Below the pieces are notes generated by a model that searched no databases, was not told the DNA's origin, and was given only the letters and a program-made list of their open reading frames with translations. Made by a program: the position numbers and the translations under genes. From Nitrospirota bacterium (GTDB lineage Bacteria; Nitrospirota; Thermodesulfovibrionia; Thermodesulfovibrionales; JdFR-85), in NCBI GenBank assembly GCA_035873375.1, contig JAYWMQ010000027.1, positions 1-64,000 of the forward strand: 64,000 nucleotides of DNA, written 5' to 3'. Shown here piece by piece: positions 1 to 64,000 of this stretch (positions within the stretch are counted from its first letter, which is position 1; each line of letters opens with the position of its first letter).

Positions 1-524
1 AATCTGAAGATGTCACCCGCCACGGCGGTGTCAAACCAAGGGCCTTTTGTATAAGTTCAGTATCTGTCATAATGCGTATGAACTTACCATTTTGTATGGC
101 TACTAAGCAAGGGCTACCCACTCAAATCAGCGAGGAACCATCTTTTTTATCCAATAGAGAGAAGATACCGAAATAGCAGGAGTTCCCCCCCAAAAAAGAC
201 ATCAAAAAGGATAAGCCCACGAAAAACAGACAAAAAACGAAAATATAAAGTGGTAGCAGATGATTTTTAAAAAAATGGGGGGGGTATGTATTGAAGGGGG
301 GGAACAATATAAAACAACTTCTCTGCATGGGAAATTCACCTGCTGTTCTATCTTCAATCTTCTACTGCACTGCTTAAAGGTTGCCGGAAATTGCAAGCTG
401 TTGACAAAATTTGTCAACGAGTTCTTTGTTTATAACTATAAGCAGTATTTATAGTGGCTCATGCAAGCCGTTGTTTTTTCTAAAGAAAATCTTGAAACCA
501 CTCTTACATAAACCCTTTTTAATA
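1..524. other. Region without a supported gene
   Basis: No reading frame here looks like a protein: the short open frames are low-complexity and lack ribosome-binding sites. The stretch contains A- and G-homopolymer runs around 260-305. A perfect palindrome at 401-417 is listed separately. It precedes the sigma-54-type promoter and is probably upstream regulatory DNA of the pilin cluster. Confidence 0.5.
401..417. promoter_or_regulatory. Palindromic candidate activator site upstream of pilin promoter
   Basis: A perfect 17-bp palindrome TTGACAAA-A-TTTGTCAA lies about 140 bp upstream of the start site predicted from the sigma-54 promoter at 525-541. That is a usual distance for an enhancer bound by an NtrC-family activator such as PilR. 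The palindrome is seen directly; the binding role is inferred. Confidence 0.45.
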
Positions 525-541
525 CTGGCAACAAACTTGCA
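525..541 (+). promoter_or_regulatory. Sigma-54-type (-24/-12) promoter for the pilin cluster
   Basis: The sequence CTGGCAACAAACTTGCA has the GG and GC dinucleotides separated by exactly 10 nt and both flanking consensus elements (TGGCA and TTGCA). Transcription would start near 552, just before the small ORF at 594 and the pilin gene at 898. RpoN control of pilin genes is well established in other bacteria, which supports the call. Confidence 0.75.
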
Positions 542-593
542 TTTTTATAAACTATCGAAATAAAATTAAGAAAGTGACAAGGAGGTGATGAAA

Positions 594-755
594 ATGTTGA
601 ACAGGGGTGATATTCCCGAAAAATCATCAGAGCTTCAGGACGACCTGGTCTTAAGGCTGGAGCCCCTAGATGTATCTTATGACAGGGAAAAAGAAGGCAA
701 TAGCTCCATGTGGGCTGGTGGCACATCACAGGAGTGGTTTTTTATAGATGAATGA
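594..755 (+). CDS. Small acidic protein of unknown function upstream of pilins
   Basis: A 53-codon frame begins at ATG 594, preceded by a strong Shine-Dalgarno GGAGG (581-585) with 8 nt spacing. An ATG at 588 in the same frame is too close to the site. The product is soluble and acidic, rich in Asp and Glu, with no signal peptide or membrane segment, and ends in Trp-Phe-Phe-Ile-Asp-Glu. I do not recognise the family. It lies between the sigma-54-type promoter and the first pilin gene, so it should be the first gene of the pilin transcript. It could be a small regulator or partner of the pilus system, or a translated leader. Confidence 0.45.
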   Translation: MLNRGDIPEKSSELQDDLVLRLEPLDVSYDREKEGNSSMWAGGTSQEWFFIDE

Positions 756-897
756 CCATATTGCCTCCATTCTATGGTACAATGGAACAATTGTAACAGG
801 CCTTGCCTGAAAAATAATTCATCAAAAGCAGGCTTCCCGGTCAGGAGAAAATCCGGCTTAGGGAGAGAAAGTCTGCAAGTAAAAAAGGAGGTAAGTA

Positions 898-1446
898 ATG
901 TACAGGATGATTTCAGAAATGAAGAGGCGGGATGAGAGAGGTTTTACCCTCATCGAATTGCTCATCGTTGTGGCAATTATCGGTATCCTGGCTGCAATAG
1001 CAGTCCCGGCATACCTTGGGCAGAGGGAAAAGGCGAAGTGTAGGGCTGTTGAGGCAGGGGCAAAAGGAGCAGTTTCCGAAATACAGGGATATCTCGATGC
1101 CTTGGTTTCCGGGGATCCCTTCATTATCTTAGCTGCAAATGGAAGTCAGATCTGTGTGGAGTCGAATACCGCTGCAGCCGGCAAAACCTGTCAGGCACTG
1201 TATGACGAAACAGCCGTTTCTACCTACACTGATATCGATAGCGTTCTTGATTTAGTAGAGATCCACCATCAAGCCAAAAATGAGCTTAGTCCTTTCAATA
1301 GTGCCAATGATTTATTTGTTGTAGCAAATGCTGGCGTAGAGGGTACAGTTATTTTAGAAGCTGTTGATACTCGCACAACTCGTATTCGTGGTTTCTGCTC
1401 AGATGCCACTAACGCAGTTTTTGATACTGAAGTGACGACCCGATAA
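898..1446 (+). CDS. pilA: Type IV pilin (PilA-like), copy 1
   Basis: Major-type pilin of 182 residues. A 15-residue basic leader ends in Gly, followed by mature N-terminus FTLIELLIVV with the conserved Glu5; this is the prepilin peptidase (PilD) site, and the hydrophobic segment forms the N-terminal helix that packs in the pilus core. Two Cys about 14 residues apart in the C-terminal half may form a short disulfide loop. ATG 898 follows AGGAGG at 6 nt spacing. The next gene is a close paralogue with the same N-terminal 45 residues. Being full length, it is not the short Geobacter-type pilin. Function in pilus assembly is confident; whether copy 1 or copy 2 is the main subunit is unknown. Confidence 0.93.
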   Translation: MYRMISEMKRRDERGFTLIELLIVVAIIGILAAIAVPAYLGQREKAKCRAVEAGAKGAVSEIQGYLDALVSGDPFIILAANGSQICVESNTAAAGKTCQALYDETAVSTYTDIDSVLDLVEIHHQAKNELSPFNSANDLFVVANAGVEGTVILEAVDTRTTRIRGFCSDATNAVFDTEVTTR

Positions 1447-1474
1447 CACCGGCTCCTCATATTACGCACATACC

Positions 1475-1506
1475 GACAGGCGGGACAATGATTTGTCCCG
1501 CCTGTC
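1475..1506 (+). terminator. Hairpin between pilin copies 1 and 2
   Basis: A perfect inverted repeat of 13 bp (14 counting the inner A-T pair), GACAGGCGGGACA and its complement, is followed only by TTTA. It may act as a weak terminator or as a processing or stabilising hairpin that raises the level of the upstream pilin message relative to the second pilin gene. Confidence 0.6.
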
Positions 1507-1527
1507 TTTAAAGAGATTCAAGAATGA

Positions 1528-2070
1528 GTGAAGAAAGTGATCAACACCTTAAGAGGAAAGAAAGGTTTTACACTCATTGAACTGCTTATTGTTGTGGCCA
1601 TTATCGGAATACTGGCAGCCATAGCAGTCCCGGCTTATCTGGGACAAAGGGAAAAGGCAAAAACCAGGACTATCGAGGCAGGTGCAAAGGGTGTGGTTAC
1701 AGAGATACAGGGAGTGCTGGAAGCCTTTATTTATGAAGAGCCTTATCTTTTATTAAATGCAGGTGGAAAAGAGATATGCATAGAATCTTCAACGGCTGTT
1801 GGAAACAAGACGTGTCAGACCTTCTACAATATGCCTGCAGACGAGACTTATATCTCTATTGATGATATCGTTACCAATGTATTAAGCCATTACAACGGTA
1901 GGAGAGAGAGAAGTCCCTACAATTATTCTCAGTCCCTGTTTGTAAATGCAACGGATAAAGCAGTTGGGACAATAGTTATCGAGGCAGCAAGCGGTCGCTC
2001 AATTCGCATTCATGCCTATGCGGAAAACATCAGCAACCCGATATTCGATACAACTGTTACGGCCAGATAG
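1528..2070 (+). CDS. Type IV pilin (PilA-like), copy 2
   Basis: A 180-residue pilin paralogous to the gene at 898. It has a 13-residue leader ending Lys-Lys-Gly before the mature FTLIELLIVV N-terminus with Glu5, and the same pair of Cys in the C-terminal half. The start is GTG 1528; the ribosome-binding site is weak, so translation may be lower than for copy 1. The C-terminal halves of the two copies have diverged while the N-terminal helix is almost identical, as expected for pilins that can enter the same filament. It might replace or mix with copy 1. Confidence 0.9.
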   Translation: MKKVINTLRGKKGFTLIELLIVVAIIGILAAIAVPAYLGQREKAKTRTIEAGAKGVVTEIQGVLEAFIYEEPYLLLNAGGKEICIESSTAVGNKTCQTFYNMPADETYISIDDIVTNVLSHYNGRRERSPYNYSQSLFVNATDKAVGTIVIEAASGRSIRIHAYAENISNPIFDTTVTAR

Positions 2071-2100
2071 TGCAGTGCGGGTAATCATTAAGGAAATTAC

Positions 2101-2132
2101 GGAATAGACGGAATAGACGGAATAGACGGAAT
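2101..2132. repeat. Short tandem repeat, 9-bp unit
   Basis: The unit GGAATAGAC occurs three full times in tandem (2101-2127) followed by a partial fourth unit. It lies between the second and third pilin genes and is not coding in a recognisable frame. Such repeats can vary in copy number and change spacing to the downstream gene. Confidence 0.85.
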
Positions 2133-2188
2133 TCAACGTTATTGCGTTTGATTAATATACTATTTTAATATATACAGAGGAGGGAAGT

Positions 2189-2713
2189 ATGAAAGCTCTT
2201 TCAGTGTACAGAAGCAAGGAGAGGAGAAAACTACGGATTTTAAATAGAAACAGTGGCTTTACACTTGTTGAATTATTGCTCGTTCTGGTAATTATTGGTA
2301 TCCTTTCAGCCATAGCAATACCAATGTTCCTGGGGCAAAGGACAAAGGCAATACATGCTGAGGCCAAAAGCAATCTTGAATCAATCCGGCTGCTTGAAGA
2401 GCAGTTCTTTGCTGAAAATGGAGGATACGCACCAGCGGGTGGAGGGACAATTACTTATGACGCCACCCCTCCAGGCAGCACCTGTGCAGCAACTGGTGGA
2501 ATAGAGGATGTGCTCCCGGGTTTTCAGCCAGGGGGATGCACGTGTTGTACCGCACCTTATGATTTATATTTTACATATTCAATAACCAGCACTGATGCGG
2601 ATGGGAACGGCCTTGCAGAAAGCTTTACAGCTACGGCAACCGGTTACACCGGAACCCCTGTTGAAAATGCAACATTTTCAATTGATCAGAATAATAACAG
2701 AATGGGCTTCTGA
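2189..2713 (+). CDS. Type IV pilin-like protein, third (divergent) copy
   Basis: A 174-residue prepilin with a long 23-residue basic leader ending in Gly and mature N-terminus FTLVELLLVL, keeping Glu5. The C-terminal part differs from copies 1 and 2: it has a Gly- and Cys-rich middle (Cys-Thr-Cys-Cys) and an ending of the type found in many deltaproteobacterial and Nitrospirota type IV pilins (aromatic and Thr-rich strand, then Ile-Asp-Gln-Asn-Asn-Asn near the C-terminus). ATG 2189 follows GAGGAGGG. It is probably a minor or alternative pilin assembled by the same machinery. A convergent gene follows. Confidence 0.88.
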   Translation: MKALSVYRSKERRKLRILNRNSGFTLVELLLVLVIIGILSAIAIPMFLGQRTKAIHAEAKSNLESIRLLEEQFFAENGGYAPAGGGTITYDATPPGSTCAATGGIEDVLPGFQPGGCTCCTAPYDLYFTYSITSTDADGNGLAESFTATATGYTGTPVENATFSIDQNNNRMGF

Positions 2714-2803
2714 TAAAGCCTGATTACGGAAGAGCATCGGTTTGTCCGCAGGTTAACTTGCCCGGTTATCAGAACCCGGGGGGTTAGTATATTTTGGGTG
2801 AAA

Positions 2804-4996
2804 TCATTCCAGAAGCGGATCCTTGCTCAGTTTTTCACCCTCAATGATAAATCTTGATAACTGTTCTTTTATTTTAACTTGCCATTCAACATCGTCCTGT
2901 GGCACCTTTAGAAGTGCAAATTTGAATAACATCAGGGCTTCTGTTGTTTTTCCGACCCGAAGTGCTGATAACCCCAGGTTGTAAAGGTCTGTAAATGGTG
3001 TGGCAATGGAAAAAATTCTTGTGGCCTTGCTAAGAACGTTATAAGCCTTCTTGTATTGTTTCAGGTTTGTATAACAAACCCACAATTTTCTGTATATACC
3101 TGTCCGCTCTCCTTCATTTGATCTATCCAATGCCTTTTCATAGAACGAGACTGCTTTATCAAACCTCTTCAGCCCCATCATTGAATCGCCTTTCAATCTG
3201 TAACCTTTGGGGAGTTCCGGGATGTTTTTGATGATTAAATCCGCATAAGGTATTGCCTTCAGGTAGTCCCCTTCCATATTGTACATCATCGCTATAACCT
3301 GATTTATTATATTGGAGTCAGGATATATTTCGGTGAGTTTGAATAATTCTTCCATGATGGAGTCTTTATCCTCTTTATTTAACCGGCTAATATCCTGGCC
3401 AATAATTGTGTACGGATCTATTTTCCTGAGCTCGAATTTCCTCGCTATTTCAGGGTAGGTTTTTTTATCCACATACAGGACTTCTGTATCATCAAAAAAG
3501 ACCATCGTGTAATCAGGGAACTTCTTGATTATTTCTCTGAATATAGTGTTTCTATTGGGCACTACAATAAAGGGAGGGTTATATTTTGAGATAACCTTTC
3601 TTAGAACTTCCACATTTGCAAAAGCATTAGTTGCAATATAGAAATCTTCATCGGTAAAAAGTAACGGAACCTCCATATCCATGAATATTTTATATTTTGG
3701 GTATAACATCCACTGAAGATAGCCTCCATTGTTGGGGTAATTCAGCACAGAACCTCCGACATCAAGACGTTTAAGGAACGTAGCTACTCCAGCGGGAAGG
3801 CCTCTTGCAGAAACAGGATATTTGGCCTGATTCGGGAATATATTTTTTAGAAACATAACAGGCATGATTATCAGTACAGCAACTAAAAAGATACTAACCG
3901 GGCTGAATGTTTTTTTGTGGTAGCCTGTTGCCGGAACAGGAGCATTAGCCGCCAGAACAGGAATGGCAAGCAGTGCTGACTCGTCAATAAAACGGATACC
4001 TTTAGTCAACAGAATAATTCCACCTGCAAATAATAGCAAGTGGCTTATCCTTATTTGTTTCGTTAAAATGGATTTCAAGGCTGCCAGAGTTGATCCTAAC
4101 AACAACAGGCTGAAAATTGTTACGTAATTGGGAGATATTACTGTTCCACGTAAAGTGAGCAGGGTGTCCAGGCTTAAGGGCCTGAGTTCATTAATATATT
4201 GAGATGCATATGTTGTTGATATAAATGGCATTTCAATCAACTTTATGCCGTGTGGAGTAAGAAAGATGGCCCCCATTGAAATAACTATCGGAATAATATA
4301 GACAAGCTCGTCCCTTGTAAAGTGTCTTTTGTTCTTTATGCGTTTAATATACGACTCAATGATATAAGCAAGACATATCATGATCATTACCGGATACTCT
4401 ATTCCATGCAGGTTAACCCATAAAACTGCAAGCAATGGCAGGTATATTGCTTTTTTGGGTTTAAACTCAAGGATATAGAGGAACGCAATTATAAAGAGAT
4501 ACGAAAATATATGCGGTCTTACAAGCAGGTAGCGTGGTATCAGGACTAAAAAGTAAAAAAGAACAACCGTCATAATAAATAAGGTTGATTTGTTTTTTGA
4601 ATCCTTTAAAAAGTAGAACGATATCAGGGATACCGTGGCAAGGTAAACAAGGGTCTTCAGGATAATGAGCCCATAGTAACCAAGGAAAGAATAAACCTTA
4701 TATACCACCACCTGAAACAGCCAGAAATAGTCTGTCCATTCTCTGCTATTGATAAAGGAAAAATAACTATTGTTTGGTAACGACATATTTTCAAAAATGT
4801 ATCTCCCGCTGTTAAGGTGATACCATAGATCTGTATCACCGGCAATGATCGGCCAATGGAGAAGATAGTATGAGCTTATTGAAAGAAGAAAGAGGACATA
4901 GAAGAGGTTGTACTTATAAGGACTTTTCAGAAAGTCAGGGGTCTTTTGAAGAGTTTTCTCTTTGCAACTCTTCCAGAACTGATTTAGTTGGGTCAT
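2804..4996 (-). CDS. Multi-pass membrane protein with C-terminal TPR repeats (GT-C glycosyltransferase-like)
   Basis: A large inner-membrane protein (730 residues from ATG 4996). The N-terminal ~400 residues hold about ten hydrophobic helices and an early periplasmic loop with acidic residues (Gly-Asp-Thr-Asp-Leu-Trp-Tyr), the layout of lipid-linked GT-C glycosyltransferases. The C-terminal ~230 residues are TPR-like helical repeats. ATG 4996 has an AGGA site; the open frame continues to TTG 5110 and would add one more hydrophobic helix, so the start is uncertain. It is convergent with the pilin genes and divergent from a GT2 gene, which suggests a role in glycosylating pilin or another surface protein. 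The acceptor is inferred only from position. Confidence 0.6.
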   Translation of the reverse strand: MTQLNQFWKSCKEKTLQKTPDFLKSPYKYNLFYVLFLLSISSYYLLHWPIIAGDTDLWYHLNSGRYIFENMSLPNNSYFSFINSREWTDYFWLFQVVVYKVYSFLGYYGLIILKTLVYLATVSLISFYFLKDSKNKSTLFIMTVVLFYFLVLIPRYLLVRPHIFSYLFIIAFLYILEFKPKKAIYLPLLAVLWVNLHGIEYPVMIMICLAYIIESYIKRIKNKRHFTRDELVYIIPIVISMGAIFLTPHGIKLIEMPFISTTYASQYINELRPLSLDTLLTLRGTVISPNYVTIFSLLLLGSTLAALKSILTKQIRISHLLLFAGGIILLTKGIRFIDESALLAIPVLAANAPVPATGYHKKTFSPVSIFLVAVLIIMPVMFLKNIFPNQAKYPVSARGLPAGVATFLKRLDVGGSVLNYPNNGGYLQWMLYPKYKIFMDMEVPLLFTDEDFYIATNAFANVEVLRKVISKYNPPFIVVPNRNTIFREIIKKFPDYTMVFFDDTEVLYVDKKTYPEIARKFELRKIDPYTIIGQDISRLNKEDKDSIMEELFKLTEIYPDSNIINQVIAMMYNMEGDYLKAIPYADLIIKNIPELPKGYRLKGDSMMGLKRFDKAVSFYEKALDRSNEGERTGIYRKLWVCYTNLKQYKKAYNVLSKATRIFSIATPFTDLYNLGLSALRVGKTTEALMLFKFALLKVPQDDVEWQVKIKEQLSRFIIEGEKLSKDPLLE

Positions 4997-5227
4997 AAAG
5001 TATCCTATGCCAGCATTTTCATAAACGTTTCTATTAGCCTCATCCCTTTGAATAACAATATAGCAGAAAAACAGAGCCGAAAACAACACAAGGAAAAGTA
5101 TCAACTTCAATCGGATTGCATCTGTACTAATAGATATAGAAGCCTCATTGGACGGATTGCTTTATTTTTGATATGATGTTATCATTATTTTAACAAAACA
5201 AGAGGGGTAAAATGTCAGAAAAAATGC

Positions 5228-6205
5228 ATGGAAGAAGGGTTTGTTTTGCCTGATTATGATGATTGCAAAATAGCGATTCTCATTCCGTGTTATAACGAAG
5301 AGAAGACCATTGCCAGGGTTATATGTGACTTCAAGTCAGAGATTCCCAATGCGGATATATATGTTTTTGACAACAACTCTACAGATAATACCGTAAAAGA
5401 AGCAACCCGGGCAGGCGCAATAGTGCGATATGAGAAAAGGCAGGGGAAGGGGAATGTTGTTCGTTCCATGTTTCGGAGTGTTGATGCTGATTTATATGTG
5501 CTGGTGGATGGTGATGGAACATACCCGGCAGACAGGGTTCATGAACTGATCAAGCCTATCCTTACTGAAGATGCAGATATGGTAATTGGTTCACGTCTTC
5601 ATAGCATGTCGAATAGCCGCTTCAAGCCACTTAACCGGATGGGAAATCGTCTTTTTCTTTTTTTACTAAACGCTATATTTGACGTGCATGTCACAGATCT
5701 TTTATCAGGATACCGTGCATTCAGCAGACGTGTTGTCAAGAGTCTACCCCTTTTGAGCAGAGGGTTTGAGATAGAAACTGAATTGACTGTAAAATGTCTT
5801 GAGCGTGACTACAAAATTGTGGAGGTTCCGGTAGCACTTTCTCCGAGAGCAGAGGGAAGCTCTTCCAAGATAAAGATTTTCAGTGACGGTCTTCTAATAT
5901 TTAATACAATCTTTGCCTTATTTAGAGATTACAAGCCACTAACAGCCTTTGGGATGTTGGGGGGCTTTCTTGTTTTCTGTGGATTGATTCCCGGCGTTGT
6001 AGTAATTAGTGAGTTTATTGCTACAAGTTATATAAGTCGCGTTCCTTCAGCCATACTTGCTGTTGGGTTAGTTTTGTCCGGATTACTTGTAGCATTTATT
6101 GGCTTGGTTCTCCATACTATCGCAAGACATTTTCAGGAGCTGGACCTTCAGATGCAGAACCTGAATGAAATTGTAGACAAGAGTTTACATAAAATGAAAG
6201 AATGA
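5228..6205 (+). CDS. Family 2 glycosyltransferase, polyprenyl-phosphate sugar synthase type
   Basis: A 325-residue GT-A fold enzyme of the dolichol-phosphate mannosyltransferase / GtrB type, which transfers a sugar from a nucleotide donor to undecaprenyl phosphate at the cytoplasmic membrane face. Visible motifs are IPCYNEEKTI near the N-terminus, the acidic motif Val-Asp-Gly-Asp-Gly-Thr-Tyr near residue 95, and two C-terminal membrane helices (about 235-300). The stop overlaps the next gene by 4 nt (ATGA), so the two are translationally coupled. A better ribosome-binding site (AGAGGGG) sits before an ATG at 5212 that opens only a 13-codon frame. It would supply lipid-linked sugar to the GT-C-like protein next door. 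Confidence 0.85.
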   Translation: MEEGFVLPDYDDCKIAILIPCYNEEKTIARVICDFKSEIPNADIYVFDNNSTDNTVKEATRAGAIVRYEKRQGKGNVVRSMFRSVDADLYVLVDGDGTYPADRVHELIKPILTEDADMVIGSRLHSMSNSRFKPLNRMGNRLFLFLLNAIFDVHVTDLLSGYRAFSRRVVKSLPLLSRGFEIETELTVKCLERDYKIVEVPVALSPRAEGSSSKIKIFSDGLLIFNTIFALFRDYKPLTAFGMLGGFLVFCGLIPGVVVISEFIATSYISRVPSAILAVGLVLSGLLVAFIGLVLHTIARHFQELDLQMQNLNEIVDKSLHKMKE

Positions 6206-6912
6206 TCAGAAATAAACCTGATGTTATAATCCAGGATCTGGAGATTATGGCAGATGCCGTTAATTACCGGCAATGGATATATAGTCGTATCAGCAGATAC
6301 ATTGGACAAAGAATTGTTGAACTTGGTGCAGGTATTGGAAACTTTACCGAGAGCTTTCTTGATAGGGAACTTGTTGTTGCTGTTGACAATTACAACCCCT
6401 GTATCGAATATTTGGAAAAACGGTTCTCAGGTCACGGAAACGTCGTTCCGGTGAAGATGGATATCTCCAGTCACGAAATCTTATCGCTGTCTCGTTACAA
6501 ACCTGATACTATTATTTGCATAAATGTACTGGAACATGTAAAAGATGATTCGGTAGCCGTTTCTCATATGTTTCAAGTACTATCAAGGGGGGGGCACATA
6601 GTATTATTTGTGCCTGCATTTCAGTTTTTATATGGAAATATTGACCGGAGTGTAGGACACCATAGACGTTACAGCAAAAATGAGTTAAAGGAAAGACTAA
6701 TCGTGGCAGGCTTTAAACTAAAAGATATATTTTATATGAACTCTATTGGAACCATAGGCTGGTTTTTAAATAATAAAATCCTCAAGCGTAAAGAAGAATC
6801 TGCATCACAGGTCATATTCTATGACAGGTTTGTTGTTCCATGGTTAAAACATATGGAATATTATATTAGCCCACCCCTTGGCTTGTCACTGATTGCTATA
6901 GGTGAGAAGTAA
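6202..6912 (+). CDS. Class I SAM-dependent methyltransferase
   Basis: A 236-residue Rossmann-fold methyltransferase. Motif I (Val-Glu-Leu-Gly-Ala-Gly-Ile-Gly-Asn) is near residue 38, an acidic Asp in strand 2 near residue 60 would bind the ribose of SAM, and Ile-Asn-Val-Leu-Glu-His near residue 110 is typical of enzymes acting on small molecules or sugars. It overlaps the glycosyltransferase by 4 nt and probably modifies the sugar or lipid product of that enzyme. Its end overlaps a truncated Uma2 frame. Substrate unknown. Confidence 0.82.
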   Translation: MIRNKPDVIIQDLEIMADAVNYRQWIYSRISRYIGQRIVELGAGIGNFTESFLDRELVVAVDNYNPCIEYLEKRFSGHGNVVPVKMDISSHEILSLSRYKPDTIICINVLEHVKDDSVAVSHMFQVLSRGGHIVLFVPAFQFLYGNIDRSVGHHRRYSKNELKERLIVAGFKLKDIFYMNSIGTIGWFLNNKILKRKEESASQVIFYDRFVVPWLKHMEYYISPPLGLSLIAIGEK

Positions 6913-7279
6913 AATAAATGTGGAATTGATAAAATCCTCCCCGCATGATGTAGTTCAGCCCGATGTCCTTGTTGTCTGTGATGAGAAGAAGATAACCGAG
7001 AAGAACATTCAGGGTGTGCCTGACCTTGTGGTGGAGGTGCTTTCACCGAACACTGCGATTAAGGACAAGCGGCTGCTGTATGAAAAGGTTGGGATAAGGG
7101 AATACATAATTATAGACCCGACGGAACAGTATGTGGAGAGGTATCTCCCTGATGAAGAGGGTTTTTATGGAATTCCGGATATATTCGGTCCGAAAGAGGT
7201 TGTGAAGCTGAAGGCCTTTGAAGAAATAGAGATACCGCTGTGGGAGGTCTTTGAGACGGAACCTCCGGAACGAGAGTAG
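6902..7279 (+). pseudogene. Truncated Uma2 (DUF820) family nuclease-like gene
   Basis: This 125-codon frame carries only the C-terminal two thirds of a Uma2-type PD-(D/E)XK protein: motifs Val-Val-Gln-Pro-Asp-Val-Leu, Pro-Asp-Leu-Val-Val-Glu-Val-Leu-Ser-Pro and Tyr-Ile-Ile-Ile-Asp are present. The family is usually about 180-200 residues, so some 60-70 N-terminal residues are missing, and homology starts right after the methyltransferase stop. No ribosome-binding site supports its start at 6902. It looks like the remnant of a deletion that joined the glycan cluster to an Uma2 gene. The family is abundant and often mobile; its function here is probably lost. Confidence 0.7.
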
Positions 7280-7292
7280 TTGGGGAAAGGTA

Positions 7293-7326
7293 GTTCCCCC
7301 TGACCGCAAGCTGCATCAGGGGGAAC
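7293..7326. terminator. Hairpin between convergent Uma2 remnant and htrA
   Basis: A perfect 11-bp inverted repeat GTTCCCCCTGA / TCAGGGGGAAC with a 12-nt loop lies between two convergent genes. Neither side has a clear T-tract, so it may act as a bidirectional block to read-through or be a stabilising hairpin. Confidence 0.5.
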
Positions 7327-7339
7327 CGATTATTGCCTG

Positions 7340-8803
7340 TTATGGCCTGATGGTCACGTAGATGTAGCCTCCGGACCTGTAAACAAGTAGAAGCACGTTA
7401 TCGTCAGGGCCTATCCTGGAGACCACTTTCCTGTAATCATTTATCTCCTTTATTACCTGCCGGTTTATCTCCTGAATGACATCGTTTCTCTTAAGAATCC
7501 CGGAGGCAGGGCTGTCCTCTTCAACCTTGGACACGAGAACCCCTCTTACCTTGTCGGGTATATTGAGGCTTGCCCTGAGGTCTGCTGTGAGTTCCTGAAC
7601 ATAAACTCCGCGCAGAACATTGTTGTAGCCTTCTTTTACGGCTGCCGTCTCTGTCTCTGGATATTCACCGAGAGTTACCGTCAGTATCCTTTCCTTGCCA
7701 TCCCTTATAATCTTTGCCTGTACGGTTTTCCCAGGGGGTGTGTTGGCAACCATATTTCTCAGGGATGTCTCGTCCTCTACCATCTTGCCGTCAAACTCCA
7801 CAATAAGGTCTCCCCGTTTAAAGCCGGCTTTTTCAGCAGGACTATCCTTTACCACGTCTGTTACAAGGGCACCCTTGTCCTCTTTTATATCAAATGACTT
7901 GGCAAGTTCGGGCGTAAGACCCTGAATTGTTACCCCAAGCCATCCACGGATAACTTTGCCGTATTTGACTATGCTCTTCATTACCGCCTTTGCCATATCC
8001 GAGGGGATGGCAAACCCGATACCCATATATCCGCCGCTTGTTGAAAATATAGCGGTATTCACACCTATAAGCTCTCCCTTTGTACTGACAAGCGCTCCAC
8101 CCGAGTTGCCGGGATTAATGGCGGCATCGGTCTGGATAAAATCCTCGTAGTCGGCAATGCCCACATTGGACCTGCCTACTGCGCTTACTATTCCCATGGT
8201 TATGGTCTGGTTCAGACCAAATGGGTTTCCAATGGCAATAACCACTTCTCCCACCCTCAGGCTGTCAGACTCTCCTATCTTGATGGCAGGCAGTTTTTCA
8301 GCGTCAATCTTTATCACCGCAAGGTCTGTCTTGGGGTCAGTGCCGATAACCTTGCCCTTGAATTCCCTCTTGTCAGAGAGTACCACCTTTATCTCATCTG
8401 CATCCTTTATCACATGATTGTTGGTGAGTATGTACCCGTCCTCGGATACTATTACCCCTGAGCCAAGGGCTGAGGATTTGAATTTCCGTTCAGGGCCAAA
8501 AGACCTGAAGTCGTTACCGAAGAACCGCCTGAAAAAGGGGTCGTTAAATAAATCGTTGAAGGGGTTGTTCTTCAATGTAACGGTCCTTGTGGTGGATATA
8601 TTAACGACTGAAGGTTTTACCACCTCGGCAACCTCGGAGAGTGACGTGCTCAACCTGCCAAGGAACTCGGTAGCTTCTTTCGATACCCTGGTTTGATCTG
8701 CAAACGTGAGTTTTTGAACATCAAGATTTGATGATATAGTAAGACCTACAACTATACCAATCAAAACCAGAAGCAGTGCAATGACCTTGTTTCTCTTTTT
8801 CAT
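7340..8803 (-). CDS. degP: Periplasmic serine protease/chaperone, HtrA (DegP/DegQ) family
   Basis: A 487-residue Do-type protease with an N-terminal membrane anchor or signal segment (about residues 7-24), a trypsin-like domain with His in Thr-Asn-Asn-His-Val-Ile, Asp in Lys-Thr-Asp-Leu-Ala-Val and Ser in Asn-Pro-Gly-Asn-Ser-Gly-Gly, then two PDZ domains. It degrades or refolds damaged envelope proteins. ATG 8803 follows GGAGG at 7 nt; an upstream in-frame extension to 8839 has no site. In this organism with many periplasmic cytochromes and outer-membrane proteins it is a plausible quality-control enzyme. The distinction between DegP, DegQ and MucD types cannot be made here. Confidence 0.93.
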   Translation of the reverse strand: MKKRNKVIALLLVLIGIVVGLTISSNLDVQKLTFADQTRVSKEATEFLGRLSTSLSEVAEVVKPSVVNISTTRTVTLKNNPFNDLFNDPFFRRFFGNDFRSFGPERKFKSSALGSGVIVSEDGYILTNNHVIKDADEIKVVLSDKREFKGKVIGTDPKTDLAVIKIDAEKLPAIKIGESDSLRVGEVVIAIGNPFGLNQTITMGIVSAVGRSNVGIADYEDFIQTDAAINPGNSGGALVSTKGELIGVNTAIFSTSGGYMGIGFAIPSDMAKAVMKSIVKYGKVIRGWLGVTIQGLTPELAKSFDIKEDKGALVTDVVKDSPAEKAGFKRGDLIVEFDGKMVEDETSLRNMVANTPPGKTVQAKIIRDGKERILTVTLGEYPETETAAVKEGYNNVLRGVYVQELTADLRASLNIPDKVRGVLVSKVEEDSPASGILKRNDVIQEINRQVIKEINDYRKVVSRIGPDDNVLLLVYRSGGYIYVTIRP

Positions 8804-8880
8804 GTGTTCACCTCCACATCGGTTTTTTTTGGTTGGCAATAACTCCTATCCAGTGATAAAAAACCTCAATCAAGGGACTT

Positions 8881-9936
8881 TCAGGTGTACCTCGGTTGTT
8901 GCCATTCCTGAGGCAGAAAGAGTCTCTCATACGTCATCAGGGCAAACCTGTCTGTCATGCCTGCTATAAAATCACAGACCATCCTGTGCCTGTCCATCTT
9001 TTTTTCAGCACGAACATTTCCGAACCCCTCTTCAATATCCTCAATATGGTCAAGAAAGTACTCATAAAGGTCACGGAGTATCTTCCTTGCCTTTTTAAAC
9101 TCCATCTTTATCTGCCGGCTCTCATAGACACTGTCAAAAAGGAAATCCCTGAGAATGTATATTGCAGCGGAAACCTCCTCTCCCATATAAATATGATCAT
9201 ACTCGGTGGCTATTGTTGAATATATCACATCCTTGACCATTGTATCTATACGTTTTGAATATTTGTTTCCTATGGTCTTTATAACTTCCGCGGGTATGTC
9301 CGTCCTTTTTATCACTCCCGCCCTGATGGCGTCGTCAAGGTCATGATTTAGATAGGCAATTATATCAGATACCCTTACGACCTGTCCTTCAAGGGTCTCG
9401 GAAAGACCTGCACCGTTCTCAGGCATTATTTGTCCCTTTCCTTTTGAGTGGGTTACTATGCCGTTTCTTACCTCATGGGTGAGGTTGAGTCCCCTGCCGT
9501 TGTTTTCAAGAAAGTCCACCACCCGGAGGCTCTGTTTGTGATGGTCAAAACCCCCTGGATATATCTCTCTCAGGACTGCCTCTCCTGCATGGCCGAAAGG
9601 CGTGTGCCCGAGGTCATGACCCAGGGCTATGGCCTCCGTGAGATCCTCGTTCAATCTGAGCGCCCTGGAGATAGTACGTGCGATCTGGGAAACCTCAAGT
9701 ACATGCGTCAGCCTTGTCCTGTAATGGTCCCCTTTTGGCGCAAGAAAGACCTGTGTCTTATGTTTTAGCCGCCGGAATGACTTTGAATGGATTATTCTGT
9801 CCCTGTCACGTTGAAAACAGGTGCGGACTTCCCCTTCCTTTTCAGGCCTTACCCGCCCCTTACTACCTGTGCTGAGGGCGGCCTTGGGATGAAGGGTCTT
9901 TTTCTCAATTGCTTCTGTCTGTCCGCGAATGGTCAT
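8881..9936 (-). CDS. dgt: Deoxyguanosinetriphosphate triphosphohydrolase-like HD protein
   Basis: A 351-residue HD-domain protein of the dGTPase type 2 family, which hydrolyses dNTPs to nucleosides and triphosphate. The metal site is visible: an early His in His-Val-Leu-Glu-Val, the His-Asp pair in [11 protein letters not shown], and a later Asp in Ser-Asp-Ile-Ile-Ala-Tyr. The Arg-rich segment [12 protein letters not shown] is typical. I chose ATG 9936 because the longer frame runs through the tRNA-Leu gene; no clear ribosome-binding site is visible. Cellular role probably nucleotide-pool control. Confidence 0.88.
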
Positions 9937-9957
9937 TGTAGGGTTGTTTGTCTGAAA

Positions 9958-10042
9958 TGGTGCCGAAGGGGGGATTCGAACCCCCACAGGTTGCCCCATA
10001 CGCCCCTCAAGCGCACGTGTCTACCGGTTCCACCACTTCGGC
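9958..10042 (-). tRNA. tRNA-Leu (anticodon GAG)
   Basis: On the minus strand the sequence folds as a class II tRNA: acceptor stem GCCGAAG pairing with CTTCGGC, anticodon stem TGCGC/GCGTA with loop TTGAGGG (anticodon GAG, reading CUC/CUU), a long variable arm, T-arm with GTTCGAATC, and an encoded CCA at the 3' end. The total length of 85 nt suits leucine tRNA. Confidence 0.97.
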
Positions 10043-10181
10043 TAACTTATATTATTTATCAGAGCGGGTCTTCTTGTCAACCATACGGGTGTATTAATCA
10101 GCAATTAAGGAATAGCCGGCATTTCTGATACTTGTTGAAATATGGGGTAAGAGATGATAGTATTTGTTAAAGGGGGTTAGC

Positions 10182-11294
10182 ATGATAATAGGCGTTCCAA
10201 AAGAGATAAAAAAAGAGGAGTACAGGGTGGCTGTCACACCTTTTGGTGTCAGGGAGCTTAAGAGGGATGGTCATACCGTTCTTGTTGAGCCTGGTGCGGG
10301 AGAGGGCAGTGGTTTCTCCGATGACGAATATCTCGGGGCAGATGCCGACATTATCGACAGGGAGAGTTTGTTCAGGAAGGCAGACCTCATTGTCAAGGTG
10401 AAGGAGCCCCTTCCCCCGGAGTATGATTTAATCAGGGAGGGACAGGCAATATTCACGTTCCTCCACCTTGCCCCGAACCGTGAACTTACTGATGTGCTCC
10501 TTGCCAGGAGGGTGGTTGCATTTGGATATGAAACACTGCAGAAGGATGGCGAGCTGCCCCTGCTTTCGCCCATGAGTGAGATTGCGGGCAGGATGGCCCC
10601 GATAATGGGTACATTCTATCTGCAGAAGATTAAGGGGGGAGAGGGTATCCTCCCTACCGGGACAACCGGGGTAAAGCCTGCAAGGGCATTGATACTCGGT
10701 GCAGGAGTTGTTGGTACAAATGCTGCCCGTGTGTCAGTCGGTCTCGGAATGGATACGGTTGTAATAAACAAGGGAGTAGAAAGATTGAGGAAGATTGACG
10801 AGATCTTCCTGGGAAGGGTAAAGACCTTGCCCCTTACCGGGTGCGACATAGCGGGAGAGTTGAAGGAGGCTGATATAGTGATTGGTGCTGTACTCGTTCC
10901 TGGTGGAAGGGCGCCGGTACTGATAAGCAGGGGGATGCTCGGGATTATGAAAAAAGGTGCTGTTATAATCGATGTGTCTGTAGACCAGGGGGGATGTGTG
11001 GAGACATCAAGACCAACCACACACGATAACCCTGTTTATGTTGTTGATGGCGTGATACATTATGCGGTTGCCAATATGCCCGGTGCATACCCAAGGACAT
11101 CAACCCTTGCATTGACAAATGTAACCCTACCTTATATCAAGACCATGGCTAACAGGGGAATTGAGAGCGCCATCAGGGAAGACCCTTCAATAAAGAGTGC
11201 CCTTAATACTTATTCCGGAGAGGTTGTTCATAAGGTGTTAGCCGATTCTTTGGGGATTCCTCATAAAAGTATTGATGAAATAATGAGAGGATGA
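10182..11294 (+). CDS. ald: Alanine dehydrogenase
   Basis: A 370-residue NAD-dependent alanine dehydrogenase interconverting L-alanine and pyruvate plus ammonia. N-terminal Met-Ile-Ile-Gly-Val-Pro-Lys-Glu-Ile-Lys is the family signature; the substrate-binding Arg and Lys lie in the first 80 residues; the NAD-binding Rossmann motif Leu-Gly-Ala-Gly-Val-Val-Gly-Thr-Asn-Ala is near residue 173. Length matches the family. ATG 10182 is preceded by an AAGGGGG purine tract; the upstream ATG-less extension is ignored. It stands alone between the tRNA gene and an orphan Fis-like gene. Confidence 0.95.
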   Translation: MIIGVPKEIKKEEYRVAVTPFGVRELKRDGHTVLVEPGAGEGSGFSDDEYLGADADIIDRESLFRKADLIVKVKEPLPPEYDLIREGQAIFTFLHLAPNRELTDVLLARRVVAFGYETLQKDGELPLLSPMSEIAGRMAPIMGTFYLQKIKGGEGILPTGTTGVKPARALILGAGVVGTNAARVSVGLGMDTVVINKGVERLRKIDEIFLGRVKTLPLTGCDIAGELKEADIVIGAVLVPGGRAPVLISRGMLGIMKKGAVIIDVSVDQGGCVETSRPTTHDNPVYVVDGVIHYAVANMPGAYPRTSTLALTNVTLPYIKTMANRGIESAIREDPSIKSALNTYSGEVVHKVLADSLGIPHKSIDEIMRG

Positions 11295-11501
11295 TCCGGT
11301 TATTCCTGCCGTGTGACTGCTACAACAGCATCTACAAGATTGTCACCTCCTTACATTTTTGTGTTCCGGGTTGTTCTGAATTATACTTAAAAATCAAAGG
11401 ATTAGCTCCTGGCACGTTTCTGGCTTTGTTTAGGATGTAGCTGGGGTTGGGGGCTATGCAGGGGTAGGTGTTTAACGGTAGTTCAGCAGATTGGAGTATA
11501 G

Positions 11502-11705
11502 ATGGTTTCATTGAAAGACAAGGTAGAAGAGATGGAGAGGGAGGAGATAATCAGGGCCCTGAAGGAGACCGGTTGGATCAAGGCCAAGGCAGCGAGGGTC
11601 CTGGGGATTACAGAGAGGATGATAGGGTATAAGATCAAGAAGTACGGAATCAAAATAAGCATGACAGGAGAAGAGAGCGAGTTTCTTGACAAACAGGACT
11701 TATAA
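11502..11705 (+). CDS. Orphan Fis-type helix-turn-helix protein
   Basis: A 67-residue protein consisting almost only of a Fis-type DNA-binding domain (Glu-Arg-Glu-Glu-Ile-Ile-Arg-Ala-Leu ... Lys-Ala-Ala-Arg-Val-Leu-Gly-Ile-Thr-Glu-Arg-Met-Ile-Gly-Tyr-Lys-Ile). This domain normally ends NtrC/NifA-type sigma-54 activators, and the recognition helix is closest to NifA-like ones, but no AAA+ domain is encoded upstream. ATG 11502 has a GGAG site at 6 nt. It is either a small nucleoid-associated regulator or the surviving tail of an activator gene. It lies just upstream of the PilT-like gene. Confidence 0.7.
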   Translation: MVSLKDKVEEMEREEIIRALKETGWIKAKAARVLGITERMIGYKIKKYGIKISMTGEESEFLDKQDL

Positions 11706-11751
11706 TATTGATTAAGTTGACAATTATCGTGAAATGTGATAAAACTTTAGT

Positions 11752-13317
11752 ATGAAGACAGGCAGAGGTGAACAAAGGCAGCGTCTTGGAGAATTACTTG
11801 TTGAGCATGGTCTGATTAATACAAACCAGTTGAAAGAGGCGCTGAAGAGGCAGGCTCAGGTGGGCGGGCAGATAGGGTCCATCCTGATAGAGCTGGGGTT
11901 TATTACAACTGACGATCTTCTGGACTTCCTGAGCAGGCAGCTTGGTGTCCCTTCTGCAAATCTGTTTAAGCTGGACGTGCCTCCGAAGATATTAAGGTTC
12001 CTTCCGCTGGAGAAGATCAGAAGTCTGAAGGTTGTTCCCCTTGCGGTTGATGATAATACAGTAACCCTTGCAATGGTGAATCCCCGTGACATGGTGACAC
12101 TCAGTGAAATCGAGTTTTCCCTCGGCAAGAAGGTGCAGCCGGTAGTAGTGCCTGCCGTGCAGATGGAGACAGCGATAAAAAGCCTGATGTCGGATCCTGA
12201 TAAAGGGCTTAAGGGTATGGCCCTTGAAAAGGAGGCTCAAAAGGCGGAGACACAAAAGGCGCCTGAACTGCTCTCTTTGCTGCGCTATCTGGTAGAGTCA
12301 CCTGCAACCGATATGTTGCTTACCGCCGGAGTCCCTCCTTCCTTAAAGATTCACAATGATATAAAGAGGGCATCCATGTCCTCGCTTACTCCCCTTGATT
12401 GTGAAAGGTATGCGAGGGGGATGATGACCGGGGAGGCCTGGGAAAGATTTATCCGGAAAGGTGACCGGGATTTTGCCGTTACCTATCCTGAAATCGGACG
12501 ATTCAGGGTAAGTGTTTACAAACAACGGAACTCCATCTCTGTTGCCATCAGGCACATAGCGGAAATCATACCCACCCTGGAGGAACTCAATCTGCCGGAG
12601 TGGTTGAAAGAGTATGCCCTGAAGCCTCAGGGGTTGATATTGGTGGCAGGTCCTACCGGACATGGTAAAACCACCACCCTTGCAGCAATGATTGATATTA
12701 TCAACACCTACAGGAGATGCAACATTGTCACACTTGAAGACCCGATCGAATATCTCCACAAACATAAGAACAGCAATGTCAACCAGAGGGAGATCGGGCT
12801 CGATACCGAATCTTTTTATGAGGGGTTGAAACGTATCTTCAGGCAGTATCCCGACGTGATAGTTGTTGGGGAGTTGAGAGACAAGGAGAGTTTTGAAATA
12901 GCCCTGCAGGCAGCTGATACCGGACATCTTGTTTTATGCACGGTTCATTCAAATAATTCCACCACGGCAATTGAGAGGATCATTAATATGTTTCCGTCAC
13001 ACCAGCAAAACCTGACCAGGACAAAGATTGCCGATACCCTCCTGCTTGTATTCTCGCAGAGGCTGGTTTCCCTTAGAGAGGGTGATGGCAGGATACTTGC
13101 CTACGAAAAACTGATAAACAGTTACAGGATAAAGAACCTTATAAGAGAGGAGAAGACCCACCAGATAAGGTCTCAGATGCAGGTGGGGACAGAGGAGTTT
13201 TCCTCCATTGACAGCGCTCTGGCAAATCTTTACAAGGAAGGATTGATCACTTTTGAGAAGGGCCTGCTTTATGCTGAAAACGAACAATTCTTCAGGGAGA
13301 TTGCCGGGGTGGTCTGA
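11752..13317 (+). CDS. PilT-like ATPase with N-terminal MshEN (c-di-GMP-binding type) domain
   Basis: A 521-residue protein. Residues about 8-150 are an MshEN/GspE-N domain: two tandem copies of the Arg-Leu-Gly/Gly-x-x-Leu-x-x-x-Gly-x-Ile ... Leu-x-x-x-Leu-x-x-Gln pattern, which binds c-di-GMP in MshE. Residues about 175-510 are a PilT/GspE-type hexameric ATPase with Walker A Gly-Pro-Thr-Gly-His-Gly-Lys-Thr-Thr-Thr, Asp box, Walker B Val-Ile-Val-Val-Gly-Glu-Leu and His box. The segment Arg-Ile-Lys-Asn-Leu-Ile-Arg-Glu near 450 resembles the AIRNLIRE motif typical of the retraction ATPase PilT rather than PilB, and there is no tetracysteine zinc motif. It likely powers pilus retraction under c-di-GMP control. 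Standard PilT has no MshEN domain. Confidence 0.82.
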   Translation: MKTGRGEQRQRLGELLVEHGLINTNQLKEALKRQAQVGGQIGSILIELGFITTDDLLDFLSRQLGVPSANLFKLDVPPKILRFLPLEKIRSLKVVPLAVDDNTVTLAMVNPRDMVTLSEIEFSLGKKVQPVVVPAVQMETAIKSLMSDPDKGLKGMALEKEAQKAETQKAPELLSLLRYLVESPATDMLLTAGVPPSLKIHNDIKRASMSSLTPLDCERYARGMMTGEAWERFIRKGDRDFAVTYPEIGRFRVSVYKQRNSISVAIRHIAEIIPTLEELNLPEWLKEYALKPQGLILVAGPTGHGKTTTLAAMIDIINTYRRCNIVTLEDPIEYLHKHKNSNVNQREIGLDTESFYEGLKRIFRQYPDVIVVGELRDKESFEIALQAADTGHLVLCTVHSNNSTTAIERIINMFPSHQQNLTRTKIADTLLLVFSQRLVSLREGDGRILAYEKLINSYRIKNLIREEKTHQIRSQMQVGTEEFSSIDSALANLYKEGLITFEKGLLYAENEQFFREIAGVV

Positions 13318-13519
13318 TTTTATACAGATGCCCTGGTTCTGACAAGGTAGTAAAATCTCTTTTTGAAATCCGGGGGCTTCATTTTTGCCACTTCTGCAAG
13401 TCCTCTTATTAACCCGTCAACTATATAGAGAGACATATTCGTCAAAATCAACCACTTAAGAACTTGTTGTGTAAACTCTTGTTTTGTCACCCTGAACTTG
13501 TTTCAGGGTCTCATACCTT
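13318..13519. repeat. Intergenic hairpin element, ACCCTGAA-type
   Basis: The gap between the PilT-like gene and fliW has no gene. It contains at 13486-13513 a hairpin with an 8-bp stem ACCCTGAA / TTCAGGGT. The same type of core (ATTCTGAA / TTCAGAAT) sits in the longer repeats at 22207 and 63593. It probably serves as a bidirectional terminator between the convergent genes. Confidence 0.5.
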
Positions 13520-13945
13520 TCAGGTCTTTTCTTGCAGTTCCATATTATAAGCATAAACTCCGGGACTTTCAACAACTAATTGAAAACCCCTTCTGGTGGC
13601 CGAGTTGAGAATAAGCGGTCCCTGGAAATTTGCCATAACATTGTTGTTCTCAACCCTGACAATTACGAGGATTGCGAGGTCATCAACGTCTTCAAGCCCG
13701 ATGAGCTTTTTTGCCGCATCAGGGACCTCAAACTGATAGGAGGGATTTATCAGGAATGGATTGATTACTATGAAGGCCACATCAGGGTCATCAATTGCCT
13801 GCAACCATTTGACTTCCGTCTCCTTATGGTCCATGAGGATATATCTTTTGAGGCCGGGGAACCCGAAGAGCCCATCGGGAAAGTGAATGACCTGTTCTTC
13901 CGGTACCTCGATGCTGCCGAATCTGGTTGTTGAGAAACTGATCAC
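13520..13945 (-). CDS. fliW: Flagellar assembly factor FliW
   Basis: A 141-residue FliW, the flagellin-binding protein that antagonises CsrA: when flagellin is secreted, free FliW binds CsrA and relieves repression of flagellin translation. Family motifs Phe-Pro-Asp-Gly-Leu-Phe-Gly-Phe-Pro and Phe-Gln-Gly-Pro-Leu-Ile-Leu-Asn are present. It starts with GTG 13945, overlapping the csrA stop by 4 nt, so the two partners are translationally coupled. It is the last gene of the flgM-flgN-flgK-flgL-csrA-fliW unit. Confidence 0.95.
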   Translation of the reverse strand: MISFSTTRFGSIEVPEEQVIHFPDGLFGFPGLKRYILMDHKETEVKWLQAIDDPDVAFIVINPFLINPSYQFEVPDAAKKLIGLEDVDDLAILVIVRVENNNVMANFQGPLILNSATRRGFQLVVESPGVYAYNMELQEKT

Positions 13946-14172
13946 GATTTTCTGAAGACCTCCTTGAGTTTGCCAAAGGTATCCAGCCCTGCCATTGCAG
14001 AGAGCCTGTTTTCCCTGGAGATTTTTTGGTATAGCTCTTCCCTGTAAATCCTGAAGTGCCTTGGTGCCTCTATCCCGAGTCTTACCTGATTTCCCTTTAC
14101 CTCCACCACCCTGATGATTATATCATCACCAATGCGGATTGATTCGTCTGACTTCCTTGTCAATACCAGCAT
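13942..14172 (-). CDS. csrA: Carbon storage regulator CsrA
   Basis: A 76-residue RNA-binding CsrA with the canonical N-terminus Met-Leu-Val-Leu-Thr-Arg-Lys and the conserved Arg44-region (Ile-Glu-Ala-Pro-Arg-His-Phe-Arg-Ile-Tyr-Arg-Glu-Glu-Leu-Tyr). It binds GGA motifs in leader RNAs, typically of flagellin. It carries a C-terminal extension beyond the usual ~61 residues, common where FliW is the antagonist. ATG 14172 has a GAGGAGG site; an in-frame extension to 14193 is not used. Confidence 0.96.
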   Translation of the reverse strand: MLVLTRKSDESIRIGDDIIIRVVEVKGNQVRLGIEAPRHFRIYREELYQKISRENRLSAMAGLDTFGKLKEVFRKS

Positions 14173-14230
14173 CCTGCCTCCTCTTGCTTTCAACGGTTTA
14201 ATTCAATTTAAATCATGGTATTCCTATTGG

Positions 14231-15304
14231 TCATTGCAGAAAATCCAGCAGGGACTGGCTCAGCAACCTTGCCCCTGTATTCCTTAATGCCTGAAGTGCT
14301 ACTTCGTTTTTTGATACCTCGGATATTACCTCTGCAAGGTCCGCATCCTCTGTTGCGGAAAGGAGGGTACGTAAACCAAGAACGGAATTATCCAGTCTGC
14401 CATGCTCCGTCTCCGTGAAATTTATTCTTGCCCCTAACTCCGCCCTTGCATCAGTAACCTGTCCGATGGAATCGTCAATCGGGGTCAGTATTGCATTGAT
14501 CCTGTCGGTATTATTGCTCTCAAGGGCACTTTGCAACTGCCCTGTCATCTGAATCATGTTGTCGAAATAAAAGGTGTCCTCTACTGAAGTGTATGGCGGG
14601 CCACCCTGAAGCTCTGTCTCCACTGCAGACTTATCGTCCGTAGAGGAAATGGCTATTATCACCCTGTTTTTCGGATAGGTTCCATCAATAACCTGTCCGG
14701 GAATGTAATGAATATATCTTGTCCCCTCCTCAAGTGTAACTACTTTGTGTGATGATTGAACGTAGGCAAAAGCCTCATTTCCCGTCAGGTTTTCCTTTAT
14801 CCTTGCATTGGCCCCAACCTTTATCTCCAGATTGTTTTCATCGCCCCGGTAATCATAAGTGTTGGGGTCAAAAGCCATCCTGTCTGTCAGGAGTCCGCTG
14901 AAGATATATTTGCCCTGAAATGAGGAGTTTCCAAGACTGAGCAGGTGCATCTTCAGTTCCCTGACCTCCTTTGCCGTTGCCTCTCTATCCTCACTGCTCA
15001 TGCTTCCGTTCAGTGCCGAAAGAGAGAGCTCCTTTAACCTTGAAAGGGCATTGGTGGCATCTCCAAGGATTCCGCCTGTGATCTCAAGATTAGCTGTTGC
15101 TCCCTCTATGCTCTTTATATTCTGTTGAGTCTCCTTAATGCTGACCTTATAGTCAAGTGCCCTCGATGCCCCGACAATATCCTGAGACGGCCTGTTTATC
15201 TTCTTTCCGGTGGCAAGGGTTTCCTGGGCATCATAGAGCCTTCTGAGGTTCTCCTGCAGGGCCCTTGTCAGCTGGTCGTATACTGTAAAGCTTGAGATTC
15301 TCAT
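14231..15304 (-). CDS. flgL: Flagellar hook-filament junction protein FlgL
   Basis: A 357-residue FlgL (HAP3), flagellin-like at both ends: N-terminal Met-Arg-Ile-Ser-Ser-Phe-Thr-Val-Tyr-Asp-Gln and a C-terminal coiled-coil with Glu-Val-Ala-Leu-Gln-Ala. It joins the hook-capping junction FlgK to the filament. Its start overlaps the flgK stop by 4 nt. Length is normal for the family. Confidence 0.95.
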   Translation of the reverse strand: MRISSFTVYDQLTRALQENLRRLYDAQETLATGKKINRPSQDIVGASRALDYKVSIKETQQNIKSIEGATANLEITGGILGDATNALSRLKELSLSALNGSMSSEDREATAKEVRELKMHLLSLGNSSFQGKYIFSGLLTDRMAFDPNTYDYRGDENNLEIKVGANARIKENLTGNEAFAYVQSSHKVVTLEEGTRYIHYIPGQVIDGTYPKNRVIIAISSTDDKSAVETELQGGPPYTSVEDTFYFDNMIQMTGQLQSALESNNTDRINAILTPIDDSIGQVTDARAELGARINFTETEHGRLDNSVLGLRTLLSATEDADLAEVISEVSKNEVALQALRNTGARLLSQSLLDFLQ

Positions 15305-16929
15305 AAGTTGAGTATCACCTCCAGCAGTTCGTCGGTGACCTTTATGAGTTTTGCCCCTGCCTCGAATGCCTTCTGGTATCTGATGAGGTTTGCAGCCTCT
15401 TCATCAAGGTTAACCCCCGATACTGATTCCCTTCTCATATTCAGCTCATTAAGCAGGCTCTGTTCAAAGTCCGTACTGTCCTGTGCAGTGCTGCTCATGG
15501 AGCCTGTAAGGGTTACTATTGTACGGTAGTAATCGTTAAAAGTGTTCCCTATGTCTGAAACATCCCCCTGATACAGATCAATCATGGCAAGTGCGTTTCT
15601 GTTGTCCCCCGGCAGGGTGTAATCATAGGTTGATGCCGCCACGTCTTCAGCAGAAGATATATTGAGGGCGAAGTTTTCAATGGATAGCTCAAGAGGAGTT
15701 ACAAGGAATTTATCTCCTCCCTGGGGGCCGCCGGCATCATCTGATACTACTATCTCCATACCGTCAAATGCTATTGTACTGCCGGAGGTATAGGTAGTCG
15801 GGGGAACAACGGTCGTATCCGTTGCAAGGTCAACTACACTGTATGTGGATGAATCGCTGAACCGTATTTCATATTCGTGGAGTGTCAGCTGGCTTAGGTC
15901 GGAGATGGTTTTAGAGGTTACAGCCGTCCCGTCCGAGTAATCCCTTGTAAATAACTGAAGCGGGGCAAAGAAGTCGTTGTCCGTTGACCCTCCAAGATCA
16001 TATCCCTGCCGGTGCTGCAGATTTGTCTCCTTTACGATGGAGGCAACAAGGCTCCTGAAATTCTTCAGCGGGCCTTCCTGAATATCCTCCCTTGATGCAA
16101 GAAGGCCTGACAGGGCACCTCTTGAGATGTAATCATTTACCCGGTCATTGCCTGCCATTATGTCTATGGTATTGTCAGGGTTTACTACAGAAGCAAGTGC
16201 AAAAGAGCTTTCCCGTTCAACGAGGTTTTTGTTGCCCATCACTATGGTAACCCGTCCGGAGTCGTCTTCAAAAGAGCTGAACCCGATCAGCTCGCTCAAT
16301 TGTCCCATCAGGTTATCCCGTTTGTCTCTCAGGTCGCTTGCCTCATAGGAGGAACCGGCTTCCACCTCTGTTATCATCCCGTTCATGGATGCAATCTTGC
16401 TGGTTATAGTGTTTATCCTGTCAATCGAATCTTCTATCTCGCTGTCTGTATGTTTTACAGTCTCCCTGAGTGAGCGTTCCATATCCTTTGCCATGGATAT
16501 CAACCCCCTGGCCCTCTGCAAAAGGACAGAGCGTTGTGGCAGAGCCTCAGGGTTATCAGCTACTTCCTGCCAGGTATTTATGTATTCATTGAAGGAGCCG
16601 GAAAATTTTGGGGACTGTTGTTCATTAAATACCTCTTCGACCTGCCTGAACACATTTCCGAGGCTGTTCGACCTGGCAAAGTTTTGCTGCTGAAGTAGTA
16701 TCTGGTTTTGCAGGAGGTTGTCGTAATGGCGTCTTATGTGTCCGACGGTGACACCCCGTCCAATAAAACCCGCCCTGGTCCTTCCCGGTGTCTGTATATC
16801 AAGGATCGCCTCCTTGCGTGAAAAACCGGGGGTATTGATATTGGCAATATTATTTGCCGTTACATCAAGGGCAGCCCGGCTTGCAAAGATGGCGGATTTC
16901 CCGATATCAAAGAGTCCGAATATTGCCAT
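15301..16929 (-). CDS. flgK: Flagellar hook-associated protein FlgK
   Basis: A 542-residue FlgK (HAP1). The N-terminus has the rod/hook/HAP signature (Ala-Leu-Asp-Val-Thr-Ala-Asn-Asn-Ile-Ala-Asn-Ile-Asn-Thr-Pro-Gly-Phe-Ser-Arg) and the C-terminus the amphipathic helix with Glu-Ala-Ala-Asn-Leu-Ile-Arg-Tyr-Gln-Lys-Ala-Phe. It forms the first junction zone between hook and filament; FlgN is its chaperone and is encoded just upstream. Confidence 0.96.
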   Translation of the reverse strand: MAIFGLFDIGKSAIFASRAALDVTANNIANINTPGFSRKEAILDIQTPGRTRAGFIGRGVTVGHIRRHYDNLLQNQILLQQQNFARSNSLGNVFRQVEEVFNEQQSPKFSGSFNEYINTWQEVADNPEALPQRSVLLQRARGLISMAKDMERSLRETVKHTDSEIEDSIDRINTITSKIASMNGMITEVEAGSSYEASDLRDKRDNLMGQLSELIGFSSFEDDSGRVTIVMGNKNLVERESSFALASVVNPDNTIDIMAGNDRVNDYISRGALSGLLASREDIQEGPLKNFRSLVASIVKETNLQHRQGYDLGGSTDNDFFAPLQLFTRDYSDGTAVTSKTISDLSQLTLHEYEIRFSDSSTYSVVDLATDTTVVPPTTYTSGSTIAFDGMEIVVSDDAGGPQGGDKFLVTPLELSIENFALNISSAEDVAASTYDYTLPGDNRNALAMIDLYQGDVSDIGNTFNDYYRTIVTLTGSMSSTAQDSTDFEQSLLNELNMRRESVSGVNLDEEAANLIRYQKAFEAGAKLIKVTDELLEVILNL

Positions 16930-16969
16930 CAGGCTGGTATCTCCATAGAGGGCTTTTTATTTGCAACCA

Positions 16970-17410
16970 TCAGGCCTCCCTTGAGATGGTGCCTGAAGGC
17001 GAGGCTTTAATGTCAAAGGTCTGGAAAAAGGCGGATGAGACCCTGAGATGAAGGGATGCCCGTTCTATGAGCAGTCTGTTGATCTCATTCAGTTCTCCTA
17101 TGCCCTGCATGAGACTGAGGAGCTGAGAGCGGAGATCGAGGAATTTTTTGTTTCCGGTAATACTGTGAAGGTCGGAAATACTTCTCCCCCCCTCCCTGTC
17201 TCCGAAGAATTCATCAGCAAGTCTCTTCCTCTCTTCTTCAAGGAGTCTTAACTGGAGCACTATATTGTCTTTTTCTTTGGCAAGGGTTTCAACCGCTAAA
17301 GGGTCAAAGGAGACGATCGCCTCTTTTTCACCCTTCAGCAGGTCATAGAGCCTTGAGTAACTCCTTACCTGTTCTTCGAGTATCTTCAGTATCCGGGCTG
17401 AATTCTTCAT
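16970..17410 (-). CDS. flgN: FlgN-type flagellar export chaperone
   Basis: A 146-residue, almost entirely helical protein with coiled-coil heptads throughout, matching FlgN in size and in position between flgM and flgK. FlgN keeps FlgK and FlgL unfolded and delivers them to the export gate. Sequence similarity in this family is weak, so the assignment rests partly on context. It overlaps flgM by 4 nt. Confidence 0.82.
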   Translation of the reverse strand: MKNSARILKILEEQVRSYSRLYDLLKGEKEAIVSFDPLAVETLAKEKDNIVLQLRLLEEERKRLADEFFGDREGGRSISDLHSITGNKKFLDLRSQLLSLMQGIGELNEINRLLIERASLHLRVSSAFFQTFDIKASPSGTISREA

Positions 17411-17700
17411 ATCTCCTCTAACATCCTGCTGAGAACCTTTGCAGGGTCTATCCTGTATGTGCCAGCCTCGATGGCCTGCCTGATAGCCTCAACCCTGTCA
17501 GCCCTTACCTCGGGGAGTTTTTGAATTTCTGCCTTCATCTCGTTAATTTCCTTTGCCTTGCCCGAAACCTCGACACGGTCAGCTACTGTCTTACTGCCCT
17601 GTAACTGCTCGCTTTTTCCGGTGGCATCCTTGCCTTGTGCCTTCTGAGCCCTGAGATAAACATCCTGTCCCTCAGGAGGCTTTCCACCGTAAATCTTCAT
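17407..17700 (-). CDS. flgM: Anti-sigma-28 factor FlgM
   Basis: A 97-residue FlgM with the typical disordered N-terminal half and a C-terminal sigma-binding helix region (Arg-Val-Glu-Ala-Ile-Arg-Gln-Ala-Ile-Glu-Ala-Gly-Thr-Tyr ... Lys-Val-Leu-Ser-Arg-Met-Leu). It holds FliA inactive until exported through the completed hook-basal body. ATG 17700 has an AGGAGGGG site. A near-perfect sigma-28 promoter lies just upstream, giving the classical FlgM/FliA feedback loop. Confidence 0.93.
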   Translation of the reverse strand: MKIYGGKPPEGQDVYLRAQKAQGKDATGKSEQLQGSKTVADRVEVSGKAKEINEMKAEIQKLPEVRADRVEAIRQAIEAGTYRIDPAKVLSRMLEEI

Positions 17701-17748
17701 TTAACCCCTCCTTAAACAAAATTTGCTATGACTTTATACTATAAAATA

Positions 17749-17775
17749 TTATCGGCCGGAGGCAAAAAAACTTTA
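17749..17775 (-). promoter_or_regulatory. Sigma-28 (FliA) promoter of the flgM-N-K-L-csrA-fliW unit
   Basis: Read on the minus strand, TAAAGTTT (-35) is followed, 15 nt after TAAA, by GCCGATAA (-10), matching the FliA consensus at every conserved base. Transcription would start near 17741, about 40 nt before flgM. The -35 element overlaps the end of the flgJ-like gene, so late-class genes are separated from the upstream basal-body genes. Confidence 0.9.
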
Positions 17776-18078
17776 ATCTTCATTCCCCCGGAGTGATTTC
17801 ATGAGCATTTCAGAAATTCCCGTGCCCCTTTCAGCAAGGGTCTTTGCGAGTTCCATATCAAAGAGCGTCTGAAATACATCACCGGACAGTCCTCCCTGAA
17901 AGAGCCCCTTACCGTTCATGCCACGCATGCCCTTCAGGAGTTCATAGATAAAGAGGGATTCAAATTTCCGGGCCACCCGTTCTGTTTCCGCTTCAGACGT
18001 TTTGTTTCCGGCATCTGTTCTGTTATCCTGGTCTCGAGGCACTGTGCTGTAAATTGAAAGAATAGACGGATCAATCAT
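17773..18078 (-). CDS. flgJ: Rod-binding protein, FlgJ N-terminal domain type
   Basis: A 101-residue single-domain FlgJ (rod cap/rod-binding) lacking the muramidase domain of enterobacterial FlgJ, as is common outside gamma-proteobacteria. The core Phe-Glu-Ser-Leu-Phe-Ile-Tyr-Glu-Leu-Leu-Lys-Gly-Met-Arg and Met-Glu-Leu-Ala-Lys-Thr-Leu-Ala-Glu-Arg-Gly-Thr-Gly is the family signature. The start overlaps the flgI stop. It would help polymerise the rod through the peptidoglycan layer. Confidence 0.9.
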   Translation of the reverse strand: MIDPSILSIYSTVPRDQDNRTDAGNKTSEAETERVARKFESLFIYELLKGMRGMNGKGLFQGGLSGDVFQTLFDMELAKTLAERGTGISEMLMKSLRGNED

Positions 18079-19169
18079 CAGATAATCTCCAGTTCCGCCC
18101 TGAGAGCCCCTGAGGCCTTGAGGGCCTGAAGGATGGCTATCAGGTCGCGTGATGTAACACCCATGGCATTCAGCGCCCTCACCACCTCACCAAGCGAGGT
18201 GCCTGAGACCTGTATAAGGTGGGCCTTTTCCTCTTTTACCTTTACCTCTCTTGAAGGAACCACCACTGTCTCTCCCGCTGAGAATGAAGGTGGCTGGGAG
18301 ACCTGATATTCAGTTGTGATCTCTATGGTGAGACCTCCGTGGGCAATTGCTACAGGTGAGATGCGGACGTTTTCGCCTATTACTACAGTGCCTGTCCTTT
18401 CGTTGATTATTACCCTTGCAGGAAGATCAACAGCGACATTGATATTTTCAACAAGCCTTAGAAGTTCAACGATTCTTCCCTTGTATGGCTCAGGGACCTG
18501 CAGTGCCACGGTGGATGGGTCCAGGGCCGATGCGTATCCGTTCTTTAAAGCCCTGTTTATCTCCCTCATCATGTTTGAGGCCACAGTGAAGTCGGGATTG
18601 TGAAGTATTATTTTCACCTCGGTGAGTGAATTCAGTGACATGGGGATTTCCCTTTCAATAATAACGCCGTTTGGTATTCTTCCCACCGTGGGATGGTTTT
18701 TCTGGACACCGGTGCCCCCGCTGCCTGCAGAAAAGCCCCCTATTGAGACAGGGCCCTGTGCGAGGCCATAGACCTTTCCGTCAGGTCCTTTCAGGGGGGT
18801 CATAAGGAGAGTTCCGCCCTGTATATCCTTGGCATCGGCCATGGCAGAGACAAGCGCATCCACTCTGTTTCCGGCCCTTGGGAAGGGGGGCAGGGTTGCC
18901 GTGACCATTACGGTTGCCGTATTTTTTGCCTTTATGTCTCTTGGGTTGACAGTGAGACCCATCCGTGCCAGCATATTTGCCATGCTCTGCATGGTGGCCC
19001 TGCCCTTGTCCCCGGTTCCGTTCAGGCCTACAACCAGTCCGTACCCGACAAGCTGGTTCTCCCTTACACCCTCAATGGATGCAATGTCCTTTATCCTCTC
19101 GGCATTGACTGCCTGGTTCGGCAATACCAGAATAAGAACCATGACAGCACTGAATGCAATCCTTTTCAT
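18078..19169 (-). CDS. flgI: Flagellar P-ring protein FlgI
   Basis: A 363-residue FlgI with an N-terminal Sec signal peptide (Lys-Arg then about 18 hydrophobic residues, ending Val-Asn-Ala) and the family start of the mature part, Arg-Ile-Lys-Asp-Ile-Ala. Motifs Gly-Tyr-Gly-Leu-Val-Val-Gly-Leu-Asn-Gly-Thr-Gly-Asp and Asn-Thr-Ala-Thr-Val-Met-Val-Thr-Ala are clear. It forms the periplasmic bushing of the rod. ATG 19169 is chosen over GTG 19181, whose ribosome-binding site would touch the start. Confidence 0.96.
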   Translation of the reverse strand: MKRIAFSAVMVLILVLPNQAVNAERIKDIASIEGVRENQLVGYGLVVGLNGTGDKGRATMQSMANMLARMGLTVNPRDIKAKNTATVMVTATLPPFPRAGNRVDALVSAMADAKDIQGGTLLMTPLKGPDGKVYGLAQGPVSIGGFSAGSGGTGVQKNHPTVGRIPNGVIIEREIPMSLNSLTEVKIILHNPDFTVASNMMREINRALKNGYASALDPSTVALQVPEPYKGRIVELLRLVENINVAVDLPARVIINERTGTVVIGENVRISPVAIAHGGLTIEITTEYQVSQPPSFSAGETVVVPSREVKVKEEKAHLIQVSGTSLGEVVRALNAMGVTSRDLIAILQALKASGALRAELEII

Positions 19170-19192
19170 ATTCCTTGTCACCCCTTTTGATT

Positions 19193-19270
19193 GACGATTG
19201 AATATTGACGATTGAATATTGGAAAAACATCATTTTTCATTCGTCAATAGTCATTCGTCAATAATCAATC
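19193..19270. repeat. Short direct and inverted repeats between flgI and flgH
   Basis: A 14-bp unit GACGATTGAATATT occurs twice in tandem (19193-19220) and is followed by inverted copies of its core (ATTCGTCAATA type, 19240-19265) forming a potential hairpin next to the flgH stop. Related ATTGACTATTG heptad-like repeats occur near 52207-52231. Origin unknown. Confidence 0.65.
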
Positions 19271-19990
19271 CTAAAACGGCCATATCCTGTCAACTATGTT
19301 TCCAAGCCAGCCCGAGACCTGCTTGTTGTCGATTATTCCGTCACCTACGAGGAATATCCGGGCATCGGCAACCTTTGTGCTGTAAATGGTGTTGTTTGTG
19401 GATATGTCGTCAGGTCTTATCAGGCCTTTCAGCACAAGGACCTGTTTTTCATAGTTCAGTGTTACCTCTTTCCTTGATTCTATAACGAGGTTCCCATTGG
19501 GCAGGACGTCAATGACCCTTGCCGTGATGGTGCCCTTGAGAGAGCCCTCTCTTGTTGTCTCCCCTGTACCCTGAAAATCATTCTTGAATGAACTGCCTGC
19601 TGTTGGCGAAAAAGTATTGCCCTTCCCGTAGAGATTGTTCAGGTTCATGTTGAGAGGAGCACCGAAGAAAGCATCTATGCCCGCATTCAGGGTTGAATCC
19701 TTTGCTGTCTTTGTCTCTGCCTTTTTGCTCCCTGATACGTTTTCAATGATCAGTACGGTTACAAGGTCGTTTAGCCGCCTGGCCCTTCTGTCCTCAAACA
19801 GGCTTGCCCTTTCCCGGTAGATGGAGCCTGGGGTGGTATATCGGTGCTCTGATGAAGCCGGTACTGTTATATAATTGGGGGATGGTGGCGGAAGCGTATT
19901 TGTGGATGCACACCCCGCAGAGAATAACATTATTAAGGTTCCCAGGGTTGACAGCAGGACATTGTTCCTGTTTGGACTATGGTTGCACAT
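19271..19990 (-). CDS. flgH: Flagellar L-ring lipoprotein FlgH
   Basis: A 239-residue FlgH with a lipobox (Phe-Ser-Ala-Gly-Cys, Cys27), so the mature protein is anchored in the outer membrane where it forms the L ring. Conserved elements include Ser-Leu-Phe-Glu-Asp near residue 63, Asn-Asp-Leu-Val-Thr-Val and Leu-Ile-Arg-Pro-Asp-Asp-Ile near the C-terminus. The start overlaps the end of flgA. Its presence with FlgI confirms a Gram-negative envelope. Confidence 0.95.
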   Translation of the reverse strand: MCNHSPNRNNVLLSTLGTLIMLFSAGCASTNTLPPPSPNYITVPASSEHRYTTPGSIYRERASLFEDRRARRLNDLVTVLIIENVSGSKKAETKTAKDSTLNAGIDAFFGAPLNMNLNNLYGKGNTFSPTAGSSFKNDFQGTGETTREGSLKGTITARVIDVLPNGNLVIESRKEVTLNYEKQVLVLKGLIRPDDISTNNTIYSTKVADARIFLVGDGIIDNKQVSGWLGNIVDRIWPF

Positions 19991-20606
19991 TTACTGTTCC
20001 CCTGTTTTCTACAATTCCGGTTATTGTCTTTCTTGATCTCAGATTCATCACGGATATCTCCATTTTGGAGAAGCCGTCCTCTTTGGCCACGCCTGGTGCG
20101 GTCACCCGCAGTGAATTGGATTTGTAAAAGAGGGTAACACGCTGTCCCTTTTTGATCAGGGGTTTTTCACCTGTTATTGCCTCTGTCAAGGTGCTGTCTG
20201 CAGGCAATGACCTTTTCAGTACCTTTCCCCTTGCCATCCTTATATCTCTTATTGCACCCCTGGGGATTTTTCTGACATCCATCATCGTGGCATAGACATC
20301 AGTGCTGCTGATAAGGGTTCCTCTGTATAATGCCCTTCTGGTCTTTACAACCTGTTCCCTTGCCGTTATGTATGCCTTTATTCGCACTTCCCTGTTATCA
20401 GCGAACCGGAATATGAAAGAAGCCCTGCCAAGGGGCCCCCTTTCAGTTATAATCTCAACCGGCCTGCTCCGGGGCAGGGCCTCGTCCGGGACAACCCTCT
20501 GTACCTGAATCTCCGGCCAGGGATAATTGTTCACGAGGTAGTCCTGAATAACGGCTTCAGGAGCCCATCCGGAGACGATTGTTAAGGCTATCAACAGGGA
20601 TATCAT
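19977..20606 (-). CDS. flgA: Flagellar P-ring assembly chaperone FlgA
   Basis: A 209-residue periplasmic protein with a short signal-like N-terminus and a C-terminal SAF domain (Arg-Arg-Ala-Leu-Tyr-Arg-Gly-Thr-Leu-Ile, then Arg-Met-Ala-Arg-Gly-Lys-Val-Leu-Lys-Arg and Lys-Lys-Gly-Gln-Arg-Val-Thr). FlgA assists polymerisation of FlgI into the P ring. Position between flgG and flgH agrees. Confidence 0.92.
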   Translation of the reverse strand: MISLLIALTIVSGWAPEAVIQDYLVNNYPWPEIQVQRVVPDEALPRSRPVEIITERGPLGRASFIFRFADNREVRIKAYITAREQVVKTRRALYRGTLISSTDVYATMMDVRKIPRGAIRDIRMARGKVLKRSLPADSTLTEAITGEKPLIKKGQRVTLFYKSNSLRVTAPGVAKEDGFSKMEISVMNLRSRKTITGIVENRGTVNVQP

Positions 20607-20617
20607 CAGTTTTGTCC

Positions 20618-21406
20618 TTACCTTCTAAGATTATTTGCTATCTGCATCATGTCATCCGCAGCCTGTACTACCTTTGAGTTAATCTCGTAGGCCCTCTGGC
20701 TTACAATCATCTGTACCATCTCGTCTACAATATTTACATTGCTGAGCTCAATAAATCCCTGCTGAATCGTTCCCAGACCTTCAGTGCCGGCGACGCCGGT
20801 GGTCGGCACGCCAGATGAAGCTGTCTCTTCAAAGAGATTCTTTCCAATTGACTTCAGGCCGCCCGGGTTGGAGAATTTTGCAATCTCAAGCTGTCCTACC
20901 TCGGTGGGAGCAGAGCTGCCGGGTTGTGTTGCATTTATACTTCCGTCCGAGTTTATGGTTATCTGGGTTGTATCTGACGGGATGGTTATCTCGGGTTCCA
21001 TGGGGTATCCTTCAGATGTTACAATTCTGCCCTCGCTATCCAGCTTGAATGCGCCGGCCCTTGTATAGGCAATCTCGCCATCCGGTTTTACGATCTGAAA
21101 GAAGCCGTCTCCCTCTACTACCATATCAAGGGGGTTTCCTGTGGGAGTAAAGTCTCCCTGCTCAAATAGCTTCTGAACAGCTACAGGTCTGACGCCGAGC
21201 CCGATCTGTATGCCTGAGGGCAACTGTGTGCCATCGGCGGAAGCCGCCCCCGGGGTCTTTATCTCCTCATACATCAGTTCCTGAAAATCAGCCCTGCTCC
21301 GTTTGTATCCGGGAGTATTTACATTTGCAAGGTTGTTGGCTATAACATCAATGTTCAGTTTCTGGGCTTCCATGCCTGTTGCAGCAATAAAGAGTGACCT
21401 TATCAT
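20618..21406 (-). CDS. flgG: Distal rod protein FlgG
   Basis: A 262-residue FlgG with the rod/hook N-terminal motif ([15 protein letters not shown]), the FlgG-specific Phe-Gln-Glu-Leu-Met-Tyr-Glu segment, and the C-terminal [11 protein letters not shown]. Length is the family standard. It forms the distal rod crossing to the outer membrane. Confidence 0.97.
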
Positions 21407-21408
21407 GA

Positions 21409-22122
21409 CTAAATCCTCCCTATCTCGTTTAGTGCCTTTGATGTGGCTGAATCAAAGGCCTGTATCATTTTCTGGTAAGTCTCAAACTCCCTTGTTGTTT
21501 TTATCATTCCGACCATCTCCTTTATAATATTTACATTAGAGCCCTCGATTACACCCGGCGAGACCCGTGAAGATGACTCAACCGGCTTCAAGTCCGCTGG
21601 GGCAAGGTATGTGGCTTCTCCTGCCTGAATGAGATTGTATGGCTGGGGAAAGTCAACAATTTTGAGCCTTCCCACTGTTGTATCATTTACCAGGATATCC
21701 CCTCCGGGTCCTATTTCCACCCTCCCCTGGGGGAGCTGAATCGGGGTATCATCCACACCCATCACCTTCAGTCCGTCAATGTTCAAGAGGTATCCCTCTT
21801 CATCAAGCCTGAAATCCCCCCTCCTTGTGTACCTTTCACCTTCAAGTACAAAGAAACCATCACCCTCAATGGCAACGTCAAGAGGGTTGCCGGTTTTTAT
21901 GAAGTCTCCGGCTGAAAAATCAGTGACGACTTTTCCCTTTTCTACCATGACGCGTTCAGGATTGGAGATATTTTCAGTAGAAGGCAGGAGAAAGGAGCTG
22001 AAGGATGTCCGTTCCTTTTTGTAGCCCGGAGTTGATGCATTGGCGATATTGCGCGCAGTGAGTGAGAGTTCTGCATCCTTGAGTATGGCGCCTGATGCCG
22101 CTATGTATATGCCTTTGTACAT
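21409..22122 (-). CDS. flgF: Proximal rod protein FlgF
   Basis: A 237-residue FlgF, paralogous to FlgG, with [14 protein letters not shown] and the C-terminal Val-Asn-Ile-Ile-Lys-Glu-Met-Val. I chose ATG 22122 (Met-Tyr-Lys-Gly-Ile-Tyr) because it matches the usual FlgF start; the frame stays open to ATG 22158 and neither start has a good ribosome-binding site. It is the first gene of the flgF-G-A-H-I-J series. Confidence 0.9.
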
Positions 22123-22206
22123 GACGGGTTTTGTTAAAGCAAGAGCTGTGCCAATCATTTATCGTTGGTGCAAAACTACTGTTTTAAGGAGTTCAGGCAG
22201 TCAGAG

Positions 22207-22292
22207 CGTGTCATAAATCATGAAAAAAATCTGCGATATTATTCTGAATCCACTTCAGAAATGCTGTGTTTTCAATACGTTGCGTTAAATGC
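22207..22292 (+). repeat. Dispersed ~85-bp repeat, copy A
   Basis: This stretch aligns along its length with 63593-63674: both have a GTGTCA start, a TGAAAAAA run, a central hairpin-like core (ATTCTGAA...TTCAGAA) and a tail with TTTCAA-x-ACGTGTTACGTT-like sequence ending in TGC. The two copies differ at many positions but keep order and spacing. It could be a REP- or MITE-like element. Confidence 0.6.
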
Positions 22293-22422
22293 AGAACCTA
22301 AAAACAGCTCATGGTGACAATCGAGATACGATTCGGGTATCAGAGTGGGCTGCAAAGCCGGGGGGGCCGGCAGGTGAATAATGGCGGCAAAATTTTGTCC
22401 TGAGGAGGAAAAAAGTTCCTCC

Positions 22423-22779
22423 TCAGGCATTCATGTTAATTATAAACTCAACCTCTCCACCGGGTATATCAAGGAGGCTTGCTATCTCTTCAATCTTCAG
22501 TCCCTTGCGGGATAGTAATACTACCTCTTTGTAACGGTAATCCAGTGTGCTTACAGGTTCCTGCGATATGTTTTCTGCCTGTATTAAGAGGTTCTCGAGG
22601 ATTTCAATCTTTTCATCCAGCCTCTGTTCAACTTCATTCAAAGCCCGGACCCTTGTGTCTACACGGCTCATAAGAAGAGATGAAAGCTCTTCAATCTCGG
22701 AGAGCTCGAGTTGCAGTAGTCTGTCTGCCTCCTTGATCTTTCCCGTCTTTTTCCGTTGCTTGAGAATCCCTTTAATCAT
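22423..22779 (-). CDS. Coiled-coil protein with C-terminal helix-turn-helix-like segment (DUF2802-like)
   Basis: A 118-residue cytoplasmic protein: basic N-terminus, a coiled coil over about residues 18-70, and a C-terminal segment (Tyr-Lys-Glu-Val-Val-Leu-Leu-Ser-Arg-Lys-Gly-Leu-Lys-Ile-Glu-Glu-Ile-Ala-Ser-Leu) resembling the sigma-like HTH found in DUF2802/DUF6115 proteins of flagellar clusters. ATG 22779 has an AGGAGG site. It lies between the rod genes and a Lys-rich small gene on the same strand, so a flagellar role is likely but unspecified. Confidence 0.65.
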   Translation of the reverse strand: MIKGILKQRKKTGKIKEADRLLQLELSEIEELSSLLMSRVDTRVRALNEVEQRLDEKIEILENLLIQAENISQEPVSTLDYRYKEVVLLSRKGLKIEEIASLLDIPGGEVEFIINMNA

Positions 22780-22813
22780 TTTTTTACCTCCTGAATCTGC
22801 CGGTACCCGGCGT

Positions 22814-22963
22814 CTAAGCCATTATATCCACGATGCCTTTCCTTTTCTTGTTTTTACCTTTGTCTTTTTTCTTCTTGCGCTTCTTCTCTTTTTGGGAAGT
22901 GATCTCAGGACGTTCCCTGATTACAGGTGTTTCGTTTACTTTATTTATCCTGTCTACCGGCAT
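22814..22963 (-). CDS. Small lysine-rich protein in flagellar cluster
   Basis: A 49-codon frame from ATG 22963 to TAG 22814, upstream of and on the same strand as the coiled-coil gene at 22423. The N-terminus (Met-Pro-Val-Asp-Arg-Ile) and the C-terminus (Lys-Gly-Ile-Val-Asp-Ile-Met-Ala) flank a very basic Lys/Arg stretch. Small proteins with such a PVDR start and a VDI-type ending occur in flagellar operons, to my knowledge without a known function. No good ribosome-binding site is visible, which lowers confidence. Confidence 0.45.
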   Translation of the reverse strand: MPVDRINKVNETPVIRERPEITSQKEKKRKKKKDKGKNKKRKGIVDIMA

Positions 22964-23075
22964 TAGTCTGGGTTGTATTAAAGGATAATTCTTCCTTGTC
23001 TTTCAATTCCACAGGAACTGTCAATTTCGTGACGGTTGTGGCGTCTGGCTGCCGTTTCTGCAGTCATTGAACGCC

Positions 23076-23403
23076 TCATTTGACTGTCTCTGGTTCATTA
23101 AAGCCTTGCTCTATGCCATGCAAGAGTCCTGCCACAATGTGTTCCTCTGCAAGCCTTCAGGTTTCAATATCTTTGCTGCCATATGTGACAAGGGGCAATC
23201 TGTACGCTTTTTTAGTATTAAATCCTGGTTCAAGAGAGTTTGCCTTTTTAAGTAATGCCTTGTCTTTTTATATCTTATCGGACAGCGGGAGGGTAACTTT
23301 AATCCGCAGTGGAACAAGGGAGCTGCAAAAATAAATCCTGAAGCTCCCCGCAACTTGCAGGCTTTGGTTTTCAACGGAGAACTGCTGAGAAATCGTGACA
23401 ATT
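23076..23403 (-). pseudogene. Possible decayed gene with two in-frame stops
   Basis: On the minus strand one frame gives protein-like sequence over ~108 codons interrupted only by a TAA near 23270 and a TGA near 23158. Segments such as Leu-Ala-Glu-Glu-His-Ile-Val-Ala-Gly-Leu-Leu-His-Gly-Ile-Glu-Gln and Lys-Lys-Ala-Asn-Ser-Leu-Glu-Pro-Gly-Phe look coding. No intact start or family could be recognised. The rest of the 22964-23486 gap appears non-coding. Confidence 0.35.
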
Positions 23404-23486
23404 GCTTGAAAAAATGCTGGAAAATCTGTTAGAGTCAAACTCTATATCCATAAATTATGTAAATCATTTCATGGTAGGGAGTCAGG

Positions 23487-24578
23487 ATGGAAAAGTTAGA
23501 AAAGTTAAGGGTATCTATTGACAGCATAGATGAGGAGATACTGGATCTCCTGAACAAGAGGGCAAGGGTGGTCCTTGAGGTGGCCAACGTGAAGAGGGAC
23601 ACCAGGCAGGGTTTCTACTCTCCGGAGAGGGAGAGGCAGATACTTGAGCGTCTTCAGGGTATGAATCCCGGTCCGTTTCCGAATGATGCACTCAGGGTAA
23701 TCTTCAGGGAGATCCTTTCAGCCTCCCTGTCCCTTGAGGAACCCCTTAAGGTGGCCTGTCTCGGCCCCCTTGCTACTTTCACGCATCTTGCCGCACTGAG
23801 GCACTTTGGATCATCGGCACAGTTCATTCCCGTTGACAGCATAAAGGATGTTTTTGAGAGTGTTCAGGAGGGCAAGGCTGCGTATGGTGTTGTCCCTATT
23901 GAAAACTCCAATGAGGGTGTCATAAGTTATACACTTGACATGTTCATGGATTTTGACCTCAAGATAGCTGCTGAGATAATGCTGGAGATAAACCATAATC
24001 TTCTCTCAATATCAGGAGACATAAAGAAGATTAAGAAAATATACTCTCATCCCCAGGCCATAGCACAGTGCAGACGGTGGATAGAGCGGAACCTGCCGCA
24101 CGCTACCATTATTGATGCAACAAGCACTGCAAAGGCAGCTGAGCTGGCCTCAAGGGATGAAGAAGGCTCGGCTATTGCGAGTGAACTGGCTGCAAAGGTG
24201 TATGACCTGAGGTTTGTTGAAAGACATATTGAGGACAACAGGAACAACTATACCAGGTTTCTTGTTGTATCGGAAGAATTCCCACCGCCCACAGGAAAAG
24301 ACAAGACCTCGGTAATGCTATCAATCAAGGATAAGCCGGGGGCGCTCTTCGAGGTACTTACCCCGTTTAAAAAGGCCGGGATAAATCTGACAAAGATAGA
24401 GTCCCGCCCATCAAAGAGAAAGGCCTGGGAGTATATATTCTTTATTGATATGGATGGTCATGTCCAGGACAAGAAGGTAAAAAAGGCCCTTAAAGAGGTA
24501 GAGAAGGATTGCATCTTTCTGAAGGTCCTCGGTTCTTATCCGCGCACTGACAGGAATGACATTAATATTCAGGCATGA
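23487..24578 (+). CDS. pheA: Bifunctional chorismate mutase / prephenate dehydratase
   Basis: A 363-residue P-protein. Residues 1-90 are an AroQ-type chorismate mutase; about 90-275 the prephenate dehydratase with Pro-Ile-Glu-Asn-Ser near 137 and the Asn-Asn-Tyr-Thr-Arg-Phe motif near 257; about 280-355 an ACT domain with Glu-Ser-Arg-Pro, which binds Phe for feedback inhibition. It converts chorismate via prephenate to phenylpyruvate. First gene of an aromatic amino acid operon; hisC overlaps its stop by 4 nt. ATG 23487 follows AGGGAG. Confidence 0.96.
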   Translation: MEKLEKLRVSIDSIDEEILDLLNKRARVVLEVANVKRDTRQGFYSPERERQILERLQGMNPGPFPNDALRVIFREILSASLSLEEPLKVACLGPLATFTHLAALRHFGSSAQFIPVDSIKDVFESVQEGKAAYGVVPIENSNEGVISYTLDMFMDFDLKIAAEIMLEINHNLLSISGDIKKIKKIYSHPQAIAQCRRWIERNLPHATIIDATSTAKAAELASRDEEGSAIASELAAKVYDLRFVERHIEDNRNNYTRFLVVSEEFPPPTGKDKTSVMLSIKDKPGALFEVLTPFKKAGINLTKIESRPSKRKAWEYIFFIDMDGHVQDKKVKKALKEVEKDCIFLKVLGSYPRTDRNDINIQA

Positions 24579-25666
24579 TCAGACCCCCTGAGTATATACA
24601 GTCTATCAAGCCCTATGTGCCTGGAAAACCGGTAGAGGAACTTCAAAGGGAGCTCGGAATAGAGGATGCAGTTAAACTTGCATCCAACGAGAACCCTTTG
24701 GGTCCGTCTCCAAAGGCTGTAAAGGCCATATCTGAAGTGATTAGCGGAATTAACCGCTATCCTGACGGCAGTGGTTTTTATCTTAAAAATGCGTTGTCTG
24801 AGAAGTTAGCTGTAGACCAGGAAGGGCTTATCCCCGGTAATGGGTCAAATGAACTGATAGATATTGCAGTCAGGACCTTTATGACTGCCGGAGATAAGGC
24901 AGTAATGGGAGTGCCGTCGTTTGTGGTTTACCCTATGGCTGTTCAGTCGGTTGGTGCAAAGGCCGTACAGGTGCCGCTGAAGGAGTGGAGGCATGACCTT
25001 GAGGCCATGGCAGGGGAGATTACGGAGAAGACAAGGATTATCTTTGTTGCAAATCCGAATAACCCGACAGGTACAATAAACCATGCCGATGAGTTTGATA
25101 AGTTTATGCAGAGGGTGCCCGACGGTGTCCTGGTGATTGTTGATGAGGCTTACAGGGAGTATGTGCGTGACAGCAGGTACCCTGATGCCATGGAGTACCT
25201 GAGGGCAGGACGTGACATCATTATACTGAGGACTTTTTCAAAGGTTTACGGCCTTGCAGGACTCAGAATAGGATACGGTATTTCCCGGAAGGAGATTGTA
25301 AGAGAGATGAACAAGGTGCGGGAGCCTTTTAATACCAGTAGCATTGCTCAGGCTGCCGCCATTGCCTCTGTAGGAGATGACGGACACGTAGAGAGGTCAA
25401 TTGCCCTGAATGAGGAGGGTAAGGCATATTTATATAAGGAGTTCCGGAGACTGGGACTGGATTTTGTTGCTACAGAGGCAAATTTTATATATGTGACATT
25501 TGACCGTTCTGTTGCGGTAGAGCTGTATAATCACCTGTTGAAGAGGGGGGTAATCATCCGGCCCATAGGTGCTGCTGCAGTACGGATCACCATAGGCCTT
25601 CCTGAAGAAAACAGGTTGCTTGTTGAGGCCCTTGGGGCGGTTATCGGTAATAGCTTGATATCTTGA
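24575..25666 (+). CDS. hisC: Histidinol-phosphate (aromatic) aminotransferase
   Basis: A 363-residue class I/II PLP aminotransferase. Ser-Asn-Glu-Asn-Pro-Leu-Gly near residue 38 is the HisC signature, and the PLP Lys is in Arg-Thr-Phe-Ser-Lys-Val-Tyr-Gly-Leu-Ala-Gly near 222. Placed between pheA and aroF, it probably also transaminates phenylpyruvate or prephenate, as in related gene orders. It starts inside the pheA stop (ATGA). Confidence 0.94.
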   Translation: MIRPPEYIQSIKPYVPGKPVEELQRELGIEDAVKLASNENPLGPSPKAVKAISEVISGINRYPDGSGFYLKNALSEKLAVDQEGLIPGNGSNELIDIAVRTFMTAGDKAVMGVPSFVVYPMAVQSVGAKAVQVPLKEWRHDLEAMAGEITEKTRIIFVANPNNPTGTINHADEFDKFMQRVPDGVLVIVDEAYREYVRDSRYPDAMEYLRAGRDIIILRTFSKVYGLAGLRIGYGISRKEIVREMNKVREPFNTSSIAQAAAIASVGDDGHVERSIALNEEGKAYLYKEFRRLGLDFVATEANFIYVTFDRSVAVELYNHLLKRGVIIRPIGAAAVRITIGLPEENRLLVEALGAVIGNSLIS

Positions 25667-25744
25667 GTGTTGAGCTGCAAATTGTAAATATAGTTTCTGT
25701 TTTTAGGATCGATTTTGATATCAGAAAACGAAAAGGAGGAGCAT

Positions 25745-26770
25745 ATGGACATAATAGTGTTGAAACCTTCTGCAACAGAAGAAGATATAAGGCATATCAC
25801 CAAGAAGCTTGCCGGAAAAGGGCTTAAGACCAATATATCAAGTGGTACGGAGAGGACGATTATTGGTGTGATCGGCGATACGTCAAGGGTTTCAGAGGAT
25901 GAAGAAAATGCAATAAGGGCAATCGACTGTGTAGAGACAGTAATGAGGATTCTTAAGCCCTACAAGCTTGCAAGCAGGGATTTCAAGAAGGAAGGCACCC
26001 TTATTAATATTAAGGGGAATGTCATCGGCGGCAATAGAATTCATGTTATGGCCGGCCCCTGTGCAGTAGAGAATAAAACCATCTTTGTCAATATAGCAAA
26101 AAAGGTAAAGGAAGCAGGTGCTACCTTTATACGTGGTGGTGCATTTAAACCAAGGACCTCTCCGTATACATTCCAGGGCCTTGGTGAAGAGGGGCTCCAG
26201 ATACTTGCCGCGGCCAGGGAAACTACAGGCCTGCCTGTAGTTACAGAGCTTATGGATCCGAGGGATATAGAGGTGGTTGCGAAGTACTCTGATATTATCC
26301 AGATCGGGGCCAGGAATATGCAGAACTTCAGACTCCTTTTAGAGGTTGGAGAGATGAAGAAGCCCGTGCTCCTTAAACGGGGGCTTTCAGCCACAATAAA
26401 GGAATGGCTGATGGCGGCAGAATATATAATGTCCAGGGGGAATCTTGATGTCATTCTCTGTGAGAGGGGGATCAGAACCTTTGAGACAGCAACCAGAAAC
26501 ACCCTTGACCTTTCAGCAATCCCGGTGCTGAAGCATCTTACGCACCTGCCGGTGATGGTTGATCCGAGCCATGGTGTGGGTAAATGGGGACTTGTTATCC
26601 CAATGGCACGGGCTGCTGTAGCAGCAGGAGCTGACGGGCTTGTAATAGAAGTGCATACCAATCCGGAGGAAGCCCTCTCTGATGGTGAGCAATCACTCAG
26701 ACCGGATGTTTTCAAACAGTTGATGGATGAAATAGGGCTTATTGCCAAGGCCATGGGCAGGGAAGTCTGA
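25745..26770 (+). CDS. aroF: 3-deoxy-7-phosphoheptulonate synthase (DAHP synthase), type I beta
   Basis: A 341-residue enzyme condensing PEP with erythrose-4-phosphate, the first step of the shikimate pathway. The N-terminal ~70 residues are the ferredoxin-like regulatory domain of the Thermotoga-type enzyme; the TIM barrel follows, with Ala-Gly-Pro-Cys-Ala-Val-Glu-Asn, Lys-Pro-Arg-Thr-Ser-Pro-Tyr and Val-Asp-Pro-Ser-His-Gly. ATG 25745 follows AGGAGG; the longer frame to 25715 lacks a site. Confidence 0.96.
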
Positions 26771-26780
26771 GGATACAGAA

Positions 26781-27632
26781 ATGATCAAATTCAACAAGGT
26801 TGCAATCATAGGGGTCGGGCTTATAGGATCATCCCTTGCCCTTGCCCTCAAGAAATATGGTCTTGCTGTTGAGATCAAGGGTTCGGGCCGCAAGGAGAGC
26901 AACCTCAAAAAGGCAATGCAGCATGGTGTGATTGACTCTTACAGTCTCAAGCATTCCGAGATAGTGGAAGGGGCGGACCTTGTGGTGCTCGCCACCCCGG
27001 TTGGATGCTTTAAGGCAGTAATTGAAGAGGCAGGGCCCTTTCTGAAAAAGGGGGCTATTGTTACAGACGTGGGTAGTGTCAAGGGGAGACTCGCAAGGGA
27101 GATGGAAGGACTGATGCCCGAGGGTGTCACATTTGTTGGCGGGCATCCTATTGCAGGCTCTGACCGTTCGGGTATTGATGCCGCAACTGAAGATCTCTTT
27201 GCCGGTGCGAAATGCATTATAACCCCTACGGAGCATACACCTGAAGAGGCGGTCAGGAAGGTTACGGAACTCTGGACGACGATTGGAGCCGAGGTTTGTT
27301 TTCTCTCCCCTGAAGAGCATGACCTGGTCTTTGCCCTTGTAAGCCATCTTCCCCATCTTATCGCCTATGCCCTTGTCAATACGGTAAGTGATGTTAATCC
27401 GGAGTACATTCATTATGCGGGGAAGGGGTTTAAGGATACCACACGGGTGGCCCTCAGTTCTCCCGAGCTCTGGAGGGATATCTGTTTTAAAAACAAGGAG
27501 AACCTTCTTGACCTTGTGCAAAGGTTTCAGGATAGCCTTGCCAGTATGGTTGATGCCCTGAAGAGGAACGACTCTGAAGAGCTGGAATCCCTGTTTGAGA
27601 AGGCGCAGAGACTGAGGGGCAAACTTTTATAG
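26781..27632 (+). CDS. tyrA: Prephenate dehydrogenase
   Basis: A 283-residue TyrA that oxidises prephenate (or arogenate) for tyrosine synthesis. The dinucleotide-binding motif Ile-Gly-Val-Gly-Leu-Ile-Gly-Ser-Ser is at the N-terminus, and Gly-Gly-His-Pro-Ile-Ala-Gly-Ser-Asp near residue 120 carries the catalytic His. No ACT domain is present. ATG 26781 lies 10 nt after the aroF stop with a GAGG site. Confidence 0.95.
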   Translation: MIKFNKVAIIGVGLIGSSLALALKKYGLAVEIKGSGRKESNLKKAMQHGVIDSYSLKHSEIVEGADLVVLATPVGCFKAVIEEAGPFLKKGAIVTDVGSVKGRLAREMEGLMPEGVTFVGGHPIAGSDRSGIDAATEDLFAGAKCIITPTEHTPEEAVRKVTELWTTIGAEVCFLSPEEHDLVFALVSHLPHLIAYALVNTVSDVNPEYIHYAGKGFKDTTRVALSSPELWRDICFKNKENLLDLVQRFQDSLASMVDALKRNDSEELESLFEKAQRLRGKLL

Positions 27633-27708
27633 GTTTTAAATTATTAAATCTTTTGCTGTAATTTTTCTATATCTCAAAATAACTAATAGCTAATAACAAA
27701 TAACTAAA

Positions 27709-29001
27709 ATGGTTGACAGTATTAAACTTTTAAGGTCAGGCCCACTCAGGGGTGAGGTCATACCACCTCCTGACAAGTCCATCTCTCACAGGGCCCTCAT
27801 TTTTGCATCCATTGCAAGGGGCAAAAGCATTATCCGTAATCTCCTGAGGGCTGATGACCCGATGAGAACCCTTAATGCCATGAAGACACTTGGTATGGAA
27901 ATAAGGGATTCCGGGGAGACAATAGAGGTTTATGGAGAGGGCCTTCATGGTCTCAGGGAACCGGAAGACGTGATAGATTGCGGTAATTCCGGTACCACCA
28001 TGAGGTTGCTTGCGGGTCTTTTGTCCGGACAGCCTTTCTTTTCTGTGCTGACGGGAGATGCTTCACTCAGGCAGAGGCCGATGAAGAGGATTATAGAGCC
28101 GTTGAGAATGATGGGTGCAGGTCTGTATGCAAGGGCAGGGGATACACTTGCACCGATTGCTGTAAAGGGCGGGGGGCTGAAGGGAATCCACTTTAAAAGC
28201 CCAGTTGCCTCGGCCCAGGTAAAATCTGCTGTCCTGCTCGCTGCCCTGTATGCTGAGGGTGAGACGGTTGTGGAGGAACCCCGGAAGTCGAGGGACCATA
28301 CAGAGCGGATGCTGCCTGCTATCGGAGCAGATCTCAGGGTTGAGGGGCTCAGGATTACAGTATCAGGGGGGAATGAGCTTACACCTTTTGAGATTACCAT
28401 ACCGGGCGATTTTTCGTCGGCTGCCTTCTTTATGGTGGCAGCCGCAATTGTAAGGGACTCCGAGATTATAATAAGAAACGTCGGCATTAACCCGACCCGT
28501 AGAGGTCTGTTCGATGTCATGAAGCGAATGGGTGCGGATATCGAGATTACAGATGAAAGGATGGTCTCGGGAGAGACGGTCGGGGATATCCGCTGCAGAT
28601 ATACGGAGAAACTTGCTGCAACAGAGATTAGACCGGAGGAGGTTCCTGCAATGATTGACGAGTTCCCGGTATTCTGTGTGCTTGCCTGCAGGGCTGAGGG
28701 GACGACAACTATCAGGGGAGCGGGGGAACTCAGGGTGAAGGAGTCGGACAGAATTGCCGCTATGGCCTCTGAGCTGGGGAAGATGGGGGTTAATGTAACT
28801 GAATACCCGGACGGACTGGAGATCAGCGGTCCCGTGAATCTGAGAGGTACGACCCTGGAGGCTCATAATGACCATCGTGTGGCAATGGCACTCTCAGTGG
28901 CTGCACTTGTGGCAGAGGGCAGTACTACGGTGCAGGGTGTGTCTGCTGTTGATATATCTTTTCCGGGTTTTTATGACCGGATTATGGAGCTTACGGGGTG
29001 A
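27709..29001 (+). CDS. aroA: 3-phosphoshikimate 1-carboxyvinyltransferase (EPSP synthase)
   Basis: A 430-residue EPSP synthase with two inside-out alpha/beta domains. Visible motifs: Pro-Pro-Asp-Lys-Ser-Ile-Ser-His-Arg-Ala near the N-terminus (PEP/shikimate-3-phosphate contacts), Cys-Gly-Asn-Ser-Gly-Thr-Thr-Met-Arg near residue 86, Lys-Glu-Ser-Asp-Arg, and Asn-Asp-His-Arg-Val-Ala-Met-Ala. Ala rather than Gly follows the Asn-Ser-Gly motif variant region, so glyphosate class cannot be judged by eye. In the aromatic operon before cmk. Confidence 0.96.
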   Translation: MVDSIKLLRSGPLRGEVIPPPDKSISHRALIFASIARGKSIIRNLLRADDPMRTLNAMKTLGMEIRDSGETIEVYGEGLHGLREPEDVIDCGNSGTTMRLLAGLLSGQPFFSVLTGDASLRQRPMKRIIEPLRMMGAGLYARAGDTLAPIAVKGGGLKGIHFKSPVASAQVKSAVLLAALYAEGETVVEEPRKSRDHTERMLPAIGADLRVEGLRITVSGGNELTPFEITIPGDFSSAAFFMVAAAIVRDSEIIIRNVGINPTRRGLFDVMKRMGADIEITDERMVSGETVGDIRCRYTEKLAATEIRPEEVPAMIDEFPVFCVLACRAEGTTTIRGAGELRVKESDRIAAMASELGKMGVNVTEYPDGLEISGPVNLRGTTLEAHNDHRVAMALSVAALVAEGSTTVQGVSAVDISFPGFYDRIMELTG

Positions 29002-29056
29002 CAAAGCTGAGATGTCTGTTGTTCACCTTGCCCGATTTGGGTAGTAACAGGGATAG

Positions 29057-29719
29057 ATGACCAAGAAACGGATTATAACAATAGATGGCCCGTCAGGGGC
29101 CGGTAAGAGTACTGTTGCCAGGCTGCTGGCAGACAGGCTTGGTTTTCAGTATCTAGATACAGGTGCCCTTTACAGGGCGGTTGCGCTCTATCTGAGACGG
29201 TACGGACTGAGCGAGGATGTTACTGATGAGACCTTGAAGCGGATTCTGAAGGGGCTGGATATAGGCTTCTCCGAAGGCAGGGTCTTTATAAATGGAGAGG
29301 ATGTGTCAGAGGCTATCAGGACTCCTGAGATAGGGCATTACTCCTCGGTCTTTTCTGCGAGGAGACCTGTAAGAGAGTTCCTCTTTGCCATACAGAGGGC
29401 TTATCCTGAAAAATACGATACAGTTGTTGAAGGCAGGGACATGGGAACCGTTGTCTTCCCTGACGCCTGGATTAAGTTTTTTTTTGACGCCTCCCAGCAG
29501 GAGAGGGCAAAGAGAAGGTACCTTCAGTTAGTGCAAAAGGAGATAGCTGTTACAATGGAGGAGGCCCTGCAGGATGTGCAGCAAAGAGATGAGAGGGATT
29601 CCCGCCGGGAGCTGGCTCCTCTGAAACAGGCCCGGAACGCAATTTATATTGACACCACATCCATGGGGATTGAAGAGACCATTAAAAAGATGTTAGAGTT
29701 CCTTATGGGTAACAGGTGA
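29057..29719 (+). CDS. cmk: Cytidylate kinase
   Basis: A 220-residue (d)CMP kinase. P-loop Gly-Pro-Ser-Gly-Ala-Gly-Lys-Ser-Thr near residue 11, Leu-Asp-Thr-Gly-Ala-Leu-Tyr-Arg-Ala near 35, and Glu-Gly-Arg-Asp-Met-Gly-Thr near 124 that binds CMP. The aroA-cmk-rpsA order is widely conserved in bacteria. Confidence 0.96.
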   Translation: MTKKRIITIDGPSGAGKSTVARLLADRLGFQYLDTGALYRAVALYLRRYGLSEDVTDETLKRILKGLDIGFSEGRVFINGEDVSEAIRTPEIGHYSSVFSARRPVREFLFAIQRAYPEKYDTVVEGRDMGTVVFPDAWIKFFFDASQQERAKRRYLQLVQKEIAVTMEEALQDVQQRDERDSRRELAPLKQARNAIYIDTTSMGIEETIKKMLEFLMGNR

Positions 29720-29754
29720 TGAATTTAAAATCTGTTATCCGCATATAACATGTT

Positions 29755-30372
29755 ATGTACTGGATATTCAGAGCTGTCTTAAAGATAGTTTATAAATTGT
29801 TGTTTTGTTTTGAGGTCAGGGGGGCGGAAAATATTCCTGCTGAGGGGGGAGTTATAATCGCTGCAAATCATCTGAGCCATCTCGACCCGCCACTTATCGG
29901 AGTATGTATAAAGAGGAGGGCGGTCTTTATGGCAAAGGGCAGTCTCTTTCATGTGCCCGTAATCGGATGGTTTGTGAGACGTCTTTCCATCCCTGTTGAT
30001 AGGGATACGGCCCGACCTTCTACAATAAAAGAGGCAGTGAGGCAACTGAAAGAGGGTAGGGTTCTCGTGATGTTTCCAGAGGGCACAAGGAGCAGGGATG
30101 GAGACGTTGGAGGAGGAAAGAGAGGGGTTGCCATGGTTGCAGCCCTGAGTCACGCAAAAGTTGTTCCGGCATTGATTGAGGGTACGGAAAGGGCCTTGCC
30201 TGCAGGGGGCGGATTTTTAAGACCAACAAGAGTGAGGGTGACCTTTGGACGCCCTATTGAATATAGTGGTGCAGAAACGAGCAAGGGTTTTCAGCAGCGT
30301 ATAACCGATGAGATTATGGGCAAAATCAGGGAGCTTAAGCAGGAACCCGTAATGCGTAACTCAGATTTATAA
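29755..30372 (+). CDS. plsC: 1-acyl-sn-glycerol-3-phosphate acyltransferase
   Basis: A 205-residue PlsC-type acyltransferase making phosphatidic acid at the inner membrane. The catalytic motif His-Leu-Ser-His-Leu-Asp (HX4D class) is near residue 38 and the glycerol-phosphate motif Phe-Pro-Glu-Gly-Thr-Arg-Ser near 107. A hydrophobic N-terminal segment would associate with the membrane. Confidence 0.93.
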   Translation: MYWIFRAVLKIVYKLLFCFEVRGAENIPAEGGVIIAANHLSHLDPPLIGVCIKRRAVFMAKGSLFHVPVIGWFVRRLSIPVDRDTARPSTIKEAVRQLKEGRVLVMFPEGTRSRDGDVGGGKRGVAMVAALSHAKVVPALIEGTERALPAGGGFLRPTRVRVTFGRPIEYSGAETSKGFQQRITDEIMGKIRELKQEPVMRNSDL

Positions 30373-30386
30373 CCAGGGGCTTTATT

Positions 30387-31247
30387 ATGGATATATATAT
30401 TGCAAAGGGAGCCGGCTTTTGCTTTGGTGTGAAAAGGGCTGTGAATATAGCGTTCAGGACAGCTGAGAGGTCTGTAAAGAGGGTCGCCACGCTCGGACCC
30501 ATAATCCACAATCCCCAGGTTGTGGAGAAACTGCGTCAGGCCGGTGTGAAGCCACTGGATAAGATTTCAGAGGATGTGGATATACTTATAGTGCGGACTC
30601 ATGGTATTCCGGTCAGCCTTTATGAGAGTCTTCGTGATGCAAAGTTTGAGCTTATTGATGCAACGTGTCCGTTTGTAAAAAAGGCGCAGCAATATGCTAA
30701 ACTTCTCAGGGAAGAAGGCTATCAGGTGCTTATTCTCGGTGATAAGGACCACCCCGAGGTAAAAGGAATTTTAAGCTATGCCGGTGAGAGTGCCATTGTT
30801 GTCAGAGACTCCGCTGAAATACCCTTACTTAATTCGCGTGTCGGCATTGTTGTTCAGACCACACAGCCCGTTGAGGCCTTAAAAAAACTGCTTGACAAGG
30901 TTATACAGACAGTAAAAGAGGTAAAAGTATATAATACCATATGTAACTCAACAGCCCTCAGGTTGAGGGAGACAGAGGATATGACCAGAAAGGTTGACCT
31001 TATGCTCGTTGTTGGCGGAAAGAACAGTGCAAATACAAAACAGCTTGTCACTTTATGTAATGATAGCAGGGTAAAGACATACCATGTTGAGACAGCCGGA
31101 GATTTGTGTCCGGAATGGTTTGATGGGGTGGGAAAAGTCGGCATAACCGCCGGAGCTTCTACCCCTGACTGGATAATAAATGATATAGTAAAAAAAATAG
31201 AGGCCATTGGAGATCTGACATCTGCTTCCAAGGGTCGGGAATCTTAG
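30387..31247 (+). CDS. ispH: 4-hydroxy-3-methylbut-2-enyl diphosphate reductase
   Basis: A 286-residue IspH, the last enzyme of the MEP isoprenoid pathway, producing IPP and DMAPP. The three [4Fe-4S] ligands are visible: Cys in Gly-Phe-Cys-Phe-Gly-Val near residue 12, Asp-Ala-Thr-Cys-Pro-Phe near 95, and Asn-Thr-Ile-Cys-Asn-Ser near 192. It lies between plsC and rpsA; fused IspH-S1 proteins exist in some bacteria, but here they are separate. Confidence 0.96.
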   Translation: MDIYIAKGAGFCFGVKRAVNIAFRTAERSVKRVATLGPIIHNPQVVEKLRQAGVKPLDKISEDVDILIVRTHGIPVSLYESLRDAKFELIDATCPFVKKAQQYAKLLREEGYQVLILGDKDHPEVKGILSYAGESAIVVRDSAEIPLLNSRVGIVVQTTQPVEALKKLLDKVIQTVKEVKVYNTICNSTALRLRETEDMTRKVDLMLVVGGKNSANTKQLVTLCNDSRVKTYHVETAGDLCPEWFDGVGKVGITAGASTPDWIINDIVKKIEAIGDLTSASKGRES

Positions 31248-31271
31248 GTTATACAGGAGGTTATTTTGCTA

Positions 31272-32855
31272 ATGGAGACGCATAACAGGGAGCTTGACGA
31301 ACTTTACTCCGGAACAATTCCTGATATTGTTGAAGGGACCATATTAAAGGGAAAGGTTATTTCCATAAAATCAGACAATGTGGTTGTTGATATCGGATAT
31401 AAATCCGAGGGTTTTATATCCATAGGGGAGTTTGCAGAAAAGGATAGGGGGGGACTCTGCGAAGGCTCTGAGATAGAGGTATATGTATCAAGGATTGATT
31501 CCGACGGCCTCGTAATACTGTCACCAGAGAAGGCGAGGAAGATAAGGACATTGCAGCGGTTGGAGGAGGCGCAGAAAGACGGTACCCCTGTTGAGGGGAT
31601 AGTTGTAGAGAGAATCAAGGGTGGATATAATGTGGATATTTCAGGGATAAGGGCCTTTATGCCCGGTTCCCAGGCAGACCTGAAGCCTCTAAAGGATCCT
31701 GACAGCCTTATCGGACAGGAAATTGAGCTCAGGGTCCTGAAATTTAACAGCAAGTTGACAAACGTGATTGTTTCAAGGAGGGTTATATTAGAGGAGGAGA
31801 GGGCGAAGCTGAGGGAGAAGACCCTTGCCAATCTCAGGCCTGAATGCGTCCTGTCCGGAGTAGTGAAAAATATTACTGATTATGGCGTCTTTGTCGACCT
31901 TGGAGGCATTGACGGTCTTCTTCACATATCCGACATATCCTGGGGCAGGATAAGACATCCATCCGATGTCTTTAGTGTTGGGCAGGAGGTTGAGGTGATG
32001 GTGCTCAACTTTGCCCCTGAGACGGAAAAGGTTACACTGGGATATAAACAGAAAAGATCCGACCCCTGGCTTAATATCGAAGAGAAGTACCCTGTCGGCA
32101 GGGTGGTCAGTGGCAAGGTGGTTAGTCTTACTGATTATGGTGCATTTGTTGAGATTGAAGACGGGGTGGAGGGACTGGTGCATGTTTCTGAACTCGACTG
32201 GTCTCCCAGACCCAAGCATCCTTCGAATTACATGGAGATCGGAGATTTTGTAGATGCCCAGATACTGAAGGTTGATCCAAAGGAGAGGAGGGTCTCTCTG
32301 GGGATCAAGCAGTTAAAGCCAAAGCCCTGGATACTCGTTGCCGAGAGATATGAGATCGGTCAGCGTATAAGTGGCAGGGTAAGAAGTCTGACGGAATTTG
32401 GAGCCTTTATCGGCTTGCCGGAGGGAGTGGATGCCCTGCTCCATATATCTGATATGTCATGGACGAAGCATGTCAGGCATCCATCTGAAGTTCTGCGTAA
32501 AGGACAGATGATTGAGGCGGTTATCCTGAGCCTGGAGCCGGAAAAAGAGAGGATGGCCCTTGGTCTCAAACAGCTTGTCCCGGACCCCTGGGAAGAGAAG
32601 ATACCCGCAGACTTTCATCTCGGAGAGGAAGTTAAATGCAAGGTGCTGAGACATACGGAGTTTGGCATCTTTGTTGAGCTTGAAGGCGAGGTGGAGGGAC
32701 TTGTCTATTCCTCGGAGATTGATACCGGTGCAAAAAAGCCCGACGAGGTTTATAAGGAAGGGGACGAGATAGTTGTCAGGATTATCAAGGTGGATGTGGA
32801 AGGTCGAAAGATCGGACTCAGTCTGAAGACACTAAAGCATGAAACGGATGAGTAG
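31272..32855 (+). CDS. rpsA: 30S ribosomal protein S1
   Basis: About 527 residues with six S1 OB-fold repeats. Repeats 3-5 are the best conserved, each with a Gly-Val/Ala-Phe-Val/Ile core followed by Leu-Leu-His-Ile-Ser or Leu-Val-His-Val-Ser. S1 binds mRNA and helps initiation on leaders with weak Shine-Dalgarno sites. The AGGAGG at 31255-31260 is 5 nt from TTG 31266 and 11 nt from ATG 31272, so the start may be either one; I list the ATG. Confidence 0.95.
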   Translation: METHNRELDELYSGTIPDIVEGTILKGKVISIKSDNVVVDIGYKSEGFISIGEFAEKDRGGLCEGSEIEVYVSRIDSDGLVILSPEKARKIRTLQRLEEAQKDGTPVEGIVVERIKGGYNVDISGIRAFMPGSQADLKPLKDPDSLIGQEIELRVLKFNSKLTNVIVSRRVILEEERAKLREKTLANLRPECVLSGVVKNITDYGVFVDLGGIDGLLHISDISWGRIRHPSDVFSVGQEVEVMVLNFAPETEKVTLGYKQKRSDPWLNIEEKYPVGRVVSGKVVSLTDYGAFVEIEDGVEGLVHVSELDWSPRPKHPSNYMEIGDFVDAQILKVDPKERRVSLGIKQLKPKPWILVAERYEIGQRISGRVRSLTEFGAFIGLPEGVDALLHISDMSWTKHVRHPSEVLRKGQMIEAVILSLEPEKERMALGLKQLVPDPWEEKIPADFHLGEEVKCKVLRHTEFGIFVELEGEVEGLVYSSEIDTGAKKPDEVYKEGDEIVVRIIKVDVEGRKIGLSLKTLKHETDE

Positions 32856-32909
32856 CGCAGGTGTCAGCAGGGAATTAATCCCTGATTCTGACATTTTTTG
32901 AGGAGATAA

Positions 32910-33758
32910 ATGAAAAAACTCTGTGTGGTATTAGCGATACTGCTGTTGGCTACCATCCTTCTGAGCCTGATTGTGACACTCGTTGGCAAGAATATGCCGA
33001 TAGGGGAGAAGGTAGCCCTTATAAGGATAGAAGGCCCGATCGTATCTTCAAGGAATGCCATTGAGCAACTCCGGGAATACAGGAAGGACTCGAGTGTAAA
33101 GGCCATAGTTCTAAGAGTAGACAGCCCGGGAGGCGCCGTCGGACCATCTCAGGAGATTTATGAAGAGGTGGGCAAGGTGATGAAGATAAAACCCGTTGTT
33201 GTCTCAATGGGGTCTGTGGCGGCATCCGGCGGGTACTATATATCTGCTCCGGCAACTAAAATATATGCCAATCCCGGGACCATTACAGGGTCAATCGGGG
33301 TAATTATGGAGATCCCGAACTTTAAGGGTCTTATGGATAAGGTGGGAATCAGGACAGAGGTGATAAAGAGTGGTAAACACAAGGACCTTGCGTCGGTATT
33401 CAGGGGGATAGGCAAGGAGGAAAGGGCCATCCTTCAGGGTGTGCTTGATGATGTCCATGACCAGTTTATCAGGGCTGTTTCTGAGGGTAGGGGAATTCCT
33501 TACGAGCGTGTCAGGGAGATTGCTGATGGCCGCGTCTTTTCAGGAAGGCAGGCAAAGGCGGTGGGGTTGGTTGATTCCCTTGGTAATATCCAGGATGCCA
33601 TTCTGGAGGCTGGCAGCCTTGGGGGGATTAAGGGCGAGCCCAATGTAGTGTCAAAAAAAGAGAAGTCATCAATATTTGATATGCTAACCAGCCGTATTCC
33701 AAAGGAGCTTAAAGAGGCCTTTGGTACCGTAAGTCTGAAGTATACCATGTATTATTAA
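32910..33758 (+). CDS. sppA: Signal peptide peptidase SppA, short (36K) type
   Basis: A 282-residue membrane-anchored serine protease that degrades signal peptides after cleavage. An N-terminal membrane helix (about residues 4-25) is followed by the catalytic Ser in Gly-Ser-Val-Ala-Ala-Ser-Gly-Gly-Tyr-Tyr near residue 111 and the Lys in Ser-Gly-Lys-His-Lys-Asp near 162. The many exported cytochromes would generate substrate, but the gene belongs to the conserved rpsA-sppA-ihf block. Confidence 0.94.
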   Translation: MKKLCVVLAILLLATILLSLIVTLVGKNMPIGEKVALIRIEGPIVSSRNAIEQLREYRKDSSVKAIVLRVDSPGGAVGPSQEIYEEVGKVMKIKPVVVSMGSVAASGGYYISAPATKIYANPGTITGSIGVIMEIPNFKGLMDKVGIRTEVIKSGKHKDLASVFRGIGKEERAILQGVLDDVHDQFIRAVSEGRGIPYERVREIADGRVFSGRQAKAVGLVDSLGNIQDAILEAGSLGGIKGEPNVVSKKEKSSIFDMLTSRIPKELKEAFGTVSLKYTMYY

Positions 33759-33802
33759 TATTAAAACCGAAAAATGTATTCTGAATAATCAAGGGAGGGG
33801 TT

Positions 33803-34090
33803 ATGACCAGGTCTGAGCTTATTGAGAAAGTCTCTGAGAGACTGGAGGGTTTTACGCTTAAGCAGGCTGAGATAATAGTCGAGACCTTTTTTGAGACCCT
33901 CAGGGAGGCCCTTGGCAAGGGTGAGAAGGTGGAGTTGAGGGGGTTTGGTAATTTCAGGATCAAGACCCGGAATCCGCGAAAGGCAAGAAACCCAAAGACG
34001 GGGCAGTCTGTTGAGGTTCCGGGGAAAAAGGTTGTATACTTCAGGACCGGCAAGGAGTTAAGAGACCTCCTGAATTCCGGAAAGGGTTAA
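33803..34090 (+). CDS. Integration host factor / HU-family DNA-binding protein
   Basis: A 95-residue DNABII protein. The DNA-bending beta-arm motif Arg-Asn-Pro-Lys-Thr-Gly near residue 63 with a following Pro, and Gly-Phe-Gly-Asn-Phe near 49, are typical; the ending is IHF-like. IHF bends DNA between enhancer and promoter at sigma-54 genes, which is relevant to the pilin and cytochrome promoters in this window. Alpha versus beta subunit cannot be decided. It is convergent with the YeeE genes, overlapping by 4 nt. Confidence 0.93.
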   Translation: MTRSELIEKVSERLEGFTLKQAEIIVETFFETLREALGKGEKVELRGFGNFRIKTRNPRKARNPKTGQSVEVPGKKVVYFRTGKELRDLLNSGKG

Positions 34091-34665
34091 CTCCTCTTCT
34101 CAAACCGTTCCATCAGATAAAACATACCCGCTGCAAGAACATACAGGAGTACCATCACAAACCAGTGATTTATCTTCAATAATTGCGGCAAAGTCACACT
34201 TCCCATTGCTGAAGAGATGTAAAACCCTTCGATATAGGGATACAGGACGGCAAATATCAGTGAACCGGCGCCAATGCCTGTCATGGCAACCAGCGCATCC
34301 AGTCTTCCTGATGCAAACCCGGCTATGGCTGTTCCTGGACAGTATCCGCTTAAGACAAAGCCTGCCCCGAATAATATACCCCCTGTAATCTGGGGCCAGA
34401 AAAAAGCCGGGACAATCCATACCCTGCTTATGTCCAGGAGTTTCAGATCCGACAGCAGATACAGCCCGGAAGCAGCAACAAGTATTGCAGTAAACATGAC
34501 CTTCGGGACGGTGAAGTCTGTAAAGTAAAAGACACCGGTCAGTTTGTGAGGATTGCCAAGGCCTCCCCTCTCGAGAAAGAGACCAAAGAAAATCCCCAGG
34601 ATTACAGCCAGTAGAAGGCTTGTGTTTTCACCGAACATTGCATATCCATATAAAGGGGCTGTCAT
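34087..34665 (-). CDS. YeeE/YedE family transporter, half-subunit 2
   Basis: A 192-residue inner-membrane protein with about five hydrophobic helices and the conserved Cys motif Ser-Gly-Tyr-Cys-Pro-Gly-Thr followed by a Gly-rich helix. YeeE/YedE (TsuA-type) proteins import thiosulfate; some family members are linked to selenium use. Here the transporter is split over two genes. ATG 34665 has GGAGG at 8 nt; ATG 34671 is also possible. It overlaps the end of the preceding half-gene. Confidence 0.85.
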   Translation of the reverse strand: MTAPLYGYAMFGENTSLLLAVILGIFFGLFLERGGLGNPHKLTGVFYFTDFTVPKVMFTAILVAASGLYLLSDLKLLDISRVWIVPAFFWPQITGGILFGAGFVLSGYCPGTAIAGFASGRLDALVAMTGIGAGSLIFAVLYPYIEGFYISSAMGSVTLPQLLKINHWFVMVLLYVLAAGMFYLMERFEKRS

Positions 34666-35171
34666 TACCATAACCTCCTGAAAAGGGCTGCGAAGACAAA
34701 GCCGCCTGCAAACATTGCAATGACAAATATCCACCCTCCTGCTGCAAGTTGTGCCCCGCCTGAAAGGGCTACTCCACTGGTGCATCCCCTCGAGAGCCTG
34801 CTTGCAAAACCTATCAGTATGCCACCTGTTACTGCGGTTATCAGTCTCTTTTTGGTGCTCATTTTTGCGGCCTTATCAAGTCTGACCCTGAAGTTTCCAC
34901 TCAGCAGTGCCCCTGTCAGGGCTCCGATAAAGAGCCCTGTGACCTCAAAAAGGACCCAGTCTTTCAATGGAGATTCAACATTGAGGTATCTTGAGAAATA
35001 CTTGAGACTGCCTGCATAATCTGGACTGATTTCCTTCAGGCCAACAGCCGTAACCAATGAATAGGCACTTGAGGCTCCGAGTCCCCAGCCGATAATGTAG
35101 AAGGTTGCCAGTAGGGTCAAGCCAAGACCAACTCCAGCGATATACGGTGACCAGAAATTATTTTTTTCCAT
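34665..35171 (-). CDS. YeeE/YedE family transporter, half-subunit 1
   Basis: A 168-residue membrane protein with about four or five helices and the conserved Cys motif Ser-Arg-Gly-Cys-Thr-Ser-Gly, a signature of the sulfur transport (DUF395) domain. Each half carries one central Cys; in full-length TsuA such Cys residues relay thiosulfate through the pore. It is translationally coupled to the second half. Together they would bring thiosulfate or a related sulfur (possibly selenium) anion into the cell. Confidence 0.85.
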   Translation of the reverse strand: MEKNNFWSPYIAGVGLGLTLLATFYIIGWGLGASSAYSLVTAVGLKEISPDYAGSLKYFSRYLNVESPLKDWVLFEVTGLFIGALTGALLSGNFRVRLDKAAKMSTKKRLITAVTGGILIGFASRLSRGCTSGVALSGGAQLAAGGWIFVIAMFAGGFVFAALFRRLW

Positions 35172-35264
35172 AATCCCCCCGCACTTCCGGTTTTTGCGTT
35201 TCAGGATTTATCAAAACCCCCATATTGAGTGAAGTTAAGAAGATTATATCATAAAAAATGGAAG

Positions 35265-35444
35265 ATGGAACTAAAAGACGCGTTAAAAATCGGAATAACC
35301 CATATTTTTGACAGATATATGGTAAAATATGTAGAGCTTATTGAGGGGGCTATGGTTAGGGAAACGCATCTTTCTGATGATTCAAAGCTTTGTCATGGAA
35401 CGGCTTGCATTATTGAGGAAGAAGTGCCGTTTCCCAGAGCCTGA
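35265..35444 (+). CDS. Small protein of unknown function upstream of PilZ gene
   Basis: A frame of about 59 codons (ATG 35265; the frame opens further to GTG 35229), ending 12 nt before the PilZ gene. It contains two Cys (Lys-Leu-Cys-His-Gly-Thr-Ala-Cys) and an acidic end. No signal peptide or known domain. The ribosome-binding site is poor for every candidate start, so both start and reality are uncertain. Confidence 0.4.
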   Translation: MELKDALKIGITHIFDRYMVKYVELIEGAMVRETHLSDDSKLCHGTACIIEEEVPFPRA

Positions 35445-35456
35445 CAGTATGAGAAA

Positions 35457-35810
35457 ATGATCCAGAATCTCCGTAGACATCATAGATATCCAATATTGGC
35501 AACGGCCGTTGTTGAGGTAAGAAACGACAAAAATCCACAGCCCATTGAAACCATGGTTGCAAGCATTTCACAGTCGGGTATGGGAGTTTATTCCAATGCT
35601 CCTTTAGAAAAGGGTACCCCTGTCACGATTGAGATTACATTTATATCAGTAAAAGGAATTAAAGAGAACGATACCGTAGAGGGCAGGGTTGTATGGTTAT
35701 CTAAACTGGGGAAGATTTACTTTGTAGGCATTGCATTTGATGAGGAACTGAACCCCGTCAAACAGGCCCGTTTATATGAACACTTTTTTAAGGTAATAAG
35801 CTGGGACTGA
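35457..35810 (+). CDS. PilZ domain protein (c-di-GMP receptor-like)
   Basis: A 117-residue single PilZ domain. The N-terminal Arg-Arg-His-His-Arg-Tyr-Pro fits the RRxxR part of the c-di-GMP site. The second motif, normally (Asp/Asn)-x-Ser-x-x-Gly, reads Ser-Ile-Ser-Gln-Ser-Gly, so the first position is changed to Ser and binding could be weakened. PilZ proteins regulate motility, pili or polysaccharide in response to c-di-GMP. Together with the MshEN-PilT-like protein it points to c-di-GMP control of surface behaviour. Confidence 0.85.
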   Translation: MIQNLRRHHRYPILATAVVEVRNDKNPQPIETMVASISQSGMGVYSNAPLEKGTPVTIEITFISVKGIKENDTVEGRVVWLSKLGKIYFVGIAFDEELNPVKQARLYEHFFKVISWD

Positions 35811-35831
35811 CAGCTCCGCAGAAGCCCTGCC

Positions 35832-37709
35832 TCAACTCCTTTTGTTTTCCAGTAATGTTTGTACCGTCGGAAATTGTTCAATGTCAGTGTGGGGAAGGAA
35901 CATTGCTGACATGAATTCGTCCATAAAGCCCCCCTTTGCAGATAGTTCTATGTAGGTCATCCTTGAGGCCACGTCTTCAGCCTCCCTGCGCATATCCTTT
36001 GAGAGAAGGCACAGATAGGCCCCTGCAACCGAGGTGTTTCCCATAAAGTAGAACCGCTCCTTCGGGAGGTCGGGCAACATACCTATCAATATTGCCCTTT
36101 CAACATTGAGATAGTTGCCAAAGCCACCGGCTATATAGACTCTTTCGATCATGTCAAGGGTGAAGCCGACCTCTTTGAGCAGAAGAGAGACGCCTGCATA
36201 GATGGCAGCCTTTGCCCTCATGATGTTTTCTATATCTACCTCTGTAAGTACAATGTCACCTTTGGCATTATGGTGTATCACAAATTCTATGCCGTCCTCG
36301 CCCTCCCTAATCCTTGAAGACGCAGTCTCCCTGACAAATTTGCCCCGCTGATCAAGTATTCCTGTCAGAAACATTTCGGAGACGGCGTCTATCATTCCGG
36401 AGCCGCATATACCGATTGGTTTTGAGTCACCTATCACCTTTATTTCTGTCTCGAATGTGTCAGGGTCAATCCTTATTGACTCGATAGCTCCGTCAGTGCC
36501 CCGCATACCATGTTTTATTCCGCTGCCTTCAAAGCATGGCCCGGCCGAGCAGGCAACCGTCATCATCCATTCGTTATTGCCTACCACTATCTCGCCGTTT
36601 GTGCCGATATCCATAAAGAGTGATATCTCGGGGTTCCTGTGCATCCTTGTGGCAATCACGCCTGAAACAATGTCACCACCTACATAACTTGCCACACATG
36701 GCACAGTATATACGGGAGTGTTCCTGCCTGTCCTGATGCCTGCCTCGGAAGCCTTCCAAACAGGAAAATAATTTACTGCAGGTATGTAAGGCGCTTCCCT
36801 TATGTAGGCAGGATTGAATCCCCAGAAGAGGTGGGTCATGGTTGTGTTGCCGGAGATGACAACAGATTCAATATGTCGTGGTTCTATTTCATGCCTTGCT
36901 GTAAGTGGGGAGATAAGGTCATTGATGTCCGCAACAACGGCCTTCCTGAGATCATTAAGCCCACCCCCTTCAGTGGCGTGGACTATCCTTGTAATGACAT
37001 CGTCTCCATAGCGCATCTGGGAGTTGTATGTTGATGCCACATCCACGACGCCTCCATCCGCCATGTCGATGAGGTAGAGGACAACAGTGGTTGTTCCGAT
37101 ATCAACTGAAATTCCATAGCGTGTGTCCTTGACTTCTTCTGGTTCAAGGAACAACGCCTCTGTTGAGTCATCCTGATAGCAGAGGGTTACATTCCAGTTG
37201 AATTTCCTCAGGTCATCAGCCATCCGTGAGACGAAATCCTTTGAATAGCGAAGCTCGATACCCCTGGTATTCAGTTCACGCCTTAGTCTCTCAAGGTCAC
37301 TTATATTGTCATCAATTGTTGGTGGAGGCACTCTGAGAGGTATCCTTGTTATGAGGGGTGATATTGTGGCCTTATAGGTTTTTAAAAGTTCAATAAGGTC
37401 TTTTGACCTGGAGATGGCGATCTTGTCACCTACTGTCAGCCTTGATTCAATCGGTATATCTACAAGGAGGTCTCCCTCTGCAAAGGTCTGGCAGGCAAGC
37501 ACTATGTCACTGTCCCTTTCTTCCTGTGAGAGTTTTCCATAGGACCTGCATTTGTAGTCTCCATCGACAATCCTGACCCTGCACTTGCCGCATGTGCCTT
37601 TGCCCCCGCAGGACGCAGTTATATATATTTCCTGTCGTTTAAAAGCATCATAAAGTGACTCGTTTTCGAGTACAATGATTTCCTTGTCGTCAGTAAAGGT
37701 GACCTTCAT
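35832..37709 (-). CDS. RACo-like ASKHA-family corrinoid-protein reductive activator (2Fe-2S)
   Basis: A 625-residue protein of the DUF4445/RamA-RACo family, which uses ATP to reactivate oxidised cobalt in corrinoid methyltransferases. Residues 1-90 are a plant-type [2Fe-2S] domain with the Cys set in Ala-Ser-Cys-Gly-Gly-Lys-Gly-Thr-Cys-Gly-Lys-Cys and a fourth Cys in Leu-Ala-Cys-Gln-Thr. The ASKHA part includes Val-Asp-Ile-Gly-Thr-Thr-Thr near 205, Asp-Ile-Gly-Thr-Asn-Gly-Glu and Ile-Ala-Gly-Gly-Phe-Gly near 540. No methyltransferase or corrinoid protein gene is nearby, so its partner must be elsewhere (for example the Wood-Ljungdahl corrinoid protein). Confidence 0.9.
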   Translation of the reverse strand: MKVTFTDDKEIIVLENESLYDAFKRQEIYITASCGGKGTCGKCRVRIVDGDYKCRSYGKLSQEERDSDIVLACQTFAEGDLLVDIPIESRLTVGDKIAISRSKDLIELLKTYKATISPLITRIPLRVPPPTIDDNISDLERLRRELNTRGIELRYSKDFVSRMADDLRKFNWNVTLCYQDDSTEALFLEPEEVKDTRYGISVDIGTTTVVLYLIDMADGGVVDVASTYNSQMRYGDDVITRIVHATEGGGLNDLRKAVVADINDLISPLTARHEIEPRHIESVVISGNTTMTHLFWGFNPAYIREAPYIPAVNYFPVWKASEAGIRTGRNTPVYTVPCVASYVGGDIVSGVIATRMHRNPEISLFMDIGTNGEIVVGNNEWMMTVACSAGPCFEGSGIKHGMRGTDGAIESIRIDPDTFETEIKVIGDSKPIGICGSGMIDAVSEMFLTGILDQRGKFVRETASSRIREGEDGIEFVIHHNAKGDIVLTEVDIENIMRAKAAIYAGVSLLLKEVGFTLDMIERVYIAGGFGNYLNVERAILIGMLPDLPKERFYFMGNTSVAGAYLCLLSKDMRREAEDVASRMTYIELSAKGGFMDEFMSAMFLPHTDIEQFPTVQTLLENKRS

Positions 37710-37949
37710 TATTAACCCCCTGAGAGAAAAAGTCTCTTATTTTATTTTGAAGAGGTGATAAAAATCAATTTTACCATTAATTTTCCATGTCTTGTCTTTT
37801 CGTTTTCAGGCAGTTTATCCTAAACAGAAGGCGTTTGATGAATATTGAGAGACTTATAGGGCAGATAAAGTTAAACGGTTGATTAAGTTGATAGTAGTCT
37901 TACGAAGCCGGTCAAAATTAAAAAATCGGGATATGGAGAGAAAAGTGAA

Positions 37950-39230
37950 ATGAGGATAATCAGGGATGAAGAGGATCTCGAAGGTTTTCTGGTGCTTCTG
38001 AAAGAGCGTGCCGGAGGCGTAAGTGAGGAGATTGTAAATGCGGTTTCGGGGATTGTATCTGATGTCAGGGTGCGGGGAGACCGGGCTGTAAGGGAATATA
38101 CCGGGAGATTCGACGGACTTGAAACAGAAAACCTCAGGATAGGCAACAGGGAGATAAAGGCGATCGCCGAGAAGGCAGACCCTGAGGGGGTTGAGGCTTT
38201 GAAAATGGCTGCCGGGAGGATCAGGGGCTTTCATCTCAGGCAGAAGGAGGAGTCCTGGTCGTATAGAGAGGGTGGGGCCATGCTGGGGCAGATTATCCGC
38301 CCCATTCAGCGTGTTGGTGTATACGTTCCCGGTGGCAAGGCATCCTATCCCTCAACAGTCCTGATGAATGTGATTCCGGCCCAGGTGGCCGGGGTAAGGG
38401 ATCTGGCCCTCTGTGTCCCCACCCCACGTGGAGAGGTCAACCCTTATGTGATGGCTGCTGTAAGCCTTTTAGGGGTCAGGGAGGTCTACAGGGTTGGGGG
38501 TGCCCAGGCTATAGCTGCCATGGCCTGCGGGACGGAGACAATAAGGAAGGTGGATAAGATAGTGGGTCCCGGAAATGTCTATGTTGCCACTGCCAAGCGG
38601 ATGGTCTTCGGTGAGGTGGATATTGATATGATTGCCGGACCAAGCGAGGTCCTTATTATTGCGGACAGGACAGCCCCTCCCGAGTTTGTGGCCTCAGACC
38701 TTCTGAGTCAGGCAGAACATGATGAGCTTGCCTCCTCAGTGCTTGTCACCTCCTCTGAAAGACTGGCTCTCAGGGTGAGTGAAGAGGTGAGGATACAGAT
38801 TAAAACCCTTGGACGAAGAGAGATTGCCGAGGCCTCTCTGAAGAATTTTGGTGCAATAATTGTAACAGGTACGCTCAAAAGGGCAGTCCGGGTGGCCAAT
38901 CTCATTGCCCCTGAGCATCTTGAGATTATGACGGAAAAACCCGAAAAACTCCTGCCTCAGGTTCAGAATGCAGGGGCGATATTCCTTGGGAAATGGACCC
39001 CTGAGGCCCTCGGTGATTATGCGGCAGGTCCAAACCATACCCTCCCGACAGGTGGAACAGCCAGGTTTTTCTCCCCCCTCGGGGTGTATGATTTCGTAAA
39101 GAGATCTAGCCTTTTGAGTTTCAGCAGACAGTCGTTTGAGAGGCTCTCTTCAGTGGTGGAGGCCCTGTCGGATCTGGAGGGCCTTGAGGCACACGGCAAG
39201 GCTGTAAAGATTAGAAAAGGGAAAAAGTGA
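37950..39230 (+). CDS. hisD: Histidinol dehydrogenase
   Basis: A 426-residue zinc enzyme catalysing the last two oxidation steps of histidine synthesis. Motifs: Gly-Pro-Gly-Asn-Val-Tyr-Val-Ala-Thr-Ala-Lys, Asp-Met-Ile-Ala-Gly-Pro-Ser-Glu, Gln-Ala-Glu-His-Asp (zinc ligands), Pro-Glu-His-Leu-Glu and Gly-Pro-Asn-His-Thr-Leu-Pro-Thr. Full length. The yraN-type gene starts inside its stop. Upstream (37710-37949) shows no gene. Confidence 0.97.
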   Translation: MRIIRDEEDLEGFLVLLKERAGGVSEEIVNAVSGIVSDVRVRGDRAVREYTGRFDGLETENLRIGNREIKAIAEKADPEGVEALKMAAGRIRGFHLRQKEESWSYREGGAMLGQIIRPIQRVGVYVPGGKASYPSTVLMNVIPAQVAGVRDLALCVPTPRGEVNPYVMAAVSLLGVREVYRVGGAQAIAAMACGTETIRKVDKIVGPGNVYVATAKRMVFGEVDIDMIAGPSEVLIIADRTAPPEFVASDLLSQAEHDELASSVLVTSSERLALRVSEEVRIQIKTLGRREIAEASLKNFGAIIVTGTLKRAVRVANLIAPEHLEIMTEKPEKLLPQVQNAGAIFLGKWTPEALGDYAAGPNHTLPTGGTARFFSPLGVYDFVKRSSLLSFSRQSFERLSSVVEALSDLEGLEAHGKAVKIRKGKK

Positions 39231-39580
39231 AGAATCAAACCGGTAAAGAGGGAGAGGCTTTTGCCGTTAAATACCTCATAAAGAAGGGCTACAGGATCAT
39301 GGCGTCCAATTACCAGACCCCTATCGGAGAGATAGATATAGTGGCCAGGGACGGAGATACCATTGTCTTTGTTGAAGTAAAGACCCGGCAGAGTCTCTTG
39401 TACGGATATCCCTCCGAGGCTGTTACATGGCGCAAGCGGGAGCGACTGAAGAGACTCGCACTATATTATCTGAAGGTTCACAAGATGCTTGGGGCAAGTG
39501 GCAGGTTCGATGTTATAGGGTTATACCTGAGGGACGGCACCTATCAGATTCAACATATTATTGATGCCTTTGAGGTATAA
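39227..39580 (+). CDS. YraN/UPF0102 family endonuclease-like protein
   Basis: A 117-residue protein of the UPF0102 family, with the PD-(D/E)XK-like core Gly-Glu-Ile-Asp-Ile-Val-Ala-Arg-Asp and Val-Phe-Val-Glu-Val-Lys-Thr-Arg. Family members resemble Holliday junction resolvases, but the biological role is not settled. It starts at GTG 39227, overlapping the hisD stop. Confidence 0.92.
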   Translation: MKNQTGKEGEAFAVKYLIKKGYRIMASNYQTPIGEIDIVARDGDTIVFVEVKTRQSLLYGYPSEAVTWRKRERLKRLALYYLKVHKMLGASGRFDVIGLYLRDGTYQIQHIIDAFEV

Positions 39581-39629
39581 GCGGTTTTTTTTGGAGGGCA
39601 GGATGATCGGCAGTATCAAGAGAAAAAAC

Positions 39630-39659
39630 TTGACGAATGAAAGCCGTCTTTCGTATAAT
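39630..39659 (+). promoter_or_regulatory. Sigma-70-type promoter upstream of the 19-haem cytochrome
   Basis: TTGACG (39630-39635) and a perfect TATAAT (39654-39659) are separated by 18 nt. The start would be near 39666, giving a ~160-nt leader before the cytochrome gene at 39826. The leader contains a 32-codon ORF (39709-39807) and an ACAGG-N5-CCTGT inverted repeat at about 39791-39805 that could bind a regulator. Confidence 0.65.
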
Positions 39660-39708
39660 TTGCCAAATATATATAATATAGAACTTGAAGATAGAAGTTT
39701 TTAACAGC

Positions 39709-39807
39709 ATGGATGAGAGAAGGGCATCGCAAAAAACTATGCTGGTAGAGAAGCATTATAATAGCAAGAAAAAGAGAACCTTTGACTATAACAGGTATTG
39801 CCTGTAA
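39709..39807 (+). CDS. Possible 32-residue leader ORF
   Basis: A short frame from ATG 39709 to TAA 39805-39807 within the leader of the 19-haem cytochrome. It encodes a basic peptide rich in Lys, Arg and Tyr. The ribosome-binding site is weak and no family is known. It may be chance. Confidence 0.2.
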   Translation: MDERRASQKTMLVEKHYNSKKKRTFDYNRYCL

Positions 39808-39825
39808 GCTAATAATCAGGAGTTT

Positions 39826-41274
39826 ATGAACTATAAGCATGCTATAAGTCTTTTTACCACTATTATAGTCGTCATTTTTCTTGTTCCGCTAATTTCCTCA
39901 GCAGAGAAATTTACTGATTGTAAGAAATGCCATAAGGACAAAGTTGCAAAGAAGATTATGCATCCTGCTGTTGAGATGGGATGTGTAACATGCCATGCCC
40001 AGGCTCACCAGAAAGGGGCAGAGTTTCCGAACTATCTGTTTGCTGAGGGGGCTGATGTCTGCTGGGCCTGTCACGATAAAGCCATATTTACAGAGAAGGT
40101 AGTCCATCCTCCAGTGGCAGCAGGTATGTGTACAACATGTCATGACCCACACAGCAGTGACAACAGGAAGCTCCTTGTCTTGAAACCTCCGGATCTCTGT
40201 TTTATGTGTCACGATAAAGCCATGTTTGCAAAAAAGGCAGTCCATCCTCCGGTGGCAGCAGGTATGTGTACAACATGTCATAACCCGCACAGCAGTAAGA
40301 ACAGGAAGCTTCTTGTTTTGAAACCTCCGGATCTCTGTTTTATGTGTCACGATAAGGCCATGTTTACAAAAAAGGTAGTCCATCCTCCTGTTGCAGGAGG
40401 GGAGTGTCTAATATGTCATAATCCTCACTCCACTGATAATCCCAAGATACTGAGAGCTCCTGTGCCTGATCTCTGTTTCTACTGTCATGACAAGACAAAA
40501 TTCGAAAACAAATCGACTCATCCTCCGGTGGCGGCAGGAATGTGTACGACATGCCATAATCCACACAGCAGTGACAACCGGAGGCTACTCGTCTTAAAGC
40601 CGCCGGACCTCTGCTTCATGTGTCATGTTAAGGACGATTTTATATCGGAAGCGAAGAAGAAGCATCATGCACCCGTGCTGAAGGGGTTGTGTCTGAAGTG
40701 TCATAATCCTCATTCCTCTCCCTCGGAAAAATTGTTGCGGGCTGATGTTCCGGACCTCTGCTTCAAGTGTCATATCAGGGCTGAGTTCAAGGGTAAATAT
40801 AACCATTATCCTGTTGAGGCAGGTATGTGCCTCTTCTGTCACCAGCCGCATCAGGGGGATGTAAAAAAGCTTCTTGTTGCCAAGCTGCCGGAGCTCTGTT
40901 TTAATTGCCACGACAGTTCGGATTTCACCAGGAAGAACCAGCATCCTCCGGTGTCGGCAGGTATGTGCACACTATGTCATGATATTCATGGTTCTTCAAA
41001 CGTTGCACTGCTGGACCTTCCGATAACTGATCTCTGCCTTCAGTGTCATCCGAGAATCGGTAAGGCCCCCCACGCTGCTGGTACATTTACACAGGCAGGG
41101 CATCCAATCAGGGGCAGAAAAGACCCGAAGGCCAAGTATGGAGAGCTTACGTGTGCAAGCTGTCATAACCAGCACAGCTCTGATTATATACACCTCTTCA
41201 GGTACCCCGCCAAGAGTACTTTTGAGCTCTGTCCCAATTGTCATGGACTTAAAAAGGGCTTTAAAAAGCAGTAA
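39826..41274 (+). CDS. 19-haem c-type cytochrome, paired CXXCH type
   Basis: A 482-residue protein with a signal peptide or membrane anchor (about residues 5-25) and 19 CXXCH motifs. Most occur in pairs of the doubled-CXXCH type (Cys-Thr-Thr-Cys-His-Asn-Pro-His-Ser-Ser ... Asp-Leu-Cys-Phe-Met-Cys-His), where the second His supplies distal haem ligands. Residues about 84-267 are four exact-length 46-residue repeats, also clear at DNA level. Exported to the periplasm or beyond, it would carry electrons as a long haem wire. ATG 39826 follows AGGAG. First gene of the 22-kb cytochrome island. Confidence 0.93.
   Translation: MNYKHAISLFTTIIVVIFLVPLISSAEKFTDCKKCHKDKVAKKIMHPAVEMGCVTCHAQAHQKGAEFPNYLFAEGADVCWACHDKAIFTEKVVHPPVAAGMCTTCHDPHSSDNRKLLVLKPPDLCFMCHDKAMFAKKAVHPPVAAGMCTTCHNPHSSKNRKLLVLKPPDLCFMCHDKAMFTKKVVHPPVAGGECLICHNPHSTDNPKILRAPVPDLCFYCHDKTKFENKSTHPPVAAGMCTTCHNPHSSDNRRLLVLKPPDLCFMCHVKDDFISEAKKKHHAPVLKGLCLKCHNPHSSPSEKLLRADVPDLCFKCHIRAEFKGKYNHYPVEAGMCLFCHQPHQGDVKKLLVAKLPELCFNCHDSSDFTRKNQHPPVSAGMCTLCHDIHGSSNVALLDLPITDLCLQCHPRIGKAPHAAGTFTQAGHPIRGRKDPKAKYGELTCASCHNQHSSDYIHLFRYPAKSTFELCPNCHGLKKGFKKQ
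40075..40626 (+). repeat. Four tandem 138-bp units inside the 19-haem cytochrome gene
   Basis: Units begin at 40075, 40213, 40351 and 40489, each 138 bp (46 codons, two haem motifs). Units 1 and 2 are nearly identical in sequence, unit 4 is close, unit 3 is more diverged. This shows growth of the haem chain by recent unequal duplication. Confidence 0.9.
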
Positions 41275-41387
41275 GGGAGAACCGGTTGCTGTTCACGCCT
41301 CTTTTGTATTGGCACTGTTCTTGCTTATGTAGTAATTACTTTAAAACATTAATGATATAAAGAGCATAATTCAACGAAATACTGATT

Positions 41388-42446
41388 ATGAAAAAACAGG
41401 TAATTATTGTAACCATCCTTGTCTTTATTTGTATGCTGCTTGTGTTCTGGTTTCCAAAAGGCAGTGATGCTGTGGTGAAAGGGGATTGTGAGGTCTGCCA
41501 TAGTCTTTATCCCGGAATGATGGAAGCAGCGGCTCCCGGTAAGCCTTTAAGGTATGTCCTTCAGAACTCAATGTGTGTAAATTGTCACTCAAATGCTGAC
41601 AGAAATACCATAAAGATGCTGGGTGGTGCCAGGGTGCCCGTGGTATACAGCAGGGTAGAGCCGGAGAGGCCTTTGTCTGGCGGTAATTTCTATTATGTTA
41701 AGGTTTTTGGTGACAGGAGAGGCCATAATGTGGATGGTATTGCCTCTGTAGATACAAAAAACATGTTTATGCCCCCGGGATATGACCGTTTTTCCGATCC
41801 CTCCACTCTTGGGTTCAACGACAAGAAACCCCTGGCATGTGCGGGCTCCAATGGCTGTCATGGAAACAGGAATATTGAAAACCCGTTTGCCTCTATTCTG
41901 GGGACACATCATTCAGAGGATTTTCCTGTTGACGGAAGCACCACAGCCAGGAGTTACCGCTTTCTGAAGAGAACGGCTGATGTAAAGGGGGTTGCCGGGC
42001 TGGAGGATAAGGATTGGGGCTACACTGCTTCTTCAAAGGAACATAATGAATATACCCCTTCAATCAACCGTCTCTGTGCCGACTGCCATAGCGGCCTTTA
42101 CCGCAGGGATGAGATAGGCAAGGCAAGTCCCTGGTTCAGGCACCCCACAGGGATTGTCCTGCCGAATAGGGGGGAATACATGAAGTATAACCCTGATGTT
42201 CCACCTCCGGCAGACAGTTCCGGCATAAGGATTTACAGCCTCGATGCACCAGTGGCAAGACCGGAAGTTCCTGCTGTTTCCAGTGAGGTGGTGAGGCCCG
42301 GTACTGACGTTGTCATGTGCCTTTCATGCCATGTGGCACACGGGAGCCCTAACGAGTTTATGCTGAGGTGGGATTATGATTCCATCGTCTCAGGGGAGGA
42401 AGGCAGTACCGGTTGCTTTATATGTCATACGGGAAAGGGTGAATAA
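41388..42446 (+). CDS. OmcS-like hexahaem cytochrome, divergent paralogue lacking the bridging His
   Basis: A 352-residue exported cytochrome with five CXXCH motifs and one CX5CH (Cys-Ala-Gly-Ser-Asn-Gly-Cys-His). It shares the whole layout of the OmcS-like family here: haem 2 Cys-Val-Asn-Cys-His, Gly-His-Asn-Val-Asp-Gly, haem 3, Tyr-Arg-Phe-Leu, haem 4 Cys-Ala-Asp-Cys-His with Phe-Arg-His-Pro-Thr, haem 5 Cys-Leu-Ser-Cys-His-Val-Ala-His-Gly-Ser and a terminal haem 6. Unlike the others its first motif reads Cys-Glu-Val-Cys-His-Ser-Leu-Tyr, losing the His that in OmcS reaches into the neighbouring subunit. It may cap or feed filaments rather than polymerise. The N-terminal ~30 residues are a signal peptide. 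Confidence 0.88.
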   Translation: MKKQVIIVTILVFICMLLVFWFPKGSDAVVKGDCEVCHSLYPGMMEAAAPGKPLRYVLQNSMCVNCHSNADRNTIKMLGGARVPVVYSRVEPERPLSGGNFYYVKVFGDRRGHNVDGIASVDTKNMFMPPGYDRFSDPSTLGFNDKKPLACAGSNGCHGNRNIENPFASILGTHHSEDFPVDGSTTARSYRFLKRTADVKGVAGLEDKDWGYTASSKEHNEYTPSINRLCADCHSGLYRRDEIGKASPWFRHPTGIVLPNRGEYMKYNPDVPPPADSSGIRIYSLDAPVARPEVPAVSSEVVRPGTDVVMCLSCHVAHGSPNEFMLRWDYDSIVSGEEGSTGCFICHTGKGE

Positions 42447-43537
42447 TGGGCAGGGGATTGAGGGCAAAGGGCTGGCGGCGAGGTGTTGAGTGGAAGGATT
42501 TCCATGCCCTGTGTTCTGTGCTTTTTGCCCTGTGCTTTATGTTTATCGTCCTCTCTTTTCCCTCAAACATTGATGCCAGGGTAAAGGGGAAGTGCAAGAA
42601 TTGCCACAGCATGCATGCCGGTAAACCCAATCCTGTCCTGACAAAGGGCGGGTGCCTCGGCTGTCATGCCCAGGATCCTTCCGGTACCAGGAATATTATA
42701 GTTAAGGGGAAGACAAGGATCCCGCAGGTAATCCATAACATGGATAACGGAGACCTTGCCGGTGGAAACTTCTATTATGTATCGGATGACTATAACCCTG
42801 ATTATTCAAAAGGACACAATGTGTTGGGAATTTCACTTCAGGAACATCCCCCCATGGATCTGCCCCCGGGCTTTATAGGAAATATTGTAATTCCCGGGGG
42901 GACGGGGCCTGCATACTGGCCACAGCAGCAGCAGCTTACCTGTGCAGGCACGTGGGGTTGTCATGGAAACAGGACTATTGAGAAACCGTTCAAGGCCGTT
43001 TATGGAGCACATCATACCGACGACAGTGTGATTGACGGTTCAACCGTGGGCAGAAGTTACCGCTTTCTTTACGGGATAAAAGGCAAGGAACACAAGGAGT
43101 GGGAATATCAGGCAACCACCGATGACCATAACGGTTACAAGGGTGATACCAGTCACAGCACAATGGACACCATAAGTTACCTCTGTGGTGAATGCCATTC
43201 CAAATTTCATCCAAACCCAAATCTTGGAGGTGAGACAGAGGTTGGTGAGAATGTCTGGCTTAGGCACCCCACCGACATTTCCTTCAGTAATGTGCATGGT
43301 GGGTATGCAGGGTCGGAGTTTCAGGACTATACCAGGTATAGCCTCCAGGCGCCTGTTGCCTATAAAAACCCTACAGGCAGAGAAAATATCGTGGATATGG
43401 ATAGCATAGCCATGTGCCCCTCATGTCACAGGGCACACGCAAGTCCTTATCAGGATATGTTGAGGTGGGATTACAGCAATAATATGTTTAGCCGAGGTGA
43501 CGGCTGCCTTACGTGTCATACGCAGAAGGGGCAATAG
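42446..43537 (+). CDS. OmcS-like hexahaem cytochrome
   Basis: A 363-residue paralogue of the 41388 gene with five CXXCH plus CX5CH (Cys-Ala-Gly-Thr-Trp-Gly-Cys-His). The first motif is Cys-Lys-Asn-Cys-His-Ser-Met-His, keeping the extra His; the haem-5 region Cys-Pro-Ser-Cys-His-Arg-Ala-His-Ala-Ser is very close to OmcS. The ATG overlaps the preceding stop (TAATG), so the two genes are coupled. The unusual N-terminal ~20 residues before the hydrophobic signal segment appear to be read from a repetitive element (GGGCAAAGGG / CCCTGTGCTTT-type), so the signal peptide may have been remade. Confidence 0.88.
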   Translation: MGRGLRAKGWRRGVEWKDFHALCSVLFALCFMFIVLSFPSNIDARVKGKCKNCHSMHAGKPNPVLTKGGCLGCHAQDPSGTRNIIVKGKTRIPQVIHNMDNGDLAGGNFYYVSDDYNPDYSKGHNVLGISLQEHPPMDLPPGFIGNIVIPGGTGPAYWPQQQQLTCAGTWGCHGNRTIEKPFKAVYGAHHTDDSVIDGSTVGRSYRFLYGIKGKEHKEWEYQATTDDHNGYKGDTSHSTMDTISYLCGECHSKFHPNPNLGGETEVGENVWLRHPTDISFSNVHGGYAGSEFQDYTRYSLQAPVAYKNPTGRENIVDMDSIAMCPSCHRAHASPYQDMLRWDYSNNMFSRGDGCLTCHTQKGQ

Positions 43538-43582
43538 TCCGTTGTTATTTGATATTGGCGGAGAGCAGAGCTGGAGTAATTG

Positions 43583-43617
43583 TGTAAAATGTTACATGAA
43601 TTGTGTAGAAAACTACA
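43583..43617. promoter_or_regulatory. Two palindromic candidate enhancer sites for the sigma-54 promoter
   Basis: Two 14-bp palindromes of the same design, TGTAA-AATG-TTACA (43583-43596) and TGTAG-AAAA-CTACA (43604-43617), have centres 21 bp apart, two helical turns. They lie about 180-200 bp upstream of the start predicted from the -24/-12 promoter at 43764. That is the geometry of enhancer sites for an NtrC-family activator. A similar but shorter-spaced TGTA-N5-TACA occurs near 43685. Confidence 0.65.
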
Positions 43618-43763
43618 GAATAGCGGGATTGTCCTGTTAAATTTATAATGCCGGGCTGAAAAATATACTTGACAAAAAAACCTTGTATGTGTTACATTTT
43701 CCTTGCAAAAGCATCAAAAAGTAACTTAGTACGTATACCCCCTATGTATGTAGACAAAGTCTC

Positions 43764-43780
43764 TTGGCATAATTATTGCA
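43764..43780 (+). promoter_or_regulatory. Sigma-54-type (-24/-12) promoter of the main OmcS-like gene
   Basis: TTGGCATAATTATTGCA has GG and GC separated by 10 nt and both consensus halves (TTGGCA, TTGCA). The start would be near 43791, giving a leader of ~140 nt before ATG 43930. The 392-nt gap 43538-43929 holds only this promoter and the palindromes upstream. Confidence 0.8.
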
Positions 43781-43929
43781 TAATTTCATAACAAGCTAAT
43801 AATGCACGGGTTGATGCTCGTGCCATTCTTAAAATACAGAGGGTCGTTCAGGAGCAAAGCCGGTATGTTTCTAAATTCCGATCGGTTTTGTGTATGCTGA
43901 GCAGACCCCAAAAACAAGGGAGGAAAGTG

Positions 43930-45012
43930 ATGAGAAAAACATTATTGATGACAGTGCTCTTGGTATTTCTGTCTGCAATTTTTATTTATTCTTATGCTGA
44001 CGCCAAAGTATCCGGTGTTTGTTCAAGCTGTCACACCATGCACAACAGCCAGGATGGTTCACCGATGACGTTTGACAGTTCGGCTACTCCTAACGGGAAA
44101 TTGCTCCGGGGCAGCTGTGTGGGCTGTCATGCACAGAATACTGCCAGCAATATCGTCAACTCCATACCCCAGGTTTACCATTCAGACCCAACAGACCTTG
44201 CAGCTGGGAATTTTTCGTATGTTGTAACCTCGGACTCCAGCGGACATAATGTCCAGGGCATAGTGACCTCGGCAGATGCCACACTCGTCAATACACCGCC
44301 TGGATATAACAGCGGCTATGACCCGTCATTAACAGGGTTTGATACCACGAGCCGCCTGGTATGCGCAGGGTCTAACGGCTGTCACGGTAACAGGGATTCC
44401 TCTGATGAGTGGACTGCAGTCAGTGGGGGACATCACGGTGATGACTCTATCCTCAAGTACGGCGCCGGTTTTACACTGACCGGGCAGGGGGCTGATGTGC
44501 CCACCAGTTACAGGTTCCTATACAAGATAAAGGGTGCAGAGGACAGCGACTGGCAGGATACAGCGACTGCTACAGACCACAACGAGTATCTGGCGGAAGC
44601 CTATGCCACGAGGGGCACGACGGATTCATGGGCAAATATGAAGGGCACAATAAGTGAGCTCTGCTCTGAATGTCATTCCACGTTCCACCTGGGAGGAACC
44701 AGCGGTATCGGTTCTGCCTCACCGTGGCTGAGACACCCGACAGATGTTGTAATCCCGAATTCAGGAGAGTTTGCTTCCATATCAACAACGTATAGTGATG
44801 AAACCCCGGTAGGAAGGCCTGCGGCATCATTGACAACCGGGTTGACTGCTGCAATAGGGACTGTTGCTGCCGGGACCGACAGGGTTATCTGTCTCTCGTG
44901 TCACAGGGCACATGGTTCGCAATATCCCGATAGTCTGAGATACAGTTATCAGACAACCCTGAATACCGGTGCAGGTTGTTTGAGGTGTCATACACAGAAA
45001 GATGCATACTAA
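43930..45012 (+). CDS. OmcS-like hexahaem cytochrome, candidate nanowire subunit
   Basis: A 360-residue exported cytochrome: signal peptide (cleavage near Tyr-Ala-Asp-Ala), then Cys-Ser-Ser-Cys-His-Thr-Met-His-Asn-Ser (haem 1, same as OmcS except the x residues), haem 2, Gly-His-Asn-Val-Gln-Gly, haem 3 as CX5CH, haem 4 with Leu-Arg-His-Pro-Thr-Asp, haem 5 Cys-Leu-Ser-Cys-His-Arg-Ala-His-Gly-Ser and a C-terminal haem 6. In the OmcS structure (from memory) the second His of the first motif ligates haem 5 of the next subunit; it is kept here. Monocistronic, with its own sigma-54-type promoter and a strong terminator, which fits a highly expressed structural subunit. ATG 43930 follows GGAGG; the upstream extension to 43888 is not used. 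Confidence 0.92.
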   Translation: MRKTLLMTVLLVFLSAIFIYSYADAKVSGVCSSCHTMHNSQDGSPMTFDSSATPNGKLLRGSCVGCHAQNTASNIVNSIPQVYHSDPTDLAAGNFSYVVTSDSSGHNVQGIVTSADATLVNTPPGYNSGYDPSLTGFDTTSRLVCAGSNGCHGNRDSSDEWTAVSGGHHGDDSILKYGAGFTLTGQGADVPTSYRFLYKIKGAEDSDWQDTATATDHNEYLAEAYATRGTTDSWANMKGTISELCSECHSTFHLGGTSGIGSASPWLRHPTDVVIPNSGEFASISTTYSDETPVGRPAASLTTGLTAAIGTVAAGTDRVICLSCHRAHGSQYPDSLRYSYQTTLNTGAGCLRCHTQKDAY

Positions 45013-45054
45013 ATATAATTGAAGAAAAGTTTTCAGGCTAACGGCTGAATTTAC

Positions 45055-45088
45055 AAAAACATGGGTATCTGACGATACCCATGTTTTT
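45055..45088 (+). terminator. Rho-independent terminator after the OmcS-like gene
   Basis: The hairpin AAAAACATGGGTATC with its complement (loop TGAC) has a stem of about 15 bp including the A/T tails and is followed by a run of six T. It isolates the 43930 cytochrome from the following gene. Confidence 0.92.
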
Positions 45089-45194
45089 TATGGATACTCT
45101 TATATTGAAAGAGATGGCGGGGGGGGAGGTTCTAAAAACTTTATTATGTTAATGCCTGATCCGGATTTAGGCATCGGGGGGTAGGAAGAGAAGG

Positions 45195-46328
45195 ATGAAG
45201 AGAGTTGTTATGGCAGCCTTTGCAGTCCTTTTGTCTCTGTTTTTTGTTTATACTTTGTCCATGACCAGCAAGGCCGGTGCTGCAGTAACCGGTCAGTGTG
45301 TAAACTGTCATACTATGCACAACAGTCAGGATGGCGGACCTGTGGTTAGAGACGGCCCCGGTGTTGGATGGAATGATTCAGGAGTTTTAACAGGAGGCAC
45401 ACCCTCATCTACGCCCAGGAATAAACTTCTTGTTGCAGGTTGCGTGGGATGCCATTCTTCAAGCAGTAGTCAGACCATTATAAGTAAAGGCAGCAGCAAT
45501 ATACCTATTGTCTTTAACACTACGGTGCCTGTTAACCCACTGGCCGGTGGCAACTTTTACTGGCTTGCCCAGGGGGATGACACCAAGGGCCATAATGTTT
45601 ATGGCATAGCAGGTACAGACAGCAACCTGAGTACAGCGCCCGGTAGAAATCCGGCTGCTTGCTCAGATAGTTGTCACGATACCCTGGCAGCCGCGCCTGA
45701 CGTCAATAACTATTACCGGGGCGGATGTCAGGGCTGTCATGTCTTTACGTCACACCATGATGACGTCAACTATCCATGGTACCGGTTCTTGAAAGGTCAT
45801 GGTATAAGTCCGGGCTTTGCCCTTACCCCTGACCGTAAAGAGCTTAATGACTATGTCAAAGGTGTTGAAGATGATGACTGGGAACAGGAGACCGTTATCG
45901 ACCACAATTATTATAAGGGGACAAACGTAATAACCTATACTAATGACGGGACATCTCTTACGAATTATCAGACTATTACTGCATTCTGTTCCGGCTGCCA
46001 CAGTGTGTTCCATGGCCCGGAGAGGAGTAGTGACGGTATGGGGAGTGCAAGCCCGTGGATAAGACATCCAACCGATATATCCTTGCCTTCAACGGGGGAG
46101 TTCGCGGTATATGATCCTGTTACCAACTATAGTGCTGAGGCCCCTGTAGCCTGGATTGACCCCTCAAGTCCTGTAAGGTCAGGGGCTACAGTGATGTGCC
46201 TTTCGTGCCATAGACCTCATGGCTCGGACCAGTCTGATATGTTGAGGTGGGATTACAGTAATATGTCTACCTGTTGCGGTGGTCAGGATACCGGCTGCGT
46301 TACATGCCATACTGCAAAGAATGACTGA
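45195..46328 (+). CDS. OmcS-like heptahaem cytochrome with CX3CH motif
   Basis: A 377-residue family member with signal peptide and Cys-Val-Asn-Cys-His-Thr-Met-His-Asn-Ser at the first haem. It has six CXXCH and one CX3CH (Cys-Ser-Asp-Ser-Cys-His). The usual CX5CH haem-3 site is replaced by the CX3CH plus an extra CXXCH 30 residues on, giving seven haems. The rest follows the family: His-His-Asp-Asp ... Tyr-Arg-Phe-Leu, Ile-Arg-His-Pro-Thr-Asp, Cys-Leu-Ser-Cys-His-Arg-Pro-His-Gly-Ser. An inserted Cys-Cys pair precedes the last haem. It could form filaments or branch points. Confidence 0.88.
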   Translation: MKRVVMAAFAVLLSLFFVYTLSMTSKAGAAVTGQCVNCHTMHNSQDGGPVVRDGPGVGWNDSGVLTGGTPSSTPRNKLLVAGCVGCHSSSSSQTIISKGSSNIPIVFNTTVPVNPLAGGNFYWLAQGDDTKGHNVYGIAGTDSNLSTAPGRNPAACSDSCHDTLAAAPDVNNYYRGGCQGCHVFTSHHDDVNYPWYRFLKGHGISPGFALTPDRKELNDYVKGVEDDDWEQETVIDHNYYKGTNVITYTNDGTSLTNYQTITAFCSGCHSVFHGPERSSDGMGSASPWIRHPTDISLPSTGEFAVYDPVTNYSAEAPVAWIDPSSPVRSGATVMCLSCHRPHGSDQSDMLRWDYSNMSTCCGGQDTGCVTCHTAKND

Positions 46329-46367
46329 ACAGGTTTTGACCCGGAGTATAACTTATGAGAAAATGGT

Positions 46368-46397
46368 TTGACAATATCTTGATAAATGCCATATCTT
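46368..46397 (+). promoter_or_regulatory. Possible sigma-70-type promoter of the propeller/porin genes
   Basis: TTGACA (46368-46373) and TATCTT (46392-46397) are 18 nt apart, about 35 nt before the ATG of the NHL-repeat gene. The -35 is perfect, the -10 matches four of six. Confidence 0.4.
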
Positions 46398-46429
46398 ATT
46401 CTATGATTAAGGATTGATTCAGGAGGTTT

Positions 46430-47365
46430 ATGTTCCGTATCCTTGTTGTAATTATTTCCTTTGTAATACCCTTTCTTCTCGTCCAGCGCAAGATAGAGGC
46501 CCAGTTACAGGATGTTCCTGTAGTCCATGCATACAGCATTGTGGAAGGAGAAGAAGACAGGTTGTTTTTCCCTTCCTTTGTGTGGGCGGAGCCAGTCAGT
46601 AACGAGGTTTACGTTATTGACGGAAAAAGCAGGATTATCATATATACGTCAGATTTTTTCCCCCTATTTACCCTTGATAGCAGAAAGGGCATTGAGTCAC
46701 CACAGGGGTTGACTCTGGATGCTGAAGGTAATATGTACGTTGCTCAGTCTGCCACAAAGGACAACCCCAGGCACAGGATTTCCGTTTTCAATGCATGTCT
46801 TAAGTGGGTGCGTGATATTTATCTGGAGGGTTTTGAGGGATCCGAGTCGTTTAACCCATATCGTCTGGCCATGGATAAAGCGGGTAATATCTATGTAGCA
46901 GGGTCCTATTTCCCCGGAGTTTTGGTGCTGACTAATCAAGGCCGTTTCCTGGAGGTAATATCACCTGAAGAAGAAGGTAGAAAGGTGAAATTAAATGATG
47001 TGACCCTGGATAAAGCAGGCAGGATATATCTTGTCAGCGAGGAGATGGGTCATATATATGTCTATGATGAAAACAGGAAGTTTCTTTTCAAGTTTGGCCG
47101 CAAAGGTGGGAGCACAGGCAAGTTGAGCCGTCCGATGGCTGTCGGTGTAGATAATCGAAACGGAAGGATGTATGTGGTAGATTATATGCGTCATACTGTT
47201 TCTGTGTATGATAAGGACGGTAAATATCTGTTTGAATTTGGAGGCCTGGGCCTGTCCGCGGGATGGTTTCAGTTCCCCAGGGATATATCAGTCGATTCAA
47301 CAGGCAGAATACTTATTGCCGATACCTTTAATAACAGGGTGGAAGTGTATCAGCCTAAAGAATAG
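46430..47365 (+). CDS. NHL-repeat beta-propeller protein, exported
   Basis: A 311-residue protein with an N-terminal signal peptide and about six NHL repeats (e.g. Pro-Gln-Gly-Leu-Thr-Leu-Asp-Ala-Glu-Gly-Asn-Met-Tyr-Val-Ala, and a last repeat ending Ile-Ala-Asp-Thr-Phe-Asn-Asn-Arg-Val), together a six-bladed propeller. NHL proteins are a recurring neighbour of omcS-type genes in Geobacter (from memory). It has no haem motif. A scaffold or chaperone role for cytochrome filaments at the cell surface is inferred from position. ATG 46430 has AGGAGG. Confidence 0.85.
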   Translation: MFRILVVIISFVIPFLLVQRKIEAQLQDVPVVHAYSIVEGEEDRLFFPSFVWAEPVSNEVYVIDGKSRIIIYTSDFFPLFTLDSRKGIESPQGLTLDAEGNMYVAQSATKDNPRHRISVFNACLKWVRDIYLEGFEGSESFNPYRLAMDKAGNIYVAGSYFPGVLVLTNQGRFLEVISPEEEGRKVKLNDVTLDKAGRIYLVSEEMGHIYVYDENRKFLFKFGRKGGSTGKLSRPMAVGVDNRNGRMYVVDYMRHTVSVYDKDGKYLFEFGGLGLSAGWFQFPRDISVDSTGRILIADTFNNRVEVYQPKE

Positions 47366-47501
47366 CAGCGGGTATGAGGTGGAGGAAAGGTCTTTTCAGG
47401 TCTGAAAAAATTAAGGGATGGATATAGATAAGCAGGAATTATCCACAGATTGTGTTGATAGCGAATACAACAAAAAGATTCTGTCAGAACACGGGGAGTT
47501 T

Positions 47502-49103
47502 ATGTCGAACAATGTACAGCTTTATAAAGACACTGCAGTTTTAGTAATGATCTCCGTACTCTTAGTCCTTTGCTCGGTTCTCCTTTTAACGGGATGCACT
47601 ACAATTAAAGGACAGCAAGAGGTTTCAAGGCATTCTCAGGGACAGATTGACCTCTTTCTGAAGGGGACTGATGATGCTTCCGTGGATATTTCATTTGATC
47701 TGGCTGCTGTTGATATTATGGCAGAGGACGGTACCTATAGAGAGTTAATGAGTGCCCCTCTGAATATAAATTCCCTTGCCATGAGGGGCCGTCAGATACT
47801 CCTGGCCGAAAAAACTCTACCGGAGGGCAGATATAAAAAACTCCGGTTTGTTGTAAGCCGGGCATTGATCAGGAGAAAAGGCGTGATTGCACGTTTAGCC
47901 TTGCCTCCCGAGGGAATAGAGATACCTGTAAGTATTACGATATATAAAGACCAGAACACATCATTGTTCCTGACCTGGGATGCAGATGCATCTGTTGTTG
48001 ATAAATACCTGTTTAAACCTGACTTTTCTGTTAAGGGTCAGGTCCCGGAACTGAGCAGCCTCCTTGTTTATGTTACCAATGAGGATTCGGATAATGTCTC
48101 CGTTATTAACAGACAATTAGGTGAGGTAGTGGCAACTGTAAGGGTGGGAAGAAAACCCAGGGGTATTGCTGCAGGCCTGAGAAGGGAGAGGTTGAGGGTT
48201 TATGTGGCCAATTCAGGTTCTAACAGCATTTCAGTGATTGACCCCACCACGAATAAGGTGGAACAGGAGATACCGATCCGGTTTGGCAGTGAGCCGGAGG
48301 GGATAGCCGTGGCAAGGGGACCTTCTGGAGAAGAACTCATATTTGTGGCCGATTATGGCTCTGACACTGTATCCGTTGTTGATGCCACAACCTATCAGGA
48401 GATAGACAAGGTAGATGTTGGGAATGGTCCGATAGCAGTGGCAGTAGACCCCCCGGCGGAGACCGTCACGGCGTCGCGGTTCCTCAGCCTTGAGGATGTT
48501 AACATCTTGAGGAATTACCGTGAAAGATATTTTAATGTGTATGTAGTTAATAAGGATTCCAGGGATGTCTCGGTGCTGAGGATGGACCTGCAGAGAAACA
48601 GGTTTGAAGAAGTTGTCAGGTTAAGTGTAGAATGGAACCCGGTGGCGCTTGCAGTAGACTATCAGAGAGGGAAGGTCTATGTAGCTAATTATGGTTCTGA
48701 CAGGCTCTCGGTCATAGATATCATAGAGGTTATTAAAGGAAATGAGGCAGGCGCTGTCAGCGATATCAGTTCTGTGGGTACCTCTGTCACAGGAGTTGTT
48801 GTTGACCCGACCTTTGACAGGATTTATCTGTTGAGGGAGGTTCCCGGCGAGATAATGATTATCAGACCTTTTCTGGAGAATTACTATACTGCGGATACGG
48901 TAATGCCCCTGGTAACAGGTACAATACCTGTTGGAACTTCACCGAGGTCCATGATTATGGACCCCGAGGCCAGAAATCTCTATGTAGTTAACAGGGAGTC
49001 TGATAATGTCTCGGTAGTGGATAAGACTGCAAGAAAAGTAGAACGGGTTATCCCTGTGGGTAAAAACCCGTATGGCATAGCAATGTTTCCGTATTATGAG
49101 TGA
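47502..49103 (+). CDS. Lipoprotein with DUF4382-like domain and YVTN-type beta-propeller
   Basis: A 533-residue lipoprotein: lipobox Leu-Leu-Thr-Gly-Cys (Cys32 from ATG 47502), an N-terminal ~150-residue beta domain resembling DUF4382, then a propeller of YVTN-like repeats (Val-Tyr-Val-Ala-Asn-Ser-Gly-Ser-Asn-Ser-Ile-Ser-Val-Ile-Asp and similar, about seven). The frame opens at 47418 but that start lacks a ribosome-binding site and would put 60 residues before the lipobox. Outer-membrane or surface location likely; partner of the NHL protein upstream. Function unknown. Confidence 0.78.
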   Translation: MSNNVQLYKDTAVLVMISVLLVLCSVLLLTGCTTIKGQQEVSRHSQGQIDLFLKGTDDASVDISFDLAAVDIMAEDGTYRELMSAPLNINSLAMRGRQILLAEKTLPEGRYKKLRFVVSRALIRRKGVIARLALPPEGIEIPVSITIYKDQNTSLFLTWDADASVVDKYLFKPDFSVKGQVPELSSLLVYVTNEDSDNVSVINRQLGEVVATVRVGRKPRGIAAGLRRERLRVYVANSGSNSISVIDPTTNKVEQEIPIRFGSEPEGIAVARGPSGEELIFVADYGSDTVSVVDATTYQEIDKVDVGNGPIAVAVDPPAETVTASRFLSLEDVNILRNYRERYFNVYVVNKDSRDVSVLRMDLQRNRFEEVVRLSVEWNPVALAVDYQRGKVYVANYGSDRLSVIDIIEVIKGNEAGAVSDISSVGTSVTGVVVDPTFDRIYLLREVPGEIMIIRPFLENYYTADTVMPLVTGTIPVGTSPRSMIMDPEARNLYVVNRESDNVSVVDKTARKVERVIPVGKNPYGIAMFPYYE

Positions 49104-49248
49104 AAACTTGATTAACCAGAGAGCAGAGATGAAAAAAACTGCTGATTAATTGAGATAGAGAGTTAAAGATGATTTTAGTCTTGAATTCATGCAGAACGAT
49201 GGTCAATGGTAAACAGGTAGCAATCATTGACAAATAACCGACGAGCTT

Positions 49249-51516
49249 ATGCGGAAGATATTATGGAAGATTATCGGAATAGCTTTACTGACTGCCTGTC
49301 TTGGCAGCCCTGTTTTTGCCGAAGGGCTCAAGGGATGGGCAGACTTAAATAATAGGACTACAAAACAGTTTGAGGATGACAAGGAAATATCAGTCAACAA
49401 GACGTTTTATCGAAATTTCTATCTGCGTCTGGATAAATCAATCACCCCGATGCTCTCCTATCAACTCTATTTCAGGACAGGTTTGCTGGATTCCGACTTT
49501 ACCGACCCTGAAGGTGTGACCACCACTACTTACAAGAGGGCTGTTGAGCCTGCAATAGACCTGTTCCTCCGGAACTCCATCTATGACCTGAGTACAGGTT
49601 ATCGCCGTCAGGAGCAGTGGTCAACCGCGCACCTGAGAGATGACAGCAGAGAAACGTCCGAGTATTATTATTCACGCCTCAATATAAAACCCCTGGAATT
49701 GCCTTCCCTATCCTTGCAGTTCGACAGGAAGAGGGACTACACCCATTTCCTTATTAATGAAACAGACAAAACCAATAGCGTATATTCCGGATATTCCGGA
49801 AGCTCCATATATCAGTACTCGTTCAAGGATTTAGACCTTTCCTATAACCTTACTTACAGGCATATCGTGGATGAGACTCCGACATCTATACTGGCTAAAT
49901 CAATCGGTGACAATTTTAACGGCCTGTACAGAATCGGTTACTCCCGTTCTTTTCAGGAGGGCAGTACCAGGGTGACCGCAGTCTATCAGGGGAACTATGT
50001 GCGGAACAGGAGGCAGCAGTTCGTGAACCAGACGGGCAACGTGCTTTTCGAGCGAACACCCTTTAGCGGGCTCTATGCCATAGATACGACCATCCCCATT
50101 CAACAGGAAGTGGATATATTGAATGACAAGCCATCCCTGATTGATAAGGATTATCAAACGTCAACCGGAATCAATATCGGCAGTAACGGCCAAGTGTACA
50201 ATAATATAGGTATAGAGCTTTTGTCATCATTGGAGGAAGTAGACAGGTTATACATTTATGTGGACAAGGATGTCAGTTCAGATATTAGTCTTATAAATCC
50301 GAATAACTGGAAGGTCTACAGGAACAGCGTTAATCAAGGGACATGGACGGAAATAGATATCCAGAGTGTGGTGGTATCTACTGATATAGCTAATAATATC
50401 TACCGGTATGAGATAAGGTTCTCTTCTGCTCAGAGTGCACGCTATTTCAAGGTGATAAATATGTTTACTTCCAGCTTAAGTGATGTTATGGTAACGGAAA
50501 TCGAGGCTTACGGTATGGACTCAATTCCCGATACAGGTGAGATTACCAAGGTGACGAGGGTTTTTACTCAGGGCCTAAACCTCAGTGTGAACCTGATGCC
50601 CGTAAAAAGGTTAAGCCTTCTCTTTAATTACTATATTGACAGGACAGATCAGAACACTGTGTCACTCCCGGACTCCATAAGTGGTATTTTTGTAAATATT
50701 TTCAGTAAATCCACGGCAGGGGATGAAGAAGGGCTGGTTAGTAATATAACAAGGACTTACAGTGTGACCTCAACATGGTTAACCCACAGGTTGCTTACTA
50801 CCATTTTCCGTTTTCAGAGGAATGAGGCGTTCGACAACAAAGATGAGGCGGATATCAGCTCAAATATCTATTCCCTCTCCTTTAACTCAGTTCCCTTGCC
50901 AACTCTTGATACAACCCTTGCATTAATCAGGAGTGACAGATTCAGCTTTGGTGAGAAACAGTCCCTGAATAACTCATTGCTGTTAAGTGTAGGTTCGAGA
51001 CTTTACAGGGATGTCAACATGATTACCGATATGGGATACACGGAGTCAAAATCTTATACAGCTGGTTCTCACCTCACTTCCCGCTTTATCCGTGGCTCAC
51101 TTGATGCATTTCTTACCCGGAAGCTGACAGGAAATCTCATATATGGTTTTAACCGTCAATCGTCAGACGATACGTCTTCGAATTCAAAAGAGGGGGGTGC
51201 AATAATTACATATCGGCCGGGCCGGTTTATCAATCTTTCCGGAAGTTTCAGGGTTTCGGATATCGATGGCAATACAACTACCGCCGAGGGAATTTTAATT
51301 GATTGGCTTCCCGTGCCTGTCCTTAAAGTGAATTTAAACTATCAGCATGCCCGTTCTGAACCGGAGATTTCAACTGACGACTCGCTCAGCGGCTATGGGT
51401 TATGGTATATTACAAAGTTTATAGATATCCGTTTCACGTATAACTATACACGGAGTGTCAGGGAGAAAAAGATGGAAACCTATATTGTTGGTGCAAATTT
51501 GAATTGCAGATTCTGA
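49249..51516 (+). CDS. Outer-membrane beta-barrel with inserted discoidin-like domain
   Basis: A 755-residue protein with a signal peptide (ends near Val-Phe-Ala) and many alternating amphipathic strands, ending in Asn-Cys-Arg-Phe; a terminal Phe is the usual BAM signal. Residues about 320-425 form a discoidin/F5-8-type beta-sandwich (Asn-Pro-Asn-Asn-Trp-Lys-Val-Tyr, later Arg-Tyr-Phe-Lys-Val-Ile-Asn), probably an extracellular or periplasmic loop domain. Size and neighbours resemble porins of porin-cytochrome conduits, which hold a multihaem cytochrome across the outer membrane, but homology to known ones is not seen by eye. Alternatively it exports cytochrome subunits. Confidence 0.8.
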   Translation: MRKILWKIIGIALLTACLGSPVFAEGLKGWADLNNRTTKQFEDDKEISVNKTFYRNFYLRLDKSITPMLSYQLYFRTGLLDSDFTDPEGVTTTTYKRAVEPAIDLFLRNSIYDLSTGYRRQEQWSTAHLRDDSRETSEYYYSRLNIKPLELPSLSLQFDRKRDYTHFLINETDKTNSVYSGYSGSSIYQYSFKDLDLSYNLTYRHIVDETPTSILAKSIGDNFNGLYRIGYSRSFQEGSTRVTAVYQGNYVRNRRQQFVNQTGNVLFERTPFSGLYAIDTTIPIQQEVDILNDKPSLIDKDYQTSTGINIGSNGQVYNNIGIELLSSLEEVDRLYIYVDKDVSSDISLINPNNWKVYRNSVNQGTWTEIDIQSVVVSTDIANNIYRYEIRFSSAQSARYFKVINMFTSSLSDVMVTEIEAYGMDSIPDTGEITKVTRVFTQGLNLSVNLMPVKRLSLLFNYYIDRTDQNTVSLPDSISGIFVNIFSKSTAGDEEGLVSNITRTYSVTSTWLTHRLLTTIFRFQRNEAFDNKDEADISSNIYSLSFNSVPLPTLDTTLALIRSDRFSFGEKQSLNNSLLLSVGSRLYRDVNMITDMGYTESKSYTAGSHLTSRFIRGSLDAFLTRKLTGNLIYGFNRQSSDDTSSNSKEGGAIITYRPGRFINLSGSFRVSDIDGNTTTAEGILIDWLPVPVLKVNLNYQHARSEPEISTDDSLSGYGLWYITKFIDIRFTYNYTRSVREKKMETYIVGANLNCRF

Positions 51517-51571
51517 GGTGTCTGAACTATAATTAGAGTCAGTATTAGAGAACGATTCACCGAAATAGAAT

Positions 51572-52168
51572 ATGATTGATAGAGTTAAGAGAAGAAAGCA
51601 AAACAGAATGCTTCGCTGGCCTCTGCTTCCGGCCCTGTCTCTTTTGCTGATTTTCATGTGGGGTTGTGGTAGCCCGAAACAATATATCCGGCCGGATGTA
51701 GATGTCCGCAATATAAGGAAGATAGCGGTATTACCGCTGGAAACCCTTACCACGGATGAATATGCCGGTGAAAAGATCAGGGGCCTGGTTATCTCGGAGC
51801 TCATTAACAGGGGAGTCGATGTTATCGAGCCCGGTGAGGTAACAAGGGTACTGAGGGAATTAAAGGTCGGATCCCTTAGAGGTATAACGATTGAGGATAT
51901 ACAGAAGATAGGGGAAAAATTGAATGTAAAGGCAGTAATGATGGGCTCGGTCGGGGCCTTTGGGATAAGCAGGGGAATTACGGCCTCTTATCCTGAGGTG
52001 TCAATCCATCTGATGATACTTGATACATCCTCCGGTAATATTATATGGTCTGCCTGGAATACAGCAGGCGGTCCCAGTTTCTGGACCAGACACTTTGGTA
52101 CAGAGGGCATTACATTAAGTGAAACCGCCAGGAAGGTTGTAAAAGAGACCATTGATGCATTATTTTAA
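51572..52168 (+). CDS. GNA1162/CsgG-like lipoprotein, copy 1
   Basis: A 198-residue lipoprotein (lipobox Phe-Met-Trp-Gly-Cys) with an alpha/beta domain: Lys-Ile-Ala-Val-Leu-Pro-Leu-Glu-Thr-Leu-Thr, Val-Ile-Ser-Glu-Leu, Ala-Val-Met-Met-Gly-Ser-Val, Gly-Asn-Ile-Ile-Trp-Ser-Ala. This is the fold shared by CsgG, LpoB and GNA1162. CsgG is the curli export pore, but at ~200 residues this protein probably lacks the pore-forming hairpins. First of three tandem relatives. Confidence 0.78.
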   Translation: MIDRVKRRKQNRMLRWPLLPALSLLLIFMWGCGSPKQYIRPDVDVRNIRKIAVLPLETLTTDEYAGEKIRGLVISELINRGVDVIEPGEVTRVLRELKVGSLRGITIEDIQKIGEKLNVKAVMMGSVGAFGISRGITASYPEVSIHLMILDTSSGNIIWSAWNTAGGPSFWTRHFGTEGITLSETARKVVKETIDALF

Positions 52169-52252
52169 AAGTGAATGCTTAATTGAGAACAGGATAACCA
52201 TTTATCATTTGCCATTGACTATTGACTATTGAAGAGTAAAAGGAGAAACGAT

Positions 52253-52834
52253 ATGGACCTGGTGAAGAAATATGCCCTGACAGGTATGCTCTGTCTATTG
52301 CTCCTTGGCGCAGGATGTCGTAGCAGCATGCCTTCATTTCATATCCGTCAGGATGTGGATTTCGGTTTTATAAAACGGGTGGCGGTATTGCCTTTAAATA
52401 ATCTGACCAATGAGAGATTTGCCGCCGAAGCAGTAAGACAGGTGCTTATAAGTGAACTGCTGGCCTCGGGTCTTGTTGATGTGGTGGTTCCCGGAGAGGT
52501 AATGGCTGCAATTGACCGTCTGGGGATTAAGTCTGTCTCATCCCTGAATGCTGAACAGATAAAGGCTTTAGGTAAGGCCCTTGGTGTTCAGGCTGTTATT
52601 TTCGGTTCGGTTGAGCAGTTCGGAATGGTCAGGATGGGAAATATCTCTGCACCAAACGTGACAATTACCCTGATGATGGCGGATACAGGTTCAGGGAGCA
52701 TTATCTGGTCGGTTACAAGCACAGGTGTGGGGGGCGGTTTTATGGCCAGACATTTTGGTGCGAGGACAGAGACCATGAGCGAGACACTGTTGAGGGTAGT
52801 AAAAGATGCTATCCGGACACTTGCTAAATACTGA
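52253..52834 (+). CDS. GNA1162/CsgG-like lipoprotein, copy 2
   Basis: A 193-residue lipoprotein (lipobox Leu-Gly-Ala-Gly-Cys) paralogous to the gene at 51572, with Arg-Val-Ala-Val-Leu-Pro-Leu-Asn-Asn-Leu-Thr-Asn and Gly-Ser-Ile-Ile-Trp-Ser-Val. ATG 52253 has AAGGAG at 8 nt; the longer frame from TTG 52229 is not used. The C-terminal Gly-Gly-Gly-Phe-Met-Ala-Arg-His-Phe-Gly matches copy 1 (Phe-Trp-Thr-Arg-His-Phe-Gly). The pair may form a hetero-oligomer at the outer membrane. Confidence 0.78.
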   Translation: MDLVKKYALTGMLCLLLLGAGCRSSMPSFHIRQDVDFGFIKRVAVLPLNNLTNERFAAEAVRQVLISELLASGLVDVVVPGEVMAAIDRLGIKSVSSLNAEQIKALGKALGVQAVIFGSVEQFGMVRMGNISAPNVTITLMMADTGSGSIIWSVTSTGVGGGFMARHFGARTETMSETLLRVVKDAIRTLAKY

Positions 52835-52882
52835 GAATAGTCTGTTTATATCATAGTTTTAAAGATTGTCGACATGTGACAA

Positions 52883-54475
52883 ATGAATAAAAAAAAACTG
52901 AACAACGTGGCCGTGAGACGAAACATACTTTGTAGCCCTAACCGATTGGCGTCTTCTTTGCTAATCGTTATCTTCTCGTTGTTCTTTATTACCAATATTT
53001 GCTATGCAGCCCAATCACCCCGTGGAGAGGGGAGAGAGCTGAAGGAAAGGATAGCCCTCTTTCCTCTTGTGAATCTAAGCGAGGACAGAGATGCCCTGAG
53101 GTACGTTATGCCGGTATTGAGAACCCGGTTGGAAGACAAAGGGTTTGACGTAGTGGATGAGGATAGCCTCAACAGGTTCCTGCTTAAAGAGAGAGTCAGG
53201 GCTACCGGGTACATTTCAAAGGATATGGCCAGGAAGATAGGGAAGGAATTGAATGTAAAGGCCGTTTTGCTCGGTTCCGTTAATCTGTTTTTGCGGGGAG
53301 AAAATCCAGGGATTGGTTTATCAGCCCGCCTGGTTGATTCATCCACCGGCCTTATCCTGTGGGCTGATTATGCCTCTGCTACCGGAGACGATTTCACTAA
53401 AATCCTGGGTTTGGGTAGAATAAAGACCATGGATAAGCTGCTTCCCAGGGTTGCGGACAGATTGCTTGCCTCTTTCACCACCATGCCGTCCCGTAAAGAG
53501 ACGGAACATACTTACAGAATTGCCGTGATGCCGTTTCGCAATAACAGTGGAGTCAGAGATGCCGGTATAATAGCTACGTACATGTTTTTAGTGGAATTAT
53601 TCAAGAATCCTGTTTTTGAACCGGTGGAGTTCGGAGAAGTCAGAAGAGCAGTAGTGGATTTAAGGGTCAGGGAGAGGGGGGAACTGGATTACAGGTATGT
53701 GAAGGCCCTTTCAAAGTCCCTGTGGGTGGATGGCTTTTTAGTCGGGACTGTGGAGCTTTACTCTGACGGACTAAATACTGCCTCTCCACCCGAGGTCTCT
53801 ATAGCCGCCAGAATAGTAGATGCCGGTAAAAACAGGCTCCTGTGGTGCGATAGCTCTCAACTAAGGGGTGATGACAATATAATTGTCCTCGACTGGGGAA
53901 GGATAAGATCTGTGGATAAAGTGGCTTTTAGGGTGGTCTCAAAATTAGTAAAGAGGGCTGAGAAAGTATGTGGGGGACCAGTTCCTGTTGTTTCAGAGCC
54001 ACCTCCTAAAACAAAGAAAGTTGTTCCTGAAATACCTTTGCCTGCAAATTTACAGAAAGGGTCTGAAACTTATCGGGGACCTGAAATAGACCAACGGAGC
54101 CCCCCCATTACAAGAGAGTTCCGGACGACGATATATTTTGATTACAGAAGTGCAGAAATCGGAAAGGATGCGTACAGTATCTTACTCGGATTTATTGATT
54201 TCCTGAATGCCAGGGAGATAACAGGTATTACAATTGAGGGTCATTCATGTGCGCATGGCCCTAAGCGGTTCAACTATGAAATTAGCAGGAGAAGGGCACT
54301 TGCTGTGAGGAATTTTCTGATCAAACATGGAGATGTAGCAGAAGACAGGATAATAATCAAATATTTCGGCGAAGACGGTCTTCTTTATCCTGAGATACCT
54401 ACAAAAGAGAATATAAATGACCCTGAGGTGAAAAAAAACAGGAGGGTGCTTGTCACGGTAACGTACAGGCGATGA
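52883..54475 (+). CDS. Tandem CsgG/GNA1162-like domains fused to OmpA-type peptidoglycan-binding domain
   Basis: A 530-residue exported protein. After a signal peptide (about residues 23-42) come two copies of the domain seen in the two genes upstream (about 55-205 and 210-370), a Pro-rich linker (about 375-410), and an OmpA C-terminal domain (about 415-530) with Ile-Tyr-Phe-Asp-Tyr, Ile-Glu-Gly-His-Ser-Cys, Ile-Ser-Arg-Arg-Arg-Ala-Leu-Ala-Val and Lys-Lys-Asn-Arg-Arg-Val. It would anchor the lipoprotein assembly to peptidoglycan. I know of no described protein with this exact order. It overlaps the next gene by 4 nt. Confidence 0.8.
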   Translation: MNKKKLNNVAVRRNILCSPNRLASSLLIVIFSLFFITNICYAAQSPRGEGRELKERIALFPLVNLSEDRDALRYVMPVLRTRLEDKGFDVVDEDSLNRFLLKERVRATGYISKDMARKIGKELNVKAVLLGSVNLFLRGENPGIGLSARLVDSSTGLILWADYASATGDDFTKILGLGRIKTMDKLLPRVADRLLASFTTMPSRKETEHTYRIAVMPFRNNSGVRDAGIIATYMFLVELFKNPVFEPVEFGEVRRAVVDLRVRERGELDYRYVKALSKSLWVDGFLVGTVELYSDGLNTASPPEVSIAARIVDAGKNRLLWCDSSQLRGDDNIIVLDWGRIRSVDKVAFRVVSKLVKRAEKVCGGPVPVVSEPPPKTKKVVPEIPLPANLQKGSETYRGPEIDQRSPPITREFRTTIYFDYRSAEIGKDAYSILLGFIDFLNAREITGITIEGHSCAHGPKRFNYEISRRRALAVRNFLIKHGDVAEDRIIIKYFGEDGLLYPEIPTKENINDPEVKKNRRVLVTVTYRR

Positions 54476-56220
54476 AGATGATAAAAAACGGAGATAGCAA
54501 GATGGCACAAACGCAGTCAATAGTCACCGGTCAACAGTCGGGGGTTAAGTCCGGCAGCTCCTCTGGTACAGGAAAAACCACAGACTTGAGCTCGGGAATC
54601 TTCCCGGTTGTTGTTCTCTGCTTACTGTTTGCTTTTGTGGGTGGTTGTGCATCACTTCTGCAGAGGGGAGATGTAACGGCAAAGGGAAAAATATTAGCGG
54701 TTGTAGATGGCGAGCCCATTACCGAAGAAGATTTGAAATATTCGCTGCAGATAGCCCATCGCAGGGAAGACCTTTCCTCTGCGGGGAATTTAAGTCTGGC
54801 AGAGTATGTGCAAAAACTGATTGATGATATGTTGATTATTGAGGAAGCCCGCCGTATGGGCATGGAGCAGGACCCTCAGGTTCAACAGGCCGTTAAGGCG
54901 TATATCCTGAGGGAGTCGGTCGTGAAGCTTTATGACGAGGAGATTTCGCAGAAGGTCTCAATATCGGATGAGGATATTGTAAGTTATTACAGGAAGAACT
55001 ATGAGAGGTTTTCGCTTGGCATTATTGAGGTAAGTTCAGAGGAAGAGGCCGGTAATATAGCAGGACAACTAAAGAAGGGAGCTGATTTCAGTGACCTTGC
55101 CCGGAAGTACTCTACCCATCGTTCCGGGGAAAACGGGGGAGAGATTGTTCTTACACGAAGGTCCATGCCGGCTTATATTGCTGAAACTATTGCCGGGCTC
55201 AGCCCGGGTGAGTTGAGTGATATTCTGAAGATACGGGATAAATATTATATAGTAATGCTGCTCAGCAGGAAAGAGGCGCCTGATGAAGAACTCAAAAATG
55301 TCCGAAAAGAGATAGAAAAGGTTATCAGGAAACAAAGGGAAAAAGAGCGTGCTGATGAATATCTGGAATATCTTCGTGAACACGCTGTCATTAAGATTAA
55401 TAAGGATATTCTTTCTGCTATCAGTCCGGATAAAGGAGACGAGGAAGCAGTGGAATGGTCAAAGGATAAAAGGGTAGTGGCAGAGGTGAATGGTTCGGTC
55501 CTTACAGCAGGTGAGTTTGTCGCAATGGCCACTGCTTACAGGGGTAAATCAAATGAATATATCCTTAATAGCTGGATTGACCGTAAGATAGTTGACCAGG
55601 AGGCGCTTGGCCGGCGTTACGATACTACTCCCGATTTGAAGAAAAAGATAGAGCGCTATGAGAATCAGCTTTTAAAGAAGGTGTTCATAAATAAAGCAAT
55701 TATCCCGAAGATCGAAGTTTCAGATAAGAGATTGAAAGACTACTATCTGAAACACCGGGGAAAATTTGCCGGCCCCGACAGGTTTAGAGTTCAGCAGATT
55801 ACGGTGAAGACCATGGATGAGGCCAGGAACCTATTGAGCAGCCTGCAGGATGGTGCTGATTTTTCATGGCTGGCAAAGAATAAGTCAATTGATTCTGCAG
55901 GTCCAAAAGGTGGAGAGGTTGGATGGCTTACCATGCAGAAGTTTCCAGGGCCTGTAAGGGAGTTTGTGGCTACACTGAAGACAGGAGAGGTAAGCCCGAT
56001 TTTCAAGGTTGATTCATCCTATAGAATAATCCGGCTGCAGGGAAAGGTTGATGGGGAAGTCAGGAGGTTCGAAGAAGTAAGAGATGCTGTTTACAAGGCG
56101 TATTTTAAAGAAGAGTTCAATGCCCTCCGGGACGAGTTTGTGGTACAGTTGAGGGCAAAGGCACGTATAAAGATATATGATGAGGCAGTAAAGTCAATAG
56201 AGGAAGGATTGCAGAAATAG
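54472..56220 (+). CDS. Lipoprotein peptidyl-prolyl isomerase with two parvulin/SurA-type modules
   Basis: A 582-residue lipoprotein (lipobox Val-Gly-Gly-Cys near 61) after a long Ser/Gly-rich N-tail. Two modules follow, each a SurA-like helical N-domain (Ile-Leu-Ala-Val-Val-Asp-Gly-Glu-Pro-Ile-Thr and Val-Val-Ala-Glu-Val-Asn-Gly-Ser-Val-Leu-Thr) plus a PpiC parvulin domain (Lys-Lys-Gly-Ala-Asp-Phe-Ser-Asp-Leu-Ala ... Gly-Gly-Glu, and Gln-Asp-Gly-Ala-Asp-Phe-Ser-Trp-Leu-Ala ... Gly-Gly-Glu-Val-Gly-Trp). Isomerases occur beside nanowire cytochromes in Geobacter (from memory), fitting a folding role for Pro-rich haem proteins or the beta-barrel. ATG 54502 with GGAG is an alternative start. Confidence 0.85.
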   Translation: MKMIKNGDSKMAQTQSIVTGQQSGVKSGSSSGTGKTTDLSSGIFPVVVLCLLFAFVGGCASLLQRGDVTAKGKILAVVDGEPITEEDLKYSLQIAHRREDLSSAGNLSLAEYVQKLIDDMLIIEEARRMGMEQDPQVQQAVKAYILRESVVKLYDEEISQKVSISDEDIVSYYRKNYERFSLGIIEVSSEEEAGNIAGQLKKGADFSDLARKYSTHRSGENGGEIVLTRRSMPAYIAETIAGLSPGELSDILKIRDKYYIVMLLSRKEAPDEELKNVRKEIEKVIRKQREKERADEYLEYLREHAVIKINKDILSAISPDKGDEEAVEWSKDKRVVAEVNGSVLTAGEFVAMATAYRGKSNEYILNSWIDRKIVDQEALGRRYDTTPDLKKKIERYENQLLKKVFINKAIIPKIEVSDKRLKDYYLKHRGKFAGPDRFRVQQITVKTMDEARNLLSSLQDGADFSWLAKNKSIDSAGPKGGEVGWLTMQKFPGPVREFVATLKTGEVSPIFKVDSSYRIIRLQGKVDGEVRRFEEVRDAVYKAYFKEEFNALRDEFVVQLRAKARIKIYDEAVKSIEEGLQK

Positions 56221-56302
56221 TTTGTCCTTGACAAACGAAACCGGTCAGGGATAAATTATCCAAACCGGGTAAACGGGAAACCCCGGATAGAGGTTGGCAA
56301 TT

Positions 56303-58273
56303 GTGAGAGGAATGATTAACTCCAAAGGAAAGAATATCTTAAAAGTCCTCCTTCTGTTTTTTATCTTAAGCCTCATCTACGCATGCGTTCCTGAAGATAC
56401 AGCAAGAAGGCGGGGTTTTGAACCAAAACCCTGTCTGGATTGTCACAAGGAGAAGCTGAATGAATTTCAGAAGAAGTATGTGCATTCTCCGGTAAGCAAA
56501 CAGGATTGTGAGGCCTGCCACCTTCGTCATGGAAGGCTTGCCGTTAAATCCTTCAAGGAGAGGGAGGAGCGAAAGCTCTGCTTTACCTGTCACCGGAAGA
56601 TGGCCTCGGATATGGATAAGTTATCCAATGTGCATACCGCCCTGAAGCAGGGCAGGTGTGTCCCCTGCCATAACCCCCATGCATCTGAAAACAGGTTTCT
56701 TCAGAAAGAGACGGGCAGTGAGCAGTGCTTTACCTGTCATGACAGGGTTCCTTTTATGAGGGCTAATCGCCATGAGCCCCTTTCAGACGGATGTCTTACA
56801 TGCCATGCAGCCCATGGTTCTCAATATAAGGACAATCTCATAAAGGATGAAGCGGATCTCTGCCGCTCGTGTCATGACCCTGCTACGGGCGGTTTCAGGA
56901 AGGCACATAAGAATTATCCGGTTCAACAGGGCAAATGTACAGGTTGTCATAACCCTCACAGCTCAACAAATGATAAATTGCTCAGGAAATCAGTCCATGT
57001 TCCTCTGGAACTCGGGCAATGCAGTTCCTGTCATAAACCATCGGAAGGCCCGGATCCACTCGGTGTTATTGCTCAGGATGCCAAGCTATGCTATAGCTGT
57101 CACAAGAAGGAAGAAAAGGATTTTAAGACAGCTTACAGGCATCCTCCTGCTGGTAAAGGTAAATGTCTTGACTGTCACAGTCCTCATGCCTCGGATTATC
57201 CGAAAATTACCCTTATGGATGAAAAGGAGCTTTGTTTAAAGTGTCATGCCGACAAGCCGAAGATTGACGTGACTAACCTGCATGCACCAATAAAGGAGGA
57301 GGGCTGCACAGTCTGTCACGACCCACATGGCTCTGAGAACCCTTTTTATCTGAATGCACCTGAGGGGCAGATATGCCTTACATGTCATGCTGATATGAAA
57401 AAGGAGTTAAAAGAAATATCCACGCATAAGCCGTTCTCCGAGCTTCAATGTACAAAATGCCATGACCCTCATGGTACGGATACCCCGGTTATGCTTAAGG
57501 CCGTGCGAGCCCGGTTATGCTATAGCTGTCATCAAAAGGAGGAGAAGGAGTTTTTTAAGACCTATATCCATACACCTGTGAATAAAGGAGAGTGTCTCTC
57601 CTGCCATAAGGCGCATGCATCTGAAAATAAGGGTTTGCTGAGCAATTCACCGGATCAGCTCTGCCTTGATTGCCATGATGGTATGTTGCCGGATGTTAAG
57701 GCAAAAGAGATGCATCCTCCATTCAGGGACCGGGCCTGCCTGACATGCCATGCCCCCCATGCCAGTGATTACACGGCAAATACACTTACGCCCATGGCGG
57801 AGCTCTGTTACAAGTGTCATAAAAGCACAAAGGCTGCACTGAAAGGCAGCAAAAACAGGCACCTGCCCGTGGATGAGGGGAAATGTACGGCCTGTCACAG
57901 CCCGCATGGGACCAGGGTTGAGTATCAACTCTTAAGCCGTCCCTCGGAGCTCTGTCTTTCCTGTCATGAAAGGGTAGTGACTACCAGTGCCAGAAAAGGG
58001 CATATAGATATGGAAAAGGGGGACTGTTTGAGTTGTCATCGCTCTCATTATTCTGAATCAAAGGACTTGCTGAATGCCAAAGACCCGGCGTTATGCCTTA
58101 AATGCCACTCGACAGATACGGAGAGACTGTTGAAGGTACACAGAAAACCTTTGGCCCAAATCAGGCAGTGTCTGAGCTGTCATGAACCCCATGTAACAGA
58201 AAAGCCGGGGATGCTTAAAAAGATAAAGCATGATCCATTTGCCAGGAGGGACTGTGAAGCCTGTCATAAATGA
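56303..58273 (+). CDS. 26-haem c-type cytochrome, probable lipoprotein
   Basis: A 656-residue protein with 26 CXXCH motifs, one per ~25 residues, largely of the paired type (Cys-His-Asn-Pro-His-Ala-Ser, Cys-His-Asp-Pro-His-Gly). The signal segment ends Leu-Ile-Tyr-Ala-Cys, close to a lipobox, so it is probably lipid-anchored. I chose GTG 56303 because GAGG lies 9 nt upstream; TTG 56294 and ATG 56312 are badly spaced. Such long haem chains span periplasm or outer membrane; with the beta-barrel upstream it could make a conduit. It overlaps the 16-haem gene. Confidence 0.92.
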   Translation: MRGMINSKGKNILKVLLLFFILSLIYACVPEDTARRRGFEPKPCLDCHKEKLNEFQKKYVHSPVSKQDCEACHLRHGRLAVKSFKEREERKLCFTCHRKMASDMDKLSNVHTALKQGRCVPCHNPHASENRFLQKETGSEQCFTCHDRVPFMRANRHEPLSDGCLTCHAAHGSQYKDNLIKDEADLCRSCHDPATGGFRKAHKNYPVQQGKCTGCHNPHSSTNDKLLRKSVHVPLELGQCSSCHKPSEGPDPLGVIAQDAKLCYSCHKKEEKDFKTAYRHPPAGKGKCLDCHSPHASDYPKITLMDEKELCLKCHADKPKIDVTNLHAPIKEEGCTVCHDPHGSENPFYLNAPEGQICLTCHADMKKELKEISTHKPFSELQCTKCHDPHGTDTPVMLKAVRARLCYSCHQKEEKEFFKTYIHTPVNKGECLSCHKAHASENKGLLSNSPDQLCLDCHDGMLPDVKAKEMHPPFRDRACLTCHAPHASDYTANTLTPMAELCYKCHKSTKAALKGSKNRHLPVDEGKCTACHSPHGTRVEYQLLSRPSELCLSCHERVVTTSARKGHIDMEKGDCLSCHRSHYSESKDLLNAKDPALCLKCHSTDTERLLKVHRKPLAQIRQCLSCHEPHVTEKPGMLKKIKHDPFARRDCEACHK

Positions 58274-59537
58274 CAGAAGATTCCTGTCAGTAACCTTAAT
58301 CGCTGTAAGCTTCATGCTGATAACGTTTATCTTGTCAGCCCTGAACAGTAATGCCTATGCCCGGGCTGACCTTAAAACGAGTGTGCCTGAGCTTTGCTAT
58401 CAGTGTCATGTAAAGCTTGAGGAAGGCCTGTCTGACAGGTATGTCCATTTCCCGTTTAAACAGGGTATGTGCATTTCATGTCATAGCTCACATGTAAGTG
58501 ATACAAAGGGCCTGATAAAGGATGATATCAATTCCCTGTGTCTGAGCTGTCATAAAGGTATCAGAAAACTTATCCGGAAATCCAGCTTGCACGGTGCCCT
58601 TAAAAGGGGCGTGTGTACGGATTGTCACACACCCCATAGCGGAAAAAATAAATACCTCCTGGTCAGCGAGGAAAAGAGACTCTGCTGGAATTGCCACGAG
58701 AATCTTAAAGGGCAACTTGACAAGCCTGAAGTGCACGCAGTTTTTAAGGAAGGAAAATGTTCATCATGCCATGATGCTCACGCATCTTCGGAGGAGAATC
58801 AGTTGCTTGCCGCCCCTGCCAGGCTGTGCAAAAGCTGTCATGCTCCACGGTGTAAGGCGGGCGGGGTCTCTATAAGTTATATCACAAAAGGAATGAATTG
58901 CACCGAATGTCACACAGGACATACCTCTGATACCAAAGGTCTCCTCGGTCCTTATGGTCATACGGCCTTTCTGAAAAAGGATTGTGAACAATGCCATAAA
59001 CCTTTTGTTGCTAATGGGAAGATAACCACTAAAAGAGAGGGCGAGGCCTTGTGCCTTGGTTGCCATAAAAAGGTCATCGCAACACTCAAAGGTGCGGATG
59101 TCCACGGCGCCAATATGAAGAATGTCTGCACCATGTGTCATAATCCTCATGCATCGAAAAAGGAGAACCTGACAGTAAATGAATCAGGCGTTTGTCTCAA
59201 CTGCCATGAGAAGACAGAAAAAAGGACTGCCCTGATGGAGAAGACATTGAAGTCCATCCGCTGTGCTCCTGTCAAGGACAGGAAGTGTTTTGAATGTCAT
59301 GTGCCGCTGCACTCAGGTCGGCCTCTTTATTTCAGGACAGATGATATTGTAACCTGTTCCAGTTGCCATGAATCACAGCATGAAATCACCCATCCTTTAG
59401 GTGCCGGCGTCATAGACCCGCGTAACGGTAAGTCGCTTACCTGCATTTCATGTCATAGTATGCATTCTGCCAAGGCTGATTTTATGCTTACCTTTGATAG
59501 AAAGAGGCAGCTCTGTATCCAATGTCATAAAAAGTAA
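58254..59537 (+). CDS. 16-haem c-type cytochrome
   Basis: A 427-residue exported cytochrome with 16 CXXCH motifs, related in style to the 26-haem protein (Cys-His-Ser-Ser-His, Cys-His-Thr-Pro-His-Ser, Cys-His-Asp-Ala-His-Ala). The signal peptide ends near Asn-Ala-Tyr-Ala. GTG 58254 follows AGGAGGG inside the 3' end of the 26-haem gene; the frame also contains ATG 58230 without a site. Translational coupling suggests equal amounts and a joint complex of 42 haems. Confidence 0.9.
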   Translation: MKPVINDRRFLSVTLIAVSFMLITFILSALNSNAYARADLKTSVPELCYQCHVKLEEGLSDRYVHFPFKQGMCISCHSSHVSDTKGLIKDDINSLCLSCHKGIRKLIRKSSLHGALKRGVCTDCHTPHSGKNKYLLVSEEKRLCWNCHENLKGQLDKPEVHAVFKEGKCSSCHDAHASSEENQLLAAPARLCKSCHAPRCKAGGVSISYITKGMNCTECHTGHTSDTKGLLGPYGHTAFLKKDCEQCHKPFVANGKITTKREGEALCLGCHKKVIATLKGADVHGANMKNVCTMCHNPHASKKENLTVNESGVCLNCHEKTEKRTALMEKTLKSIRCAPVKDRKCFECHVPLHSGRPLYFRTDDIVTCSSCHESQHEITHPLGAGVIDPRNGKSLTCISCHSMHSAKADFMLTFDRKRQLCIQCHKK

Positions 59538-59553
59538 AATGATGCCGAAGGTG

Positions 59554-59739
59554 TGTGCTGAATTACACTGTTTAGGCGTTTTTGCAGTTAGATAAAAAAA
59601 CGGTTTCAGAATTATATGGATGATTGAAGTCGTTAAAGGAGACCGTGTTTTTAGGCAATCTCGGCTTGCATAATTTACAGAGAGGCAGAATATTGCCCTG
59701 CAATCTTTATACCGTGAGTATTGTGGTATAGCTATTGCA
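59554..59739 (+). promoter_or_regulatory. Sigma-54-type promoter and candidate enhancer of second nanowire-like gene
   Basis: At 59722-59739 TGTGGTATAGCTATTGCA has GG and GC 10 nt apart; the -12 half is consensus, the -24 half has TGGTA instead of TGGCA. Start near 59750. At 59554-59567 TGTG-CTGAAT-TACA is a one-mismatch version of the palindromes upstream of the 43930 gene, at a similar distance (about -190). The rest of 59538-59770 shows no gene. Confidence 0.6.
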
Positions 59740-59770
59740 TGTAATATTTCAGGAGTGTTTTGCAAAACCA

Positions 59771-60853
59771 ATGAAAAAAGGGAACCATACACTAATTTGC
59801 CTTACTATTTTGCTGGTGCTGATACTGGTTGGCGGAGTGCGGGCAGAGGTTAGCGGTGTATGCAGTAACTGTCACACCATGCACAACAGCCAGGGAGGTG
59901 TTCCGATGAACTATGACAGTTCTGTCACCCCCAACCGGAGACTGCTCCGCGGGGATTGTATAGGTTGTCATGCACAGAATCGCAGCACTAATATCTTCAA
60001 CACTATTCCCCAGGTCTACCATTCTGATCCTACAGACCTTGCAGGAGGGAATTTTTCGTATGTTTTACTTGCTGACTCGAGCGGACATAATGTCCAGGGC
60101 ATAGTGACCTCGGCGGATGTCATACTCGGCAATACACCCCCCGGATATAACAGCACCTATGATCCCTCCTTAACAGGGTTCAGTACTGTTAGCCGTCTGG
60201 TGTGTGCAGGGTCTAACGGCTGTCACGGTAACAGGGATTCATCCGATGAGTGGGCCGCAGTCAGCGGGGGACATCACGGTGATGACTCAATACTCAAGTA
60301 CGGCGCCGGTTTTACACTGACCGGGCAGGGGGCCGATGTGCCCACCAGTTACAGGTTCCTATACAAGATAAAGGGTGCTGAGGATAGTGACTGGCAGGAT
60401 ACTTGGAGTACTACTGACCACAACGAATACCTGGCTGAAGTCTATGCAACAAGGGGCACGACGGATTCATGGGCAAATATGAAGGGCACTATCAGTGAGC
60501 TCTGCTCTGAATGTCATTCCACGTTCCATCTGGGTGGCAGCAGTGGAATCGGTTCTGCTTCACCGTGGCTGAGGCACCCGACAGATGTGATAATCCCGAA
60601 TTCAGGAGAGTTTGTCTCCATGTCGACTACCTATACGGCTACAGTGCCGGTTGGAAGACCGGCGGCATCACTGACAAGCGGGTTGACCGCTGCAATAGGG
60701 ACAGTTGCCGCCGGGACCGACAGGGTCATGTGTCTCTCCTGTCACAGGGCCCATGGCTCTCCCTACTACAAGATGCTGAGGTGGAACTACAAGAGCACCA
60801 TTCTTCCGACAGCCCTGTATGGGTGTAACGTTTGCCATACATCCAGGAACTAA
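59771..60853 (+). CDS. OmcS-like hexahaem cytochrome, near-duplicate of the 43930 gene
   Basis: A 360-residue protein, same length as the 43930 product and almost identical over most of it, including five CXXCH and the CX5CH motif, Cys-Ser-Asn-Cys-His-Thr-Met-His-Asn-Ser at the first haem and Cys-Leu-Ser-Cys-His-Arg-Ala-His-Gly-Ser at the fifth. DNA is near-identical over about 100 bp (60281-60380 against 44441-44540), so duplication or gene conversion is recent. The signal peptide and C-terminus differ more. ATG 59771 is preferred because the longer frame from 59735 starts inside the promoter. It could be an alternative filament subunit for other conditions. Confidence 0.92.
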   Translation: MKKGNHTLICLTILLVLILVGGVRAEVSGVCSNCHTMHNSQGGVPMNYDSSVTPNRRLLRGDCIGCHAQNRSTNIFNTIPQVYHSDPTDLAGGNFSYVLLADSSGHNVQGIVTSADVILGNTPPGYNSTYDPSLTGFSTVSRLVCAGSNGCHGNRDSSDEWAAVSGGHHGDDSILKYGAGFTLTGQGADVPTSYRFLYKIKGAEDSDWQDTWSTTDHNEYLAEVYATRGTTDSWANMKGTISELCSECHSTFHLGGSSGIGSASPWLRHPTDVIIPNSGEFVSMSTTYTATVPVGRPAASLTSGLTAAIGTVAAGTDRVMCLSCHRAHGSPYYKMLRWNYKSTILPTALYGCNVCHTSRN

Positions 60854-60910
60854 AGTCATTAATGACACGGTCGTTGCGTGTAGTAAATAGCCAATCCGGA
60901 GGTTAGAGAG

Positions 60911-62218
60911 TTGAGACGTGGAAAAAAAAGAATATTAATCCTGTTGGTTGTCCTACTTGTTTCAGTGGTCTTTCTGTATATTGGCCAGGCAGGTGCCGGT
61001 CCCTACCTTGATTCAGCCCACGGGAACAGCAACTATGGGGTCAAACGCTCTGCTGCCGGATTTCCCACTGATTATCCCAGGGGTCTCTGTGCCCAATGCC
61101 ATGAGCAGCATGCAAGTATTGGCGGGTCAGAGCCGGCCCCTACCGGTGGACCTGATAGCTTTATGCTGTTTGATACAAACTATACAAGCCAGACAGCTGA
61201 TTTTTGCTTTGACTGCCATACTGATGCGGGTTCTTATCAGACGGGGGGCAGTATTATAAACCGTTGTTACAGTTTTCGGGCGGGTGGCTGGACTGCTGAT
61301 ACCCTTAACGATATCCTTGAGGCATTTTCCTTTACCTCTTCCGGCACTTCGCACAATCTTGATGATATAAGCACTTTTATTACCGGCAGATGGAGTTACA
61401 CGTCTGATTCAAATCCCTGTGTTGCCTGCCATAATCCGCACTCTGCCCAGGGAGATCCCCCTAATGCGCCCAATAGCGCCAAGAGCACCAGTACAAGGGG
61501 CTGGCCTGTATCGCGTCCGAGCCTGCACAGCAGGGATAATAATGCCTGGGGACTCTGGGGGGATGGAGTTGGTGAAAAGATGAGCGACTATGTTGGTGCA
61601 TTAACATATCAGGCTCCCTACCGGTATGGTTCCACTACAAGTTTTGAGCCTGATGGGTCCACCACACAGGATGGCTCTAACCTTACGGATTTTGTCTCTT
61701 TCTGTACGGACTGTCATAATACGACAAACTCGATCTACAGTACAACACTTGGAGGACCCCTGGCGACCATTGACTGGGTTACTGCAGGTGGGGATTCTTC
61801 CTTGTCCGGTGACAAGCATGGAAAGAATAATGCAACAGTAGGCATTGATATAAACCCTCCATTTTCAAATTCAAATTCTGGCAATTATGTGCTTTCCTGT
61901 ACTGATTGCCATGAACCTCATGGCTCACCCAATGACTATTTGATAAGAAGAGAGGTGAACGGGGGCGTCCTTGCCGGAACAGTCAATAGCGGAACTAAAA
62001 GTTTCGGGTACCTCTGCAGACAGTGTCACTTTGATGATACGAGTTATAACGGAAGGGTCAATTTCTGGGAATATATTCACCACAAAAGTGCTGATTCTCC
62101 ATATGTACAGAACCGATGCCGTAATTGTCACGGAAGCGGGGGGAATCCACCCCCTCCCATAAGGTGTTCTATCTGCCATTACCATGGCTCAAGTGCAGCT
62201 AACAGGCGTACATTTTAG
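60911..62218 (+). CDS. Octahaem c-type cytochrome, exported
   Basis: A 435-residue protein with signal peptide (ends near Gly-Ala-Gly) and eight CXXCH motifs in two groups, the N-terminal three and the C-terminal five, separated by a Ser/Gly/Thr-rich stretch. Motifs such as Cys-His-Asn-Pro-His-Ser and Cys-His-Glu-Pro-His-Gly-Ser are of the paired type, but the layout is not that of the OmcS-like paralogues. Mature part starts Gly-Pro-Tyr-Leu-Asp-Ser-Ala-His-Gly, a start often seen in exported cytochromes where the His may ligate a haem. TTG 60911 follows GGAGG at 8 nt. It may be surface-exposed. Confidence 0.88.
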   Translation: MRRGKKRILILLVVLLVSVVFLYIGQAGAGPYLDSAHGNSNYGVKRSAAGFPTDYPRGLCAQCHEQHASIGGSEPAPTGGPDSFMLFDTNYTSQTADFCFDCHTDAGSYQTGGSIINRCYSFRAGGWTADTLNDILEAFSFTSSGTSHNLDDISTFITGRWSYTSDSNPCVACHNPHSAQGDPPNAPNSAKSTSTRGWPVSRPSLHSRDNNAWGLWGDGVGEKMSDYVGALTYQAPYRYGSTTSFEPDGSTTQDGSNLTDFVSFCTDCHNTTNSIYSTTLGGPLATIDWVTAGGDSSLSGDKHGKNNATVGIDINPPFSNSNSGNYVLSCTDCHEPHGSPNDYLIRREVNGGVLAGTVNSGTKSFGYLCRQCHFDDTSYNGRVNFWEYIHHKSADSPYVQNRCRNCHGSGGNPPPPIRCSICHYHGSSAANRRTF

Positions 62219-62330
62219 CCGTCACCTCTGAGAAGAAAAATATTGTTTATTTTCAAAAGGGCTGGAGTAAGCTAAGGCAAGGGTCATGACACCCCGGCAT
62301 GTAGAAGGTAAATCAGGTGTTTCAGGTGTT

Positions 62331-62366
62331 AAAAAAGGCTGCTGTCCGATGGTAACGGACAGCAGC
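62331..62366 (-). terminator. Rho-independent terminator for the dsrE/F/H-like operon
   Basis: An 11-bp perfect hairpin GCTGCTGTCCG / CGGACAGCAGC with a 7-nt loop. Read on the minus strand it is followed by six T (plus-strand A run at 62331-62336), so it ends transcription of the dsr-like genes. It may also act on the convergent cytochrome operon. The rest of 62219-62525 has no gene. Confidence 0.88.
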
Positions 62367-62525
62367 TTAGGGGAGGTAACGAGGCGCTCATGCAGATATT
62401 TTTATCATAATTTTAAGGTTTTGTCAAGTAAAAAATGTAAGGTCAGGTAGTAATTATAAGTTTAGGGATATGAAGCCTGGCTGGTTTTTCCCCGGGGATT
62501 GCTGTTTCAGGTACAAATGTTGTGC

Positions 62526-62807
62526 TTAAAATGCACCAATTGCCTTATCTTCACCTGTCATCATATCGATGAGTTCATCCCATCCGATTATCTTCAGTCC
62601 CCTCTCGATGTCATCTTCCTGAAGTCCCCTGAGCTGAAGGTCTTCCTTTACAGCGTAAGCCGTGCCGCAGAAGCCCTCGAGTCTCTCGATCTGAGCGAAA
62701 TAGACAGCGTTTTGAATCAGGCAGATATCTGCAGCCATGTCTCTCGCAAGCTTAATCCCCCTTTTACCTTCCGGGGTATCAGGTGCACTTTTTATAATCA
62801 CAAGCAT
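62526..62807 (-). CDS. DsrH/TusB-like sulfur relay protein
   Basis: A 93-residue protein of the DsrH/TusB family: Met-Leu-Val-Ile-Ile-Lys-Ser start, a Cys in Asp-Ile-Cys-Leu-Ile-Gln-Asn-Ala-Val-Tyr near 31 at the usual active Cys position, and a short C-terminal end. TusB/DsrH together with D/E and C/F form a heterohexamer passing persulfide. ATG 62807 follows GGAGG. Last gene of the operon. Confidence 0.85.
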   Translation of the reverse strand: MLVIIKSAPDTPEGKRGIKLARDMAADICLIQNAVYFAQIERLEGFCGTAYAVKEDLQLRGLQEDDIERGLKIIGWDELIDMMTGEDKAIGAF

Positions 62808-62844
62808 TTTAAAAACCTCCTTTATTAATCGTTCCAACCCTGGA

Positions 62845-63198
62845 TTAAAAAATCATTGTTGTGTCTGACTCTTTCACGAGTTCTGCAATTTCAGAGCTGC
62901 TTGTAATAATAACACCCTCTTCAATCTCGTCAGCCTCAAGATGTGAGTCCTTTAAAGAAAGCTTGTCGGCATATACATCAACGCCCATATCAATACAGTC
63001 TCTGATTCCTTCCCCTGCGTTCATATATTCGGTGCCGGATGTGTCCTGATTTCTGCGTGCTGCGTTGACCCCTCCGTCCACAAGGATGAGCTTGACAGCA
63101 ATATCCTCGGTTACCCCTCCAAGGGCATGACGAATGGCCTCAGAGGCGTCGACAGTACCGTAGGGCGGCCTTCTCAAGATTATGCTCATGTTTCCCAT
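62845..63198 (-). CDS. DsrF/TusC-like protein
   Basis: A 117-residue DsrE-fold protein starting with Ser-Ile-Ile-Leu-Arg-Arg-Pro-Pro-Tyr-Gly, typical of DsrF/TusC. It has a single Cys (Arg-Asp-Cys-Ile-Asp) and Ala at the place where the DsrE-like partner has its redox residue (Val-Asp-Val-Tyr-Ala-Asp), as for non-catalytic F/C subunits. ATG 63198 or ATG 63189 both lie near an AGGAGG site. Confidence 0.85.
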   Translation of the reverse strand: MGNMSIILRRPPYGTVDASEAIRHALGGVTEDIAVKLILVDGGVNAARRNQDTSGTEYMNAGEGIRDCIDMGVDVYADKLSLKDSHLEADEIEEGVIITSSSEIAELVKESDTTMIF

Positions 63199-63206
63199 GC
63201 CTCCTC

Positions 63207-63551
63207 CTATATCCCGAAGTTTAAAAATACCGGGTTGGTCTTTACCACATCAAAGAGCCCTTTTAGAGAACTCATCTCTCCGCCTTCAACGGAATCTTCA
63301 GCCGCAAGACCGCGGCCCTGCATGCAGCCCGTTCATATATCCACCTTGAGTCCCCTGCCCACAAGTTCCTCCATTACAGAGAGAGACTGTGGCAGTTGTC
63401 CTTTTACTATGGAGAATACCCCGTCCCCTGATGCAATCAGCCTCACCTTATGCCCCTTTTTCAGTGCGGCATCTGCGAGTCTGAAGATAGTATGGGTGTT
63501 TTCAAAGCTGTACGGTGTGGTGGAGAGAAACATGACTATCTCTTTTTGCAT
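63207..63551 (-). CDS. DsrE-like selenoprotein (in-frame TGA read as selenocysteine)
   Basis: The frame from ATG 63551 meets TGA at 63335-63333 after 72 codons, then continues for 41 codons to TAG 63209-63207. The combined 114-residue product has normal DsrE length. The TGA sits where DsrE-like proteins have their redox Cys: Leu-Lys-Val-Asp-Ile-[TGA]-Thr-Gly-Cys-Met-Gln-Gly-Arg-Gly-Leu, giving Sec-x-x-Cys. The sequence after TGA (Ala-Glu-Asp-Ser-Val-Glu-Gly-Gly-Glu-Met) fits the family, so it is not a random extension. A SECIS-like hairpin follows directly. DsrE-like selenoproteins have been reported from metagenomes (from memory). Likely a persulfide or redox carrier. Alternative: a true nonsense mutation. 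Confidence 0.8.
63301..63316 (-). promoter_or_regulatory. Bacterial SECIS-like hairpin in the dsrE-like gene
   Basis: On the minus strand GCCGC-GGTCTT-GCGGC forms a perfect 5-bp stem (6 with an added G-U pair) with loop GGUCUU, beginning 16 nt and reaching its loop 21 nt after the TGA. The E. coli fdhF SECIS has the same GGUCU apical loop at 18 nt or so, where SelB binds the two G. Spacing is inside the accepted range for bacterial elements. Confidence 0.75.
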
Positions 63552-63592
63552 TTAGTCCTCCTGTATAAATGGTCATTCCGAGTGAACAGGCT

Positions 63593-63674
63593 GTGTCACA
63601 ATTCTGAAAAAACGCATATGATGTCATTCTGAATTCATTTCAGAATCTCGTAGTTTCAACGTGTTACGTTATGC
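63593..63674 (+). repeat. Dispersed ~85-bp repeat, copy B
   Basis: Counterpart of 22207-22292 in the same orientation, filling most of the gap between the arsR stop and the dsrE-like gene. Its centre is a hairpin ATTCTGAA-TTCAT-TTCAGAAT; the tail has TTTCAACGTGTTACGTTATGC. Within the operon it may affect transcript stability. Confidence 0.6.
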
Positions 63675-64000
63675 TTATCTTCTCCTTTCTCCCGGATACT
63701 TTCCTTTTTTCGTAACAGGGCAGCATGCGGGCGCAGGGAGTGATCCGGGGTAGTCCTTTTCAAGCAGTTTCAGGATATCCGGAATTACCGGGTCAACAAG
63801 GAAGTAGCACCTCAGTCTTCCATCCATATAATAGTCAATAATTCCGTGATTCCTGAGTAACGAGAGGTGTTGTGATATATTGGGCTGACTTATCTCTAAA
63901 AACTCCTCAAAATCGCTCACACACTTAACCCCCTTTGTGAGCTCCTCAAGTATCCTGATCCTTGCCGGATGGGCTATAACCCTCAATAGCTCTGCTCTCT
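63675..64000 (-). CDS. ArsR-family transcriptional regulator (5' end outside window)
   Basis: At least 108 residues of a winged-helix ArsR regulator, running off the window end. Arg-Val-Ile-Ala-His-Pro-Ala-Arg-Ile-Arg-Ile-Leu-Glu and the recognition helix region Glu-Ile-Ser-Gln-Pro-Asn-Ile-Ser-Gln-His-Leu-Ser-Leu-Leu are diagnostic. The C-terminal Ala-Cys-Cys-Pro could sense a metal, metalloid or reactive sulfur. As first gene before the dsr-like genes it probably controls them. Confidence 0.9.
   Translation of the reverse strand, partial: RAELLRVIAHPARIRILEELTKGVKCVSDFEEFLEISQPNISQHLSLLRNHGIIDYYMDGRLRCYFLVDPVIPDILKLLEKDYPGSLPAPACCPVTKKGKYPGERRR

Follow-up and report, generated by a model that had tools for sequence, protein, structure and literature searches.

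Five OmcS-like cytochromes in a Nitrospirota locus

Does this locus encode extracellular cytochrome nanowires similar to those formed by OmcS of Geobacter sulfurreducens? A preliminary description of the 64,000-nucleotide stretch of DNA analysed here (the window) proposed so on the basis of an array of five OmcS-like genes. There are indeed five intact ORFs, of which those at 43930 and 59771 begin with ATG, but they are arranged as four tandem genes (41388-46328) and a fifth copy 13.4 kb downstream, beyond a block of osc-type genes that they thus flank.

41388..42446, + strand: OmcS-like cytochrome, class A; five CXXCH and one CX5CH; no His at the position of OmcS H16
42446..43537, + strand: OmcS-like cytochrome, class B; five CXXCH and one CX5CH; CHSMH at haem 1
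43930..45012, + strand: OmcS-like cytochrome, class C; five CXXCH and one CX5CH; CHTMHNS at haem 1 and CHRAHGS at haem 5
45195..46328, + strand: OmcS-like cytochrome, class D; six CXXCH and one CX3CH, i.e. seven motifs; rebuilt haem-3 region
59771..60853, + strand: OmcS-like cytochrome, second copy of class C; 78% identical to the 43930 product

The products form a single paralogous family, with pairwise identities of 42-78%. The set of OmcS-like motifs ascribed to all five is shared only in part. GHN(V) and the RHP that follows haem 4 are present in every product. CxxCH-TMHNS at haem 1 is found in three (43930, 45195 and 59771), the others having CHSMHAG (42446) or the histidine-less CHSLYPG (41388). 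CxxCH-RAH-(A/G)S at haem 5 is also found in three (42446, 43930 and 59771), with CHRPHGS in 45195 and CHVAHGS in 41388. The complete set is therefore restricted to 43930 and 59771. The serine codons of CHTMHNS in these genes are AGC or AGT.

Four of the proteins have six haem-binding sites in the same sequence order, namely five CXXCH motifs and a CX5CH motif; the 45195 product has six CXXCH motifs and a CX3CH motif. As haem 3 is bound by CX5CH, a plain CXXCH count yields five haems instead of six. The invariant CX5CH suggests a sixth haem site that is missed by CXXCH counting across a widespread family.

The paralogues fall into four well-separated classes in the tree, and dN/dS values indicate purifying selection on classes A, B and C. 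Class D has no counterpart in the nearest relatives (loci L002 and L003). The five paralogues are not equivalent.

Relationship to OmcS

The likeness to OmcS, which the preliminary description noted and proposed to check by profile search and structure prediction, was borne out by a search with a sequence profile, by the alignment of one profile with another and by the predicted fold. OmcS is the sole convincing solved structure for a profile of the five proteins (hmmsearch E 8.4e-14 over most of the OmcS length; next best 0.4). OmcE (7tfs) and OmcZ were matched neither by this profile at E up to 1 nor in Foldseek, an absence that does not amount to proof. The hhalign comparison of 122 family members with OmcS orthologues gave a probability of 99.9% and, for that single comparison, an E value of 9.5e-35, with CHTMHNS, GHN, RHP and CLSCHRAH aligned. 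Near relatives stood in for G. sulfurreducens, as the set of searched genomes does not include it (best match to OmcS 72%). The fold evidence concerns one product of the five, that of the class C gene 43930. Its AlphaFold2 model (pLDDT 85.7, pTM 0.86) has a single Foldseek match in the PDB, OmcS 6ef8 (Z 15.0, rmsd 3.8 A, 265 aligned residues).

The pattern CxxCHxxH occurs 58 times in the genome, including 38 occurrences at 40-62 kb of the window, versus once for the reversed pattern. Because of this excess and of the profile match to OmcS, the resemblance of the haem-flanking motifs is not due to chance. We also rejected the idea that it is a generic signal of doubled CXXCH motifs; a profile of the neighbouring multihaem family (60911) does not recover OmcS.

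In the tree, the OmcS sequences form a clade with 100% support, apart from all 122 family members and separated from them by a long branch. The five proteins lie outside the OmcS/OmcT clade and are hence not OmcS orthologues. Malonomonas rubra carries both types, that of the OmcS clade and that of the present family. The length of the branch counts against a wire function. Other members occur in Desulfofervidaceae (L049 and L077), in an EthSRB1 genome (L028) and in a Desulfurivibrionaceae relative (L011), the last being 48% identical to the 43930 product. Cultured relatives with the family include, besides Malonomonas rubra, Thermodesulfatator autotrophicus and Thermodesulfobacterium hydrogeniphilum.

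An osc-type assembly cluster and flanking multihaem cytochromes

Between the fourth and fifth OmcS-like genes lie the following genes; we assigned the osc letters D to J by gene order and published roles.

46430..47365, + strand: NHL-repeat beta-propeller protein (Pfam NHL; profile match to L113:18188-19138, E 1.7e-39)
47418..49103, + strand: OscD counterpart, beta-propeller protein of YncE type that carries a lipobox (profile match to L113:13711-15183, E 3.3e-77)
49249..51516, + strand: OscE counterpart by equivalent gene position, 755-residue putative outer-membrane protein with a presumed barrel
51572..52168, + strand: OscF counterpart, first copy, lipoprotein (GNA1162-like below the cut-off; profile match to L113:10769-11383, E 8.9e-42)
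52229..52834, + strand: OscF counterpart, second copy, LpoB-like lipoprotein (Pfam LpoB; phmmer E 1.2e-25 to L113:10769-11383)
52883..54475, + strand: OscG counterpart with a C-terminal OmpA domain (Pfam OmpA; profile match to L113:9619-10809, E 3.2e-61)
54472..56220, + strand: OscH counterpart, SurA/PpiC-type prolyl isomerase chaperone with a lipobox (Pfam Rotamase; profile match to L113:7917-9701, E 4.5e-77)
56294..58273, + strand: OscI counterpart, 26-CXXCH cytochrome (phmmer E 3.4e-141 to L113:5901-7871, 26 motifs)
58230..59537, + strand: OscJ counterpart, 16-CXXCH cytochrome (phmmer E 1.9e-58 to L113:4601-6004, 15 motifs)

All seven genes D to J are present. Three omcS loci of Geobacter type (L113, L118 and L120) show the same gene order, and their two cytochromes match those found here in size (26 and 15-16 motifs). 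GSU2495 likewise has 26 CXXCH motifs. The OscE counterpart has no Pfam match; its profile matches are in L113, L118, L120 and L114 (E 2.6e-45 to 4.3e-58). Homologues of the NHL protein flank omcS loci of Geobacter relatives. Among the 30 longest loci of other organisms, 25 combine the family with at least three osc-type genes. The Geobacter counterparts are reported to act in the folding and secretion of OmcS and in the morphology of its wires (Shen et al. 2025, as relayed in PMC13194489). The gene content of this cluster independently supports predicted wires; it is stronger evidence, and it had been overlooked in the preliminary description.

Two further multihaem cytochromes flank the locus.

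39826..41274, + strand: 19-CXXCH cytochrome directly upstream of the array (Pfam Paired_CXXCH_1)
60911..62218, + strand: eight-CXXCH cytochrome, after and paired with the fifth OmcS-like gene

The 19-CXXCH protein is possibly an electron carrier that feeds the array; the arrays of L002, L054, L064 and L070 also have a comparable cytochrome ahead of them. An eight-haem cytochrome is encoded directly 3' of an OmcS-like gene in 20 cases, and the two are fused as a single ORF in L050:3261-5444. The AlphaFold2 model of the 60911 product has a pLDDT of 36.5, i.e. no reliable fold. Its profile matches one chain of 6r2q (E 7e-6), filed under an unrelated molecule name, and more weakly other cytochromes.

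The presumed bridging histidine and the class A paralogue

The position equivalent to OmcS H16 is occupied by His in 112 of the 122 aligned family members, including the products of 42446, 43930, 45195 and 59771, and by Tyr in the 41388 product. H16 reportedly coordinates haem 5 in the neighbouring subunit (Wang et al. 2019); the Tyr of 41388 would then lie at the subunit-bridging ligand site. No class A member has a His there, and class A genes come first in their arrays. The class A clade comprises nine His-less sequences (100% SH-aLRT) from Nitrospirota and one Nitrospinota assembly. With dN/dS values of 0.04-0.09, we rejected the idea of a decaying gene.

The class A protein may be an end subunit of the wire. 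We know of no encoded end subunit described for any cytochrome nanowire, and a recent review lists how such wires start, stop or attach as unresolved (PMC12307469); the idea is a testable proposal in this respect. It is a distinct, if lesser, possibility that the loss of histidine has no structural meaning, the haem-1 CHxxH histidine not being an inter-subunit ligand in this family. At each of six other positions, at least 121 of the 122 members have a His, which is enough for six haems within one subunit. Against this stands the alignment of the histidine with OmcS H16, and PMC6584659 confirms that one ligand of haem 5 in OmcS is supplied by a neighbouring subunit, a statement that leaves the residue unnamed. 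With eight conserved candidate distal histidines for six haems, the pairing of ligands is not fixed by counting.

A probable wire system and its alternatives

We consider it likely that the locus specifies extracellular cytochrome nanowires of the OmcS type together with the machinery that assembles them; the source bacterium probably makes conductive protein wires. This reading is based on OmcS homology, the OmcS fold of class C, the conserved ligand positions and the complete, co-linear osc-type cluster, from which we infer secretion, polymerisation, conduction, the direction of electron flow and the role of an end subunit. The subunits of classes B, C and probably D would leave the cytoplasm through Sec and receive their six or seven haems in the periplasm. 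The PpiC lipoprotein (OscH counterpart) would assist their folding, and the OscE, OscF and OscG counterparts would pass them across the outer membrane. They would then polymerise end to end, the haem-1 region (CHTMH) of each subunit providing haem 5 of the next one with its sixth ligand. The 26-, 16- and 19-haem cytochromes would pass electrons from the periplasm to the wire, and the class A paralogue would be placed at an end.

Homology does not prove polymerisation: in G. sulfurreducens, wire formation is known for OmcS but for none of its paralogues (PMC12977616). Several OmcS relatives are without a demonstrated filament (PMC12977616), and OetABI-type porin:cytochrome conduits accompany OmcS-like genes in ANME partners (PMC10553843). 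The five proteins could thus be monomeric or short-oligomer surface cytochromes, terminal reductases that never form long filaments, served by a conduit of the 755-residue outer-membrane protein and the 26- and 16-haem proteins; that these large cytochromes adjoin the outer-membrane protein fits such a conduit. However, the OmcS fold and the H16 equivalent are retained, and the roles reported for the Geobacter counterparts of the block (Shen et al. 2025, as relayed in PMC13194489) concern the folding, export and wire shape of OmcS, and we find this alternative quite unlikely.

Within the wire reading, a sub-question is whether the paralogues are alternative full wires, each polymerising alone under different conditions, as the preliminary description suggested. 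The separation of the classes and the selection on A, B and C are compatible with it, and in Geobacter the roles of the OmcS, OmcE and OmcZ wires depend on the context (PMC12307469). It is only one reading, which we regard as doubtful: class A, which comes first in the array, has no bridging histidine, the class C pair are near-duplicates, the haem-3 region of the 45195 product is altered, and a single assembly cluster shared by all would suit specialised subunits no less. For the first three of these reasons, some paralogues may be specialised subunits. In one improbable version, the paralogues would have separate tasks in the same wire: classes B, C and D would form the shaft, class A, fit for one filament end only because it lacks the bridging histidine, would start or cap it, and the eight-haem partner would anchor or tip it. 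OmcS paralogues without H16 also adjoin the osc block in the Geobacter relatives L113, L118 and L120, which fits this scheme.

Comparison with known systems

The wire system proposed here, with its complete set of OmcS-type and assembly genes, would lie in a sulfur-metabolising, dsrA-bearing Nitrospirota lineage. The locus is outside Geobacter, as proposed, but not new in this respect: it adds to a growing number of OmcS-like systems published outside the Geobacter group. They include OmcS-like cytochromes of ANME-partner sulfate reducers (PMC10553843) and DA_402 of Desulfurivibrio alkaliphilus, an OmcS-like protein with CX2-5CH haem motifs and a DALI score of 14.3 to OmcS (PMC12545173). By its published description, DA_402 resembles the present proteins in its match to OmcS, in Desulfobacterota rather than Nitrospirota. 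A 'pentahaem' OmcS-like protein, by CXXCH count, was reported in Ca. T. torris / Ca. Desulfofervidus (PMC9539880). We liken it to the present family through related genomes and its description, and the CX5CH motif here suggests a sixth haem; CXXCH counting, the motifs indicate, probably overlooks this haem throughout the family.

The six haem sites of OmcS (6ef8, 6nef), OmcT, OmcJ and OscC (GSU2501) occur in the same order here. OmcS also shares the CHTMHNS, GHN, RHP and CLSCHRAH flanks and the predicted fold (Z 15.0), and the Geobacter omcS locus has tandem paralogues beside osc genes, as here. In contrast, the present family is only ~27% identical to OmcS, has CX5CH instead of CXXCH at haem 3, lacks the N-terminal FH, includes a class D with seven motifs and is set apart by the long branch. 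The osc cluster GSU2500-GSU2493 (Shen et al. 2025, as relayed in PMC12977616 and PMC13194489) has its D to J counterparts here in unchanged order, and both clusters include cytochromes of 26 and about 16 haems, whereas in the Nitrospirota locus OscF is doubled, OscG has an OmpA domain and an eight-haem cytochrome follows the last OmcS-like gene.

OmcS-like cytochromes and their haem sites

This locus is best explained as a putative, probably functional OmcS-type wire system accompanied by genes for its assembly; its membership in the OmcS-like family and its kinship with osc clusters are well supported. The five ORFs named in the preliminary description as candidate nanowire cytochromes, 41388 (class A), 42446 (class B), 43930 and 59771 (class C) and 45195 (class D), are all intact and form a single family (42-78% identity to the 43930 product). 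The OmcS haem-flanking motifs ascribed to all of them hold in part: GHN and RHP occur in all five, TMHNS and CxxCH-RAH-(A/G)S in three each, and the complete set in 43930 and 59771 only.

Four of the five proteins harbour five CXXCH motifs plus a CX5CH motif (CAGSNGCH or CAGTWGCH), and the 45195 product has CX3CH and six CXXCH. Alignment of 122 relatives showed that both cysteines and the histidine of the haem-3 site are invariant, with the CX5CH form in all but 20. Thus, OmcS-like proteins published as 'pentahaem' (PMC9539880) may be hexahaem.

No counterpart of the class D gene exists in L002 or L003, the closest relatives, so it would be a recent gain or have been lost there. The pair formed by 59771 and the eight-haem cytochrome gene 60911-62218 recurs in 20 cases. 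As both domains are naturally fused in one ORF in L050:3261-5444, the eight-haem protein appears linked to the OmcS-like subunit. The C-terminal residue of this protein and its relatives is Phe in 17/19 cases (a contig end truncates one of the two exceptions). The ending is often (R/K)xTF or xLF and reads like a signal to machinery of the outer membrane or of secretion.

Host and flanking genes

The window comes from contig 27 of a genome of 2.67 Mb that is 99% complete and in which we found no full-length family members beyond the five. The 43930 product has its closest named relatives in Nitrospirota metagenome assemblies and bacterium BMS3Bbin07 (87-93% protein identity), and the genome contains dsrA; the host is therefore likely a sulfur-metabolising Nitrospirota bacterium. 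The family is patchily distributed in this phylum (24/296 species genomes sampled). OmcS-like genes of near relatives are broken into overlapping ORFs (L002:4192-5285, L003:2231-3222, L004:9956-11067), probably by frameshifts of metagenome assemblies. Two further genes lie close by:

35832-37709, -, RACo-like corrinoid activation protein (2Fe-2S and ASKHA domains), close to the cytochrome locus
62845-63198, -, DsrE/DsrF-like protein, just past the cytochrome locus

An osc-type candidate assembly cluster

The strongest functional evidence, which the preliminary description did not mention, is an osc-type cluster. From 47418 to 59537, the genes are homologous, one by one and in the same order, to the block adjoining omcS in three genomes of Geobacter type (L113, L118, L120). 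The block codes for a beta-propeller, a 750-aa putative outer-membrane protein, a lipoprotein, an OscG-like protein, a PpiC chaperone and 26-haem and 15/16-haem cytochromes; the non-haem genes match their counterparts with profile E-values of 8.9e-42 to 9.6e-79. Homologues of the NHL propeller gene 46430 also flank these omcS loci. Among the 30 loci that span at least 19 kb, 25 contain three or more osc-type genes.

PMC12977616, citing Shen et al. 2025, links the Geobacter sulfurreducens counterpart, GSU2500-GSU2493, to OmcS maturation and secretion, and PMC13194489 gives proposed roles in folding (OscH), secretion (OscE/F/G) and morphology (OscD). We assigned osc letters by gene order and these reported roles. 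Two consecutive OscF-type lipoproteins are encoded at 51572-52834; this doubled F F G order is found in many Nitrospirota loci, and Geobacter relatives have a single F.

Class A and the putative bridging histidine

Class A genes (41388 and relatives in L001, L070, L064, L054, L080, L048, L071 and L073) form one clade with 100% support, in which histidine 15 is replaced by Tyr or Phe throughout. This position aligns with OmcS H16, reportedly identified by Wang et al. in 2019 as the ligand residue provided by the neighbouring subunit; such a role agrees with the numbering of the PDB chain, in which H332 is the CXXCH histidine of haem 5. According to PMC6584659, each OmcS subunit supplies 11 of its 12 haem ligands itself, and the remaining one, on haem 505, is contributed by its neighbour. 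Since class A genes lack the H16 equivalent, come first by coordinates among the OmcS-like genes of each array, as far as contigs show, and are under purifying selection, and since in L113, L118 and L120 the OmcS paralogues next to the osc genes likewise lack it, it is a reasonable idea that class A may be an end subunit of the putative wire. Six haems face eight conserved residues that are candidate ligands, so a different pairing may also apply. L048:3614-4561, a further member without histidine 15, is placed in the class B clade and lost it separately.

Comparison with OmcS and related systems

The proposed likeness to OmcS was borne out by both profiles and predicted structure. In a search with a five-protein profile, OmcS matched with an E-value of 8.4e-14 and nothing else fell below 0.4; profile-profile comparison with 37 OmcS-group sequences gave 99.9% probability. 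The tree places OmcS-group sequences apart from the 122 family members, with 100% support for each; the latter are a sister family of OmcS rather than OmcS itself. Malonomonas rubra has both the OmcS-clade and CX5CH types, and its L114 and L115 are two osc-like loci, one with OmcS-clade genes and the other with the CX5CH family. AlphaFold2 modelled the mature 43930 product with confidence (pLDDT 85.7, pTM 0.86), and the model's sole Foldseek match in the PDB is OmcS (rmsd 3.8 Å over 265 residues, 27% identity). The Z score of 15.0 is similar to the DALI score of 14.3 published for Desulfurivibrio DA_402 against OmcS (PMC12545173).
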